From assembly GCA_964036195.1 (NCBI GenBank), contig OZ038452.1, positions 29,027,785-29,091,784 of the forward strand: DNA of 64,000 bases, written 5' to 3'. The notes below the pieces were generated by a model. The model saw only the letters and a list, made by a program, of their open reading frames with translations. It searched no databases and was not told where the DNA came from. Of this stretch, positions 1-64,000 are shown piece after piece (within the stretch, counting starts at the first letter, position 1; the number at the start of each line of letters is the position of its first letter). The stretch comes from Sphaerolaimus hirsutus. Its lineage: Eukaryota; Nematoda; Chromadorea; Monhysterida; Sphaerolaimidae. The position numbers and the translations under genes are program-made.

Positions 1-800
1 NNNNNNNNNNNNNNNNNNNNNNNNNNNNNNNNNNNNNNNNNNNNNNNNNNNNNNNNNNNNNNNNCGATTAAAAAAAAATCGCTGGCGAAAAATTTTGGTA
101 CTCTTGCACTAGGTAAAATGCACATTTTTTTGCGCGCAAGCGCTCATTTTCATGCAAGCAATCCATCATTTGCTTTTTTCATTACTTTTTCAACTAATTT
201 GGTGGTGTAGCACCCATTTCTGTGTGCTTTTAAGCATGTAAGGTAGGCTATGAATCATTTCGGAAAGTATTCATAGTTATGCTATGTGTTTTAACATCAA
301 ACATTTATGCAAATGCATCCATGTTCACTCCCAAGATGATTTTTACTTTGTTCTCAGCAAGAACGTGCAATTTCTGCAAACAAAATCGCAAATGATTGAT
401 GAGGTGTAATCCACGCTGCAAATATAACTAGATAATTACTCTGAAACATAAAAATAACTGACTTTCAAGCTTTTCTAAAGCTCTACAGTACTTGTATTAC
501 AACAGAAAGCATAAGTTTGCTTCTCTATCAATTTATATGGCTTTTCTTACATTGAGAGGCGATTTTAGAGAGAATATCTAGGTATTTATCCCCAGAGCTA
601 TCTAGGTATTTATTTTTTGGCTACTTTCCCATGAGCACCCCCCCCCCAAATCGCTCATCAGCTATATAGTATGTAAAGCGATTTCCCCCCAATTTTCACT
701 CAACATCACTCAATTTCCTCCATTTCGCCGATTTTCACCTTCAAAATCGCTATTTCCGGCTTTACCTATAGCATCCGCAGCGCCGCCTCTCCCCTCGCAG
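1..800. other. assembly gap, then intron upstream of the HECTD1 exon
   Basis: Bases 1-64 are N. Bases 65-800 are AT-rich non-coding sequence ending in a pyrimidine-rich tract and AG at 799-800, the acceptor for the HECTD1 exon at 801. The left part (about 65-180, with GCGCGCAAGCGC) resembles the interior of the AGGGATGG-tipped elements at 10109 and 57441. Bases 590-770 carry remnants of the C-tract family seen complete at 14230. No coding exon is visible. Confidence 0.5.
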
Positions 801-1970
801 GTGTTTTGCTACGGCGAGCACGAGCTAGTGGCCGACGGGGCGCACGTGTCCGTGGGCGCCGCGCGGGCGGGCGAGTACTGGCGGCTGGTGCGCCGCTGGC
901 ACCTGGGCGCGGGCGTGCGGCGGCAGATGCGCGCCCTGGCCGTGGGCATGCGCCGCGTGCTCGCCCTCGGCAAGCTGGCCGTGTTCGCGCCCGACGAGCT
1001 GGACACGCTGCTGTGCGGCAACCGGGCGCCCGACTGGACCGAGCGCGAAGTGGCCCAGTACACGGAGCCTAAGAACGGATACACGCGGCAGGCGACCGGC
1101 TTCAAGAACTTCGTGCAGGCCATGGCTCTCATGGATGGCGATGAGCGAAGGGCTTTCCTCATGTTCGCCACTGGCTGCGCGTCCTTGCCGCCGGGTCGGT
1201 AGTTTTAAGTGCCTGTATTTTCTTGGCATTTTGCCAGCTTGGTGGAAAGAAATACCGTATTTCCTCGAAATACCCCCAGGGTTTATTTTTTCAGACTGGA
1301 CATTTTGAGGGGTTATTTCGAGGGGGGGTATTATTTCGTCAGAAATTTTCACGAAATTCATAGTAAGGAGTACGCTTTTATGTACCCAAAACAGGTAATC
1401 AACGTGTCCAAGTAGGGTTTATTTGGACATATCAACGTACATCGTGACACAAACTAATATATGTGTAGCTGCGATGCAAACTGCGCGACCAACCAATTGC
1501 ATACATCATGTATGTAATTCCAGACGGGGGGGTATTTGAGGGGGTGGTATTTTTTCCCCAGCTCAAAAATACCTGCGGGTATTTCGAGGGGGGTTAATTC
1601 AAGGGGTGTAAATCGAGGAAATACGGTGTCTACTTTTCCACCAATTCAAAATAGATGAATATAGAAATGAAGAAAAAAAATTACAAAAAAATATTTTTTT
1701 AAGTATTATTTAAAAATAGTTATTTTATAAAAAAATATTTTTTTTTATAAAAAATAATACCCCCCCCCCCACTCAGGCGGGCTGTCGCAGCTGCGGCCGC
1801 GGCTGACCGTCGTGCGCAAGGACGAGTCCACGCAGGCGGCCACGGACGCGAGCCACCCCAGCGTGAACACGTGCCAGCACTATCTCAAGCTGCCCGACTA
1901 CAGCTCCGTCGAATTGATGAAGCGGCGCTTGCTCGAAGCTGCCACCGTCAAGGAATTTGCGCTCAACTGA
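801..1970 (+). CDS. HECTD1: HECTD1-type E3 ubiquitin-protein ligase, last two exons (HECT C-lobe)
   Basis: This is the C-terminal 195 residues of a HECT-family E3, which takes ubiquitin from an E2 onto a cysteine and passes it to substrates. Exons are 801-1194 and 1777-1970. The phase-1 join across the intron recreates Gly-Gly in SLPPGGLSQL. Diagnostic stretches are [39 protein letters not shown], then [18 protein letters not shown], whose Cys is the catalytic thioester residue. The C-terminus EFALN resembles the HECTD1 ending (GFHLN) rather than that of TRIP12 or UBR5, and the TEPK-GYTR spacing also favours HECTD1. The stop is TGA at 1968-1970. The donor is GTCGGT, and the acceptor follows a C-run. 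The rest of this very long protein (more than 2,500 aa in other animals) lies off the left edge, so the entry is partial at its 5' end only because of the window. Confidence 0.9.
1253..1628. mobile_element. TA-flanked palindromic element (tips CCGTATTTCCTCGAAATACC) in HECTD1 intron
   Basis: The left end CCGTATTTCCTCGAAATACC is mirrored by GAGGAAATACGG at the right end. Both arms are G- or C-run rich, with a middle carrying short AT-rich palindromes. The element occupies most of the 582-bp intron. Numerous relatives lie in the window (for example 3090-3740, 34770-35145, 42672-43124, 45889-46292 and 55062-55367). No ORF is present, so it is a non-autonomous, MITE-like element. The TA duplication is compatible with Tc1/mariner-type or similar transposition, but that assignment is inference. 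Confidence 0.7.
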
Positions 1971-4223
1971 TTTCTATTTGAGACTTGTTTAATGTTTAGC
2001 TAGTCCTGGATGTTGCTCCTATCTTTTTCCATCGTGCTTACCGTGTTTCTTCTAATATAGGGGCATATCTCAAATAGTAGGGCACCTCCAATAGAACGAC
2101 AGGTTTTTGCTCTTTACTGCACTCTATAAACCAATATAACGGCAGCGTCCAATATAATGGCAGTCTCCATTAGAACGACAGTTAAAGAAAGTTGACGAAA
2201 TAAATCAATATAACGCCGCTCTTCTATTAGAAAAAATACGGTATTTCTTTTTGACTGTCGTTTTTAGGTAGGCAAATTTTTATCTTTATTGGTCGATGTT
2301 TTTCGATAAGCTCTGTAGAACGATTTCAATGGTTTAGTACGTCAGAGTGATGTGATGCAGTTTTTGTACTGCAGGTAGTCAGATGTTTGTTTGTTTGTTA
2401 TTTATGAAGTTTGGATTTTTTAGGCTTATGTGACAACCGGGCCTTCGTGTGTTCATTGTGTGATTATTTAAAAGCTGTTGATTTTTAGCTTTCGACAACA
2501 CTATAGAGAATTACTCACTAATGGCTTAATTATCAAAAATTATTTCCGCGTGTAGTTATGGTTCCGACTACTTCAACTGCTAAAATTACATGGTTTTTCG
2601 GGTTTTTGTGGCACTATTGCCTGCGGTATCAACGCTGCTTTCATTTTGGAAACCAGCACCTGTAAGAACACCAGCGAAAAGTGCACACAAAAAAGTGTAT
2701 CTAGCACCACACGAGCACCCAAGCTCTATCCATGGGATTTTGGGAACCCCAGGTGGCAGTCCTAAGCCATGTAAAGTGTTGAGTAAAGTGTCAATGTCAT
2801 GTAAAATTCAATCAAAACAGAAAAGATTTTATTACTGAACTTTGCTTGAGAAGTGACACTTTACATTTGTCATGACAATTGACACTTTGTATGACATTTT
2901 ACATGATGTTTTACACTTTACAAATCTTGATACAACATCCAGGCTCCGGTGCACGTATTTACTATCCGCCTATTTGTATAAGCTGCTATTGTCACTGTTG
3001 ATTAATTTTTTATTGGATTAATACTTATGTAGTAATTTCGATTTAATATGGGCCAAACGTCCTGAAGATAAGATTAATCATCAATCTACCGTGTTTCCTC
3101 GAAATACCCCCAGGGGGTTTATTTTTTCAGAGTGGAAATTTTGAGGGGGGGGGGGCTTTTTCCGGGGGGGGGGGGTATTATTTCGCCAGAAATTTTCGTA
3201 AAGGGTGGTGGTAAGGAATAGCTTTGACGTACCCAAAACAGTGATAAAAGTGACTTCACAAGATATTTCCATACATATCAACGTAGATAGGTACACACAC
3301 ATACACTAGTCTATTTATGTGTCGCTGCGATGCAAATTTACATCAATAAATGCATCAGGTACCTTACCGTATTTCCTCGAATTACCCCCCGGGGTTTTTT
3401 TTCAAGAGTGAAAATTTTGAGAGAAAAACGTGAAGAATGCAACAATAACCACCATTTATAAGTTTTTACAGCCTTATATAAGGATGCAGATGGTATAAAC
3501 GATATTCTAACGTAACACAGTAAGTGTTTTGAACGTCAGTTATGCATTTCCCGGACCACAAATACATAGTGCCCATTTTGAGGGGGGGGGGGTATTTCGA
3601 GGAAATGCGGTATATACATGATGTGCCTTTTTCCAGACGGGGGGTATTTCGAGGGGGGTTTATTTTTTTCCCAGCTCGAAAACACCTGGGGGTATTTCGA
3701 GGGGGGTTAATTCAAGGGGGTAATTCGAGGAAATACGGTAGTAAATATCCATATGTAACCCAATGTGGCCCGAAGTTGAGCTGAACCTTCGAAATGTTGA
3801 CGTGCTTCTGGCGACTGGCATTGAAGAAAAAAAACGATTTATTATTGGGGGATATTATAAAATCAAATCCCAGAGAACATCGCAATATTGAAATGTAGTG
3901 AAATCTTTCGAAAAAAGGCTGAAAAAATCTGTCAAAAAGAATATAAGCTAACCCATTTGGACAATCTGGAAAAATAAATATAAAATATTTTATATGTTTA
4001 TATTTTCGTTTTTTTCTTTTTCACTGCTAGTCGTAACGAACCCTGAATTTGTGTAAATACATTTGCTGTCGATTATATGTGCTAGAATGAACGCAAAAGT
4101 AAACGCAACGTTTGAATTTGGAAAAATGGAACTTGTTCTCTAGTGACAGTATACCGTGTGAGTGTATTATGTTTACTTCCACTCTTTTGACACTTTTGAT
4201 TGATTATTCTCGTAATTTGGCAG
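1971..4223. other. HECTD1-DNAJC2 intergenic region
   Basis: No coding exon is recognisable. AATAAA at 2199-2204 is a possible HECTD1 polyadenylation signal. A degraded copy of the introner-like family starts at about 2753 with GTGGCAGTCCTAAGCC and fades near 2940. A TA-flanked palindromic element, probably several fused copies, fills 3090-3740. The DNAJC2 promoter should lie in the last few hundred bases, but no clear core promoter motif is visible. Confidence 0.45.
3090..3740. mobile_element. composite TA-flanked palindromic element
   Basis: The left tip CCGTGTTTCCTCGAAATACC is at about 3090 and the right tip GAGGAAATACGGTA is near 3726-3740. A further inward-facing copy of the tip at about 3366 suggests one element inserted into or fused with another. 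There is no ORF. Confidence 0.6.
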
Positions 4224-4247
4224 CTCGCCAGCTGTGGCACGGCCGTC

Positions 4248-7200
4248 ATGACGTGCACGTCACTGGCCGTTTATGGATTCATCGGTAAGCTGTGTTGAGC
4301 TGCTGTAACCTTTCCCTCTTGCGGTTTTCGTGACGGTCTGGTTCGCGAATTGTTCGACTGCCCGTCAACTGAATTTGTGTGGAAATTTGTGGTTTTGGCG
4401 ACGTCGGTTTTGCACGTGCAAACGTAAGGCATGGGACCAGGGCCGTATCCAGGGGGTTCGAGACCAGAAAGTGACCGGAAAATTCGACTTTTTCAACGTC
4501 AGCGTAAAAAATTTTGCGCGCAAGCGCGCATTCTTCACCAGACATAAGGTATATTATCATCCGATTTGCTCCATGTGACCGCAAATCGTTGAAAATACAC
4601 CCAATGTTGTGTTTTTGCTGTTTTGTATGTATATTTACATACATATACAGCGTTCCATGGCGCTGATACCAACGCCAATGGCGCCATTTCGCCACTATGT
4701 AGGTAAAATTTTAGGGGGGGGGGCTGAGCCCCCCCCCCTCGCCGGCCTCCGTAAACAAGCAGCCCCCCCCGCTCAAAAATCCTGGATACGTCCCTGCATG
4801 GGACTATAGTTCAGTTGTCCTCTTTATTCGCAGACTATCGACTGCGGCGGCGCACCGAGCGGGCTGGGCTGGCTTACGAGACCAACGTGGTGCTGGACAA
4901 GCTGACCCGCGGCGGCGACGGCGCTCCCGTGCTGAAGCGACCTCCCCCCGGCGCCGCTGACACTCGTTAGTAAAAGGCCCACGCACTAGTTGCCATCGCG
5001 AAAAATGTCAACTAAAACGCGAAAAAAAAGCAATTAAAGGCATCACACTTGACAGAAACAATGAAGATAAAAAACTTATGCTCTGTTACATTAAATTTGG
5101 AAAGTTGAAAGCACAGTTTACCAACATTTAGTTGATACGAATTTTGATGTCAACTGGTGTGTGGGGCGGTTGCATTGGCAGCCAAACTCACGCGCGAGCG
5201 ACCGCAGGCGACTCTAGCCCGGCCGACGGCGACGACGACGACCAGCAGTTGGACGTAGAAGACGACGCCTACGCGACCTACTTGCGCAGCTTGGACCCCA
5301 CCAACTGCAAGCAGCAGGACCACTACCGCGTGCTCGGCCTCTCCAAGCTCCGCTACGCCGCCACCGACGCGCAGATTAGAAAAGCTCGTTCGTTGATGCC
5401 CTCCCTTGGCGGCCCCCAAACTAGTTGACACGTGTCAACTGGTCTGTGTCAACTCGGATGTCGGATTCACGTGTCGCAGAGCGATCTCCTAATGCACATG
5501 CGGCAATGTTGAAAATAAATATTACGCAAAGTGCATTGGAAAGTCCGTCTGCGACACGTGAAGCCGAAATCTGCGTTGACACATGCGTCAACTATAGATA
5601 GACTCCTAAATAGAACACTTGACTCTGTAAAAAGACTCTGCAAACAGACTGTGTAAAAATTGAAATGTCTTGCAAAGTGTCAAAAGTCACGTAAAATAAC
5701 ACCCGTACGTTTTACAGGTTTTTTACACGACTTTGGACCCTTTTCATGACATTTGTTGTCAAATTGACATTTTCCACGGTCCGGTAGCGCGCCACAACCC
5801 ACTCTATCATCAAGCTCCCCCCGCTGCCCTCAGACCGGCGCAAAGTGCTGCACCACCACCCGGACAAGCGGCGGGCGCGCGGCCTGCCCGTCAAGGCCGA
5901 CCAGGAGGACTACTTCGCGTGCATCACGCGCGCCCTCGAGCAGCTGTCGGACGTGGCCAAGCGACGCGCTTACGACAGCGTCGATCCCACTTTTGATGAG
6001 CGGATACCTGTCCAGGTGCGGATTTGACAAGTGGATTAGTGTCGAGAAAAGTGCAAGTGGTAGGTCGAGTGATGATTGGTGAGTCGAGAAAAAAGGCAAA
6101 TTTTAGTGTCAAGTAGATTTGTTTGTGACAAACTTGAAAAAGACTTGACATCACTTGACGTCGCTTGACTTATCACTAACTTGTCAAATGGCTCGTCACT
6201 TGACTCGTCACGTGACTTGACTTGTCACTTGACTTGACTCGACTTGACACTCGACTTGACATTTGACCAGTCACATGACACTTGACCAGTCACATGACAC
6301 TTGTCTTGTCCCTTAACTTATCATTTTCTCATAACTCGCCCACTTGACCCCCTCGACCGTAGAGCGACCTGCTCGCCGACCGGAGCAACTTCTTCGAGCT
6401 GTTCTCGCCCGTGTTCGAGCGGAACGCGCGCTGGTCCGTCAACATGCCCGTGCCCGAGCTCGGCGACGCCGACAGCGACCGGCCGCACGTGGAGGCCTTC
6501 TATGCCTTTTGGTTTGACTTTAGTTCGTGGAGAGAGTTTTCCTACCTCGATGAGGAGGATGTGGAGAAGGGTGAAAAGTGAGTGTGCGGCGAATTCGATT
6601 TTGTTTCATCTAGAATGTATCAGTATACGATAGTTTATAAATCATGAAGTATGGTTCAATGTGCTGAGTAATAGTTATACATTTGCACCAAAAAAGCAAC
6701 TCGCCAAAACTTGTTTCAAACAGTTTTTAAACAGCACTTGTTTTAGTGACCCTGTGCGTGTAGTCTTGTAAACCCGCTAGTCATGTAAACCCACTAGTCA
6801 TGTATTTTGGGGGATTAGCGGGTTCACATGATTAGTAGAGTACATAGAACTGGCCGCATTGCGTATGCACTCTGGTAGAACAATGTGCATTGTTTTTTGA
6901 TGACACCGCCCAATTTTTTTTGAAAAACTCATTTTCAATTTTTTGATGTGTAACAACTTATTTCTGAGCTTTTCAAATTGTAGCAGTGTTATCAAAAAGC
7001 ACAAAAACAATGCAAATGCACACACACACACACTGCGGCCAATCCTAAATATGTACTCTACTAATCATGTAAATCTGCCGCTAAACCACCGTGCCATGCT
7101 TATCCCCAAAAATACATGACTGGCGTCTATACATGACTAGTGGGATTACATGACGTTTATGTCGTTTATAAGAGGTCTACATCGTTTCAGCCGCGAGGAG

Positions 7201-10200
7201 CGCCGGTGGCTGGACAAGCAGAACCAGGCGGCGCGCAAGGACCGCCGCAAGGCCGAGCTGAAGCGCGTGCGCACGCTGGTCGAGCTCGCCTACGCCAGCG
7301 ACCCCAGAGTGGCCCGCTTCATCGACGACGACAAGGCCGTCAAGCAGAGACAGAAGGACGCCAAGAGGGCCGAGAAGGACGCCAGGCGGATGGCCGAGGA
7401 AACTGTGAGGAGGGGTCGTTTTTTGGGTCTTTGCATTTATTTAAGAATAAAAATATGTGCGGGTGCTGCTTTTTAGTGTCTTTTGTCCATCGATTTGGTG
7501 CTTATTTAAGACCAAATATTTTATGAATAATTATTTGAAGGTGATAAAATTTGTCCGAAAAGATGGCGAAAAATAGAAGGGCGGCTTCCAATGGAAGGGC
7601 GTCTCCTCGGAGGTGCGGGTAAAATCTAGACGAGAAAATAGAAGGGCGCCCTTGTATTCAAAGAAATACGGTAACAACCAGAGGACACTTTTGTGGTCAC
7701 TTTTTTATCAATTAATTCCACTGTCAGGCAAGAAGAGAAGCAGAAGAGGCGGAAAAAGTTCGGCAGCAGCTCGAAGAGGAGCAGAAACGTGCGGCTGCAG
7801 CTGCGGCGCGGCAACTGCGCGAGAAAAATAAGCGCGCCTTCAAAGCCGAGCGCAGAAAACTGTACGACTTTGTGCAGGTCTGCGTTTGCATTTTTTTAAT
7901 ATTTAATTGTGATGAGATAATTTATTTACTGGTTATGACGAGATGGTTGAGGGTTGAAAAAAATCAATTTTTTTCAAACGCCTTCATTTAAAAAATCAGT
8001 TTGAAAAAATTGATTCTTTAAAATTAAAATTAGATTTTTTTCAAAATCGTCCAAAATAAATCAAAATCACATAATCATTCAGTTTTTTTCTCGTTATTTT
8101 CAAATGATCCAGATTCAGATAAATCAGATTTTTCTAAAATCAGCCGGAAAAATCAAGTGCCATCCCATCAAATAGTCACCATTTCCAGGAACACGACTAT
8201 TTTGGTCGCGAAGCGACAGGCAGGGCTCACATAGGCGAACACATAGAACTCATGTGCTCCGCCAGCGACGGCGATCCCGAGCGCTTGGCACAAATCAACT
8301 GCAGACTAGCCGACCCCAGCGTTTGCCAGGACCCGGGCAGGAGATTCGATTTAGTCGTATGTTTGTTTTGCATTATATTTAAGTGATTTTGCTACCTAAG
8401 GGCCCGCACATTAGGGTTGGGAATTTCAAAATTTTCGGGTTCGGGTATCGGGTATCAGGCCCTAAAAATTTCGGGTCGGGTATCGGTTCCAAAAGTTTTG
8501 AGGGTATCGGGTTCGATTTCGGGTAGTAGTTTCGGGTTCAGGTATCGGGTTTCGGTTCCAAAAAGTGTGCGCGTGTCGGGTTCGGGTTCGGGTCGGGTCG
8601 GGTTCCCAACCCTACCACACATACACACTAGTTGACATCACAACTAAATGGGCTCAAGCGATGTTTTCGCGCGCAGATCGAGCAGTTGGAGGCGGAGCTG
8701 GCGGCCAGAGGGGAGGAGCTGGAGCGGCAGCAGCAGCAGCAGCGCAGCGAGTCGGACGCTTTGAACGCGGCCACCATGTCCGCCGGCGGCTGGACGGCCG
8801 AGCAGACGCACGTGCTCGTCAAGGCCGTCCAGCTGTTCCCCGCCGGCACTAGGAACAGGTCTGTGCGCTGTACTGGAAACATATATTTGTCTACTCTGAT
8901 AATTGAAAATTAGTCACTAAATTGACAATTGAAAAACTGGCGATCGGCATAAAAATATTTTGGCATTTCGGCATTAATTGAAAGTTACAATTACAATTAA
9001 TAAAGCTCGCGTATAAATTAATCACCTCTATTAAACCGCCACCTAAATAGTTGTGCTCTTTCCTGCAGATGGGAAGTTATCGCTCAATATGTAAACGACC
9101 ACGCTCGCGATGATGGAGGTAGAGAGAAGTCTGGGAAGGATGTCGTACATAAAGTGAAGGCGCTTCAGAAGATTGGTAAGTGTTGCTTTTGCCACACACT
9201 AAAGTCTACACTTTAGTTGACATCGAGATACATGTAAACTAAATTGAACTAAATTTAGATAGATTTAGTAAGCTTAAATTTTTTGTGTTATTTAGTTGAC
9301 ATTCAGTTGACACGACTTGCGATGTCAACTAGCGATGTGGGCCGGATAGCACGAACCATACACGCGTCAATCCCATTACCATATTCCACCGATTGTAACG
9401 CCCGTCAACTCCCCCCCCCCCCCCCCCCGCAGAAGAAGCCCGAACGGCTGCGGCCAGTCAACAACAACTGGTGGCGGGCAAAAAATCGGAGCGGGTCACC
9501 GCCGAGCCGACGACGCGCGACGCGGCAGAAACGAACGGCGCGGCGACGGGCGGCAAGCCGTGGACTGCAGACGAGCAGCGGCTGCTCGAACACGCGCTCA
9601 GGGGGCACTCCCAGACCCTGTCAAAAGCCCTGTGAAATGTAAAATGTCATGCAAAGCGTCAAAAGTCATGTAAAATGCCAGGTAAAATGGCAAGCTTTCG
9701 TTTTGCCATTTGACCGGTTTTGCCATTTGACCATTTTACATGACTTTTGACACTTTGCGTGACATTTGACATTTTACAGGGCTTTTTACAGGGTCTGGTA
9801 GTGGCACCAGGACGTTCGGCGGCGCCGAGCCGGACAGGTGGGACAAGATCGCCAATTGTGTGTCCACCAGGACCAAGAAAGAGTGCATTGCCAGATTTAA
9901 GGTTGGTCTTTTGTTGTTGTTTTTTTTTGGGGGGGGGTGTTTGTTCAAGGTGGTAAGTGGTTACATTGACACGAAATATGAAATATTAAAAATTGAAAAC
10001 ATAAGGTATCAAAATATTCTACTGAAATTGTGAAAAATAGTTTTTCTGATGTATTTTTTTATTTGCATTTAAATAATTCATTAGTTCATCAAATATTTTA
10101 CTCCAGATTAGGGATGGATAAAAACCGCTTTTTTTAACGGCCCCGCTTTTTTAACGAAACGCGCTTTTTTTCGCTTTTTTTCAAAAAATGTCCAGACATC

Positions 10201-11018
10201 TCCTAGAAAGCCCCCAAATATGGTTCTGAGTCAATATATACAGGTATATCATACAAGTAGCAGTACTTGTGATGATATATAGTCATAGAATGGCTGTGGA
10301 GTCATGGGATAGCATTATAAGTGGTGTTTTATGCCAAAAAAATCCACTTTTTATGTTGACTCGTTATGTAAATTGCTATTTGTCAAATGGTCGTGAGTTC
10401 AAATGAAGTTAGGCATGAAATAGTGCTTAAATAACGTTATAAAAGAAGGCTAATACATTGAGACTGATGTTTCCTACTGTAGAAGTATGTGGAAGTATTG
10501 CTGGATATTATATACTACATTACATATCACGGCTTATTAGTATACGATAGCATGCAAGAATGACTCAAAAAATGCACAAAACCAATGAAAACAACCACCA
10601 GTGGTAATGTGCATGTGAAATTGCGCGCTTGCGCGCAAAAAAAAATTACAAAATACCTAGTGCATAGGTACACCAAGTTTTTGCCAGCGCTTTTTTTTTA
10701 AAGCGCTGGGACCGTTGCGCTTTTTTTATAAAAAAGCGGCGTTTTTAAAAAAAAGCGCTGGCCATCCCTACTCCAGATTCCACAAGTGGAGAATTAAAGC
10801 CGATTTAGAATTTTTGTGTTAGGCATGCACTATATGTGTTTCTAATATAAATCTAGTAATGAAATGTTTTCAGTATATAATTCCGCATCACGAACATAAT
10901 CCTGTACTATTTATTAATTCAGGAACTGGCGGCTCAAGTAAAAGCCAAGCGCGAGGCGCAGAAAAAGTTGCAAGAAGGTAAAGATGGGCAAACGAAAAAA
11001 GAAAATGTGAAGCCTTAA
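4248..11018 (+). CDS. DNAJC2: DnaJ homolog subfamily C member 2 (zuotin/MPP11/ZRF1)
   Basis: This is a J-protein partner of the ribosome-associated chaperone complex; in animals it also binds ubiquitinated H2A and displaces Polycomb PRC1. Exons: 4248-4284, 4834-4965, 5208-5387, 5834-6015, 6363-6577, 7191-7404, 7728-7877, 8189-8356, 8677-8858, 9069-9175, 9433-9601, 9811-9901, 10923-11018. They sum to 1,923 nt (640 aa plus TAA), against 621 aa in human. The J-domain reads [14 protein letters not shown], then [10 protein letters not shown] with the HPD triad split across the 5388-5833 intron, then [22 protein letters not shown] and the EFSYLDEED region follow, then a basic coiled coil. Two SANT domains come last: [20 protein letters not shown], and [13 protein letters not shown] with RWDKIANCV and [11 protein letters not shown]. 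The two N-terminal exons (Met at 4248) are less certain; they rest on phase agreement and a GTTAGT donor at 4966. Reading through that donor gives TAG at 4968. The intron at 9602 lacks GT. Confidence 0.92.
4437..4798. mobile_element. inverted-repeat element (CAGGGACGTATCCAGGATTTTT tip family)
   Basis: The left end reads CAGGGCCGTATCCAGGGGG. The right end is the reverse complement of CAGGGACGTATCCAGG, next to a C-rich palindrome around 4712-4770. The element lies in the second DNAJC2 intron. A relative ends at about 43722. It has no ORF. Confidence 0.55.
4976..5168. mobile_element. inverted-repeat element (CACACTAGTTGACAT tips)
   Basis: The ends read CACGCACTAGTTG and the mirror CAACTGGTGTGTGGG. 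The interior is shared with copies at 11135-11343, 38545-38985 and 49797-50022 (the words GACAGAAACAATGAAGAT and ATGCTCT). The element fills most of the DNAJC2 intron 4966-5207. A related subfamily with a different middle lies at about 5424-5595 and 40170-40378. It has no ORF. Confidence 0.6.
6020..6350. repeat. degenerate TTGAC/CACTTGACTTGTC array in DNAJC2 intron
   Basis: Intron 6016-6362 is mostly short overlapping variants of CACTTGACTTGTC and GACTCGACTTGAC, a degenerate array with partial mirror symmetry. It resembles the interiors of the hAT-like elements elsewhere, but no clear tips or target duplication are visible. Confidence 0.55.
6770..7155. mobile_element. inverted-repeat element (CATGACTAGTGGG tips) in DNAJC2 intron
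   Basis: The left arm has two runs of CTAGTCATGTAAACCC, mirrored at 7110-7155 by ATGACTAGTGGGATTACATG. TGTATTTTGGGGGATTAGCGG is mirrored near 7070-7115. The interior is AT-rich. Related fragments lie at about 33430-33505 and 34145-34240. It has no ORF. Confidence 0.55.
8412..8614. mobile_element. hAT-like MITE, GGGTATCGGGT type
   Basis: The tips are TAGGGTTGGGAA and the mirror TTCCCAACCCTA. The flanks CCGCACAT and CCACACAT match at 7 of 8 bases, which fits an 8-bp hAT target duplication. The interior is a degenerate array of GGGTTCGGGTATCGGG words with no coding capacity. It lies in the DNAJC2 intron 8357-8676. Relatives are at 19778-19968 and 26171-27432. Confidence 0.75.
9602..9810. mobile_element. 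introner-like element forming a whole DNAJC2 intron (GG-AG)
   Basis: The 209-bp intron between the DNAJC2 exons ending LLEHAL and beginning [10 protein letters not shown] is one inverted-repeat element. The left end GGGGCACTCCCAGACCC mirrors the right end GGGTCTGGTAGTGGCAC. CAG lies on both sides. The protein reads correctly only if the whole element is removed, but the first two intron bases are GG rather than GT. The 'GTGCCA' tip that gives the donor in other copies is here at the right, so this copy is in the opposite orientation. Confidence 0.8.
10109..10770. mobile_element. hAT-like element, AGGGATGG tips
   Basis: The tips are TAGGGATGGATAAAAA and the mirror GGCCATCCCTA. The 8-bp target duplication CTCCAGAT is perfect (10101-10108 and 10771-10778). 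The outer parts are degenerate CGCTTTTTTT arrays. The core, including GCGCGCTTGCGCGC and CATGGGATAGCATTATAAG, is shared in inverted orientation with 57441-58049. It lies in the last DNAJC2 intron and has no transposase ORF. Confidence 0.82.
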
Positions 11019-11659
11019 ATGTTTGTGCGTCAGCTAGCTGCACGACATGACTGAACCAATGGCACTTGATATTGTTTATTTTGGAAGGCGGAGTTAAGTG
11101 GCGGTTCATCCACCTAAAGGCAGAAATTGGCCCGAAGACACTAGTTGACACCGCAAGTTCGTGTCAACTGGATGTCAACTAAATGACGCGAAAAATTGAA
11201 AGCATTACACTTAACAGAAACCATGAAAATCAAGTGTCAAAATATAAAATTAACTGTGCTCTATCACCCAAAAAAGTTTCATTATGTGATAAACCAAATT
11301 TTAGTTGACACGTATTTTGATGTCAACTGGTGTGTGGGGCCCAGATGTTGCGCATGGGTTGTCCCATTCCCCTTCAGTGCTTTTACATCTACCTGATTTA
11401 TAATTAGATAAAATTATTTTCATAGTTTCTTCAATAATCCGGTTAAATTTTCAACAAAAAAAGACAGAGGTGCTCGCTTTAAGAAGTCCTTCGTTACGGT
11501 GCCAATTCCACATTGAGACAAGTGACAGGATTTGTGATAAGTAAACTTAAATACTAGTGATAAGTCGAGTGGCGATAAGTTTATAAAGGAAATACTGTCC
11601 TTTTGTAAGTTTGTTTGCCACTCGGTTTGGGTCGTATAAACTTAATTATCACTTCGCAC

Positions 11660-12434
11660 CAGAGTTGTTAAAATACTGGGATTTTTGGAAAGTGTAAGTG
11701 TAAGTGTAAATACACTTTCCAAATTTTGAGTATGGATACAAAAAGTGTAAGGTATTTTAAAAATACCTAGGAAAGTGTAAAAAAAGTGTAAGTGTAAAAA
11801 AAATTTTAGGACGAGCTCTCACTGTTGAGCAGTAGAAAACACCACTGTGTCCATCTTTAGATCAATTTATTTGTCATTTTCATGCATTATTTCACATTTT
11901 ACTGGCTTTTATGAAACATTTCAGACTGTAACAAATACTGTAGTGGTATGAAGTTCCCTAATAATGGCACTTTTTCAGTGTTGATATTTTACTGATTAAG
12001 CAATGCAATACACCCTGTTTAAATGCACGAATGGACATGCAGCAAATGTCAATGCAAAAGCCAGTTGACTTTGTGTCCAACTGGTGAATTTCCATTGATC
12101 TGGTCCTTTTTACAAACGTATGATGAAACTGTAGAATACCATGAGTACTGATCAAAGGTTGGAGATCAAAGGCCACATTTTCTACATTCAATGCATAACT
12201 GCATGTGTGCACTGTGCAGTTCTTTTTTGCACATGACCCTATTTTATGCTTTCTCAAAAGCATAAAACAGGGCCATCTGAAAGAAAAAAATACACTTTCT
12301 GTACCCGGGTATTTGGTTAGGAAAGTGTAAAAAAAGTGTATGGGTATTTTATGAAAGTGTAAGTGTAAGTGTAAATATAAATACCCATTTACCCGGGTAT
12401 TTCGGGTAAGTGTAAATACACTTTCGCAACTCTG
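11660..12434. mobile_element. hAT-like element, GTGTAAGTGTAAATAC type
   Basis: The tips are CAGAGTTGTTAAAA and the mirror TTCGCAACTCTG. The target duplication CTTCGCAC is perfect (11652-11659 and 12435-12442). Both ends are arrays of AGTGTAAGTGTAAATAC variants. The middle (about 11820-12270) is unique-looking AT-rich sequence without a long ORF. Confidence 0.82.
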
Positions 12435-13005
12435 CTTCGCACTTTTCTCGTCGCTCGTCTACTTGCGGGATTGTCCCCTGGTGGCATTCGAAAGTCCTGA
12501 AAAATGCAAAGTAAAGTGTTAAATGTCATGCAAATGCCATGCATAGTGTCATGTTTTTTTTGTATCCAGATTTGGATACGAAAGCATAATATTTGAATAC
12601 ACAATTGACGTTTTTAACGACATTTTTTTCACGACAATTGACACTTTGTACGACATTTTACATTACATTTGACACTACTTTACTTTACAGTTTACAGGGC
12701 TTGGGACTGCCCCAATACTGCTGTTTCGCTTCCGCAGTCATGTAACTAAATACAGATTTGACTTTACACGCCTTGCACAAGCGCCATTGAGTGTTTACGT
12801 TGATTCATTGACCTATTGTGCTTTCCGCGTATTTACTCGTTTTTGTGTTAGCCGCGACGCGAGTCCACTGTTGCTCATAGTCATTATGATGATCATCAGG
12901 TTTCTGGCATTCATTTGTTCGGTTGGAACCATGTTCGTGTCTTTCTTATGTCGAGTGTGGAATGTAAAAAATGTTGAATGTTTTTATCGAATATCGACCC
13001 GAGAT

Positions 13006-13460
13006 CGGAGTTGTTAAAAGTACTGAACTTTTTAAAAAGTAAAGGTAAAGTATTTTTGTTGTACTCAACCCTGAGTACAGAAAACGTAAAGTATTTTTGA
13101 AATACTTTTACGCTGCGTAAAACGTGAGTAAAATGCTTTTTTCTGACAAAACGTAAAAACGGGTATTTTCCTCACAGAAAACGTAAAAGTTAGTATTTTT
13201 CCAATTTTTACTCTGGTATACATAAAGATGTGTTTTTCTCTCCTGTTAAGTATTTCTTAGGAAAATGTTTGTCACTTTCTGTTTGGCAATTAATATTTTC
13301 TGTCCCCTAAAAATACGTTTTCTGAACTCGCGTACTTTTGAAAGTACGCGGGTAAGTGAGTAGCGGTATTGTTGCGCGAGGAAACGTAAACGTATTTACG
13401 CAGTACTCGAGTACGTATACGTATTTATCGAGTAAACGTAAATACGTTTGACCAACTATA
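13006..13460. mobile_element. hAT-like element, GTAAACGTAAATAC type
   Basis: The left tip is CGGAGTTGTTAAAAGTAC and the right part is ACGTAAATACGTTTGACC AACTATA. CCCGAGAT is duplicated at 12998-13005 and 13461-13468. The interior is built of AAACGTAAAGTATTTTT variants. Confidence 0.72.
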
Positions 13461-14229
13461 CCCGAGATATCGATTACTTTAGTATAGAATGTCGATATCG
13501 ACACGACATTGGTTCGAACCCTACATAAATACATGCGGTTGCTTATCGATAGCACTGTAGATTTCTCTGGCTAATTTTTCTCGACCAAATTATTTGATAA
13601 ATATAATATTACGTTTGCTACGCGTGTCACATGGTCACTAATAAGTGTTTTGTTTTGCATTTTTCCAGATTTGTAATGCTAAGTCGCTTGTAAATTGTAT
13701 TGTAATTTGTCCCATCTACGTGCTATGATATTTTCTGGAATGACATGTTATCAGTATTGTTTAGAGCTATTTTTGTTGACGATATTAATGACACACAAAG
13801 TAAACTCGACAGAGTTTGATCGGTGAATTCAGACATTGATTATTTGCACAGCATTGAAAAATATATAGCAAAATCAATTCGCTTAATGCTACTGTCGCAT
13901 TTTCCCTCGACATTGTGTTTAATCCACCAATTATTATCCTACTTCGGGTGGATTAAACCAATTACTATTTACACGGGGCCGCCCCCTTACCCCGTTTATG
14001 TCATCACAAATTTTGTCTGGCAATTTTTATGGTAATCTTAATACACTTGTTTGCGTTTGCTTTGCACGGTTCTGGGGTCCCACAGCCTCTGAAATGCCAT
14101 GTAAAATGTAATCCGCCGGGCAAAATTTTCTACTGGAATTTTACACTACATCCTGCGAATTTACTTGACATTTTACATAATATGTGAATATTTTGACAGG
14201 GTGCGTTGGGCTCGACTATAACAAAGTAT

Positions 14230-14755
14230 CAGGGGTCTCGAATGGGGGGGGGGTTACCCCACCCCCAAACCGCCCAGCTATCTATCTATCCCGGAGGCCG
14301 CTCAGCTATCTATCTATCCCGGAGGCAAAATTTTGGGCTACTACCCCCTAAACCCCCCCCCCCCCAAATCGCCCAGCTATCTACCGATCTGGAGCGATTT
14401 TTGAGAAACTATACCCAAATTTTCGCTCAAAATCGCTATTTTTCATACCTTTTTAAAGATTTTCACTTCCGAAATCATAGTTCTGGTTCCTATTTGCCTA
14501 TTTTTGGCTATTTTTAGTAGTAAATGCTCTTGTGATTTATACCATTTTTGAGTTATTTTACACCTACTTTCAGCGGTTTTTCGCCCTTTCTTCCTTCTAT
14601 GCCCCGAAAGAGCCTATATAGCGAACCACCACAAACCCCCCCCCCCCAAACCCCCCCCCAACCCCCCAAGAAAAATTTTCAGCTATCTATCCCTCTGGAG
14701 TAGCGATTTGCTATCTATCCAACCACTCAGAGGGTCGAAATTCAAGATACCCCTG
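14230..14755. mobile_element. hAT-like element with C-tracts and CTATCTATC motifs
   Basis: The tips are CAGGGGTCTCGAA and the mirror of CAGGGGTATCTTGAA. The 8-bp target duplication CAAAGTAT is perfect (14222-14229 and 14756-14763). The interior repeats GCTATCTATCTATC, CCGGAGG and long C-tracts. Related copies or fragments lie at about 15185-15400, 16501 into the gap, 18295-18520, 20990-21120 and 33656-34136. The right target copy overlaps an ATG at 14762 that opens a probable exon. Confidence 0.8.
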
Positions 14756-14761
14756 CAAAGT

Positions 14762-14907
14762 ATGGACGACGAGCTGTGCGACTTCGACGACGAGATCGCA
14801 GCGGACGCGTGTGCCAGCGGCGCGGCGCCTCCTCTCGCAGACGGCCACCTGCCCGCCGTCGTGGTCGATGTCTGTCCATTCGTGGTTGAAGACTCCGCCT
14901 ATCGCTG
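14762..14907 (+). CDS. possible first coding exon of the CABIN1-like gene
   Basis: From ATG at 14762 a GC-rich, acidic frame reads MDDELCDFDDEIAADACASG and continues to a TGA at 14905-14907. Base composition matches the real exons nearby, and it is the only such island between DNAJC2 and the first CABIN1 TPR exon at 15428. A phase-0 donor inside it (several GT choices after about 14838) would join that exon, but none is strong. It could instead be the last exon of an unrelated small gene. The ATG sits inside the right target duplication of the hAT-like element at 14230-14755. Confidence 0.35.
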
Positions 14908-15427
14908 ACTTGAAGGCTTATTTTACGCCATTTGAAGCGTTTTAAGTCCGCCGAGTATACCATTGTACCCACCTGAACCCCCTCGAGGTTTTATAGCGGA
15001 AATATACTCTCTTTTGTTTTCTGTGCGAAAAAAATAGTCGTTGGAAAACAAATTACTCGCATTTTAAGCAGTGTAAAGTAAAAAATTCACTTCACGTTTT
15101 CTGTACTCAACGATGAGTAAAATAAAAATACTTTACGTTTACTTTGGAAAAAAGTTCAGTATTTTCAACAACTCTGGTGTACAGGGGATAGTAGGGGGGG
15201 GGGGGGTAACTCCACTTTTGTGTACTATATATCCTTATATACCTATTTTTTATGCTTTTTTCCCCGTATATACCTTGGAAAAGCCTATATATTGAACCCC
15301 CCGCCCACCTAAATGTTTTTCCAGCTATCTATCCCTCCTGAGGAGCGATTTACTATCTAAATGAACCCCCGCGGTGGTCCAAATCTGCAAAACCCCTGGG
15401 CGAACGGGGTGCCCAATTGGCGCGCAG

Positions 15428-18400
15428 GACGAGGCGGACTTGGCGGAGTGCATGCGGCAGGCGGCCGGTCTGTACCAGCGCGGCGAGCTGCGCCAGGCCG
15501 TGCACGTGGCCCAGGCGCTCACGCACGCGCACATCTTCGCTCCATTCAGACAGCCCCCGCTGGCCCCGGTGCCAAGGTGCGTGTTCTGTGCAATGTGCTG
15601 TTTTTTGGTTTGGTGTGACTGCGGACCTGTAGACCCGGCGGATATGTAGACCCGGCAGGCATGTATTTCCTCACAAAAACATGATTTATTGACATAGAAA
15701 TTGTTACAATGCACATTTTGTGCAAATGTAACACTGCCTATGAATGATGCAAAAGTGATGCACTTTCCTTCGAGAAGATCACATTTATATGTATAATGTT
15801 TAAAAAATCATCTGTTATTTGTCAGATATTTGTCATAAAATTAATTTAGAAATGCACATTTTGTGCAAGTGTAGGCATGATGAAAAAATGATGCACTTTC
15901 TTCGAAAACATAAATTGTTTGTGTGAAATCTCGAAATACATGCCCGCCAGGTCTACATGCCCGCCGGGTCAACATGTCTGCTGGGTTTACGTGTCTACCG
16001 AGCCTACGTCCAAAAAAATCGCGCGCATTGTTCATACGGCAGCCGAGCGACGACTCGAGCGGCGGCAGCAAGCGGCGGAGGCGCGAGCGCCGCCTGCCCC
16101 AGCTGTACTTGTCGGTGCTGCGGCTGCTGGCCAACGGGCTGTTCGAGCTGGCCGAGTACGGCCGCGCCCTGCGCACCTTCTGCAGCTGGCGCACGAGCGG
16201 CAAGACGCCGGACGCTGCCGACTGGCTGGCTGCCGCTCGCTCCGCCTACCGCCTCAACCAGCTGCACCTGGCCAAGGGACTCTTTGCCAAGGTTTGTGTA
16301 GTTGCCTGGTGAGACTAGCGTTGGAAATGACAATGATTAGCTTTTTCCAATTTAAAATAGTTATAAACTAAAAAAATTTTAAATCGGCTGGGTTGAGTAT
16401 AGAATGTGGACAACTGTGTGTGTGATGACAAATTGTAAGATAGCAAATAAGAGGGCGAGTATTTAGTTGCTTAATAATCATTTTCTTAATAATCAGTGCG
16501 CAGGGTCTCCTAGGGGGGGGGGGCTGCCCCCCCCCAAATCGGCCAGCTATCTATCTATCCGGAGGCCGCTCAGCTATCTATCTATCCCAAGGCAAAATTT
16601 TTGCTACTACCCCCAAAGACCCCCCCCCCAATCGCTCAGCTATCTATCTATCTGGAGTGGTCTTTGAGAAATTTTGCCCCAATTTTCGCTCAAAATCACC
16701 AATTTTCGCACCTTTTATNNNNNNNNNNNNNNNNNNNNNNNNNNNNNNNNNNNNNNNNNNNNNNNNNNNNNNNNNNNNNNNNNNNNNNNNNNNNNNNNNN
16801 NNNNNNNNNNNNNNNNNNNNNNNNNNNNNNNNNNNNNNNNNNNNNNNNNNNNNNNNNNNNNNNNNNNNNNNNNNNNNNNNNNNNNNNNNNNNNNNNNNNN
16901 NNNNNNNNNNNNNNNNNNGCTAAATATGATGGCAACTCAGTGTTTTTACGTCCGTTTCTGTCTCAGGCATTGGAAGTGGAACAAACGGACGTTGTGCTAG
17001 CGGTTGCAATGGAATTGGATTTCGTTGTCGGCGACATTTTCGGTGAGACATTTCTCCTTCAAACAAATCCGGAATAGCGCTTTTTGCGAAGTGTTGCCAC
17101 TTTAAATAGTACCAAAGGTAAAGTGTTCACTTCTGAACCTCGTCTAGGTAGTTCAACGTAAAAGTAAACATTTCCAGACTAGAATTTAGCAAAATTAAAG
17201 TAAGGTGAGAAACGTGATTTAGGCTTATTTCCGCTCAATTTTGACCATTTTCCATTAAAAAATTGTTTTGTCACGCTGTTGTTGTGACACTTTTTTTGAA
17301 ACATTGATGATTTTGTTTTTCAAGAAGTTTATAAGTGCACTCTTATAGCGGATTTTTGATCAATAACCAACCAGAATGTCAACGAGTCACCATTTCAGAT
17401 TTTGAAAGCCCAAACATTCATGTAGCCCGGTACGGTAAATGTGAAAAATACAGTACGGTACTCGTACTCGTGCCGAATCACAGTCTCAACTATTCTGCGC
17501 AGTCGTGTATTACTTATTGCAGTGACAGCCTCATGGACAGTATCACAAACATATTTTTCTACATAAATACAGAACAACGAAATAAACCCTCTAGAAATCC
17601 CCTTTCCAATGGCAGGCTGCGCAGCTCACTGCCACCAGCTGCTCGAATCTTCAAATTGGGAGGACGCCCGCGCCAGACTCATGGCCGCTCACTTGCGTCG
17701 TCTGGGCAGCCCCGGTCTGCGGCGGGAACTGGACACGTGCCAAGTGGGCCCCGCTGGGCCAGAATGTGACGACCAGAGCTTGGAGAGCGTGTGTTTTCGA
17801 TTGGGGTTGGCGGGTTTTTTAAAAGCGCTTTTTCGTATTTTAGCTTTTATTTTCGCTGTTTTAAAAAGCGCTTAAATATTTTCGAATATTTATATATAAA
17901 GTGGGTCGCGGGATTTCAATACATGGGCTTTTTCAGGGGTAAAGGCTTTTTTGAGGGTATTTGTAGGCAACCCCCCCCCCCTCACACCATCAGAGAAACA
18001 GTTTTGGGTTATTTAAGTTTACATTTTTCAGTATCTCGGCCGGCTGCTCGCTGTCAGGCAAAAATTCAACGCGCATCGAAAGAAGGAACTTGAAAAGGAG
18101 TACGAACCGATTGTACCGGATTCAAAGATGTCTTACTCGTGAGTTATTCACACTTTTCTGGCATAGAAATTGTAGCATTACATGTGAATACATAAACGAT
18201 AAACATTTGAAGGTGGCTCTCGTTGGCGGAATGCTTACTGCACACGTTTCAGACACTCATTGACACGATGGACAAGAACCCCACTGTGAGTTGCGCTGGC
18301 ATGGAGGGGTTAGCGGGGGGTTGCCACCCCCCCACCCCCCCCCCCCGAATCTTAGCTGTCTTGATCATGCAAAATCGAAATTTTCAGTCAACTACCCCGT

Positions 18401-21400
18401 TCTTTCCCATTTTACAGCTGAATATTTAGGTCTTTTATTTACCCGCGAAAAACTGCTTACGAAAATAAAAATAGTTGAAAAATATTTACCCCCCCCCCCT
18501 CCGAACCCTCGACAGGCCACACTTCAAGAAATTTGACACTGGACAATATACGCGGGAACATTTCACGCCATTTCAGGCGCTTTCTCGCCCCATTGACACG
18601 AGTGATTGGGCGCGGCGTGGTGCCGCGTCGCTCAGCCAGCCGTCGAGCGGCACAGAGTGGGCGGGCGGCGGCGAGCCTCCACTTGCAGCGGCGGCAGCTG
18701 ACGCGGCGGCGCGTGTCGCTGCGACGGCCGTGCCCGATTCGCCTGCGCGCCACCCGCGCGTCAATGATTTGCAAGCTGGTGAGCAGCAGAGTTGTGCAAA
18801 TACTGGTATTTTTGGAAAACGTAAACGTAAACGTAAATACCTTTTCCAAATCAAAAGTATAAATACTAAAACGTAAGGTATTTTTAAAATACCAAGGAAT
18901 ACGTATAAAAAAACGTAAACGTAAATTTTTTACACACAATAGGTATTTGCCATTGTGCTTTGGAAAATACCATTATTTTCACATTTAGATGGGTCAATCG
19001 CTCCATCCGCACCACTTTCTGTTGTAAGTGCGGCCAAATCCAATTACATTGGTGATTCTGGGTGAGTCCCAGACCCTGTAAAATGCCTTGTAAAATGTCA
19101 AATGGCATGCAAAGTGTCTAAGTCATGGAAAATGCCCTGGAAGGTGGCAAAACTTTGCCATTTTGCTGGGCATTTTACATGAGTTATGACATTTGCATGA
19201 AATTTTGCTATTTACAGGGCATCCTACAGAGTCTCGGATTGGCACCAGAGCTTGCACTCACCCTGCCAGTTTCATAACGTACAACTCACAGCTACTCACA
19301 GTTGTTGCAAGTGGCGTCGTTGGAATTCATCACAAAAATTTATAAACACAAGGCTCCACAAACAAAAAGGTTTCTGTGTTCAGCATTTATACTGGGTACA
19401 TTTATGAATATGTACCCAGTATTTCATGTGTAAGTGGAAGCGTGCAGTCACTTTTTTCATACATCGCTTTTTTGTATGTATACATGTTAAGTTTAGCAAA
19501 AACATTCGAATATTGTTGGCTGCAGATGGTGCGGCCCATTTGACCATGTGCACGTGATCATAAGTTTTTTTACGTTTTCCCTAGTACCCGGGTATTTTGG
19601 TCAGGAAAACGTAACAAAACGTAATGGTATTTTTGGAAAACGTAAACGTAAACGTAAGTATAAATACCCGAATAACCGGGTATTTCGGGTAAACGTAAAT
19701 ACGTTTTTCCAACTCTGGTGAGCAGACTGTCCGGCAACATTCTCATTCGAGTAGTGCACCACTATATAGATACATACTAGGGTTGGGAATTTCAAAATTT
19801 TCGGGTTCGGGTATTGGGTCCAAAAAAGTTCGGGTCGGATATCGGTTCCAAAAAAGTTGCGGGGTTTGGCCATCGGGTTCGGGTATTGAGGTCGGGTATC
19901 GGTTGGGTATAAATCCAAGTGTCGGGTATCGAATTTTAGAATTGTCGGGGATCTGGTTTCCAACCCTAAATACATATACGTAACCGATTACACGCAGCGC
20001 CATCTCCGAACAGCTCTTTGTGCGGGTCGGCCAGCATGGAAACTCTGAGTGCGCCCAGCGAAGACGAAAACAATGTGATCCAGGACAATGGCGATTCCAC
20101 TGGCGACGCTGGCCACCCCCTCGCCAGGCAGAGGAAACACAAGAGACACGTCAAGTCCGACAGAGGTTCCTTCATTGATTGCCTGTTTGCCGTCAAGTGT
20201 ATACGCGGCGGACATCACACTTAGTATAGAAACCTACCATAACCCAACTGAATAAAGAAATAAAAATTTTACAGTTTTTCATCATAAGTACGTTTTACTA
20301 TGGAATAATAAATTACAAAATTTATCGCAACATTTTATTCATTAAATTATGATACGATTCTGCGCATACTTTGCGGTCCGCCGAGTATACCTATCTGTGT
20401 TGCTTAATTTGTGATTACCATTTTCCCTCGAAATACCCCCAGGCGGTTTGTATTTTCAGAGTGCAAATTTTGAGAATGGCGGTTTTTCGAGGTGTATATC
20501 CCCTCATAAGCTCCCTCAAACTTGGTTATTTCGAGGAAATACGGTAATTTATCCACTAGTATACGGTACAAAACAATTCAGTGGGCGACACGAGCACGGG
20601 CGGCAGCAGCGCCGGCGACCTGTACAAGCGGCGGTCGTCTCGCTTCGTGCCCGACATGTCCATCGAGGACGACTTCCTGCAGGTGCGGCCCGTGCCCCTC
20701 GACGACATACTCACCGACGTGTGGACTGGCATTGTCAAAGCTAGGCGGCGACACAAAAGTCAATGCGAGAACAGTGGCAGTGTGTGTCAAACTGAAGAGG
20801 GTGGTCAAAATTTGGATGCGGAATGGGATAAGCGACTCTTTGATGAGCTCGTCAATCGCAAAGAGTTTCTGGACAAGGATGTTACAGCAGAAGAAATAAT
20901 TAATTGGATTGTGAGTTTGTCATTATGGTTGTCTGTGTGTGTATTTCTAAAATTATGTTTAGCTATTTTGTCGTTTTGCGATTTTTCTTTTTGCTTTCTA
21001 CACCTTGAAAAAGCTGGGCCGCAACCCCCCAACTTTTTTCAGCTTTTTCTCGTTCGGGAGAGTCGATTTGCTACCTATCGAACCCCCGTAAATGCCCCGA
21101 TCCTGAGACCCCTTCACCCCTTGCCCATGCAGGACTCGCACACGTTGCACGACATCACCCAGTGCGTGTTCGATTTCCTGGCGTGGTCGAGCGGCGACCG
21201 GTTCTGCGCGCTGCGCTGGTCGCCCCACTGCCGCGCCGCTTTCACCCGCCTCTATGAGTTGATGTGGGATCACAGCGGAGAACCGATACTGGACGCTTTC
21301 GCCCTGGACACCGACAAGCTGTCCAGGTGCCAGTCCCACACCCTGTAAAGAACCCTGTAAAGTGTAAAAGACCCTGTAAGGTGTCGAATGTCAATACCCT

Positions 21401-24400
21401 GTAAAGTGTCGAATGTCATGTGAAAAAACCCTGTGAAATGTCGTGTGTATGTCAATCTTTTTTTATCGTATCCAAATTCTCGTTTTGGATACGATACAAT
21501 AAGATGTGGATACACATGACACTTACAGGGTCTTTTACATGACATTTGACACTTTACAGTGTCTTTTACATGACACCTGACATTTTACATGGTATTTAAC
21601 ACTTTACAGGGTCTTTTACGGAGTCTGGGACTGCCCCAGTGCCGATTTGCGTCGACTCGATGTCGACTTGCTGTACTCCGAACTGTCGACGACCAGGGGA
21701 GGCTGCAGCTTGTTCGCGTACGAGCCGGAAGCAGATGCGCTCGACGGCCCGCCCGACTGCGGCGCGGAGTCGACGTGCAGCGACAAATCGGACAGCGCCA
21801 GGATTCTGGACGTGCTGCGCTGCGCCACGTTCCAGCCCTGCCTGCGGCGGTGGTCGCCCGCCACTTTAGGTTGGATTAGCTATCATATTGAGTTGTCTCC
21901 TGGGTTCCCCCCAGAACGTGTAGACTGCCCTGTGAAATGTCAAGTGTCATGAAAAATGTCAAACGACAAGTATAAATGTAAGTTAAATTTTGACATTTTG
22001 CATGACATTTTACATGACTTTTAACACTTTGTATGAAACATTCGATTTTACCGGGAATTTTCCACGTTCTGGGGTACATCCGCATGGTCATTTGGTGTCC
22101 ATTTGACAATCGCTCATTTCAGGCAGCCGAACGTGTCTGCGTCTGGCCTGGCAACAAGCCAAACTGGAGAAATGTGTCGCTCGATCAACCGACTGCCTGC
22201 GATACGTTCTCGCGGCGCTGGAGAAGCTGCACGAGGATGATTGCCTGCCGCTACCATATACGGACGAATTATTGACTCAGCGGAGAGTGCAGTCTTGCAT
22301 TGATAGGTGGGTAGAGCAGGCACGAATATGAACCATCGATATCGATTGCCAATGGTCCTTCAAAATATTCGATATTCGATTGTCAATGGTCTATTCGACA
22401 TAAAATATTTTACATTTCTCTGACACATTTCTCTGTTTAGTAAAGGTTGCTCCTAACAAAAACAAAAACAATGTATGCAAGAGCCAAAAACTTATGCATC
22501 ACTTTTTGTAATTTTTTTTGTAAAAATCCGTAAAAACATAAAACTAAGTGTCGAAAAACTAAAACATAACTTTTTGGGGCATGTCTATCCGACATTGCCG
22601 CCTCCGTGGTGCAACACACAGTGCGTGGCTTCACCCGCAGTTTGGAGGCGCGCACTGGCTACGAGCGCGCGCGCGGACTGCACGCGAACGGGGACATAGC
22701 CAAAGCGGCCGACGTGCTCTCAGCCGCCTTGGGGCCGTTTGACTGCAGCCGCCACTTCATCGACCGGCACGACGTCAACGAGACGAGTTTGCGTCGCCGC
22801 GCCGACTCGTTCCTCCTGCTGCTCGAGTGCGTCGAGCGCCTGGACGACGGCGACCGGCTGCTGCGCTGCGTGGCGCCCGCTTTGGCCGCCGCTTTGGCAG
22901 TGCGCCAGGTGGATGAGGACTTGTGCTGGCGGCTCGTGTCGCGCTGCTGTGTGCAGCTGCAGCGGGCGATCGCTGCCACGGACAATCCGATTGAGGATGA
23001 GAGATTGCTGCATGCGTTGGTTGGTCGGCTCTACTACCATGCATATACCGTATTCGCTCGAATAATGCCCCCTTGAACAATTCCCTGTTAGATAAGTGAT
23101 GAAAAAACAATTCCCCCCTTGAATGATTCCCTCTGCTGCCTCAAATGAACGTAAAATTCATTCAAATTGTAAATTTGTTCCGTCCAATTTGAACGATAAT
23201 TGTACGATAGATTGTTAATACAGTATATTTCGTGAAATGAATTGATAGGAACATGCTTGAAACTTTTGGCGGGGGGGGGGGAATTATTCGAGTAAATACG
23301 GTAAATACGTATTATTTATGTGACACGTATTTATAATATTCGTGGAAATATGCATATTTACCAAAACGGTCGTGTCGTTCGCAGACCCGGGTCGTGTGCG
23401 CGCTGAGCCTGAACACGTCGTCGAAGCGGCTGGCGGAGCTGGGCGGTGCCATGTGCACCAGTCCGTGGCTGTGTCTGTACGGGATGTGCGCTGTGCTGGA
23501 GCGCCCGCTGCTCGGCGACGCGGCCTACCTGCGCGCGTGGCTGCGCACCGGCACCTCGTCCAAGGTGATCATGTGCAGCCGGGCGCTCACCGTGCTGCTC
23601 GAGTGCCACCGGCGGCTGGGCGCCAAGGCGCTGTGCATGGCCGACGGCGGCCGCCTGCTGAACGCCTTCGTGGAGCAGATCCGCGCGCACCTGCGGCTGC
23701 CCAAGGTGGACGCGGCGCTGAACGGCCTCGACGGCGGCCGCTACAAGCCCGTGCGCAACGACGTGCTGGTGGCCGTCGAGCAGTGCACCTACTGCCTGTT
23801 CAAGTTCCCGGCCAAGCGCAAGCGCTACTTGGACGAGCACTGCGTGCCGCCCGCCGCCATGACGTGGCCCGACGCGGCGCGCCTGTTTGAATTGACGCTG
23901 CCGCCCGCCGACCAGATGCCGGAGTTCGACGGCTACGTCAACGACACCATCAGTGCGGACGCGCAGCAGCTGTTTGAAACCGTTGAGAAACTCATGCCTG
24001 ACAGATCTCAGCCAGGTTGGATAAAAGTAGTGAAATTTTTGTTTAGAAAAGCATTCGGCTGCAACTAAAATTTGCACACTTACATTTAATTTAAGTTTTC
24101 TTAAGTGGCTTTCACACTGTTTTTGACGACAAAACTCGATCAACTGTTGTTTTCGATCAACTCTTGAACATTTTTCAGACGCGGAAACTGTCATCGACTT
24201 CTGGCAACACGTTTCAGTGGGTTATGCGTTTGATGAAGACTCCAAGCCGCTGCTAACAGTGCATCCAGATGATAAATTCGTGTCGACTCATTTGTATCAC
24301 TTGCTGGCAGACTACAATCTCAAAGCCAAGGACTTTGAACGTGCGGCAAAGTTCGTGTTCACATGAGCATTTTCCCAAAACCGTAAATATATCCTCGAAA

Positions 24401-27400
24401 TAACCCCTCAAAATGGTCACTGAAAAAATAACCCCCTCCTCGAAATACCCCCAATTGAGTGTAAAAAGATCGTAAATGACAAAAGCTGCGGTTTGTGATC
24501 CGGGCAATGCAGAACAGGGTTTGTTACGTTAGAACAGGGTTTATACCATCTACATACCTATATAAATCTATAGACGGTTATACATGTTGGTTTTTGTTGC
24601 ATTTTTCAATGTCTACTTATGTTACAAGCAACAAATAAGTACTGGGAGGTTAAGACAATTCGGCAATACCCCCTCGCCCCCCCCCCTCCTTCATTTAACC
24701 CCCTCAAAATCTCCACTTTGAAAAAAAAACCCGTGGGCTATTTCGAGCAAATACGGTAGCAGCCGGCGAGCGATTTTGCAATTTATCTGTTTCACACTGG
24801 TACTACGCATTGGATCTGTGCGTCGACCACTGCTCCCCGCACGCGTTCGACAGCTGCGCGGGACTGGCCCTGGCGCGCGCCGCCCTCTTCCACAACGGCA
24901 TCGAGGAGGTACGATGGTGAAAAAAATTTCGGTTTCTGGGTACCAAAAACGTAGTGGTCCTGAGAAACGTAATTTTTTTCCAAAAAATACTTTCCGAATA
25001 CTCGGAGAAACAAAAACAGCAGAACTTCGTCAATACACGGCAGTTAAACAGTTCACGTGTATCGGAAAATAAATACTGATGATAGTGTGAAATGGTTTGC
25101 ATGAAAATGTTTTCCAGGCGGATACCATTAAGTCGAGCTGAAAACTAGTGGCAAATTTATAATAACCCATTTGAGAACCATTTTGTGAAAATATCTGTGA
25201 TTAACAAATATTTCAAATTTAAAGCTTTCTTTTATTGCAAAAGTTTGACCCATCGTTGATATTCATATGCATATTGATTGAAATTCTGATATAAAAACAT
25301 AATGTTTTTCACGCCACCCTCGTAGGCGATCGCCGAAGAGAACCCGCCAAGCATGGCGCTGTTGATGGAGACGGGCAACCGCACCATGTCCGTGTTCGAC
25401 TGGGCGCTCAGACTCGACGCCGACCACCGCATCCTGGCCATGGAGGCGGCCAGCTTCGCCTACCAGCTCCTGTCGCTCATCAACAAGCACTGCGGCGCCG
25501 CCGGCCTCGACGACAGCCACGACTGCGAGGCCACCAAGCAGCTGCTCGCCCTGCGCCGCCGCGGCAACCAGCTCACCGAATGTGCGGCGGCGCGCTGCAA
25601 CCACCTGCTGCACGAGCTACGCGTCACGTCCGAGCGCTGGCTGCTGCACTACAACCTGGCGCGGCTGAACGAGAAGCAGCGGGCGCCCGTCAGCGCCGTC
25701 ATGTCGCACTACCACCGCGCTGCCGTAGAGCTGGCCGCCGACGGCGCCAAGTACCCGGAGAAGATCCGCGCCGCCTCGCAGCGGTACGCCATGGAGGCGC
25801 TCGATGTGCACTACCGCGTGCACGCCACTGCGCTGAAGTTTCTGCGCGGCACGTCTGTCCGGCTCAGCGGCGTCGGCCGCGCCAAGAACGATCTGGAGCT
25901 AACCGTGGATACATGTTGGTTGTTTGAGTTGATTTCAGGCGATAAACGGGCTTTCAGCACGTTGTAGAATCTCGAAAAACGTGATTTAATCGCGTAAATG
26001 TAAATTGTGGAAAGATAAGTGACAAATACAGTCTTTATCAAGAAACTCTTCTTATCACTTGCTATCACGTTTTTCGCGCTGATCTTCACTGCACTGAGGA
26101 AGGTGCGGATGCGGAATTTCCACATTTTGACCCTTCCGGGGGTTGGATAGATAGCAAATCGCGCAGACAGTAGGGTTGGGAACCCGACCCGAAGCCGATA
26201 CTCGCACACTTTTTGGAACCGAAACCCGATACCCGAACCGGATACCCGACCTCAATATCCGAACCCGCACTCAATACCCGAAAATACCCGCAAAAATTTC
26301 CCACAGTTCAATCTTTCAAGCAGTTTGGTAGCACTGTGAATACATCTTCCAGTTGTTTGGTGCAGTTGTAATTGAAACACTTCTAATCGGTTTGTTTCAA
26401 TTAGTACTGCAATTGATCTGCTTTTTATCATGTACTGCATGTTTTCATTCACATTTGAAAATATTTGATTCAATTGAAGACAATTCTTTTTGCCTTTCCT
26501 TTGGTTGCAGAAAACTGCAAAAAATATGTTACACCATTCATGGGGCCTCAGCAGCTATGGCATGACACTTAGGCGCTCCACACGGTGGTTGACGCTACTT
26601 TTTAGAAGTCGATTGAGTCAACTCAGAGTCAACTGTTTTAAGTATAACTATTTTTAATTGTTTACCTGTGTTGATTAAGAAATATTGAGAAGTCGATTGA
26701 TGTAGAATGAAAGAAGGGGATTTTTTGGATACATATTGTAAATGGCTCAGAGTCAATTGAATTGTTGACCAGTTGACTCTGAGTTGACGCTAATTTTGGC
26801 GTCAACTAGCGTGTGTGGGACCTATGGCCCAACAGGTGCAGCCGTCACTTACTCCAAAATAACAGAACCATTAAGCTCAATTGCTACAACTGGAAATGAT
26901 TACTAAGAAGCATTAAAACATATTTATTTTAGGTTTAGTGCAATGGCTTCAGCAGTTTTAAACAAGCATGTTTAGGTAACAATGTAGGTGAATCTGAATC
27001 CACCAAATATGTTTCTCTATTTTTATGGGCCTCAGCCACTATGGTGTGATGGTATCCACAACAAATGGAGTTATGTTTTATTACACAATTCAATGGTAAT
27101 GCTTATTCTTCAGCACGATGATTTTTTGGAAAAACTGATGCATGTCCATGTGTATTTGCACTTAGTTATACACCTTGTGATAGATACACTACACCATTTG
27201 TTCAATCCAATACCAAATGATTTTATCACTCGAACAGAACAATTATATTACCCGATACCTGAAAATTCTATTACCCGATACCCGACATTTTGACCCTAAA
27301 ACCCGACCCGATACCCGACCTCAATACCCGAACCCGATACCCGCAAAATTTTTGGAACCGATACCCGTTACCCGACCCGAAATTTTTAGGACCCGATACC

Positions 27401-30400
27401 CGAACCCGAAAATTTTGAAATTCCCAACCCTAGCAGACAGCCCCCAGATTTGCGGTTCAGGTAATAGCAGTCAAAAATTTGCCTTGGCATAGATTGATAG
27501 CTGGGTTATTTGTTGGCCCCCCCCCAAAAAAAAACAACAACAACAACCCACCCACATTGGAGACCCCTGCATCTCGGTGAAAAATTTAATTCTTGCTAAC
27601 ATCGAAGGTGCCGGCTATCGGCTGCACGGCGACGACATGCGTGTTTTATCCCGCTACTTGCATATATTTCGTACTCACGGCGTGACTCGAAACGAATACA
27701 AGAGGCGTGACAGTTGCGGTGTTGACAGGTCAGTAGCTTGTGTCAACTCCTCACAACGATGGCTGAGTTGAGGCTGTGCCTGAGTGCATGTTAACCCGCT
27801 GTGCATGTCAGGGGTATTCTAGATTTTGACCCTCCATGGGTTTGGATAGATAGCTAATCGCTTCTCTGGAGGAATAAGTATGAAAATTTGCGATTTTGAG
27901 TGAAAATTAGGGTCTATTTGCGCACCGGGATTACATGCACAGAAGGCCTCAGTCGTTGGGTTGTGTGTAAAATGTACTCTGCGAGCAGACTGCGCGCGCC
28001 GCCGGACGTGGTGGACGCGCTGGACGCGCTCATCGACGCGGTGGTGGACGACGAGCTGCTCATGACCGACGAGGACATCTTCGCAGAGAGCGACGCGCCG
28101 CTCGAGCCCGTCGACGAGGCGGCGCTGCTGTCCATGTGCGTGGACGCGCTGCGGCTGTGCGTCAAGCGCGCGCCCAACTACTACAAGGCCTACTACCGGC
28201 TCGCCTGGGCGCTGTGCCACTTCGACCAGGTGCCACTCCCAGACACTGGAAAAGCCCTGTAGAATGTCAAAGTCATGAAAAGTGTCAAAAGTCATTTAAA
28301 ATACCCTGTAAAATGACAAACGCGTTTGCCACTTTACAGGGCATTTCACATTACTTTTGACACTTTGCATGACATTTGACATTTTACAGGGCTTTCTACA
28401 TGGTATGGGAGTGCCCCCAGCTGCGCGACACGGTGGCCGCCGAGCACGCGCTCCTGGGCCCGGCGACTGCGGGCGACTCGCGCAACCCCTTCGCCGCCAG
28501 CGCCGCCTGGGGCTCGGGCCTGTTGGCGCAGCGCCGCGGCGGCAACCTGTTCGAGGGCGTGTGGCGGCTGCAGATCGAGGACGTGGAGCGGCGCGGCAGC
28601 TTCGCCTGGCACATGACCAGATCAGTGGCTTTGGCTGCGATGCTAGCAGAATGCAACTCGTCCATGGGCCATCTGCTGCAGATTGCTACGGCGCTCGCGA
28701 AGAAACCAGACGTCGATAAGTCCGTCTTTCTGTCGATAAATTGTCGATTGTGTCGATAATGATGTCATTATTCCGCGCAGGATTTACATGTCCGAAGTGG
28801 ACCGGGTGAAATGGTGTGCGAAAATTGTGACAATGGTGCAGTGTGTGGTGAAGCGATTGTGTGTACAAAATGAACGGGAAAAGTTGAAGCGTTGCTGTGC
28901 GGCGTTTGCTATCAATTGGTTGGTTTTAGCGGGTGTTACTTGCGTTAAATTTTTTCATTTTACCTATTTCATTTAAGCTTTTTTGTATTACCGTATTTCC
29001 TCGAAATACCTCCTGGAATTAACCCCCCCCCCTCGAAATACCCCCGGGTACTTTTGAGCTGAGGAAAAAATACCCCCCCCCTTCGAAATACCTCCCGTCT
29101 GGAATGATGTACAGGGTGTCCCACGTCAGGCGCACGGCTTCAATTTGCTTCCCAATTTGAATGAAAACTGCTCAAATTTGGTATGGGGGTAGATAAATGT
29201 ACCCCATTTGTTGTGTTAAGTACAGGGTTACATATCGCACGATTTCGTGTCGGAATGTGAAGCAGTTTCATATTTACATGTTTGAACGTATCCCATTGTA
29301 GGTGGCCCTGTGGAGTGACGTTGTTTTGCATATGATGCGATAAATGTAATAAATTTAGTGATATGAATGTTTGCGCCTAACATACCAAATGGGTCACATT
29401 TATCTACTGCCATGTCAAAATTATACTATTTTGATGAAGAATTGGTGTTCTGGTACACGAATCAAACTGTGCGCCGTATTCAAACACGTATTAAACTGTG
29501 CTTTACGTTCCAATGAAACCATGCACTTAACACAACAAATGGGGTACATTTATCTACCCCCATACCAAATTTGAGCAGTTTTCATTCAAAATTGACGTGT
29601 TGGGAGCCAATTGAATCCGTGCGCCTGACGTGGGCCACCCGATACATCATGTATTCTATGTACATGATGTATTTATCTACCGCAAATCCTCGAATAAGAC
29701 CCCCCCCTCGAATAACTCCCCCCCCTTGAATAACTCCCCCCTGTTGGCGAGGTGAGGAAAAAATAACTCCCCCCCTTGAATAACTCCCCCCTCTCAAAAA
29801 ATCCTCCCTATGATGAAAAGGATACAATGCAAAACTATAAAAGAATAGTAGCCTATGACAGCGACATAATGAAAGCAGATACATAATGTGTATGCAGTGT
29901 ATACACATTGTTATGTTGTTATTGGACGGTGAAATACCTTAATTAAACGAGTTTACATACTGCATCTATACAATGAATTAAGTCCACGTTTCCTGAGGAA
30001 ATAATAACTCCCCCCTCGAATAACTCCCCCCTTGAATAATTCCCCCCTCCAAAACGTCTGACGAAAAAATAACTCCCCTGGGGTCTTATTCAAGGATTTA
30101 GGGTATGTTAGTTTGCATCGCCGGTACACATATACGCTAAGTTGTGAATATATTTACCTATGTATGTTTATATGTCAGATATATCCTATCTGGACACGTT
30201 TATTACCGATTTTGGGTATGTAAAACCGTAGCCTACACTAGCAATTTCACGAAATTTCACGAAATAATAGCCCCTCCCCCTCAAATAAGCCCCCCTTCGA
30301 AATACCCTTCTCAAAATTTCCACTCAGAAAAAACCCTGGGGGTATTTCGAGGAAATACGGTATTTATGAACAAATGTATTACTAAAAAGTTTTCCGAAAA

Positions 30401-32893
30401 TCAGCCTTTTTGTAATTATCTGTTGTCAAAAAACACAGGTCGCAAGTTGAAAAGCGTCGGGCTTTCATGGACCACGATACGTTGCAAGCGTCGTTCATCG
30501 AAGCGTGCCTGCACCTGGAGCAGATCGATCCGTTCATCGGCACCGATGCCGCGTCGCTGTACGCGAACAGGGGCGCCGTGGGCGTGCTCGAGTACTGCAA
30601 TCGACGTAACGACATTGCGCAGGTAAACTACATGGTTTAGTTTGTCCGCAGCTATGCATTCCACTGGCCGTTCCATTCGATATGAAACTCCAGTATTTTC
30701 TGTGCCTTGACAAAGCGTTTATGAAAGCCTGTGTGAAATACATTTTCCGTACTCGAGTACATATTTTCAGGGGAAACGTAAACGTATTTACTCTGTAAAT
30801 ACTCGGGTGTAGTGATGGAATGGCGCCATGGCGCTGGCGCCATTTGAGGGCACCAAAGGGCGCCGCGCCATGGCGCCATTGGCGCTTGGCGCCCTTTTTC
30901 TGTGGCGCGCCTGGCGCCCACATTCTGAAAGGCGCCATGGCGCCCTTGGCGCTTGGCGCCCTTTTTCCGTGGCGCCCTTGGCGCCTGGCGCCCTGCTTAA
31001 AATGGGCGCCAAAAAGGCGCCAGCAGGGTTTCAAAGTGAGTGTTGTGTTAATGAAAAAAATAATGAAAAATGCATCTGTGGATGATCTAAATTCGTCAGA
31101 AAAATGGACGAAGTGGTGTGAGTCGGTGGAAATCTTTCGTCCAACGTGTGTCGATGTGTCTGACGGATCAGAAGACAAGAATGATGGACCGTCGAACTTG
31201 CAAAATTATAAAATAAGGATTCAAATCGTTGCAATTCCGTTTTTCTCCATTTCAGGAAAATATTGATTGGAAAAGCCTATTTGAAGTGAATGGATTGTTA
31301 TCAAATGACAATTTCTATTGTGTTTGAATTTGTCATGTGGATTTTATTTAAAAAAATTTTGTTGCCAGATGTGTTTTTGTTCATTACATCCTGAAGAACG
31401 CGAATTAAGACATGAATGCGTGTACCACGGTGCTGTTGCAACATTTTTAGCACAAGCAGGGTGTTGTAGGCACTTATTTTTCCTGGCGCCCTTGGCGCCT
31501 GGCGCCCTATTTTCCAAATGGCGCCATGGCGCCCTTGGCGCTTGGCGCCCTCTATCCGTGGCGCCCCTGGCGCCTGGCGCCCACTTTCCGAATGGCGCCC
31601 TTGGCGCCTGGCGCCATTTTTTCTGGCGCTTTTCCATCACTACTCGGGTGTAGTGATGGAAAAAGCGCCAGGACTTTGGCGCCAAGCGCCATGGCACTTT
31701 TCCGAACCGCAGCGCCAATATGGCGCCAGAAGCGCCATGGCGCTTTTTGCTTTGGCGCTGGCGCCAAACGCCAGCGTCAGGCGTTTTGTTCCTAGCCCCA
31801 CGCGAAAATAGCGCCAAGCGCCATGGCGCTTTTCGATTTGCCGCTAGCGCTTTCCCATCACTACTCGGGTTATACCTATTTTTCAAGTGAAAACAAATAT
31901 GTTTTAACAACCATGATAAGACTCTGACCCTTCTTTCGAACTTTTCTCGAACATCAGCGCACGAGAATTGGCTTGCTTTGTCGTTTCATGTTCCAATGCC
32001 GCGCGGAGGCGGAACCATGTAAAGTGTGCGGGTGCCAATGTGATCCATTGGAAAAATGCATCCGCCTCATGAATCTTGACCGCGCAGATAATTCGATCGG
32101 AGAGACAGCGGTCCACGAGTGCAGCGGGCACTGCGTCAGGGGTCGGCTACAAAAGACAGCGCCAGGTGAGTTCAGCTTTTTAGGTATGAAACATTTGGTT
32201 TCACATTTGTAGAGTTTCATTTCAAAAGTGCACAAGTCCACAGCATTCTAACTCTGGTGTTGGCCCTAATGTGCCATGTTTTATTGACAAGGCTCCTCCT
32301 TCCGCTGTACCTTACCAATCTTTTGTGCACTTGACTTGTGCACTTTTGCCAACAAACATTTTGCAAATTTATAATTTCTATGTGAAACTTATGGATTTGC
32401 GCACTTTCGACGGGAAACTGCAAAACTGCACGCATGCACTTTTGGAATGAAACTCTTCACTTAGCTTTGATCATTGACTAAATATAAAGTATCCGAGTTA
32501 CCTTCCATTTGTTCGCCTCAGAAGGATCCACCAGCCGGTGGTGCGGCGCGGCCGAGTGCATCCGCTGGGCCTTCAACATCCAGCCCCAAAAAGTCACAAT
32601 CCTCCACGGAGGGTGCGAAACGAGCTCGTGTCAACGCCCGCCAGCCAGCCGCCGCGGACAAGTTTGCCGAGCAGCAAAGACGACAGCAAGCCCAACTGCA
32701 GCAGCGGCAGTCGCAGCAGCAGCAGCAGCGGCAGTCGCAGCAGGAACAAGAGCAGCAGGCGCAGCAGCAACTGCTCGAGCAGCAGGCACTCCTTCTGGCG
32801 CTGCACGCGCAGATCGAGGCGTGCGCTGCGAGCGGCGTCGACGTGCACCAGCTGCAGCTGCTCGCCGACTTGTCGCGCAGCGGCTTGATTTAG
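15428..32893 (+). CDS. CABIN1: CABIN1-type protein (calcineurin-binding protein; HIRA histone-chaperone complex subunit)
   Basis: In animals CABIN1 is a TPR-rich nuclear protein of the HIRA-UBN-CABIN1 complex for H3.3 deposition; in vertebrates it also binds calcineurin and MEF2. Exons: 15428-15576, 16048-16291, (gap), 16967-17042, 17616-17788, 18032-18138, 18213-18285, 18577-18778, 19998-20198, 20582-20910, 21133-21326, 21640-21869, 22123-22306, 22641-23019, 23385-24015, 24179-24354, 24771-24908, 25326-25914, 27608-27728, 27989-28229, 28421-28719, 28781-28918, 30439-30622, 31958-32134 (or 32165), 32522-32893. Phases agree at every listed join except across the N gap and the final one. Recognisable blocks are LYQRGELRQAVHVAQALTHA, THLYHLLADYNLKAKDFERA, HAFDSCAGLALARAALFHNG, EQCTYCLFKFPAKRKRYLDE, RYAMEALDVHYRVHATALKF, YYKAYYRLAWALCHF and RRGSFAWHMTRS. 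Visible length is about 1,880 aa, against about 2,220 in human. The N-terminus, the gap exon and the last join are unsettled. Confidence 0.88.
15624..15995. repeat. inverted-repeat element with CATGCCCGCCGGGTCTACAT words
   Basis: Left copies of TGTAGACCCGGC are mirrored at about 15940-15995 by GCCCGCCGGGTCAACATG and similar words. The middle contains two divergent copies of a TGCACTTTC-bearing AT-rich segment. It lies in the CABIN1 intron 15577-16047. No target duplication was established. Confidence 0.45.
16719..16918. other. assembly gap (200 N) inside CABIN1
   Basis: Two hundred Ns interrupt a C-tract hAT-like element that begins with CAGGGTCTCC at about 16501. The CABIN1 exons on either side (ending 16291 and beginning 16967) are both phase 0. 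The roughly 35-residue segment expected between them from the family alignment is absent, so an exon probably lies in this gap. Confidence 0.6.
18787..19717. mobile_element. hAT-like element inserted at a CABIN1 splice donor
   Basis: The tips are CAGAGTTGTGCAAATAC and the mirror TTCCAACTCTG. The perfect 8-bp target duplication GTGAGCAG (18779-18786 and 19718-19725) is itself the splice donor following the exon that ends at 18778. The arms are AAACGTAAACGTAAATAC arrays. A nested introner-like copy lies at about 19066-19250 (left GTGAGTCCCAGACCCTG, right GGATTGGCACCAG). Confidence 0.82.
19778..19968. mobile_element. hAT-like MITE, GGGTATCGGGT type
   Basis: The tips are TAGGGTTGGGAA and the mirror CCAACCCTA. 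The interior is degenerate TCGGGTATCGGTT words. The flanks GATACATAC and AATACATA share most of an 8-mer. It lies in the same CABIN1 intron as the element at 18787. Confidence 0.68.
21327..21639. mobile_element. introner-like element forming a whole CABIN1 intron
   Basis: The 313-bp intron starts GTGCCAGTCCCACACCCTG and ends GGGACTGCCCCAG. The two ends are mirror images after the first bases (CAGTCCCA against TGGGACTG), with further inverted words GTAAAAGACCCTG throughout. The flanking exons (ending TDKLS, resuming ADLRRLDVD) join in phase 2 with no extra sequence, so the element and the intron are identical in extent. CCAG lies on both sides. Confidence 0.85.
21870..22122. mobile_element. 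degraded introner-like copy inside a CABIN1 intron
   Basis: Within this 253-bp intron, an inverted-repeat stretch from about 21895 (CCCCCCAGAACGTGTAGAC) to about 22075 (CACGTTCTGGGG) has the CATGACATTTTACATGAC words of the introner-like family. Here the element lies inside the intron rather than coinciding with it. The real donor (GTTGGAT) and acceptor (CTCATTTCAG) lie outside. Confidence 0.5.
23045..23310. mobile_element. palindromic element, CCGTATTCGCTCGAATAATG variant
   Basis: Tips ACCGTATTCGCTCGAATAAT and ATTATTCGAGTAAATACGGTA mirror each other, in the CABIN1 intron 23020-23384. This is a variant of the TA-flanked palindromic group. It has no ORF. Confidence 0.6.
24380..24759. mobile_element. 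TA-flanked palindromic element next to a CABIN1 acceptor
   Basis: The left end near 24380 reads CCGTAAATATATCCTCGAAA. The right end is ATTTCGAGCAAATACGGTA at 24739-24758, a few bases before the exon that begins at 24771. The middle shares a TGTAAA...AGAACAGGGTT segment with copies at 42672-43124 and 55062-55367. It has no ORF. Confidence 0.55.
26171..27432. mobile_element. long hAT-like element, GGGTATCGGGT type, in CABIN1 intron
   Basis: The tips are TAGGGTTGGGAACCC and TTCCCAACCCTA. The target duplication GCAGACAG is perfect (26163-26170 and 27433-27440). Both arms are CCGATACCCGAA arrays. The 900-bp middle carries a nested element with CACACGGTTGTTGACG-like ends at about 26575-26822, and two diverged copies of a GGGCCTCAGC segment. 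No transposase ORF is present. Confidence 0.8.
28230..28420. mobile_element. introner-like element forming a whole CABIN1 intron
   Basis: The 191-bp intron begins GTGCCACTCCCAGACACTGG and ends TATGGGAGTGCCCCCAG, with the inverted words AAAGCCCTGTAGAATGTC and GACATTTTACAGGGCTT next inward. The exons on each side (ending CHFDQ, resuming LRDTVAAEH) join in phase 0. CCAG flanks both sides. Element and intron have the same extent. Confidence 0.87.
29113..29640. mobile_element. long inverted-repeat element (CAGGGTGTCCCACGTCAGG tips)
   Basis: The left arm CAGGGTGTCCCACGTCAGGC and the right arm GCCTGACGTGGGCCACCC mirror each other. A second inverted pair is AAATTTGGTATGGGGGTAG / CTACCCCCATACCAAATTT. 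It lies in the CABIN1 intron 28919-30438 with palindromic-group elements on both sides (about 28990-29110 and 29685-30105). It has no ORF. Confidence 0.65.
30810..31642. mobile_element. hAT-like element, GCGCCAAGCGCC type
   Basis: The tips are TAGTGATGGAA and the mirror TTCCATCACTA, with perfect CTCGGGTG duplications (30802-30809 and 31643-31650). Each arm is a degenerate array of GGCGCCATGGCGCCCTTGGC words. The middle (about 31020-31475) is unique-looking AT-rich DNA. It lies in the CABIN1 intron 30623-31957. Confidence 0.82.
31651..31863. mobile_element. second hAT-like GCGCCAAGCGCC element, directly abutting
   Basis: This 213-bp element has tips TAGTGATGGAAAAAGCGCC and the mirror CCCATCACTA. 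It begins right after the right target copy of its neighbour and is followed by CTCGGGTT (7 of 8). It appears to have inserted into the existing target duplication. Confidence 0.8.
32522..32893 (+). CDS. CABIN1: probable last exon of the CABIN1-like gene, poly-Q C-terminus
   Basis: The frame opens after CCTCAG at 32521 and runs to TAG at 32891-32893. It encodes a Pro/Ser/Ala-rich start, a basic KRARVNAR stretch (possible nuclear localisation signal), a Gln-rich run of about 50 residues, and an amphipathic tail LLLALHAQIEACAASG. It must be entered in phase 0. The strong donor GTGAGT after the preceding exon (ending 32165) is phase 1, but a weaker donor at 32135 (GTCAGG) is phase 0 and keeps the frame. 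It may belong to CABIN1 or, less likely, be a separate terminal exon. Confidence 0.6.
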   Translation, partial: KDPPAGGAARPSASAGPSTSSPKKSQSSTEGAKRARVNARQPAAADKFAEQQRRQQAQLQQRQSQQQQQRQSQQEQEQQAQQQLLEQQALLLALHAQIEACAASGVDVHQLQLLADLSRSGLI

Positions 32894-34354
32894 GCTTGCT
32901 GTCGGTTTTTCAAACTTTTCATTAATTAGAAGTGCGGGGATACTGGTCGAGTGTTGTTAATTTTTGATTGCTCGAATACTGAATTCAATTGCATTTTCTT
33001 CGTTGAACGTGGTGAATGTGTTGTAATTGATACAGCGATTGTTGCCATTGTCAATACAGTTTTCATTTTTCACAGTGCATAACGATACCGCCTATTTCTG
33101 AATACTGAACATTACGGGGTATACCTATTCGCTAAATGTAGCAACGGGGTATATAGGTAAGCTAGGTAAATAATATTTTTACATTACCCCAAGTATGAGA
33201 TTTTGTAGTAAAACACATCGCAATTAACTCCTCGAAACACATCTTGTATTCAAATATATAGCTGATGGCAAAAACACATTAAATACAGACTCATTGAGTT
33301 TCTGCGCTTTTGCTTTACACAGAAACGCGGAAACTGAATTTTTTTTGAAAACTAAACTCTAATCATCTTCATTTTTGTGTTCTTCAGTAAAAAAATCATT
33401 TGAGTTTTGAAGTGTGGTACAAAAAGATGCAGGCTAGTGATGTAACCCCGCTAGACATGCAGCCTGGGCGGTCATTGTTATACCCATTAGTCATGTATAA
33501 GCCTAATTGGGTGCTGTTCATGTCCTCGCTGCATGCTGTACAAATGAATTTCAATTTTTCTAGAAAAAAACATCGATATTGAGTGTTGAAAGTTTCTAGT
33601 GGTGAAATAAAAATTAAAAAACAATAATGTTTTTGAAAAATACCCCCCCCCCCCATCAGGGGTCTCGAATGGGGTACCCCCCCCCCAAACTGCCCAGCTA
33701 TCTATCTATCCCGGAGGCCGGTCAGCTATCTATCTATCCCGGAGGCAAAATTTTGGGCTACTACCACCTAAACACCCCCCCCCCCCAAAGTCGCCCAGCT
33801 ATCTACCTATCTGGAGCGATTTTTCAGAAACTATACCCCAATTTTCGCTCAAAATCGCTATTTTTCATACCTATATATAGATTTTCATCTCCAAAATCAC
33901 TAGTTCATGCGTCCAACTGCCTATTTTCAGCTATTTTAAGTACTATATGCTCTTGTATATCCATTTTGAGCTATTTTACACCTACTTTTAGTGATTTTTC
34001 TCCCTTTTCTTCTATGCCCCGAAAAAGCCTATCTATCGAACCACCACAACCCCCCAACCCCCCCCCCCCCCAGAAAATTTTTCAGCTATCTATCCCTCCA
34101 GAGGAGCGATTTGCTATCTATCCAACCACTCGGAGGGTCAAAATTTGTAAATGACTACTGGCCCCCATTTGTAAATGACTACTGGGTATACATGACTAAC
34201 GGGTAAACGGGTGACTGCCGGGGCTGCATGACTAGAAGGTCTGCACGTTTTTGTTTTGCACAGAAACACGAAGATATCTTTTGAGGAGTACATGAAATCC
34301 ATGATTCCGCAAACACGTCTCAAAGTGGGCCGCTCCAAATCCGGCACGAATGTA
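32894..34354. other. convergent intergenic region between CABIN1 and the membrane-protein gene
   Basis: Bases 32894-33600 are AT-rich without a recognised feature apart from a CATGACTAGTGGG-like fragment at 33430-33505. A C-tract hAT-like copy lies at 33656-34136, followed by repeats of GTAAATGACTACTGG to about 34190. Both genes end toward this region. Confidence 0.45.
33656..34136. mobile_element. C-tract hAT-like element, copy
   Basis: It begins CAGGGGTCTCGAATGGGG and ends at CCACTCGGAGGGTC, closely matching the complete copy at 14230-14755 across CCCGGAGG, GCTATCTATCTATC and the two AAAATCGCTATTTTTCATAC segments. The extreme right tip is missing or diverged and no target duplication is visible. 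Confidence 0.65.
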
Positions 34355-37300
34355 TCACTGCCGCCCATTCCTTGCCATGGGCGTGGCGCTCCTGACCCTG
34401 GCCACGCCGGGCGGCCGCTTGTGCACCGGCAGGTCGGCCACCGCGTCGTGCTCCGAATCGTCGTCGCTGCGCGGCGGCGCCGACTGCTGCTTGGCCGGCC
34501 GCCGCTGCCCGCCGCCCTTGTCGCCGCGCGCCCGCTGCAACGGCGTGCCGTGCCGTCCCGTCCGCTCGAATGTGAGCTGCGATTTAATTGGTTTAAACAG
34601 TAGGTTTTTCTAGGATGGTTCAATGCCGCGGCGTATCGGGCGGTGGAAAATTTTCGGGAATTTGCCGCGCGAAAACCATAGTTGTTAAAAGAATTTACGT
34701 TTACTCTGAAAATACGTATAATCGAGTACCGAGTAAATATGCAGAATAGAGTAAAAAATAAAAAAGTACTACCGTATTACCTCGAAATACCCCCATGGGG
34801 GTTTATTATTTCGCCAGCAAAATTTGAGGGGGGTTAATTCGAGGGGAGGTTTATCATTTCGTCAGAAATTTACGTAAGGATCGTGGTGAAAAGTAGGCAT
34901 TTGCGTGCCCAAAACAGGTAATAAATGTGTCCGAACGGGGTAGATTTGGACATAAAAATGTAGATAGCTACACAAACTAGTCTGTGTAGCTGCAATGCAA
35001 ATTTGCAGTAATATACATCATTTACATTGTATACATGACGTATTTATTACGGACATGACATATATCATTCCGAAGGCGGGGGTTTATTATTTCCCCAGCC
35101 CATTTTGAGGGGGGATAATTCGAGGTAATACGGTAACTTAGGTTTTCTGAAAGAATACTCGTTTTTACGATTTCTCTGATGGAATAGTAATTTACTCAAC
35201 GTTTTTCGCAGTGTTCACGTAAAGAATTACTTTACGTTTTCTGTACTCAGTGGTGAGTAAAAAATAATTAACATTGCGTTTGTTTCCGAAAATTCCAGCA
35301 CTTTTAACAATGCAACAACTGCACCTGGTGGCTGGTGCGGCGGCGGCCGGCGGGCTGGAGCCTGGCGCCGCGCTCGTCCACGGTCGTGAAGGTGGTCAGG
35401 TCGTCGGCGAGGCGGCCGGGCGACAGTCTGCCGCCGCGGCTGTCCGACGACACCACCGACGAGTCGAGCGACGACCGGCGGCCCTTGCTCCTCCGCACGC
35501 TGCCGTAGTTGTCCAGAGGCGCTGTTGCGCGCTGCGCGTGGGCGGGGGCGGTGTGTAAGCGAAACAACCTACCCGAAATCCTAGAATAAGCCCCCTTGAA
35601 TAATTCCCTCATGTTGGTTGGGTAAGAAAAAATAACTCTCCCTCTGTGATGAGTGGAAAACGTGCTGCTAAAATTAAGAAATTTTAGATCTAGTCACACA
35701 GACCAAAAAGCTACGTCTGGGGGCTGATTCACCGAATGCAAATGCAGTGCAGCATGTGAAACTAAAAATACAAAAGAATATTAGCCTACCGCAGTGGCAT
35801 TCGTATAACGAATTAGGTCCAATTTTTCCTGAAACTTCTGAGGAAAAATAACCCCAGCCCTTGAAAACCTCCCTCCAACAAAAACCCTGACAAAAAAATT
35901 CACCCGAAAAACCCATCTTATTCGAGGATTTGCAGTAATTCCATGTCTCTCCGTCTAATGCGCCGGGTATGGAGTGGCATTCCGATATACTCCTTCTAGT
36001 AAATCCCCCGTAAATATCTCGTCAGTTGAAAGTTTGTTTTTAAAATATAAATCCCCAGGGGCTTATCCAAGAATAGGCATATTTAATCCCGTTCCGGGCA
36101 TGGTTTGATACACTGTGTTCACTGTGATAACAACTGAGGCGTCTAGATCTAGTCGACAAGTCCACAAAATGCGATTTTGAGTAAATCGCATTTTAAGATT
36201 CCGATCCATTCCAGGTTCATCCTGCGTGTCCAATTTGGCTCTCTCGCGCCTACCATTAAGTTCCAAATGTTGACAATAAAGTATCAAATTTTCAGCCATT
36301 TCTCTCAACGTATACGTGAAAAATGGGGTGTCCATAAAATTCCGTTTGGACAGAGCAAAACTGTTTTGGGGAGGGAAATCGACTTCTCGACTTCTTGCAC
36401 TAACAAACATTTCTGTTCCTGGCCTGGATGATTCTCCCTTATGGGCAATTTATGGACTTGTCGACTTTTAGAAGTAGACGCCTCAACTGTCAGCTGACCG
36501 AGCGTGATCTGGTGCGCGAGGCGGGCACGGACGCGTCCCTCTGGCCCAGCGTGTTGTAGATCCCGCCCGAGTAGTGGGACGCGGCCCTCTGCAGCGACAG
36601 CGACGAGTGGCCCGGCCCGCTGCGACCGTGCTTGCTCGTTCATTTGGTGCACAGTGTTAAGGCGTTTTACACTAAGGGCGGGTTCGATTCCCGCCTGTGC
36701 AAGTGCAATTTTGCACTCTTTTTTCCTATAGGATTTAAGTGTATTAAGTATTTAAATTTGCACAAATTTGCGCAATCCCTGAGCGGTTTAAACTACTCGC
36801 TCGAATTCTGAGAATGTACTATACTGCTTCTCAACCACATTTTAGCCCCCCTTGGGCTTGTAACAAAATTTCGGTAAGAATGAAAATACGAAAGTTGAAA
36901 ACTTCCATTTAAGACATAACAAGAGCCCTGTGAAGTAAGTGAAAAGCCAGGTGTCAAATGTCAATTAAAACAAATAATAAACGATTTGATTACTGAACTT
37001 TGCATGACAATTGACAGTTTGCATGACAATTGACAAATTTGTATGACATTTTACATGACATTTGACACTCGACTTTACACTTTACAGAGCTTGGAATAGA
37101 ACTGCCACCAGTAGACAATCCTTCGATATAAACTTTCTGTTTAGACTTTTGTTAGACTGTTTGACTGAGGTTAGAACACTTAATTTCACACTCACACTGG
37201 GGGAAAAAGTTTCATTTCCGCGTCCATGCTGAACATGGCGGGCTCGGTGAACGTGTTGGCCAGAACTGCGTATGAGGGCGGCGGCGGCGACAAAGGGCTG

Positions 37301-40300
37301 CGCAGTTCCTGCTTCACTTCCGGATCCTGTGTGGTTTGCATTGATTATAACTCTCCAGTGGAATAGCTAAATTACCTACCTACTAATTCTTGAATCGCAT
37401 CGATCATTCTGAATGTTATACCTATGATTTCCCCATTTTTGTTTTCTTCTCTACTTTGGATATCTTCCACGCTGATAAAACAAAAATGGCATCCTTTCAC
37501 TTTACTGTGTTGCTGCATCAGATATTTACCTAGGTAGGTCCAAAAGAGGTAATTCACGGTGAGGGTTCACAGGTTCACGCGATCTCGAAAATTGCTGGGG
37601 AATAATAAACCCCTACTCGAATAAGCCCCCCCCCCCCCGAAATACACCACTCAAAATTTAACTCTGTAAAAAAATAAACCCCCTGGGGGTATTTCGAGGA
37701 AATACGGTAAATATTTGTTTACTCACAGGCATGTGCAGTCTTCGGACGGTGCGGCGGGGCGGGCGCGCGTGCGGCTGCGTGTGCCTCAGGCGCTCGTCGC
37801 ACAGGCGCAGGCCGCACAGCCACCACAGGCTGCCCGCCAGCAGCAGCGCCGTGCCCAGCGCGCCCAGCAGCGGGCCGGCCAGCTGCAGCGGCGGCACCAC
37901 GGCGGCCGCGTCGTGCCACGGGTGCGTCGTGTTGCCCGCCGCCACCGCCGCCCGGTGCTCCGACAGCCGCTCCTGGGGTCGTGGGCGTTTTGTGACGCGT
38001 GCGCATGCGCAAACCCATTTTCCGATAATAAACTGAAATTTTCAAATTGTCAAGAATCCTTGGAGGTGACCGGGGGGGGGGGAGGGGGAGCAGTTCTCAG
38101 CCCTGTAAAGTTAATACGTCAAGTGTCAAATGTCAAGTAAAATATCTATCAAAACAAAAAAAAAGATTTTATTATTGAACTTACCATGACAAATGACAAA
38201 TCTGTATGACATTTCACATGACAATTGACACTTGAATTAGACTTTACCAGGAGTGATGTGATACACAGACTTGAGATTTTTCCCGCACTTCACGCACTGC
38301 TTAAAAGCACTCATAGAAATCGATGTGTTCGATTCGTAAACTTACCCAGAATGGTGGAGGCAGCAATGCGTAGCCTACGTAAGTCATCGCAATCCCCGCA
38401 GAGAGCAGGAAAAATCCGAAAGATGCCAGGCATGTCTTGGCTACGGAGCCCCGGAATTTTCTGCAAATCAACGCCACACTGTTCAGACATTTAATTGCAA
38501 CATGCTACATAAATATAGCGCATAGATGAAGGTGTAAAGGGCCGACACACACTAGTTGACATCGCAAATTCATGTCAACTGAATGTCGACTAAATAACAC
38601 GACATTTTTTAAAAACTTCACACTTTATGCTGCGATTACAGCCCGGGCGTAAAATAAACCTAAAACTCATAACTCCCAGTACGATTAAAATAAACTCATG
38701 AGCTTTGGACACAAGAAATGTCTGCATCTAAGCTTTCTTTGACTGAAATAACAATGTTGTATCTTTATCCATTCATCTGTAAATCATTTTACGCCCAAAA
38801 TCAATTTTACGCCCGAGCTGTAATCGCAGCATTACAGAAACAATGAAAATTAAGTGTCACGATATAAAATTAACTACCGTATGCTCTATCAATCACATGG
38901 GATTCACATAATCAACCAAAATTTAGTCAAACACAGTTGCCAAGAATTTCGACGTCAATTACCTAGTCTGCGCCGGCCCCAAAGTGTCAACCGCCCACCA
39001 GGACCCACTTAGTCCTGTAAGGAAAGAAGCCGAACGTAGCGGGGTAGAGGATGTCCCAGCCCTTGGGGTAGTAGTAGAAGAAGGGGTCCCTCTGGGCGAG
39101 GGGGCCGAAGTGCACCACCCGCTGGTTGCCCGTCCACTCGGCGGGGTCGAGCTCGCCGTCGTCGCCGGCCGTCTGCGCCGCCGCGTCGTGCTTGTGCGTG
39201 TCGCGCAGCCGGTCTGCGTGCGGGCATCGGGTGGCACTCTCAGACCCTGTAAAAAGCCCTGTCAAATGTCAAGCAAAGTGTCAAAGGTCATGGAAAATGT
39301 CCTGCAAAATGGCAAACACGTTTGCCATTTCCCAGGGCATGCACAAGACTTTTGACACTTACCTAGACAGCGTTTACACTGCATTTTTGTGACGACTCCG
39401 ACAACACTTGAAAAAGTTCCATAATTCAAGTGAAAAGTTCCATATTCATGAGTGAAGCCTCTATCAATCATGACTTGATCAGCCTTACTGCCTAAGACAA
39501 ACATCAAAATATATACATTGCGTGTTCATGCACACTAGATCACACTTTTTTTGTTGTCGGAGGCTGTCGCTGTATTTGTTCCAGGGGCGTTGTGGGCGGC
39601 CTCGTTAAAAGGGCTGGCGACAACAAATGAGCGATATCCTCCGACAACAAGAAAAAAGTGTGATCTGGTCTGCATGAACACGCAGTGTATATAATTTTAT
39701 TTTTGTCGTAGGCAGTGGGGCTGATCAAGTCATGATCAATTGAGGCTTTAAACATCAAAAATATTTCATATGGATCGCACAAAAATGGCTGAAAAATTGC
39801 ATTTTTGTCGTCACAGTCTCACAGTGTAAAAGGCGCCTAAGATGACATTTGACATTTTACAGGGTCTGGGAGTGTTCGCTGTGCACTTAGTACTGCTGTG
39901 GCTGTGACTCTCGAACGGCACTTTTAGTGATGTTAAAGGTACCGGAAAAAATGCACCGCACCGCACCGGCACCGGTGCTATTCTGAAAAAATGGCACCAA
40001 CACTAGCAGGGCACCTGTGAAAATTGAAAGAGCACCGCAACAGCACCGGTGCTGGTGCCCTTCGGTGCCCAAAACCTGGAAACGGTGCTCTGGTGCCTTT
40101 ACATCACTAGACACTGGTTTGGTTTATACGGTGAAAAGAAACTTAGGTATAATAAGTGGCGGTCCGCACACTAGTTGGCACATGTGTGTCAAGTAGCCTG
40201 TGTCAACTCTGAGTTCAGCTTCACTTGTCAATTAGCGATCTTTCAATGCACTTACCATAATCCTTATTTTTCAACATTGCCGCATGTGCAGTTGGAGATC

Positions 40301-41157
40301 GCTCATCTGCGACACGTGAAGCCAAAATCTGAGTTGACACCGACCAGTTGACACACATGCGTCAATAGTGTGCGGGCCCCGGGCCGCTAATGTGTACACG
40401 ATTTTGATTTGCCGGCTCTGCTTTTGAAAACCAGCTGAGCTGCCTTAAGCACCACAGTAGGTGTAGGTTAATATTTAGCAAGCTGTATGGAGCATCTTTC
40501 GCGTCGTATTTAGGTATATAACATTTTTCGTTAATTGGCCAAATTGAGTGCTTACTTCAGTGGCAGCTCAAACACCTTCAGAATTGCCGTTAAACTGGCT
40601 GTTTTTTTTTCAGCTTCTGATGGGAAAGTATAAACAAAGTGTACGGTCAAAGGACCTTTTTACTTAGAAAATTCCTTATTTAGCTACACAGTTGCCATTT
40701 GCCAAAAATACCATCTTCCAGGAAACTTTTGTGTTTAAACTTTTCTCGCCCTTGAACCCGGCGATTCGACACAACAGAATGTGACAGTGCAGAAAAATGT
40801 CAATTTCTTGCTTGGCATTTTTAGGTTGCACATAGCGACGCAGCGAACAATTAGCGCAGTAGCCAAAAACTCTAAATACTTACTTTCTCGTAAAAATTCG
40901 TGAAATGACGCGATCGTTTCAGCGGTAATTTTTTCGCCAGATGACAACGAATTGCAGAGTAAAATAACACCAAATGGCGTGGTAGTGAAACGAGGAAGTG
41001 TTAGTGCGAAGCTGGGTGACCGACAGTCCCTGGTGCGCTTGCCGGCCTTGTGCGGCCGGTGCTTGCGCTTGTCCATCTCCTGCTGCATGATCATGTTGGC
41101 GGTGGCGGGCCCGTGGCGCGCCTTGGCCCCGGCCGGCTCGCGCTTCCAGTACGACGA
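34355..41157 (-). CDS. two-pass transmembrane protein, TMEM200-like, 5' end open
   Basis: Eight exons on the minus strand, in reading order: 41157-41025, 39213-39009, 38460-38346, 37972-37727, 37326-37196, 36634-36499, 35531-35325, 34576-34355. Every junction keeps phase, giving 464 aa and TGA at 34357-34355. Features in order: a basic N-part with MIMQQEMDKRKHRPHKAGKR; an aromatic block FFYYYPKGWDILYPATFGFF; membrane segment 1 LASFGFFLLSAGIAMTYVGY; a short loop with a possible N-glycosylation site NTT; membrane segment 2 LLGALGTALLLAGSLWWLCG; then a Ser/Arg/Pro-rich cytoplasmic tail containing SSLDSSVVSSDS. Topology, the GFFL...GIAM..GY pattern and the AGPLLG start of the second helix recall TMEM200 (DUF2371), but this rests on memory of the family. 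Two donors (41024 GTCGGT, 36498 GTCAGC) are weak. Function is unknown. The upstream start is not fixed: the first in-frame Met is in the 41157 exon, and earlier exons may exist. Confidence 0.72.
34688..35305. mobile_element. hAT-like GTAAACG element carrying a nested palindromic element
   Basis: The left end is TTGTTAAAAGAATTTACG and the right end is GCACTTTTAACAA. A TA-flanked palindromic element (CCGTATTACCTCGAAATACC to GAGGTAATACGG, about 34770-35145) has inserted into the left arm. It lies in the minus-strand gene's last intron, ending at the donor side of the exon at 35325. Confidence 0.6.
35580..35940. mobile_element. palindromic element, AAATCCTCGAATAAG variant
   Basis: CGAAATCCTAGAATAAGCCCCC at the left mirrors CTTATTCGAGGATTTGC at the right, a variant of the TA-flanked group also seen at about 29685-30105 and 52964-53112. 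It lies in the intron of the minus-strand gene between the exons at 36499 and 35531. Confidence 0.5.
36649..36701 (+). ncRNA. truncated tRNA-like sequence with Pol III-type T-tract
   Basis: TGCACAG (36649-36655) pairs perfectly with CTGTGCA (36695-36701) as a 7-bp acceptor-like stem. Inside it, GCGGG-TTCGATT-CCCGC (36678-36694) is a perfect T arm with canonical loop. Only 22 nt remain for the D and anticodon arms; they contain TGTTAAGGCG, which resembles a D-loop/A-box fragment. It is followed by a small hairpin AGTGCAATTTTGCACT and six Ts, like a Pol III terminator. It is probably a tRNA or tRNA-derived SINE remnant with an internal deletion. Confidence 0.5.
36925..37116. mobile_element. introner-like copy in the membrane-protein gene intron
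   Basis: The left end has AGAGCCCTGTGAAGTAAGTG. The right end is CACTTTACAGAGCTTGGAAT followed by AGAACTGCCACCAG. The interior has the GACAATTGACA and TGACATTTTACATGACATTT words of the family. The element lies within the intron 36635-37195 but does not coincide with it. Confidence 0.55.
38545..38985. mobile_element. CACACTAGTTGACAT-tipped element with an internal insertion
   Basis: The left tip GACACACACTAGTTGACATC and the right end GACGTCAATTACCTAGTCTGCGCC are interrupted by about 200 bp (38630-38840) with its own inverted ends (GCGATTACAGCCCGGGCGTA / GCCCGAGCTGTAATCGC). It lies between the exons at 39009 and 38460 of the minus-strand gene. Confidence 0.6.
39231..39868. mobile_element. introner-like element split by an inserted palindrome
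   Basis: The left end GTGGCACTCTCAGACCCTG and the right end ACAGGGTCTGGGAGTG mirror each other. About 39370-39835 is a separate inverted repeat (AACACGCAGTGTATATA-type arms around TTGTTGTCGGAGG). The outer element begins 18 bp from the acceptor side of the exon at 39213. It occupies the 3' part of that intron. Confidence 0.6.
39927..40110. mobile_element. hAT-like MITE, CACCGGCACCGGTGC type
   Basis: The left tip region AGTGATGTTAAAGGTACC and the right end CCTTTACATCACTAG mirror each other. The interior is degenerate GCACCGGTGC words. It belongs with 48284-49794. Confidence 0.6.
40170..40378. mobile_element. GACACATGTGTCAA-tipped inverted-repeat element
   Basis: The left CACACTAGTTGGCACATG and the right CATGCGTCAATAGTGTG mirror each other. 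TCACTTGTCAATTAGCGATC pairs with GAGATCGCTCATCTGCGACA. The same subfamily is in the DNAJC2 intron at about 5424-5595. Confidence 0.5.
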
Positions 41158-41730
41158 CTGGCGAGGTCGGCCGCCCGCGGCCGCGCCCCACCGCCGCGCC
41201 GCCTGGTCGCCGCCGCGCGTCCCGAAAGTCGTGCTGCCGACGCGCCGCTAGATCTCTCGCTTCCTGTCGTCGCTTCCACTCGAGCTCTCGCGCGCGCCGC
41301 CGGAAAATTCGGCGCGGCGCGGCGACAATTCGCCGCAGCGATGGGCCGCCGCCGCTCTGATGGATGTTTTGCACGTTCGTTACCCGACCCGAGTTTGGCC
41401 CGGTTCCGTTTTTATTCGTCGACGGCGGCGGCACCGGTTGGACAGATGTCGCTCGGATGCTATCTATTTCAGGTCGCCGCGACACTGCGACAACGGTGGT
41501 AAAGTTGCTCTGCGACTGCCTTAAACGGCAACAGATAAATGCGAGGTAACAATAAATGTGAATGTTCTGTGTGCCAGGGTGCCCAGCCAACTAGCGAGGC
41601 TTGGAGTAGATAATAAAAAAGAGACCGCTTGCAATGACCAATATCTTGCAAATTACTACAGTGGTCCAATCTAAACAACTACATTTGCACGGAAAGGCGC
41701 CGACGTTTTTACTCCACAATTTGTCATATG

Positions 41731-42069
41731 CAGGGTTGGTTTTAGTAAAATTCTTTTTACTAAAATTGTATTTTATTTTTATTAAAATTGTATTTTATTT
41801 TTATCTTATTCTTCAATTTTCCATTTCATTTTATTCTTCAATTTTTCATTTTATTTTATTATTATTTTTTATTTTAGTTCGTGACCAGGATTGATTTAAG
41901 TAAAATTATTTTTACTAAAATTGTATTTTATTTTTAATTAAATTGTATTTTATTGTTATTTTATTATTCAATTTTACATTTTATTTTTATTTTATTCTTT
42001 AATTTTCTATTTTATTTCTATTTTATTTTTATTTTATTTTTATTTTTTTCTTAGATTTTGCCAACCCTG
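41731..42069. mobile_element. hAT-like MITE, TTTTATTTTTATT type
   Basis: The tips are CAGGGTTGGTTTTAG and the mirror TGCCAACCCTG. The target duplication GTCATATG is perfect (41723-41730 and 42070-42077). The interior is an almost pure ATTTTATTTTT array. Confidence 0.85.
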
Positions 42070-42100
42070 GTCATATGCACACTTTAGGGTGAGCTTTCAG

Positions 42101-42460
42101 GTGGCAGTCCCAAGCCCTGTAAAGTGTGAAGTAAAGTGTAAATGGTAAAGACAAATGTTAAGTAAAGTGTCAATTGTCAGGCAAAGTGACAAATGTGAAG
42201 TAAAGTGTCAATTGTTTTCCAAATATTATTTTTTGTATCCAAGATCCGAGGATACAAGTGTAGTAGTTGAGTGAACTTACTACAAGTTACACAATGATGT
42301 ATCCAATGATACAAAAACATAAGATTTGGATACACAATTGATTTTTTTCTTTCCATTTGTCTTAATATTTTACACTTTGCATGACAATTGACACTTAACG
42401 TTTCATTTGACGTTACATTTGACACTTTACCTTACACTTTACAGGGCTTGTGACTGCCCC
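42101..42460. mobile_element. introner-like element, intergenic copy
   Basis: The left end GTGGCAGTCCCAAGCCCTG is preceded by CAG. The right end CAGGGCTTGTGACTGCCCC is followed by CAG. The interior has AAAGTGTCAATTGTCA words and an AAGATTTGGATACAC / GTATCCAAGATCCGAG pair. It carries a GT at the left edge and an AG at the right edge exactly where exon copies have splice sites. Confidence 0.75.
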
Positions 42461-42671
42461 CAGGACATTGCTTCATCTATCAAAGAATAGTTCGGTGAAG
42501 ATGTGAAATTTGCCTGCAGACACTTACAGTACCATATCGTGAAAAATTTATGGAAAAACTGATGCAACATATAGTATTACCTCCAATTGTAGGCATACCC
42601 TCCAATAAGATTTACTGTCCAATGATAGGTGCACTTTTGGCACTTTTGAGTGTGACGAACAAATAGGCTTA

Positions 42672-43124
42672 CCGTATTTCCTCGAAATACCCCCCCCCCT
42701 TGAAATACCCCCCCCCCCTCGTTTGACCCCCCCCCTCTCGAGACCACTATGAAACAATCACCCCCCCCCTCGAAATACCCCCCCCCCCAAATTGAGTGTA
42801 AAGGGAACGTACATGACAATAACTGTAGTTTATGTTCTGTGTACTGCAGAACACACGTTAAAACAATGTCGGTGTCACGTTAGAACAGTGTACATACCAT
42901 CTACATACTAATATTGGTCTACAGAACCTTATAAATGGCGGTTTTTGTTGCATTTTTCGACGTCTGCGTACGTTTCAGACGACAATTTCATACTTAGTTT
43001 TCAAAAATTTTCTTGTGAAACAATACCCCCCCCCTCGAAATACCCCCCCCCCTCGTTTAACCCCCCCCTCTCGGGACCACTATGAAACAATCACCCCCCG
43101 GGGGGTATTTCGAGGAAATACGGT
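42672..43124. mobile_element. TA-flanked palindromic element
   Basis: TACCGTATTTCCTCGAAATA at the left and TATTTCGAGGAAATACGGTA at the right. Internal C-runs are repeated in the same order in both halves. The middle segment (about 42795-42960) is shared with 24455-24600 and 55140-55260. Confidence 0.7.
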
Positions 43125-43363
43125 AACTTTATAGGTTGAGCGTTTGCTTAATCTGGCGAAAAGAATCCCTGCATCGAGAAGTGAGCATCACTCTAAGAAG
43201 AGGCATCCTCTAATAGTATTTAGGTAGGTATGTGCAGAAAAAGCGAATAGGTAAATCAATTGTGCTTATACCTATTATACAGTTGAAGGCAATATGGTAA
43301 AATGAAAAGTCACATGTTCTCAAAATGATTACAGAAGATTTAAGTCCGGTGAGACCAAGGACG

Positions 43364-43722
43364 ATGCCAGGGGGGGGGGGCGGGGGGGCGGCCGCCCCCC
43401 CCTTCCCGGGCCGGACAGAAAATATGCCAGGAATGGCACATTTCTATGGCGATTTTGTAGGTAGCGTGAAAAAATTTTGCCGGTCAATATTTTCTACGCT
43501 TCAGTAGTCGAAATTCCGCTTCAGATGACTAAATATGGTGCCCGGTATCATACATTTAGGTAGACATTGGCGCCAATGCTAACGCTAATAATGCCATGGC
43601 GCGGCGCCTACAAATGGCGCCAGCGCCATCATAACTCCATTCCGCTTCTATAGGGGTCAAATTTTAGAGGGGGGGCGTCGCCCCCCCCCCCCCCGCTCAA
43701 AAATCCTGGCTACGTCCCTGAG
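43364..43722. mobile_element. inverted-repeat element ending GCTACGTCCCTG
   Basis: The left side begins ACGATGCCAGGGGGG. The right end CAAAAATCCTGGCTACGTCC matches the tip family at 4437-4798. A GCGCC-rich segment at about 43565-43640 lies inside. Confidence 0.5.
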
Positions 43723-43814
43723 TGAGACCATCGCGTAACAGAATGACAAAAATGAAAAAGACCACTACAAATGATTATTTGTCATGCAGGTATTTTACCT
43801 ACTAAATATATCAG

Positions 43815-44111
43815 GTGGCAATCCCAAGCCCTGTAAAGTGTAAAGTAAAGTGTCAAATGTAAAGTCAAATGCATAGTAAAGTGTCAAATGTAAAGTCAAA
43901 TGCAAAGTAAAGTGTCAAATGTAAAGTCAAATGCAAAGTAAAGTGTCAATTGTCATGCAAAGTTCAGTAATAAAATCTTTTCTTTTTTGTTTTGATTGAC
44001 ACTTTACTTTGCATTTGACTTTACATTTGACACTTTACTTTACACTTTACTTTGCATTTGACTTTACATTTGACACTTTACTTTACACTTTACAGGGCTT
44101 GGGATTGCCCC
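43815..44111. mobile_element. introner-like element, intergenic copy
   Basis: The left end is CAG then GTGGCAATCCCAAGCCCTG. The right end is CAGGGCTTGGGATTGCCCCC then TG. The interior is a clean tandem of AAAGTGTCAAATGTAAAGTC and its mirror, the best preserved of the family. The right edge reads CCTG instead of CCAG, so a spliceosomal acceptor is missing here. Confidence 0.75.
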
Positions 44112-44125
44112 CTGTACGTACTATG

Positions 44126-44870
44126 TATCTTCGAACAAGACCCCAGGGAAATTTATTTTCGTTAGAACTTTGAGGGTGGAGGGGGTAATTTTTCGTCAGA
44201 AAACTTTCTGTCATTGTATGAATTCATTCTGTCAACTCATGTAATCCAGGTATGTAACAGTTCAACAACAAAAAAAGTAAGTAGGCACATTATGTATCTG
44301 CTGTCGCTGCGATACGTTGGCTATCATTCAAGGAAGTTTTATTCGAGGATATACGAGAAATGTTTATTTTAGCATAACTGGCAGTTATGACTATGGGAAG
44401 AGACTGCCGTTCGACTTTTACTGTCAATCTGACGAAACGCTCATTGCTACGTTTGTATTCTATTTTTATGACGAGTTGAGTGACATGACACAGCATACCC
44501 ACCCACAGATACCGTATATTCCTGAATAAAGTTCCTGCGCAAAAAAAGGCCGTGTAATCTGGACAATATCCCTGCTTCGATAACTACCTCGTCTTATGGT
44601 CGTGTACATGCCAATTAAAAAGTCGAAAAGGCAGTAAATATAAATATGTGCTCAGAATTAGCCAAAAATATAAGCGACGCCTGGACTAAGCGATTGAACG
44701 TCTCTTGGCAGTTAATAGATGTGAATTCAATGAGCTACATCATGTGAAATTTATAGTTAGGTATGTAACAAAATGTAAGACCCTTCAAATCCCCAAGCAA
44801 TAAGTTAGGTATACATCAAAATATTTGGTTTTATGAAAAAAGTCACTACATGGGGACTTATTCAAGAATA
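44126..44870. mobile_element. diverged palindromic-group element
   Basis: The left TCTTCGAACAAGACCCCAGG and the right TGGGGACTTATTCAAGAATA mirror each other. The interior is AT-rich and holds a second pair near 44330 and 44515. No ORF of note. Confidence 0.4.
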
Positions 44871-45332
44871 TCTTATACGGCGCAGAACTAAAGAACTGTG
44901 ATGCAGCTGAAATACTCAACTATCCAACTGCTGCAGAAATGAAATATTCGAACCGAAAAAATTCTCTTCTCAGATTGTCCGTAATGGTGACAAATAGAGC
45001 GCAGTGCATCCGAGTGTTGCTCTCGGAGCGGCCCATTGTAGCTGTTCAAACATTTTCTTGGGACTAATAGCCAAAAATGAAGTGCAAATGGATGGGGGAA
45101 CGATGTTCTGGGGACAGCTGAAAATATTCGCGCTGCACATTTGTCATTTTTTTTTCTTAGGAAAATATCACAATATTCTGTACATCCATTATATTTATAG
45201 AATACCATGTGGAATATCATTATATTCTATGTATACATTGCTGGAGGCTCATAAAGTTGATTAGCACCCTGCCTGAGTACAGACTGCCATTGCACTGATC
45301 TGAGCCCTGGGTGTACAGCATGCTGACCATAT

Positions 45333-45430
45333 AGCCGGAATTAGAGCCTAGCGTCGATTCGACGTGAAATGACGACGTCATTTTACGTCGTCATTTCACG
45401 TCGAATCGACGCTGAGCTCTAATTCCGGCT
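45333..45430. repeat. near-perfect 98-bp palindrome
   Basis: The arm beginning AGCCGGAATTAGAGC is mirrored by GCTCTAATTCCGGCT, with GTCGATTCGACGTGAAATGA / TCATTTCACGTCGAATCGAC inside. The centre is GACGTCATTTTACGTC. There is almost no spacer. The transcript would form a very long hairpin. Confidence 0.8.
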
Positions 45431-45888
45431 TATTGGCTTGAAATTTCTAGAGCCCATGTGAACAAGACTGTCCCATGTTGACATTGGCTGCAAATTTGAA
45501 CCTGCGACAGCACTGCTGATGACAGTGATTGCAGCAGCCCATCCAGAGCGAGTAATGAGCACAGGCATGGCCAAGAGTGAACCCATGACACAGAGATTTC
45601 AGGTCCAGCCCACATGCCCACCTGCCACCAACACAAGCTTCTTCTGGCAACATACACAGAATGAGAGCTCAGCCAGAAAGCCACCAATTGGAACACGGCC
45701 CGCAATGCAATCGAATCAATCAACAAATGGCAGAAATCAGATTGATCGTGATTAGAGACTCCACCTTTGATGGGAATAATTGTCAGACAGGAACAAAACA
45801 ATTTCAAAATGAAAAATGTTAAAGAACGAGAATTTTTCAAGTTAAAGCATGGTCAATGAGGAGCATCCAAAAAAGCCACCTACATACC

Positions 45889-46292
45889 GTATTACCTCGA
45901 AATACCCCCATGGGGTTTATTATTTCGTCAGCAAAATTTGAGGGGGGGGGGGTTCTTCGAGGGGGGTGTTACTATTTCGTCAGAAATTTTCGTAAGGATC
46001 GTAGTAAAAAGTAGGCATTTGCGTACCCAAAACAAGTAATAAATGTGTCCAAACGGAGTATATTTGGACATAAAAACGTAGATACCCTAGCTACACAAAC
46101 TAGGTAGTCTATGTGTAGCTGCAATGCAAATTAGCAGTCACATAAATACATCATGTACATTGCGTAAATACGTGATGTGCATCATTCCGCGGGGGGGGGG
46201 GGGTTTCGAGGGGGGTTTATTATTTCCCCAACCCATTTGGGGGGTAATTCGAGGGGGGTCAACTCAAGGGGGAATAATTCGAGGTACTACGG
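45889..46292. mobile_element. TA-flanked palindromic element
   Basis: ACCGTATTACCTCGAAATAC at the left, GAGGTACTACGGTA at the right. The middle (GTACCCAAAACAAGTAATAA through ACATCATGTACATTGCG) closely matches 34770-35145 and the sequence flanking the LTR element. Confidence 0.7.
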
Positions 46293-46329
46293 TAAATATA
46301 ATTTCCAAATGCAAGCGAACGGAACGAAC

Positions 46330-46426
46330 GCTGGGGGGCGTAGCCGGCGGTGTCGAAAACGGGCTGTTTGCGACCGCACTGCTGCTGCGCTGCCGACGCG
46401 GACACGTTCTGCTGCTGCGACTGCTG
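46330..46426 (-). CDS. possible isolated Gln-rich exon
   Basis: Read on the minus strand after a CTCCAG acceptor, the frame gives a Q/S-rich stretch followed by QCGRKQPVFDTAGYAPQ, then a GTTCGT donor like the one used in DNAJC2 at 5388. Composition is GC-rich like real exons here. It could be an upstream exon of the minus-strand membrane-protein gene, but its end phase (1) does not match the exon at 41157 (phase 0), so the link is unproven. Confidence 0.25.
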
Positions 46427-46576
46427 CTGGAGCGAAATTTAATTGCCCGCACACTGTTCTTCGGGCAGCTAACTCGCCAGGCACGGCCCACACGTACACT
46501 AGTTGACAACGACGACAAATGTCAACTGGTCGTCGGCTCCGCCGTTCGTTAGCAAGCTTGAAATTGGGATCGGGAC

Positions 46577-46875
46577 TAGTGATGTGAAAAGCGCCAGAAT
46601 TTTGGCGCCAAGCGCCACGGCGCTTTTACGATCCCTAGCGCCAAGCGCCAATGGTACCAGAGCAATATGGCGCCAAGCGCCAGCGCCAGACATTTTCGTT
46701 CTGGCGCCGGTCAAAAATAGCGTCATGCGCCAAAAGCGCCATGGCGCTTGTCATGGGCATAGCGCCAAGCGCCAAAAGCGCCACAGCAATATAGCGCCAT
46801 GCGCCAAAAGCGCCACGGCGCTTTTTGCTTTGGCGCTAGCGCCAGGCGCCAGCGCCATGGCGCTTTTACATCACT
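46577..46875. mobile_element. hAT-like MITE, GCGCCAAGCGCC type
   Basis: The left tip TAGTGATGTGAAAAGCGCC and the right end GGCGCTTTTACATCACT mirror each other. The interior is a degenerate GCGCCAAGCGCCA array. No perfect target duplication was seen. Confidence 0.65.
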
Positions 46876-47544
46876 TGACATTTGGTGTCGCTGTAAATTG
46901 GTGTGTGCAGACGCAGAGCCATAGGACCAAACTGAATCGGGCTGCCCGAAACAAGTGTCGGGCTAATTAATTATCGTCCCTGGTGCTGGTTATTCATGCG
47001 CGCCCGCCGCCGCCGCCGTCCCAAAATCATATGGTGCATTGCGGCCTACGATTAGCTGGCGATTTATATCTTTATATAGTCGCTTGAATTTTGACCATTC
47101 CGTTGTCACCGCTCGGCTGCACAACGTCAAAAAAAAAGCAATAATTGTTTGATGGATGGAGAATTAATCGGCGTTCGCACTTTTGTTTCAAATATTCCAT
47201 TTTTATCACAAAAAGATGTTATAAATGTCGAAATTTTTGTTGTCGCAGAAAAAAAACGACTGTGCGAACGCCGTTCGAAAAATGACAGTGGCGGCGGCGA
47301 CGGGATTCGAAACGAAGTGACACTGGCCAAAATGGATTTGATGAGCGGCCAAAACTTGACTGCGCGCTCAAATTTAGTGTTGCCTTCCTTCCAGTGTTTT
47401 ATTGGTGTTAGCGGGATGAAGCTGGTTGCGGCGCTATTTTGACTGCGAGTGACTGTTTTTAGCTCAAATCGGCCGCAACGGGGAAACCTTTACCCACTGC
47501 GCAATTTATGTAAATGTCGCAGCTTGATGGGCCCTCGCCTGGGC

Positions 47545-47916
47545 CGTGGTTGTTAAAACGTATTTACGTTTACTCGAAAAATACGTGTACTAATGTACTG
47601 AGTAAATATATTTACGTTTCCTCTGAAAAAAGTAATGTACATTTTTATGTGTATTTTTTGAAATACTCCGAATTTGAATGTGGAAATGAGCAAACAGGTA
47701 AGAAAATTACTGACCCTGTTTCTGAAATTTATGAGTGAAAATTTCTGAAAATACCTACTCACTTTTACTTTTTCTGTTGAAAAAGCATTTTACTCACGTT
47801 CCAATGAGTAAAAAATTTTTCTCTACGCTTTCTGTACTCACCACAGTGTCATTACAAAACAAATACTTTACATTTACGTATACTTTCAAAAAAAGTCGGT
47901 ACTTTTAACAACTCTG
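47545..47916. mobile_element. hAT-like element, GTAAACGTAAATAC type
   Basis: The left GTTGTTAAAACGTATTTACG and the right TACTTTTAACAACTCTG mirror each other. GCCTGGGC is duplicated perfectly at 47537-47544 and 47917-47924. Confidence 0.78.
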
Positions 47917-48283
47917 GCCTGGGCATGCCAACTTTCAGCTGCACTTTTAAAGCGGTAACAAATTATGTCCATCTAGCGGAAACCGTCAAAAATGCCGACA
48001 AAGGAAGGCGGGAAACATCAGGTAAATGATACTTGAATACAATATCCAGCCAGAGGCGGCGCGCTCAAATGCCGCAACGGACAGAAATACACCACAAAAA
48101 ACGAAGGTGTCACTTTTTTGATTAATTTAGTTTGGTTCTGTTATAAATCTGAAATATTTTGGACATAATTCTTTGCGATATGAAAGCGTTCACTTTGGAC
48201 TGGCAGTTGTTGTTGCATTAACGGTGATAAATACAGAACCGATCAATTACGCAAGTCCGTTTTTTTCAGTTAGAGCCTTACAC

Positions 48284-49794
48284 TAGTGATGTAAAACGCA
48301 CCGGGAAATATGGCACCGCACCGCACCGCCACCGGTGCCATTCCTCAGAAAAGGCACCTGGCACCATGGGCACCGGCCAAAAAATGGCACCGCACTGGCA
48401 CCTTGGGGCACCGGCCGGCTGCCGGTGCTAGCATCGAAAGGCACCGCACCGGGCTGGAGGTTCCGAATTTATTTATCGGGTATTTTTTTGAAGCGGTACC
48501 TTCGGAACTGCATATTTTCACGAAATCTCTACCGATTTTGGTGGTTGACCATTTAAAACAATCAGAATCATGTGGCGATCACTTTATGAAGCAATTAGAA
48601 TGATTACTAATGATAGCTCAAATATTAAACATGCTCCAATACACATAGTCACTATTGTCTACTGACTGGGATGGATGTTGCTATATTTTGTCATCAAATG
48701 ACAACAAGTTATGAACAAAATGGTGAAACAAGTGTAATATTTATGATTATGTAAAACAACACAATTTTTGTTCCCTCTCCAGAAGGGTATAAGTCAGCAG
48801 ACATGATATTATACAGGTTTGGTCCACTTATGTTTCCCTTCGCTGAGCGTCAATGAAATTCAACATCTTACTGAACAGCGAAGTGCGATACATCTTAAAT
48901 ACGGTAGAAAAACGGTGCACAGTGGGTCGTGAATATGTCAATATGTATAGTCGACAGACATATCATTCTACAAAATTGGAAAGTTATATTTTGTTCTTGT
49001 AGAGCGAACGAGAAAGGAATTTAGTAATAAGAAAATATAAAGATAGTAAGAAGGAAAATAAAAATGTGCTGTTCTTTACACACTCGTTTACTCCAATTTT
49101 TGTGCCGATAGGTGCTGCAAATTTTTGATTATACGTTTACCTACGTTTAATCTAATTCATATTTAGAAAAGTTACACGCTATCAATTCATTTTGACGAAA
49201 ACTTGTTACGTTCAAAATTTTGAATTCAGAAAACGTTCCCGCTTTGTATTTATTCAGATCCAGACGACGCTTGGATGGCATCATGCCAAAAAACTCAACT
49301 ACACTTTGACGGGGGTTTGAATTGTGCGGGCACAATTGAATAGTGTCACTCCGTATATGCGTAAGCACGAGTCACCAAAACAGAGTTCTACGGGTTGGAT
49401 ACAGCGTGCATGATATGACATCATGCGACTCACTGTATAGTATCATGTCTGCCGACTAATGGCAGATTTCAAAGTATATTTTTTCCAAAATTGACTAAAA
49501 ACATTTGGGTATATATGAAAAAGCACATGCTGTGAACGAAATTTTACACCCTATGTAGACTTGGCCGGTGCCTTTCCCAGTGCTTTTTACTTTGATCCTG
49601 GCGCTAGCACCTTTGACAGCAGCTAAAAAATGGCACTGCACCGCACCAGCACTGGTACTATTCTGAAAAAATATTTAGCACCGGCACTGGCAGGGCACCC
49701 TCGAAAAAGGGCACCGCACCGCACCAGCACCGGTGCTGGTGCCCTTCGGTGCCCAGAACCGGGGCACCGGTGCCCCTGTGCCTTTCCATCACTA
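48284..49794. mobile_element. 1.5-kb hAT-like element, CACCGGTGC type
   Basis: The tips are TAGTGATGTAAAACGCACC and the mirror CCTTTCCATCACTA. The flanks CCTTACAC and CCCTACAC match at 7 of 8. Both arms are degenerate GCACCGCACCGGTGC arrays. The middle (about 48460-49555) is 1.1 kb of AT-rich DNA without a long ORF, the longest non-array interior of any such element here. Confidence 0.7.
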
Positions 49795-49796
49795 CC

Positions 49797-50022
49797 CTAC
49801 ACACTGGTTGAATCGCAAATTAGTGTCAAATGTCAATGAAATAACACAAATAAAATTTTAATACATCACATATCAGAAAGACTAAAAATTAAGTGTCACG
49901 ATATAAATTAACTATTTACCTATGCTCTATCATATAGGAACGTTGAAATCAAATAATAAACCAAAATTTAGTTGAATTTAGTTGACACAAATTTTGATGT
50001 CAACTAGTGTGTGGACTCCTAG
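49797..50022. mobile_element. CACACTAGTTGACAT-tipped element
   Basis: The left CTACACACTGGTTGAATCGC and the right GATGTCAACTAGTGTGTGG mirror each other. The interior words AAATTAAGTGTCACGATATA and ATGCTCTATC match 38545-38985. Confidence 0.6.
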
Positions 50023-50182
50023 TGACTGTAACCCACTGCGCGATGTTTGTGGGCCATGGCAAAAAAGTCTCCTATTCCTATTTCTTGTTTGTACCTGCGA
50101 GCATAGCATCTGTACGGTATCGTATGTACACCTACCTAACTAATTGTAACGGGGAAAGTTCTTTGCGTATTTTTTTAATAGT

Positions 50183-50341
50183 CAGGGTTTTACGGAAAAC
50201 CGAAAACGGAAAGGGTAAACATTTTCAGCTGCTGGAAAGCGGAAAGGGTAAACAAATTTATCAGCCGGAAAACGGAAAAAGGAAAGGGCAAAAATTTTCC
50301 TCCGTAAAGCGGAAACGGAAAACGGAAAGTTGACACCCTAG
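50183..50341. mobile_element. hAT-like MITE, GGAAAACGGAAAGGG type
   Basis: The left CAGGGTTTTACGG and the right GACACCCTAG lie between perfect copies of TTAATAGT (50175-50182 and 50342-50349). The interior is a GGAAAACGGAAAGGGTAAA array. Confidence 0.65.
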
Positions 50342-51512
50342 TTAATAGTGTTGCAAAAAGTTAAAAGCCTTCGTAGCAAAGTCTGAGAAATGAAGCTGCA
50401 ATTGTCAGTATTATTTATAATGACTGTTATTATGGTTTTGGACTTCAAACACACAGAGCCAGTTCTTTTCTGCCAGCTTTTCTGCTCATAAATTTGCAGA
50501 ACCAATTTGGAAAACTCGTTTTGAAATTTCAAGGACTCGGTGATTCCCAAACTCCGAACATGACGATCAATGGTTTGGAGCAATATTAAATTCTTCCACG
50601 GTTGCAAAAACCAGCCGCAATTGTTGCACATTTCTGAGCCTGGTGACTTGCAGCGAATTGCTTTCAATATTCAATGTGTCGTGTCAACATTAAAAATGTC
50701 AGACCAATTTCACATAAATATGTCGCGTAAAATGTAAATGACACCGGAACGTGATTTACACCTGGTATTTTACATTTTACATGAAATTTTACTGGGTGTG
50801 GGACTGGCCTCAGGGACATATAATAAGTAAAGTAAAATAGGTAAGTAGGATTTTGGAACTGAGAGGGATGAATTGTATAAATTAACCATATTTACTCGAA
50901 TAATTCATCTCTTGAATAATTTCTCCTTGAATAATTCCTCCTTGAATAATTTCTCCCTGTAAGACGAGTGAATAATTACCACATCGAATAATCTTCCGCC
51001 CCCCCCCCTTCAAATAGCCCACCTCAGAAAGTCTTACAAAAAAAAATTCGCCGGAGGAATTACCTATTCGAGTAAATACGGTATATAAATACGGAGCCAG
51101 TGAACAGGTGGGAGAGGGGCGCTGCCACACTGAAATTTCTGCATTATATTCGAATTGCGGAATGGCGCTCGTGCAACACTTGGCAATTTTATCTCCATTC
51201 CTGAGTCAGCAAAGTTGAGTAAAGTTGAGTAGAGCCGAGATAATTATGCGAGGGTGAAATTGAAAACGTAGAGAGAATACAATTGAGGAGTTTGATACCG
51301 AAACCCGTTATCTGCAGGTTTTTGGGTTTTTTGAAAATCGCATTTGAAACTTTGACATTGGCCCACGCGGGCATGCTTCAAGTGACAACGCTTGCCCAAA
51401 ACTTTTTGAAAAGTTCATGAATTTCTCTACATTTTCCATAATTACAACCCTCTGGCCGGGGTATATACCTAGAGTTATGGTGATTTGTTTGACGTCACAT
51501 CAGCATAAATGC

Positions 51513-51685
51513 ATGCAGATAACGAGTTTCGGGTGCAAATTCATAAAAACCAGTACAGATTTCCTTAACGAGTTTCGGATGCAAACTCCATTTTTGTATG
51601 GTGATTTTGACACCTCCATACTAAATCCTTAACGAGTTTCGGATGCAAACTTTTTTCTCTGCAGATAACGAGTTTCGGGTGCAAA
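51513..51685. repeat. scattered direct repeats of AACGAGTTTCGGGTGCAAA
   Basis: Four copies of AACGAGTTTCGG(G/A)TGCAAA occur within about 170 bp, in the same orientation and at irregular spacing of roughly 45-60 bp. No ORF or other feature is associated. Confidence 0.6.
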
Positions 51686-51896
51686 AAATATGACATATTG
51701 AGAAAAAAAATTTTCTATCACGAAGAAATATATACCTATATATATACGTCAGATCCGCACTTAACTCAATTTTTTTCACTTTTGCACTTAACGGGTTACG
51801 GAACCAAACTCCCCAATTTCAAAGAAATCTCTGGACGCGAAGGTATGGACCAGCTGGACCTGCTTGTGAGTAGCTAGCGGCGATATTCAGTCCAAG

Positions 51897-52922
51897 AGTT
51901 GTTAAAAGTAATGAACTTTTTGCAAAGTAAACGCAAACGTAAAGTATTTTTTTGTTAATCACGGCCGAGTACCGAAAACGTACAGTAAAAACTTTTTACT
52001 TTTACACTGAGTAAAACGTACGCGTGTACCTAAGTGCGTATCGGTATTTTTGGGGGAAGAAACGAAAACGTATTGCCCCAGTACTCAAGAATCCGTATCT
52101 ATCGAGTAAACGTTAATACGTTTTCATAACTGTGATTCGGTAGATGCGTTATGGGTGTACACGGCAGACCGCAAAGTATGCGTGCAAATAGACTTATGTC
52201 TTGGTCGGGAATGTGTGAACATGAACATCGGGTTGAACTTATGCATGCACGTTTACAAAAGGAAAAATATTTCAAAAAGAAAAAGATGGAGTCGTGTACA
52301 AGAGGCAAATGATTCTTCCCTGAAACATTTTTTGGAACAATTCTGATTTTATTAACGATGACGTCATCGTGGGATGTTTCCTCCAGAAAAAAACAGAGAT
52401 GTTAAAAGTACTGAACTTTTTTTGAGTAAATGTAAACTTAAGTTTGTTTTTTTTACTGACATATGAGTACAGAAAACGTAAAGTATTTTATTTTTACTTT
52501 TACACTGCGTAAAAGGTGAGTAAAATACTTTTTTCCAGAGAAAATGTAAAAATGAGTATTTTTATCAGGGAAAACGTAAAAATGGGTATTTTTATCACAG
52601 AAAACGTAAAGTGGGTAACTTTCACACAAAAATAACGTAAAAATTGTTTTTTTCTTTCTTCATTTTTACTCTGAAATACATCAAAGATGTGTGTTTTTCT
52701 CTCCTGAAAAGTATTTCTTAGGAAAATGTCCTATGTTTGTCACTTTCTGTCTGGCAAAATGATATTTTCTGTCCCCTTAAAATACGTTTTCTGTACTCGT
52801 GTACTTTCAAAGAGTACGCGAGTATGTGAGTAGCGGTATTTTTTCGGGAGGAAACGTAAACGTATTTACGCAGTATGCGAGTATACGTATTTATCGAGTC
52901 AACATAAATACGTTTTAACAAC
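51897..52922. mobile_element. two neighbouring hAT-like GTAAACG elements
   Basis: The first runs about 51897-52133 (AGAGTTGTTAAAAGTAATG to ACGTTTTCATAACTGTG). The second runs about 52400-52922 (CAGAGATGTTAAAAGTAC to ACGTTTTAACAACTATG), with CAGAAAAA-like flanks. Both are arrays of AAACGTAAAGTATTTTT and mirror words. Confidence 0.6.
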
Positions 52923-53559
52923 TATGCAGAAAAACGTATAGCGTGTGGAGCGCAGAGTATGCTTACCGCAAATCCTCGACTAATACCCCCCTTCAATAAC
53001 TCCCCCCCCCTGTTCGCCAGGTGAGGAAAATATACCCACCTTGAATAATTCCCCCCCCCCTCAAAAACTCTGACGAAATATAATTCCCCTGTGGTCTCAT
53101 TCGAGGATTTGCCTAGAGTGATTAAAAATATGTACACGGGTTTGGTGCAGAACTGCGGCAAAATTCACAACGGTAATAATTTCATCAGTATACGAAAGTA
53201 GCTTCGCTTATTCGATGTGAAATAAGACATATTTATAAGCGCGCTAGGCTGCCATCAATTACTGTGTTAGTTGGTTTGGGATAACAATGCAAAAAAGATG
53301 CGCTGACGGGACAACCACATGTCGCCTTAGGTGTAAAATAGAAGTTAGGTAGATAAATTAGTCTGATAGGCGACCAGAAACTTAAAGACTGGGGTCGTTA
53401 AAAACGTTTCTTTTTATCATCCCCACGACCATATCTAAATACTTTTTGCATCGTACTGTGTAGCCCGAAACTATAAAACTTATCAATATTAGCGAAAGAA
53501 AGCAACAAAAAGCTGACGATACAAAAATTGCCCGAGTCCGAACATTACCTACCTAGGTG

Positions 53560-53930
53560 CCGGATTTAATCAAGCCTGAAACCGCTATGGCGCTTGACGC
53601 TAAAATTATGTGGCGCCTGGCGCCAATAACCGGAAAGGCGCCATGGCGCTTGGCGCCAAAACCCTGGCGCTCTTTACATCACTACCAGCGCCGTGGACAT
53701 AGGGCGCCTGGACTAATTGGCGTCGTAAATTACACAACAATTACGCTAATGCTTTTGGCATCACTTGAAAGAGCGCCGCATAGTGAGGCGAAAAGCGCCA
53801 AGCGCCATGGCGCTTTTCCGAACACTAGCGCCAAGCGCCAATGGCGCCAGGCATTTTGTTCCTGGCGCCGGCCGAAAATAGCGCCAAGCGCCAAAACCGC
53901 CATGGCGCTTAGCGCCACGTTGTGTTGTAA
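53560..53930. mobile_element. GCGCCAAGCGCC-type elements, probably two
   Basis: Degenerate GCGCCAAGCGCCATGGCGC arrays run from about 53575 to 53918. An internal CTTTACATCACTA at 53672-53684 looks like the right tip of a first element, with a second following directly. Confidence 0.5.
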
Positions 53931-54445
53931 TTTTCTAGTGTTTTGTTCTAAAATGACTTTTCGAATTTCTATTTTTTTTGGGAAAATAGTTTTGGAATAT
54001 TCGAAGTTTTTAGAATCTTTAGGAATTTTTGGAATACTTTAGGAATTTTAGAATTTTTTCCACCAAAGTATTGGTTTTTCATATTTTTTTCTGCCTAATT
54101 TTGAATACATGAGCGTAAATATTACGCTCGAATATTGAGCTGTTACCGAACACACATTTGCACAGTTTCTGTTCTCATGAATAGGTCGATGCAAAATTGA
54201 TGTTTCGAATTGAGTTTCTGCATTCGAAGTATTTTCAGCCAAAAATACAGGAAATTTTCGGATGTTTTCGAATTTTTCTAGAAAAAAAAAATAGATTTTT
54301 AATTCTTTTCTAGTGTTGAAAAAATTTGAAAACTGCAAAGCAATTCGAAAACTTATTCGAATTTTCACTTGCCATCGTTACCAACAAAAACGTCTCTCCT
54401 GATGACATAAAAAAGCGAACTTTTCGGTCGGCGAGCGCGGCGGAC

Positions 54446-54511
54446 CGGGCCGGCGGCCTTCTTCTTGCTGAACATCATGTGCGTCGTGACGCGGTCCTTG
54501 CCGCTCGGCAT
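54446..54511 (-). CDS. possible small first exon
   Basis: From a minus-strand ATG at 54511-54509 the frame reads MPSGKDRVTTHMMFSKKKAA before a GT donor at 54445 (GTCCGC). It is GC-rich in AT-rich surroundings. It could be the first exon of the minus-strand gene 13 kb away (end phase 0 would fit the exon at 41157), but nothing else supports this. Another frame is also open. Confidence 0.22.
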
Positions 54512-55061
54512 GCTGACGCGCCGCCGAATTTATCTGTTACAGTGTGTAGTTTATTAATTAGTTGTGCAGCCCTCGTCAACGAGCATCTGTAATTATTTTG
54601 ACAGTATTCCGAACCGAAATGCATATTGTGCCTGCGCAAAGTAGTTTACAACCGAAATTTCAAAAAGTCGTAAATCAGTTTTGAGCGCATTTCAGTTTTC
54701 TAGAATGAGGTATTCGTCAACTACAGTTGACGGAGCTGAAAAATGACTCGGACTAGAAAACTCAAATGCGCAATTTCGAATAGAAATTTCGGTCGAAAAC
54801 TAGCGCGCTCGGGGCCATTTTTTGTATCGAAATGAAGAATTTCCCAGCTGCGAGATGGAAACGTTCTCAGTGGAGATGTGCGCTAAGCGAGAGCGAACGT
54901 TTTGACCTTTGCTTCGCGCGGACTGTCGAACTACAGCTTCATCAGAAAGGTGAGGCGCGGCGGCAATAAATCACGCCGCCAGCCGACAACCATTAATCGC
55001 GCGCCCACCAAAACGTACACGCGTAGAAATACTTATCGACTGCATAGTAAAACGTATACCG

Positions 55062-55367
55062 TATTTCCTCGAAATACCACCCTTAAAATGGACACTATGA
55101 AATTATAAACCCCCTCAAAATACCCCCCCCCCCACCCCAAATATATAGTGTATAGAGAACGTAAATGACAAAAGCTACGGTTTGTGATCCGGGAAACGCA
55201 GAACACACGTGAAAACAATGACTGTGTTATGTTACAACAGGGTTGATACCGTCTACGTACTTCTACGTACGTTGATACCCCCTCGAAATACCCCCCCTCG
55301 TTTAACCCCCTCAAAATTCTCACTCTAAAAAATAAACCCCCTGTGAGTATTTTCAGGAAATACGGTA
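55062..55367. mobile_element. TA-flanked palindromic element
   Basis: TACCGTATTTCCTCGAAATA at the left, CAGGAAATACGGTA at the right. The middle (AACGTAAATGACAAAAGCTA and the following AGAACACACG) matches 42795-42960. Confidence 0.65.
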
Positions 55368-55577
55368 TTCTTGAAAAAGCCCCGCTTTAAATACCCCCCA
55401 CAAGAGTGCGACAGGCAGGGCATAAATAAGGTAAGCGGCAGACAAACAGGGACGTACATAAACACAATGTGGTTGTTACGGTATGGTGAACTGTATACAG
55501 AAACCAATGATTTTTTCGTCTGAAGTGTTGGAATTAGCGGAATGCGACCATTCGTAAGGGCCACCCATGTCGGCAGT

Positions 55578-55875
55578 TAGCATTGAAAAAATCTCTGGGA
55601 GATTTATATTTATTTAAAAAATCTCAGAAAATATAAGATTTTCTGAGATTTATATTTTGTTCACGATTTTCTAGAGAGATTTAATTATATTTTCCTTTTG
55701 CGAGATTTTCTGAGATTTTTAAAAATATCAGAAAATCTTTCAAATTATGATATTTATATTTATTTATATTTTTACAAGGGTTTTTTGAGAGAGATTTTAT
55801 AATTTTTTCTTGAGAGATTTTCTGAGATTATATTCAATTATATTTTCTATAAATTGGCGATATTTTTCAATGCTA
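55578..55875. mobile_element. hAT-like MITE, AATCTCAGAAAATAT type
   Basis: The tips are TAGCATTGAAAAA and the mirror TTTTTCAATGCTA. The flanks TCGGCAGT and TCGTCAGT match at 7 of 8. The interior is a degenerate AGATTTTCTGAGATTTATAT array. Confidence 0.72.
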
Positions 55876-56061
55876 TCGTCAGTGACGTTGGTGCAAAGAC
55901 CGCTGTATATGTACATTTACCGTGCTCATAGAGCCGCCGTATCTTGACACTGGGTGATTGTTGCGGGACACTTTTCGTTGTAACCCCATCCCCAAACGCC
56001 AACATACTCAAATGGCTTCAAAATTGGGCAAGGTACAAAATCAACAAAAGTGTAGTGGAAC

Positions 56062-56572
56062 TAGGGTTCAAACGGGACCAGTTTTCGGGACCGGGACCAG
56101 AAATTTTTAAATGTCGGGACCGGGACCGGGACCGGGACTGGGTGGTCGGGACCGGGACCAGGAATTTTTCAATGTCGGGACCGGGACGTCGGGACCGGTA
56201 CTGGGATTGTCGGGACCGGGACTGGGACTGGGTCGTTAGAAATGTCTTTTTTTACAGAAATGACCTCTTAATGCTATACATAGCATCATAAACTGTATCG
56301 TATACCTGTTGACTCGCAACTATATTTAGGAGCGTTGGAAAAAAATTTATACAAGGGATGGAAAAAGCGACATTTTTTTCCATCCCTTATCGTTGAAGTC
56401 GGGACCACTGAAAAATTCCGGGACCGGGACCGGGACTGGGTCGTCGGGACCGGGACCAGGATTTTTTCAATGTCGGGACCGGGACCGGGACTGAGGTGTC
56501 GTGACCGGGACCACCCCAGTCCCGACTTTTTGCCGAACCGGGTACCGGGACCGCGCTCCCGTATGAACCCTA
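56062..56572. mobile_element. hAT-like element, CGGGACCGGGACC type
   Basis: The tips are TAGGGTTCAAACGGGACC and the mirror TATGAACCCTA. The target duplication AGTGGAAC is perfect (56054-56061 and 56573-56580). Both arms are CGGGACCGGGACCGGGAC arrays around an AT-rich centre. Confidence 0.82.
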
Positions 56573-56669
56573 AGTGGAACCCATTTCTCCGTTGGAGAAA
56601 AGTCTCAACTATTCTGCAAAGTAGTGTATTACATGGTAGTCGTAGGCATGAGGTAGTCCCAGTCCCAAT

Positions 56670-56862
56670 TAGGGTTCAAACGGGACCAGTTTTTCTGGCC
56701 GGGACCGGAGCCAGAAATTTTTCTCATCGGGACTGGGGCATCGTACCGGGACTGGCATTTTTTCCGGGACCATGGTCCGTGACCGTGATCGGGACCAGTA
56801 CCGCCTCAGTTCAGGAATTTTGCCGAACCATCTACCGAGACTGTGGTCCTATTTGAACCCTA
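56670..56862. mobile_element. hAT-like MITE, CGGGACCGGGACC type
   Basis: The tips are TAGGGTTCAAACGGGACC and the mirror ATTTGAACCCTA. The interior is a degraded GGGACC array. The flanks GTCCCAAT and GACTCCCAAT are similar but offset. Confidence 0.65.
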
Positions 56863-56978
56863 GGACTCCCAATCCCGATACCCCAGCCCCAGTAACGATA
56901 TCCCAATCCTGATACAGAACATTCTACTAACCTTATGTCTACCAAACACGATGCACTTGTAGATGTGTGAGTGTAGAG

Positions 56979-57200
56979 TAGTGATGGAAAAAGTGCCAGT
57001 ATGTTGGCGCCAAGCGCCATGGCGTTTTTCCTAACCCAAACGCTAAGCGCTAAAGGAAAATAGCGCTAAAAGCTAGAAGCGCCACGGCGCTTTTTTCTTT
57101 GGCGCTAGCGCCAAGCGCCAGCGTCAGGCATTTTGTTCCTGGCGGATAGCAAAAATTGCGCCAAGCGCCATAAGTGCCATTGCGTTTTTTTCCTCTGGCG
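56979..57200. mobile_element. hAT-like GCGCCAAGCGCC element, right end unclear
   Basis: The left tip is TAGTGATGGAAAAAGTGCC. The interior is a degenerate GCGCCAAGCGCCA array, ending somewhere after 57190. No right tip or target duplication was resolved. Confidence 0.5.
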
Positions 57201-57440
57201 AAAAATATTCAGTTTTCACACGAAGTCACGGTGAAAACTAGTGTGTGTAAGCACAATATAATCCAATACAGGTTTTGGTATTTAGAAACTCACAAAAAAT
57301 TTGAACTATGGCAGCATCTAATAGAATGACAGGTAGAAAATGTTGGAAGAGTACCAAAACACAAAAATACACCAAAAATTGATGGCAAGAATGTTCAAAG
57401 AATTCGAAATGATGATTTGAAAGTTTTTTGTTGTCTGAAT

Positions 57441-58049
57441 TAGGGATGGACAAGGTTTTTTTAAAAAATAAAAAACGTTTTATTATAAAAAAACCCGACC
57501 ATCGAAACCGTTTTTTTTAAAAACCTTGGCCAAAATTTTTAGTACTAAGCACTAGGTATTTTGCAATTTTTTGCGCACAAGCGCGCAATTTCACCTGCAC
57601 TGTACCATTTGTGGTGGTTTTCATTGCTTTTTGAGCATTTTTAGTGTAAAAGCTTCCATTTGTTTATGCTATTTGTCGTAATAAGCCACGATGTGCTAGT
57701 GTAGTATATAATATACAGTCAATGTGCCCCCACATACTTGTGCAGTGTGAAACACAACTGCCAATGTGTTAGCCTGCTCTTATATCCTTTTTTAAGCACT
57801 TTAAATCACGAATGTTCGACAAAAGGCGATATCCGTAGTAACTCTACATAAAACATCACTTTTTGACAGAAATCACCACTTATAATGCTATCCCATGGCT
57901 CTAAAACCATTATATGGCTATATATAACATCACAAAGTACTGTCACCCGTCTGATTTACCTGTTTATCTATTTATCTGTTGACTCATGACCATACCTGGG
58001 AACTTTAAAAAAAAAACGGTTTTATTTTAAACTTTTTCAGCCATCCCTA
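57441..58049. mobile_element. hAT-like element, AGGGATGG tips, copy 2
   Basis: The tips are TAGGGATGGACAAGG and the mirror CAGCCATCCCTA. The target duplication GTCTGAAT is perfect (57433-57440 and 58050-58057). The core is the inverted counterpart of 10109-10770 (GCGCGCAATTTCACC, ATAATGCTATCCCATG). No transposase ORF is present. Confidence 0.83.
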
Positions 58050-58288
58050 GTCTGAATTAATGCTCTGATATGCAAATGTTGATCAATTTTCGTTCAATAA
58101 GAAAAGTATCTTCAAATGAAAAATGCGTGAAAAATGTTGTGAAAAAATTAATGACAGCATCCAATAGAACTTAGCGTATTACCTCTAATTGACCCCCTCA
58201 AAATATCCCCTAATACACCCCCTCGAAATACCCCCATCTTGAATGATGTACATCATGTATGCAATGTATATGATGTATTAATTGCTAC

Positions 58289-58896
58289 TGTTATGCCATC
58301 GTATTTTAGGCATTTTTCCATTCTATTTAGATTCATTGTCTTATGGTAGGTTTTTGAATGCAACATGTAAGTGTTTGCCTGCGAGTAGATATCCCCCCAC
58401 ACGCCGCTCTATTGTTTCTATGTGCCCTAGGTATTTACGTATTCACTATGTACTCTGCGCCGCGTACAGTTGCGTCGCCACGGTTTTTAGGTGTTCCATT
58501 TTCACTGTTATGTATGGCATGTATGCATTATGTACTCTTGTGGTGTCGACCAGACATTCTGTCGACACCGTTTTTCATGTCATTGAAGTAGGTGCCCCCC
58601 AATATTCTGGTGTGTATCCAGCCGATATTTTCAATCGGCTGGCAGTCAATGTTTTCGTTTTTTCCGCGTGAATATTTTCTCTATTTTTCCCAACCTATTT
58701 ATGATTGATTTCCCCCCAATTTCTACCTAATTATTGAACCGATTTTGCTTAAATGAAGCATCGGAAATTGAAATTGGGCCTTGGAATTTATTTGCGGCAT
58801 TTGCCCAAACACAATTAAGTGTAGTTCGGCCGCCGCTCATCAATCAACAACCCCCATCAAGCAATCTTCAATGACCGCAACTACGCGGCCATTACA
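58289..58896 (+). repeat. 5' LTR (608 bp)
   Basis: It begins TGTTATGCCATCG and ends GCGGCCATTACA. It is practically identical to 62519-63126; I see one A/G difference near 58489 and CTACG versus CTCAG near 58881. Open frames inside it (about 130 aa) are repeat sequence rather than a gene. No unambiguous TATA box was picked out. Confidence 0.92.
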
Positions 58897-58916
58897 TGGT
58901 GACTGTACTGGGAGCG
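58897..58916 (+). promoter_or_regulatory. candidate primer-binding site
   Basis: TGGTGACTGTACTGGGAGCG follows the 5' LTR with no spacer. TGG is the complement of a tRNA CCA end, as expected for first-strand priming. The tRNA was not identified. Confidence 0.65.
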
Positions 58917-58978
58917 ATTAATTTTGCTCCCAGATTTTCGATCCCAGGCTTCTGATCGCCTGACCACTTCGCGTTCCC

Positions 58979-59526
58979 GATCAGCCACTGGGGCTGATCG
59001 AAATCGTTTTTTGTGCCGCTTTGCCACTGGGGCTAGCGGCATAGCGACGACGCTTCGCGCCGCTTTTTCAACTCGACGCTGCCGCCGACCGCTTATCAGC
59101 CACTGGGGCTGTGCGGCTGGCGACCACTTGCTTCGATCAGCCACTGGGGCTGATCGAAAACGTTTTTCCGCGTCGCTTTGCCACTGGGGCTAGCGACATC
59201 TCGGCGACGCTTCGCGCCGGTTTTTTGACTAAATCAGCCACTGAGGCTGTGCGGCCGGCGACCACTTGCTTCGATCAGCCATTGGGGCTGATCGAAAACG
59301 TTTTTCCTCGTCGCTTTGCCACTGGGGCTAGCGACATCTCGGCGAAGCTTTGCGCCGGTTTTTTGAAACGATCAGCCACTGGGGCTGATTGAACCTACGG
59401 TTTTCGCTGTCGCTGTGCCACTGGGGCCAGCGACTGTCCAGTGAGGCGCCGCGCTACGTGTCAACCCGATCAGCCACTGGGGCTGACCAGGGACTTTTGC
59501 TTTTCGCTGAGCCACTGGGGCCAGCC
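58979..59526 (+). repeat. leader array of twelve GCCACTGGGGC motifs
   Basis: Twelve copies of GCCACTGGGGC (two with one substitution) occur at roughly 40-75 bp intervals. They alternate between two contexts: GATCAGCCACTGGGGCTGATC, which can fold into a stem-loop, and CTTTGCCACTGGGGCTAGCG. Longer units containing GTTTTTC(C)GCGTCGC are partly repeated. The array lies between the primer site and the ORF, where packaging or translation signals are usually found. Confidence 0.85.
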
Positions 59527-59644
59527 GATTTGTATCGCGCTGCTGGCACCGGACGGATCGATTTTCCGCCTGTGTTTGGACACTCCTGCACTATTGTTGC
59601 ACTGAATTGTGCTGTGCAGACTTAGTGACCTCACATTTACCGAC

Positions 59645-62251
59645 ATGTCGCAATATACGCGCGCGGAACTGGAGCCGGTCATTGAATCATGGATGGACGA
59701 GCCCGTTGATCGGCAAAAATTGTTGTGCCTGCTAAATGTGCTAATGCAGTTTCGCATTGACAATGGCGAGTGGCCTACGATTAGTGATCCGCCCCGCTTA
59801 GGAACTGGGCGATTGATTCAGCATGTGTGGAAGCGTATGGACCTGTATTTCACAGATCCAGATACCGTTGTGGAATTGGTCCTCGACCTTGAAGATCAAG
59901 TACCACCCAGAGGCATTGGGGACGACCCCGCGCCGCCTCAAAGCATTGCCATCGCCCAGCCAGCTGCAGCGCTGACTATGGACAATCTTTTGCCCGCTAT
60001 CCAGCAACTGATATCCAGCAATTTGGCAATTGCCCATCAATTGGCTTCACAATCGGTCCCGGCACCCACGGCACCGGTTCAAAATGCACCCGCGGGTTCG
60101 CAATCGATACCGGCACCTGGCGCAAATAATCATTGTCCATTGAGGACCCCCTCTACTACATCTACTAATCAGCCACTTGATTCAACCGAAGCTAGGTTGC
60201 AGGCTGTGTCATCATTGCCTGGCGGTTTGATTGGTCAAATTGCCGCCTACGTCGACCAATACGTCATGGTCCCAGCTGATGGCTTTCCATCGCTCGTGGA
60301 TGCGCTGGCACAAATTTCCTACAGCGATCGCATGAGTGGTGGCCATGTAGCCACCGTTGCTAGCAAGCAGACACCGTTCAATGGGGATTCGAGCGCGCCA
60401 TCGGGGCCCTTTAAATTTTGGCTTCACAATGTGGCGCTACAGGCTTTGAATGTTCCCCCGCCATATCAACATTTGTTCTGGACCAACGTTTTCCAGCAAT
60501 GTTTGAAAGGAAGCGCACAGGCACACTACATTTCTATTCGCCTGGATAAGCACAATACTGTGCTTTATGTTCTCGACAAATTGGCTCGTGTTTTTCAAGT
60601 GGACCGCAAGGCGCATTCCGTCGCTGAGTGGTACCGAATTTCTGCTAAATTGTCTGATTCTGTGGCCACCCTGTACAGCAGATTGTGCTGCACATTCCAC
60701 TACATAAGCGAGCAAATTGACGATTCACAACGCGAGAAAATGATCGGGGATAAATTATTCCTCGAAGTCGAAGACATGGTGCCGACGATGTGTTGGTATC
60801 GGTGGCGCGACAAATGGCGAGATGGTGAGATCGAGTTAGCCGACGCTGTTAGTCGCCTTGATATTGCTCGCGAGGAAAACTCGCATCGTCGTGCTGAACA
60901 GAATAAAAATCGCAATACTAATTGGAAGCCAAAGTCGTCAACGGGCAGAAATGCTGGCTGGGGCAATATTCCATCAGCTGAAGCTGCGTCCCAAAGCGCC
61001 CCAGGCCGATCTGATGGCCAGAAAAGTGGTTGGGATAGGCAGTCTAAATTTGACCCAATGACAGATCAGGGTCCATGGTGCACCTACTTTTTGCATCGGG
61101 CACCCATGCCGCATGAGCCGGCAAAATGTTATTTGAATCCCGATTCTCCTGCCTATCAACTGGATCGGGCGGAACGAGCCCGAGACTTCCTGCGTCAGGC
61201 CGGCAAGAATGAGCACGATGCTCAGAAAAATATGCGCATTGAGTGTGGCAAACTCAATCTGAAAGTGGATGAGCACATCTATAGTGCCCCTGAATCTGAC
61301 ACTAAACCTAGTGGTAATCCGTCTACTAAATTGACTAAAAATGTGTCTAATCCACCATCTGATTCCGAGCCCAAGCCCGATTTTGAAACGTGGTTCCCTA
61401 GCGGCTATGCAGCTCACAAGCAGATGGGTTGCCCCGTGAGCCCAGCAAGCGTGCGACACCCCCATTGTGATCGCCCGCTGGCCACAGTGGATTTCATGGG
61501 CTGCATGCTCACAGGCACACTCGATAGTGGCTGTGAGGAGGGGATCATCATCGAGGAGCATCTGCTCGAAGATGTATGGAAACGCGCACAGTGCAATGCC
61601 AGTACAGAAAAGGCGAAGTACCGGCCATACCCTGATTCAGGTTTGGGGACTGCGGGCGAGCCAATTCCGGGGCATCACCTGGCACTCTACATGCATTTGC
61701 TGCATACCACACCCGGTGGACAACAGCAATCGGCAGACATCTGGGCTGTGGTCAAACGGAAACCACACTTCCCGCGCACATCGAGCCCGCTTTTATTTGG
61801 CCACGAGGCACTCTATGGCACACTCAAAATGAATCGCACTGCCATTTCCGAGCTTCAGCGACTTGAGGCCAATTTCGTGCCCAAAGCCATGGGCAAATCG
61901 ATTCGCACCCGCCGGTCCCCAACTAAAGGGGAAATGCTAACGCCATCGGTGGTCACTAAGCTACCACATGATTTAGCGCCAACTGTGGGCCATCCAAAAT
62001 CACACTTATCGAAGCCCGTTACACTACTGCGCGCGAACTGCCCCAAGGTCTACGGCAGACTCCCATGGAAAAAGTCTGACGCCAAATATTTTTACAACTC
62101 TGCCAAATACATGCCACCACATGCCGAGTTCATGTCGGTGGACGTTGCAAAATTCGATGGCCAACCGGTGGCCAACTATTGGGGCGAGCCAAACATGCGT
62201 CGCAAGCACAAAGCCAGGCTCAGTTCCAGCACCCAATGGAAACCAGGCTAA
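59645..62251 (+). CDS. retrotransposon Gag-protease polyprotein (no pol)
   Basis: The 868-residue ORF starts at ATG 59645, the first Met in frame, and stops TAA at 62249-62251. The N-terminal quarter contains a Pro/Ala/Gln-rich linker. Residues about 255-420 form a helical capsid-like region (FKFWLHNVALQAL, QCLKGSAQAHYI, LYSRLCCTFHYI). A basic Asn/Lys/Arg stretch follows (RRAEQNKNRNTNWKPK). C479-x4-H484-x5-H490-x4-C495 is a zinc-knuckle variant. The protease-like segment has LDSG at about 626-629 (TGTLDSGCEEGIII), the retroviral-type aspartic active-site motif. The remaining 240 residues show no polymerase motif such as YxDD and no integrase HHCC or DDE pattern. The frame is intact, so the protein could be made. 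Confidence 0.85.
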   Translation: MSQYTRAELEPVIESWMDEPVDRQKLLCLLNVLMQFRIDNGEWPTISDPPRLGTGRLIQHVWKRMDLYFTDPDTVVELVLDLEDQVPPRGIGDDPAPPQSIAIAQPAAALTMDNLLPAIQQLISSNLAIAHQLASQSVPAPTAPVQNAPAGSQSIPAPGANNHCPLRTPSTTSTNQPLDSTEARLQAVSSLPGGLIGQIAAYVDQYVMVPADGFPSLVDALAQISYSDRMSGGHVATVASKQTPFNGDSSAPSGPFKFWLHNVALQALNVPPPYQHLFWTNVFQQCLKGSAQAHYISIRLDKHNTVLYVLDKLARVFQVDRKAHSVAEWYRISAKLSDSVATLYSRLCCTFHYISEQIDDSQREKMIGDKLFLEVEDMVPTMCWYRWRDKWRDGEIELADAVSRLDIAREENSHRRAEQNKNRNTNWKPKSSTGRNAGWGNIPSAEAASQSAPGRSDGQKSGWDRQSKFDPMTDQGPWCTYFLHRAPMPHEPAKCYLNPDSPAYQLDRAERARDFLRQAGKNEHDAQKNMRIECGKLNLKVDEHIYSAPESDTKPSGNPSTKLTKNVSNPPSDSEPKPDFETWFPSGYAAHKQMGCPVSPASVRHPHCDRPLATVDFMGCMLTGTLDSGCEEGIIIEEHLLEDVWKRAQCNASTEKAKYRPYPDSGLGTAGEPIPGHHLALYMHLLHTTPGGQQQSADIWAVVKRKPHFPRTSSPLLFGHEALYGTLKMNRTAISELQRLEANFVPKAMGKSIRTRRSPTKGEMLTPSVVTKLPHDLAPTVGHPKSHLSKPVTLLRANCPKVYGRLPWKKSDAKYFYNSAKYMPPHAEFMSVDVAKFDGQPVANYWGEPNMRRKHKARLSSSTQWKPG

Positions 62252-62518
62252 GCAGAGCTAGCATGATTTTAGGGCGTAGATTTGTGCGCATTGAAAATGT
62301 ACCTTTCAAATTGTTTTTTATAATCACACTGCAATCTGATCCATTTGTGATTCTGGATGTTTTTTTAGTTACTGGTTATTATATTTTGGTAACTTGAAAA
62401 TTCCACTTAGTTCAATGTGGTTGCAAGTTTTTGTAGCCTTTTATGTAAGCTTTTGTCTGACTTCCAGTTCCACTAGTGTTTCTTTTGTAAGTAGTGTAAC
62501 TGTTGTCATGGGAGGGGC
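62252..62518 (+). other. 3' untranslated internal region with polypurine tract
   Basis: AT-rich non-coding sequence follows the ORF. GGGAGGGG at 62510-62517, one base before the 3' LTR, is the expected polypurine tract for plus-strand priming. Confidence 0.75.
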
Positions 62519-63126
62519 TGTTATGCCATCGTATTTTAGGCATTTTTCCATTCTATTTAGATTCATTGTCTTATGGTAGGTTTTTGAATGCAACATGTAA
62601 GTGTTTGCCTGCGAGTAGATATCCCCCCACACGCCGCTCTATTGTTTCTATGTGCCCTAGGTATTTACGTATTCACTATGTACTCTGCGCCGCGTACAGT
62701 TGCGTCGCCGCGGTTTTTAGGTGTTCCATTTTCACTGTTATGTATGGCATGTATGCATTATGTACTCTTGTGGTGTCGACCAGACATTCTGTCGACACCG
62801 TTTTTCATGTCATTGAAGTAGGTGCCCCCCAATATTCTGGTGTGTATCCAGCCGATATTTTCAATCGGCTGGCAGTCAATGTTTTCGTTTTTTCCGCGTG
62901 AATATTTTCTCTATTTTTCCCAACCTATTTATGATTGATTTCCCCCCAATTTCTACCTAATTATTGAACCGATTTTGCTTAAATGAAGCATCGGAAATTG
63001 AAATTGGGCCTTGGAATTTATTTGCGGCATTTGCCCAAACACAATTAAGTGTAGTTCGGCCGCCGCTCATCAATCAACAACCCCCATCAAGCAATCTTCA
63101 ATGACCGCAACTCAGCGGCCATTACA
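62519..63126 (+). repeat. 3' LTR (608 bp)
   Basis: It begins TGTTATGCCATCG, ends GCGGCCATTACA, and is followed by the CTAC target copy. It pairs with 58289-58896. Confidence 0.92.
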
Positions 63127-63376
63127 CTACCAATAAAATTACATCGCAGCCACACATACTATTCTGTGCAGGTATATCCCTATATGTGTAAATACAAATA
63201 TGTCCTGTTTGTTCTCATTTATTACCAGTTTTCGGTATGTTTTAGCCTATTCTCTACTACGATCCTTCACGAAAGTTTCTGACGAAATAATAACCCCCCC
63301 CCCTCCTCGAATACGCCCCCCTCAAAATTTGCCGGTGAATATTATACCCCCTGGGGGTATCTCGAGGTAATACGGT
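63127..63376. mobile_element. right half of the palindromic element split by the LTR insertion
   Basis: The sequence after the LTR continues the interior of the TA-flanked group (ATCGCAGCCACACATACT, TTATTACCAG) and ends with CTGGGGGTATCTCGAGGTAATACGGTA. The left half, with CCTCGAAATACCCCC and ATGATGTACATCATGTATGC, precedes the 5' LTR at 58170-58288. Confidence 0.65.
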
Positions 63377-64000
63377 AGTAAATTGACAAAAAATAGTACG
63401 ACGGTCTTACATCAGAATAGGCAGCATTCAATGGTAATTAAATTTCAAAATTCCGTTGACAGATACAGAGAACATCGTCACTTGGACGACTAAAATTTAG
63501 CACGGAAACGCTCAGAAAATCCGTTTTTATGTCCCACTAAAACTGACACCGTCCCAATTCACTTTGAGCCAACTGCCAGGGGCGAAAATTTGACGGAAAC
63601 GCGAAATGCCAGAAAAATACGTTTCTTGGGGATTATATATAATGTGAACTAATCGGTGGATAGAATTCAAAGTACTAGGTAAACTGAAGAAAAAAAACGT
63701 AGACGGGAGCCAAGAGTGAATGCATAAAGTTAAGCTAGGCCATATGTGTTTACTAGCTGACGATGGCAAAATAGATTTTATCGTCGGGAAACGTTTTCAC
63801 TAATGTGACAAATCTTAGTATAATACTTTGGCACTTGTCAGAAATACACCGCGCGGTTTATCAATTTGTAGGTTGCTCAATTTTATAAATTTTGCGGTTT
63901 TCGAAACCTTCAACAATAATTTCAATAATCAATCCGGTGGACGATGACAATCCAGTGAAAATTTTTAATTAAAAAATAGCAATCTAAAATGTTTAAAAAC
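63377..64000. other. AT-rich sequence, nothing recognised
   Basis: No exon-like GC island, tip motif or RNA gene is visible to the window edge. The minus-strand ORF at 63527-63769 has no protein-like features. Confidence 0.4.

Follow-up and report, generated by a model that had tools for sequence, protein, structure and literature searches.

A family of non-autonomous foldback DNA transposons, behaving like the NuwaI group of the PHIS (PIF/Harbinger-like) superfamily, appears to have turned introner in this nematode genome, a reading to which we give a probability of about 85%. The initial annotation of the window, by which we mean the whole 64-kb stretch of DNA analysed, had proposed that three of its introns are made up, from one end to the other, of a single inverted-repeat family. 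This was confirmed with a left-arm model built on 36 copies, the three introns included, which, when run against the window alone, found both arms of each with E-values no higher than 2.4e-13. The introner reading itself is supported at the sequence level by thousands of copies, a 3-bp duplication seen against two empty sites, a GT carried by the tip with an AG carried by the duplication, and gapless homology in Na/K-ATPase and OSCP1. Introns alike end to end were found in unrelated genes, including a CABIN1-like gene, DNAJC2, Na/K-ATPase, OSCP1 and others, and an Rfam scan of the window at gathering thresholds gave no matches. The copies in the window, with the evidence for each where given, are as follows.

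9599 to 9601, plus strand: target duplication CAG, left copy, DNAJC2 gene (sequence)
9602 to 9807, minus strand: introner copy inserted backwards in DNAJC2 (sequence; gapless SANT alignment across the junction)
9808 to 9810, plus strand: target duplication CAG, right copy, DNAJC2 gene (sequence)
21324 to 21326, plus strand: target duplication CAG, left, CABIN1-like gene (sequence)
21327 to 21636, plus strand: introner copy that opens with GT and lacks one C in its right tip (sense p=0.003 in the codon test)
21637 to 21639, plus strand: target duplication CAG, right; proposed 3' splice site (sequence)
28227 to 28229, plus strand: target duplication CAG, left, CABIN1-like gene (sequence)
28230 to 28417, plus strand: introner copy GTGCCACTCCC...GGGAGTGCCCC, CABIN1-like gene (codon test, sense p=0.003)
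28418 to 28420, plus strand: target duplication CAG, right; proposed 3' splice site (sequence)
42101 to 42460, plus strand: copy in apparently non-coding DNA, CAG/CAG duplication (sequence)
43815 to 44111, plus strand: copy in apparently non-coding DNA, CAG left and CTG right (sequence)
2753 to 2939, plus strand: older copy with a clear left tip and a decayed right end, coordinates approximate
12481 to 12713, plus strand: copy flanked by CTG on its left and AAT on its right
19062 to 19245, plus strand: diverged copy, tip now GTGAGTCCC
39231 to 39874, plus strand: arms, both left and right, of at least one copy, coordinates uncertain

The family is MITE-like, with tips reading GTGSCASTCCCAG... 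on the left and ...CTGGGASTGCCCC on the right, a 3-bp target duplication alongside, and borders that are mostly CWG/GT..CCCC/CWG (slashes marking the edges). When 36 copies were oriented by their GT end, the second base of the right tip was G in 29 and T in 5, while the other tip was GTG. The 40 copies of 400 nt or less fold into hairpins, with 30.7 of the first 40 nt paired with the last 60 and a mean energy of -0.55 kcal/mol per nt, neither value being set against shuffled sequence. A genome-wide search, which the initial annotation had called for, returned tip matches by the thousands. At up to 2 mismatches CAGGTGSCASTCCCAGACCCTGTAAA had 12,186 matches across the genome (348.5 Mb), a count of ends and not of elements, since right-hand ends may also match CAGGTGSCASTCCCAGACCCTGTAAA at 2 mismatches; the exact left tip occurred 2,402 times, and both reversed controls gave 0, which puts the family well above what chance would give.

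Insertion is mostly at CWG. The word before the exact left tip is CAG in 1,081 and CTG in 902 of the 2,402 (CWG in 1,983), and with right ends picked blind to the duplication, 36 copies gave the flank pairs CAG/CAG 13, CTG/CTG 12, CTG/CAG 3, CAG/CTG 2 and other 6 (Fisher p=0.0007). Duplication of 3 bp on insertion is shown by paralogous empty sites of two copies: one (L022) is matched by an empty site (L021) at 193 of 200 bases, with the flanks joined without a gap, and for the other (L049) the joint is uninterrupted in window repeats at 33723 (77%) and 14303 (76%). These are copies without an established intron role; for genic copies the evidence for gain is protein continuity. CAG flanks on both sides, as originally described, hold for the three window introns and for the copy at 42101 to 42460, but not for that at 43815 to 44111, which has CTG on the right, nor for the family, in which CTG targets are almost as common as CAG, coding sequence included.

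The same annotation had placed GT at the start of the element and the acceptor in the flanking CAG. Both CABIN1 copies have GT in the gene's direction as described, but the DNAJC2 copy lies in inverse orientation and has GG as its first two bases. The latter is the same element backwards, reading CAG, then GGGGCACTCCC...AGTGGCAC, then CAG, with the GGGG tip on the 5' side of the gene, the GT tip on its 3' side and an edge without GT. Splicing there probably would use an inner donor, GTCAAA (+18) or GTGAAA (+30), adding 6 or 10 residues, or else a non-canonical edge. The gene is presumably DNAJC2, with a SANT match of 49.4 bits to DNAJC2 against 48.3 to DNAJC1. CABIN1 is the name we assume for the other gene, whose protein gave one weak TPR match against Pfam and nothing at E<=0.001 in a protein search.

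Protein continuity across the copies was found in several genes. Residues 4-250 of Na/K-ATPase, a stretch of 247, align without a gap to PDB 9kcg_A across two introners, for which exact removal is therefore expected. The OSCP1 Pfam profile is gapless across one CAG copy and one CTG copy, and the CHGN profile spans a further copy (L094), 87 residues lying opposite 85 profile positions. The frame runs on across the element, and the intron holds nothing besides it, in the CABIN1-like gene, Na/K-ATPase, OSCP1 and CHGN. A GT borne by the tip and an AG borne by the duplication are found in the two CABIN1 introns, two Na/K-ATPase introns and one OSCP1 intron, and the conventional introns of introner-bearing genes read as GT-AG. 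OSCP1 clusters with nematodes in one short gene tree, and the OSCP1 of Watersipora, a bryozoan, is 62% identical.

Orientation was read from a codon test, which rests on a small table of 995 codons. Among 50 copies with both ends, 13 gave p<=0.01 on the GT-first strand and 5 on the other; of these 5, two (OSCP1) are sense by homology, two (L001 and L058) read GT at either tip and one is the DNAJC2 copy. The test gave p>0.05 for many copies judged coding by eye, both at CTG (L091, 0.71; L093, 0.64; L099, 0.55) and at CAG (L008, L012, L017, L026, L027 and L030, with L026 at 0.013 in antisense). A protein search with L100 found no match at E<=0.001.

From these sequences we infer the splice borders of the introner copies. 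One tip appears to stay GGG and the other is GTG, which forms CAG/GT.. with a CAG target, so that the element would bring its own 5' splice site, and the gapless homologous proteins suggest that the duplicated CAG on the far side (..CCCCCAG) would serve as the 3' splice site. With its own GT, a CAG target and sense orientation, a copy would thus make a complete GT-AG intron and leave the protein unchanged.

Several genic copies were unexpectedly found at sites where the customary AG at the intron end would be lacking. Coding sequence, that of the conserved OSCP1 included, also contains sense copies at CTG targets, and the simple GT..AG mechanism leaves these unaccounted for; CTG gives TG, and an unusual 3' splice site would be needed. 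None of the 31 internal GT..AG pairs in the OSCP1 CTG copy keeps the frame, which suggests GT-TG splicing, and in L091 none of 44 does. Nineteen CTG copies were sampled in listed order, 18 of them with a right end. Five CTG/CTG copies (L036, L050, L053, L092 and L100) reached p<=0.01 on the sense strand when codon-tested, as did L094 (CTG/CAG) and L095, which looks non-coding; none of the 18 passed in antisense only. The sequences suggest GT-TG splicing of sense CTG copies, and most likely, at about even odds, the host would finish splicing of those in coding sequence at the base of the hairpin with TG, not AG. More tentatively, and at somewhat less than even odds, there would be hundreds of functional GT-TG introns, the introner needing only its own GT while the host takes either CWG (AG or TG) at the hairpin base; "hundreds" is an extrapolation from 5 of 19 sampled CTG copies to 902. 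If true, a single target base (A or T) amounts to a natural experiment on the AG rule across the genome, in which the CAG and CTG target words are a built-in test of the spliceosome's strictness about AG, and a single substitution at the tip's second base (GGG to GTG) would have made an introner from a NuwaI-like MITE.

It is possible, with the odds leaning against it, that the sense copies at CTG go unspliced, being recent harmful insertions carried by the single haplotype assembled or by dying genes, and that only CAG copies are introns. The exact 23-base tip search favours young copies, and the CTG copies in L048, L053 and L093 match the consensus arms at 92-98%, but ten CTG copies judged coding are no nearer the consensus (0.88/0.88 versus group means of 0.86-0.89/0.81-0.84), and only a single OSCP1 locus was found in the assembly. 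The five CTG/CTG copies passing in sense, with none in antisense alone, would also call for an unlikely number of simultaneously broken genes. We consider it unlikely that CTG copies use ordinary GT-AG sites within the element or the next exon, with a few codons gained or lost. The G form of the right tip, ..GAG/TGCCCC, does offer an in-frame AG at the price of 9 extra nt (L048, L093, L100), an open in-frame GT..AG pair is present in 6 of 8 copies examined, and the DNAJC2 copy has its in-frame donors; however, OSCP1 and L091 have no suitable pair, and the next exon's first AG keeps the frame in just 3 of 8. OSCP1 is one of the three, but there its use would remove six residues from a conserved stretch.

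Two further mechanisms would have the hairpin join both CWG copies. Ciliate IESs are removed from DNA, while euglenid non-conventional introns leave by a structure-led, non-spliceosomal RNA process. The strong hairpins and the occasional lack of AG fit either, but both would ignore orientation, whereas almost every coding copy has its GT first when read along the gene, and the conventional introns beside them read as GT-AG; we hold these to be very improbable, and the sense bias in the codon test contradicts orientation-neutral removal of the ciliate type. That ordinary MITEs merely dropped into older introns is hardly credible, for although many copies are non-coding and one (L008, 793-1171) apparently lies at an exon's last CTG beside an existing donor, the four genes with continuous frame and element-only introns already contradict it, unless RNA reveals larger introns.

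The mobilising transposase, which in an autonomous NuwaI element would be a DDE transposase accompanied by a Myb/SANT ORF, was sought among Harbinger-type DDE (PF13359) loci, of which the genome has at least 163 matches (150 of 306 candidates scored). No autonomous element with the family tips was found among the loci examined, including the first nine scanned for these tips as ends and 1,931 bases read of a second PF13359 group. The abundant PF13359 family was rejected as mobiliser, as 28 of 30 loci read end in GGGGCC beside AT-rich bases; of the others, L067 has a variant end and L076 lacks the GGGGCC end.

The origin of introns is a long-standing question, on which this family brings together thousands of copies, empty sites in the same genome and a simple proposed origin in one tip base. 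Titles and opening lines of abstracts in a limited collection of papers named no nematode introner family. In the introner survey by Gozashti et al. 2022 (PMC9860276), introners are non-autonomous DNA transposons with TIRs and a short TSD, carrying one splice site and taking the other from the TSD; only two animal groups were found to have them, and families range in size from 5 introns in a genome to over 2,000. The present family resembles them in its TIRs and short TSD, proposed split supply of splice sites, high copy number and a protein expected to be unchanged after removal. It differs as one nematode family with 2,402 exact tips genome-wide, introns being only part of these, and in that nearly half of its CWG targets put TG, not AG, at the 3' edge. 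NuwaI (PMC4482050) has a CWG 3-bp TSD and GGG tips and occurs in animals; likewise, a CWG 3-bp TSD backed by paralogous empty sites and an animal host are found here, and one TIR may start with GGG, but the arms form one long foldback, one tip is GTG and thereby a putative splice donor, and the transposase is not linked. Work on Fritillaria borealis (PMC13326754) describes AG/AC and AG/AT introns with YAY triplets and mentions that divergence may have come from introner transposons whose splice sites are weak. There, as proposed here, the GT-AG rule is broken in an animal, but here GT is kept and the 3' edge alone varies (AG or TG) with CWG duplications, and the border type rules out introns of the Fritillaria kind. 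In humans (PMC2374985), TG 3' splice sites occur in U2-type introns at an overall frequency of about 0.02% and are reported as alternative 3' sites in 36 genes. TG is thus usable as a 3' splice site of U2-type introns, and whereas the human sites are alternative, TG would be the frame-keeping edge in OSCP1.

The three window introns that the initial annotation assigned to one foldback family were found, on reading the sequence, to be complete copies of it from end to end, in which a left tip GTGSCASTCCCAGACCCTGTAAA and a right tip TTTACAGGGTCTGGGASTGCCCC are enclosed by one 3-bp word repeated on either side. Its model of an edge GT with the flanking CAG as acceptor fits the sequence of both copies in the CABIN1-like gene (CAG-GT...CCC(C)-CAG in the gene's direction) but not for the DNAJC2 copy, which is reversed (CAG-GGGG...GGCAC-CAG) and has GG at its edge, not GT.

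Features of the window
606-1202: HECT-domain exon upstream of DNAJC2 (Pfam E 2.2e-24)
9602-9810: family copy with its right-hand CAG in DNAJC2, reversed
14244-16653 and 33664-33812: GCCCAGCTATCTATCTATCC repeat family
21327-21639 and 28230-28420: family copies, each with its right-hand CAG, in the CABIN1-like gene
58288-58587 and 62518-62817: identical 300-nt direct repeats
59606-62251: 881-codon open frame between these repeats, no Pfam match

The direct repeats and open frame look like a young LTR-type retroelement, and TACCGTATTTCCTCGAAATACCCCC and GGCGCC-rich repeat families are spread over the window.

In the genome searched (348.5 Mb, 762 contigs), tips at two or fewer mismatches gave 12,186 matches, a count of ends and not of elements, against 0 for a reversed control, and the exact 23-base left tip gave 2,402 (control 0). 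The matching CAG flanks expected earlier account for only part of these: CAG precedes 1,081 of the exact tips, but CTG precedes 902 and other words 419. Among 36 unique copies with the right end picked blind to the flank, the left/right words were CAG/CAG in 13, CTG/CTG in 12, CTG/CAG in 3, CAG/CTG in 2 and other in 6 (including one CAT/CAT), a pairing with Fisher p=0.0007 (table of CAG and CTG words) in which a few pairs may span two adjacent elements, as that of locus L022 (CAG/CTG) does. The joined flanks of the L022 copy match the empty paralogous locus L021 at 193/200 positions without a gap and locus L020 at 190/204, the gap lying off the joint, while the L049 copy sits in a repeat that is unbroken at window 33723 (77% identity) and 14303 (76%). 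Because of these empty sites, both copies are true insertions with 3 bp duplicated, in agreement with the proposed target duplication. The middle base alone differs between the two flank words at L094, L098, L099, L018 and window 43815-44111; in the CHGN-like gene of L094 this change places AG where splicing requires one. At L008 (793-1171), a copy lies at the apparent last CTG of an exon, adjoining an existing intron start; the exon, presumably of SET/MYND type, has no Pfam match.

Protein homology continues across several copies. Joining Na/K-ATPase exons (L029) over two copies and two other introns aligns residues 4-250 without gaps to PDB 9kcg_A 726-972. In OSCP1 (L053), Pfam Oscp1 is gapless across both a CAG copy (residues 25-73 against profile positions 1-49, E 4.9e-19) and a CTG copy (residues 7-48 against profile positions 48-89, E 4.4e-17), and the ordinary introns of both genes read as GT-AG. 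The best database relative of OSCP1 is from Plectus sambesii (76% identity across 109 residues); a FastTree of the 109 residues places it with Plectus, Toxocara, Romanomermis, Trichinella, Mesorhabditis and three metagenome proteins (support 0.855; next node 0.029), a tentative grouping from one short gene. The CHGN profile spans the L094 joint (CTG left, CAG right) with 87 residues against 85 positions, hence not gaplessly. With the reversed DNAJC2 copy removed exactly from the sequence, the SANT domain aligns across the joint without a gap; of eight GT donors in its first 90 bases, +18 and +30 are in frame with the CAG duplication as acceptor and would add 6 or 10 residues to the domain, and the remaining six run into stops.

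Coding strand was assessed by a codon test (shuffled-flank nulls, leave-one-gene-out training, 995 codons) on 50 copies with both ends, including the three window copies and counting duplicates once. The test excluded ten copies in which no right end was recognised, it favoured right ends with the matching word, and its sample was non-random, L001-L030 being retrieved by a pattern with CAG and L091-L100 by one with CTG. At p<=0.01, 13 copies passed in the GT-first strand and 5 in the opposite strand, namely two in OSCP1 (sense by homology), L001 and L058 (GT at both tips) and DNAJC2. Against this trend, L026 scored 0.013 in antisense though read by eye as sense, L100 scored 0.04 in antisense as well, and many copies coding by eye received no support. 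One of the 13, L095, is AT-rich and non-coding by eye. The excess in the GT-first strand speaks for the copies being taken out of RNA, the GT end leading. GT stands on both tips in L001, L011, L016, L049 and L058, which are spliceable in either orientation in principle. Folding of 40 copies of 400 nt or less gave a mean of -0.55 kcal/mol per nt (raw energy, without a shuffled baseline), the first 40 nt having 30.7 bases paired with the last 60; such a hairpin would bring the two splice edges next to each other and, we guess, might aid choice of the 3' edge.

The CTG sample comprised 19 copies in listed order (9 + 10; L096 without a right end). Eight CTG/CTG copies are coding in sense by eye, with codon-test support for L036, L050, L053, L092 and L100 at p<=0.01 and L048 at 0.033, and none for L091 and L093; L094 (p=0.003) and L099 (p=0.55), with CTG left and CAG right, are likewise coding by eye. 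Exact excision of CTG/CTG copies needs GT..TG. Frame-keeping GT..AG pairs within the element number 0/31 in the OSCP1 copy, 0/44 in L091 and 2 to 19 in each of the other six; the G form of the tip in L048, L093 and L100 yields an AG adding 9 nt, and the next exon's first AG is in frame in 3/8, OSCP1 among them. The main rival is that CTG copies are recent harmful insertions; against it, the CTG copies coding by eye are no closer to consensus than other groups, and OSCP1 is a single locus in the assembly. Given these frame, consensus-distance and locus results, splicing at a TG 3' edge is rated at about even odds; TG 3' splice sites are known yet rare (~0.02%; PMC2374985). Excision from DNA regardless of orientation is spoken against by the GT-first bias, which favours removal from RNA.

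Loci L061-L090 hold a young PF13359 (Harbinger-type) family, its copies mostly 97-99% identical and ending in GGGGCC beside AT-rich flanks. PF13359 transposases are present in the genome, and those read had other ends or none of the introner family's tips. NuwaI transposons of the PHIS superfamily have CAG or CTG duplications and GGG tips and are reported from animals only (PMC4482050). The introner family has these duplications in common with NuwaI. In 36 of its copies oriented by their GT end, the second base of the right tip is G in 29 and T in 5, and the other tip reads GTG; set against the GGG form, this GTG suggests that one substitution may have created the splice donor. The family behaves like a NuwaI MITE and is a candidate member of that group.
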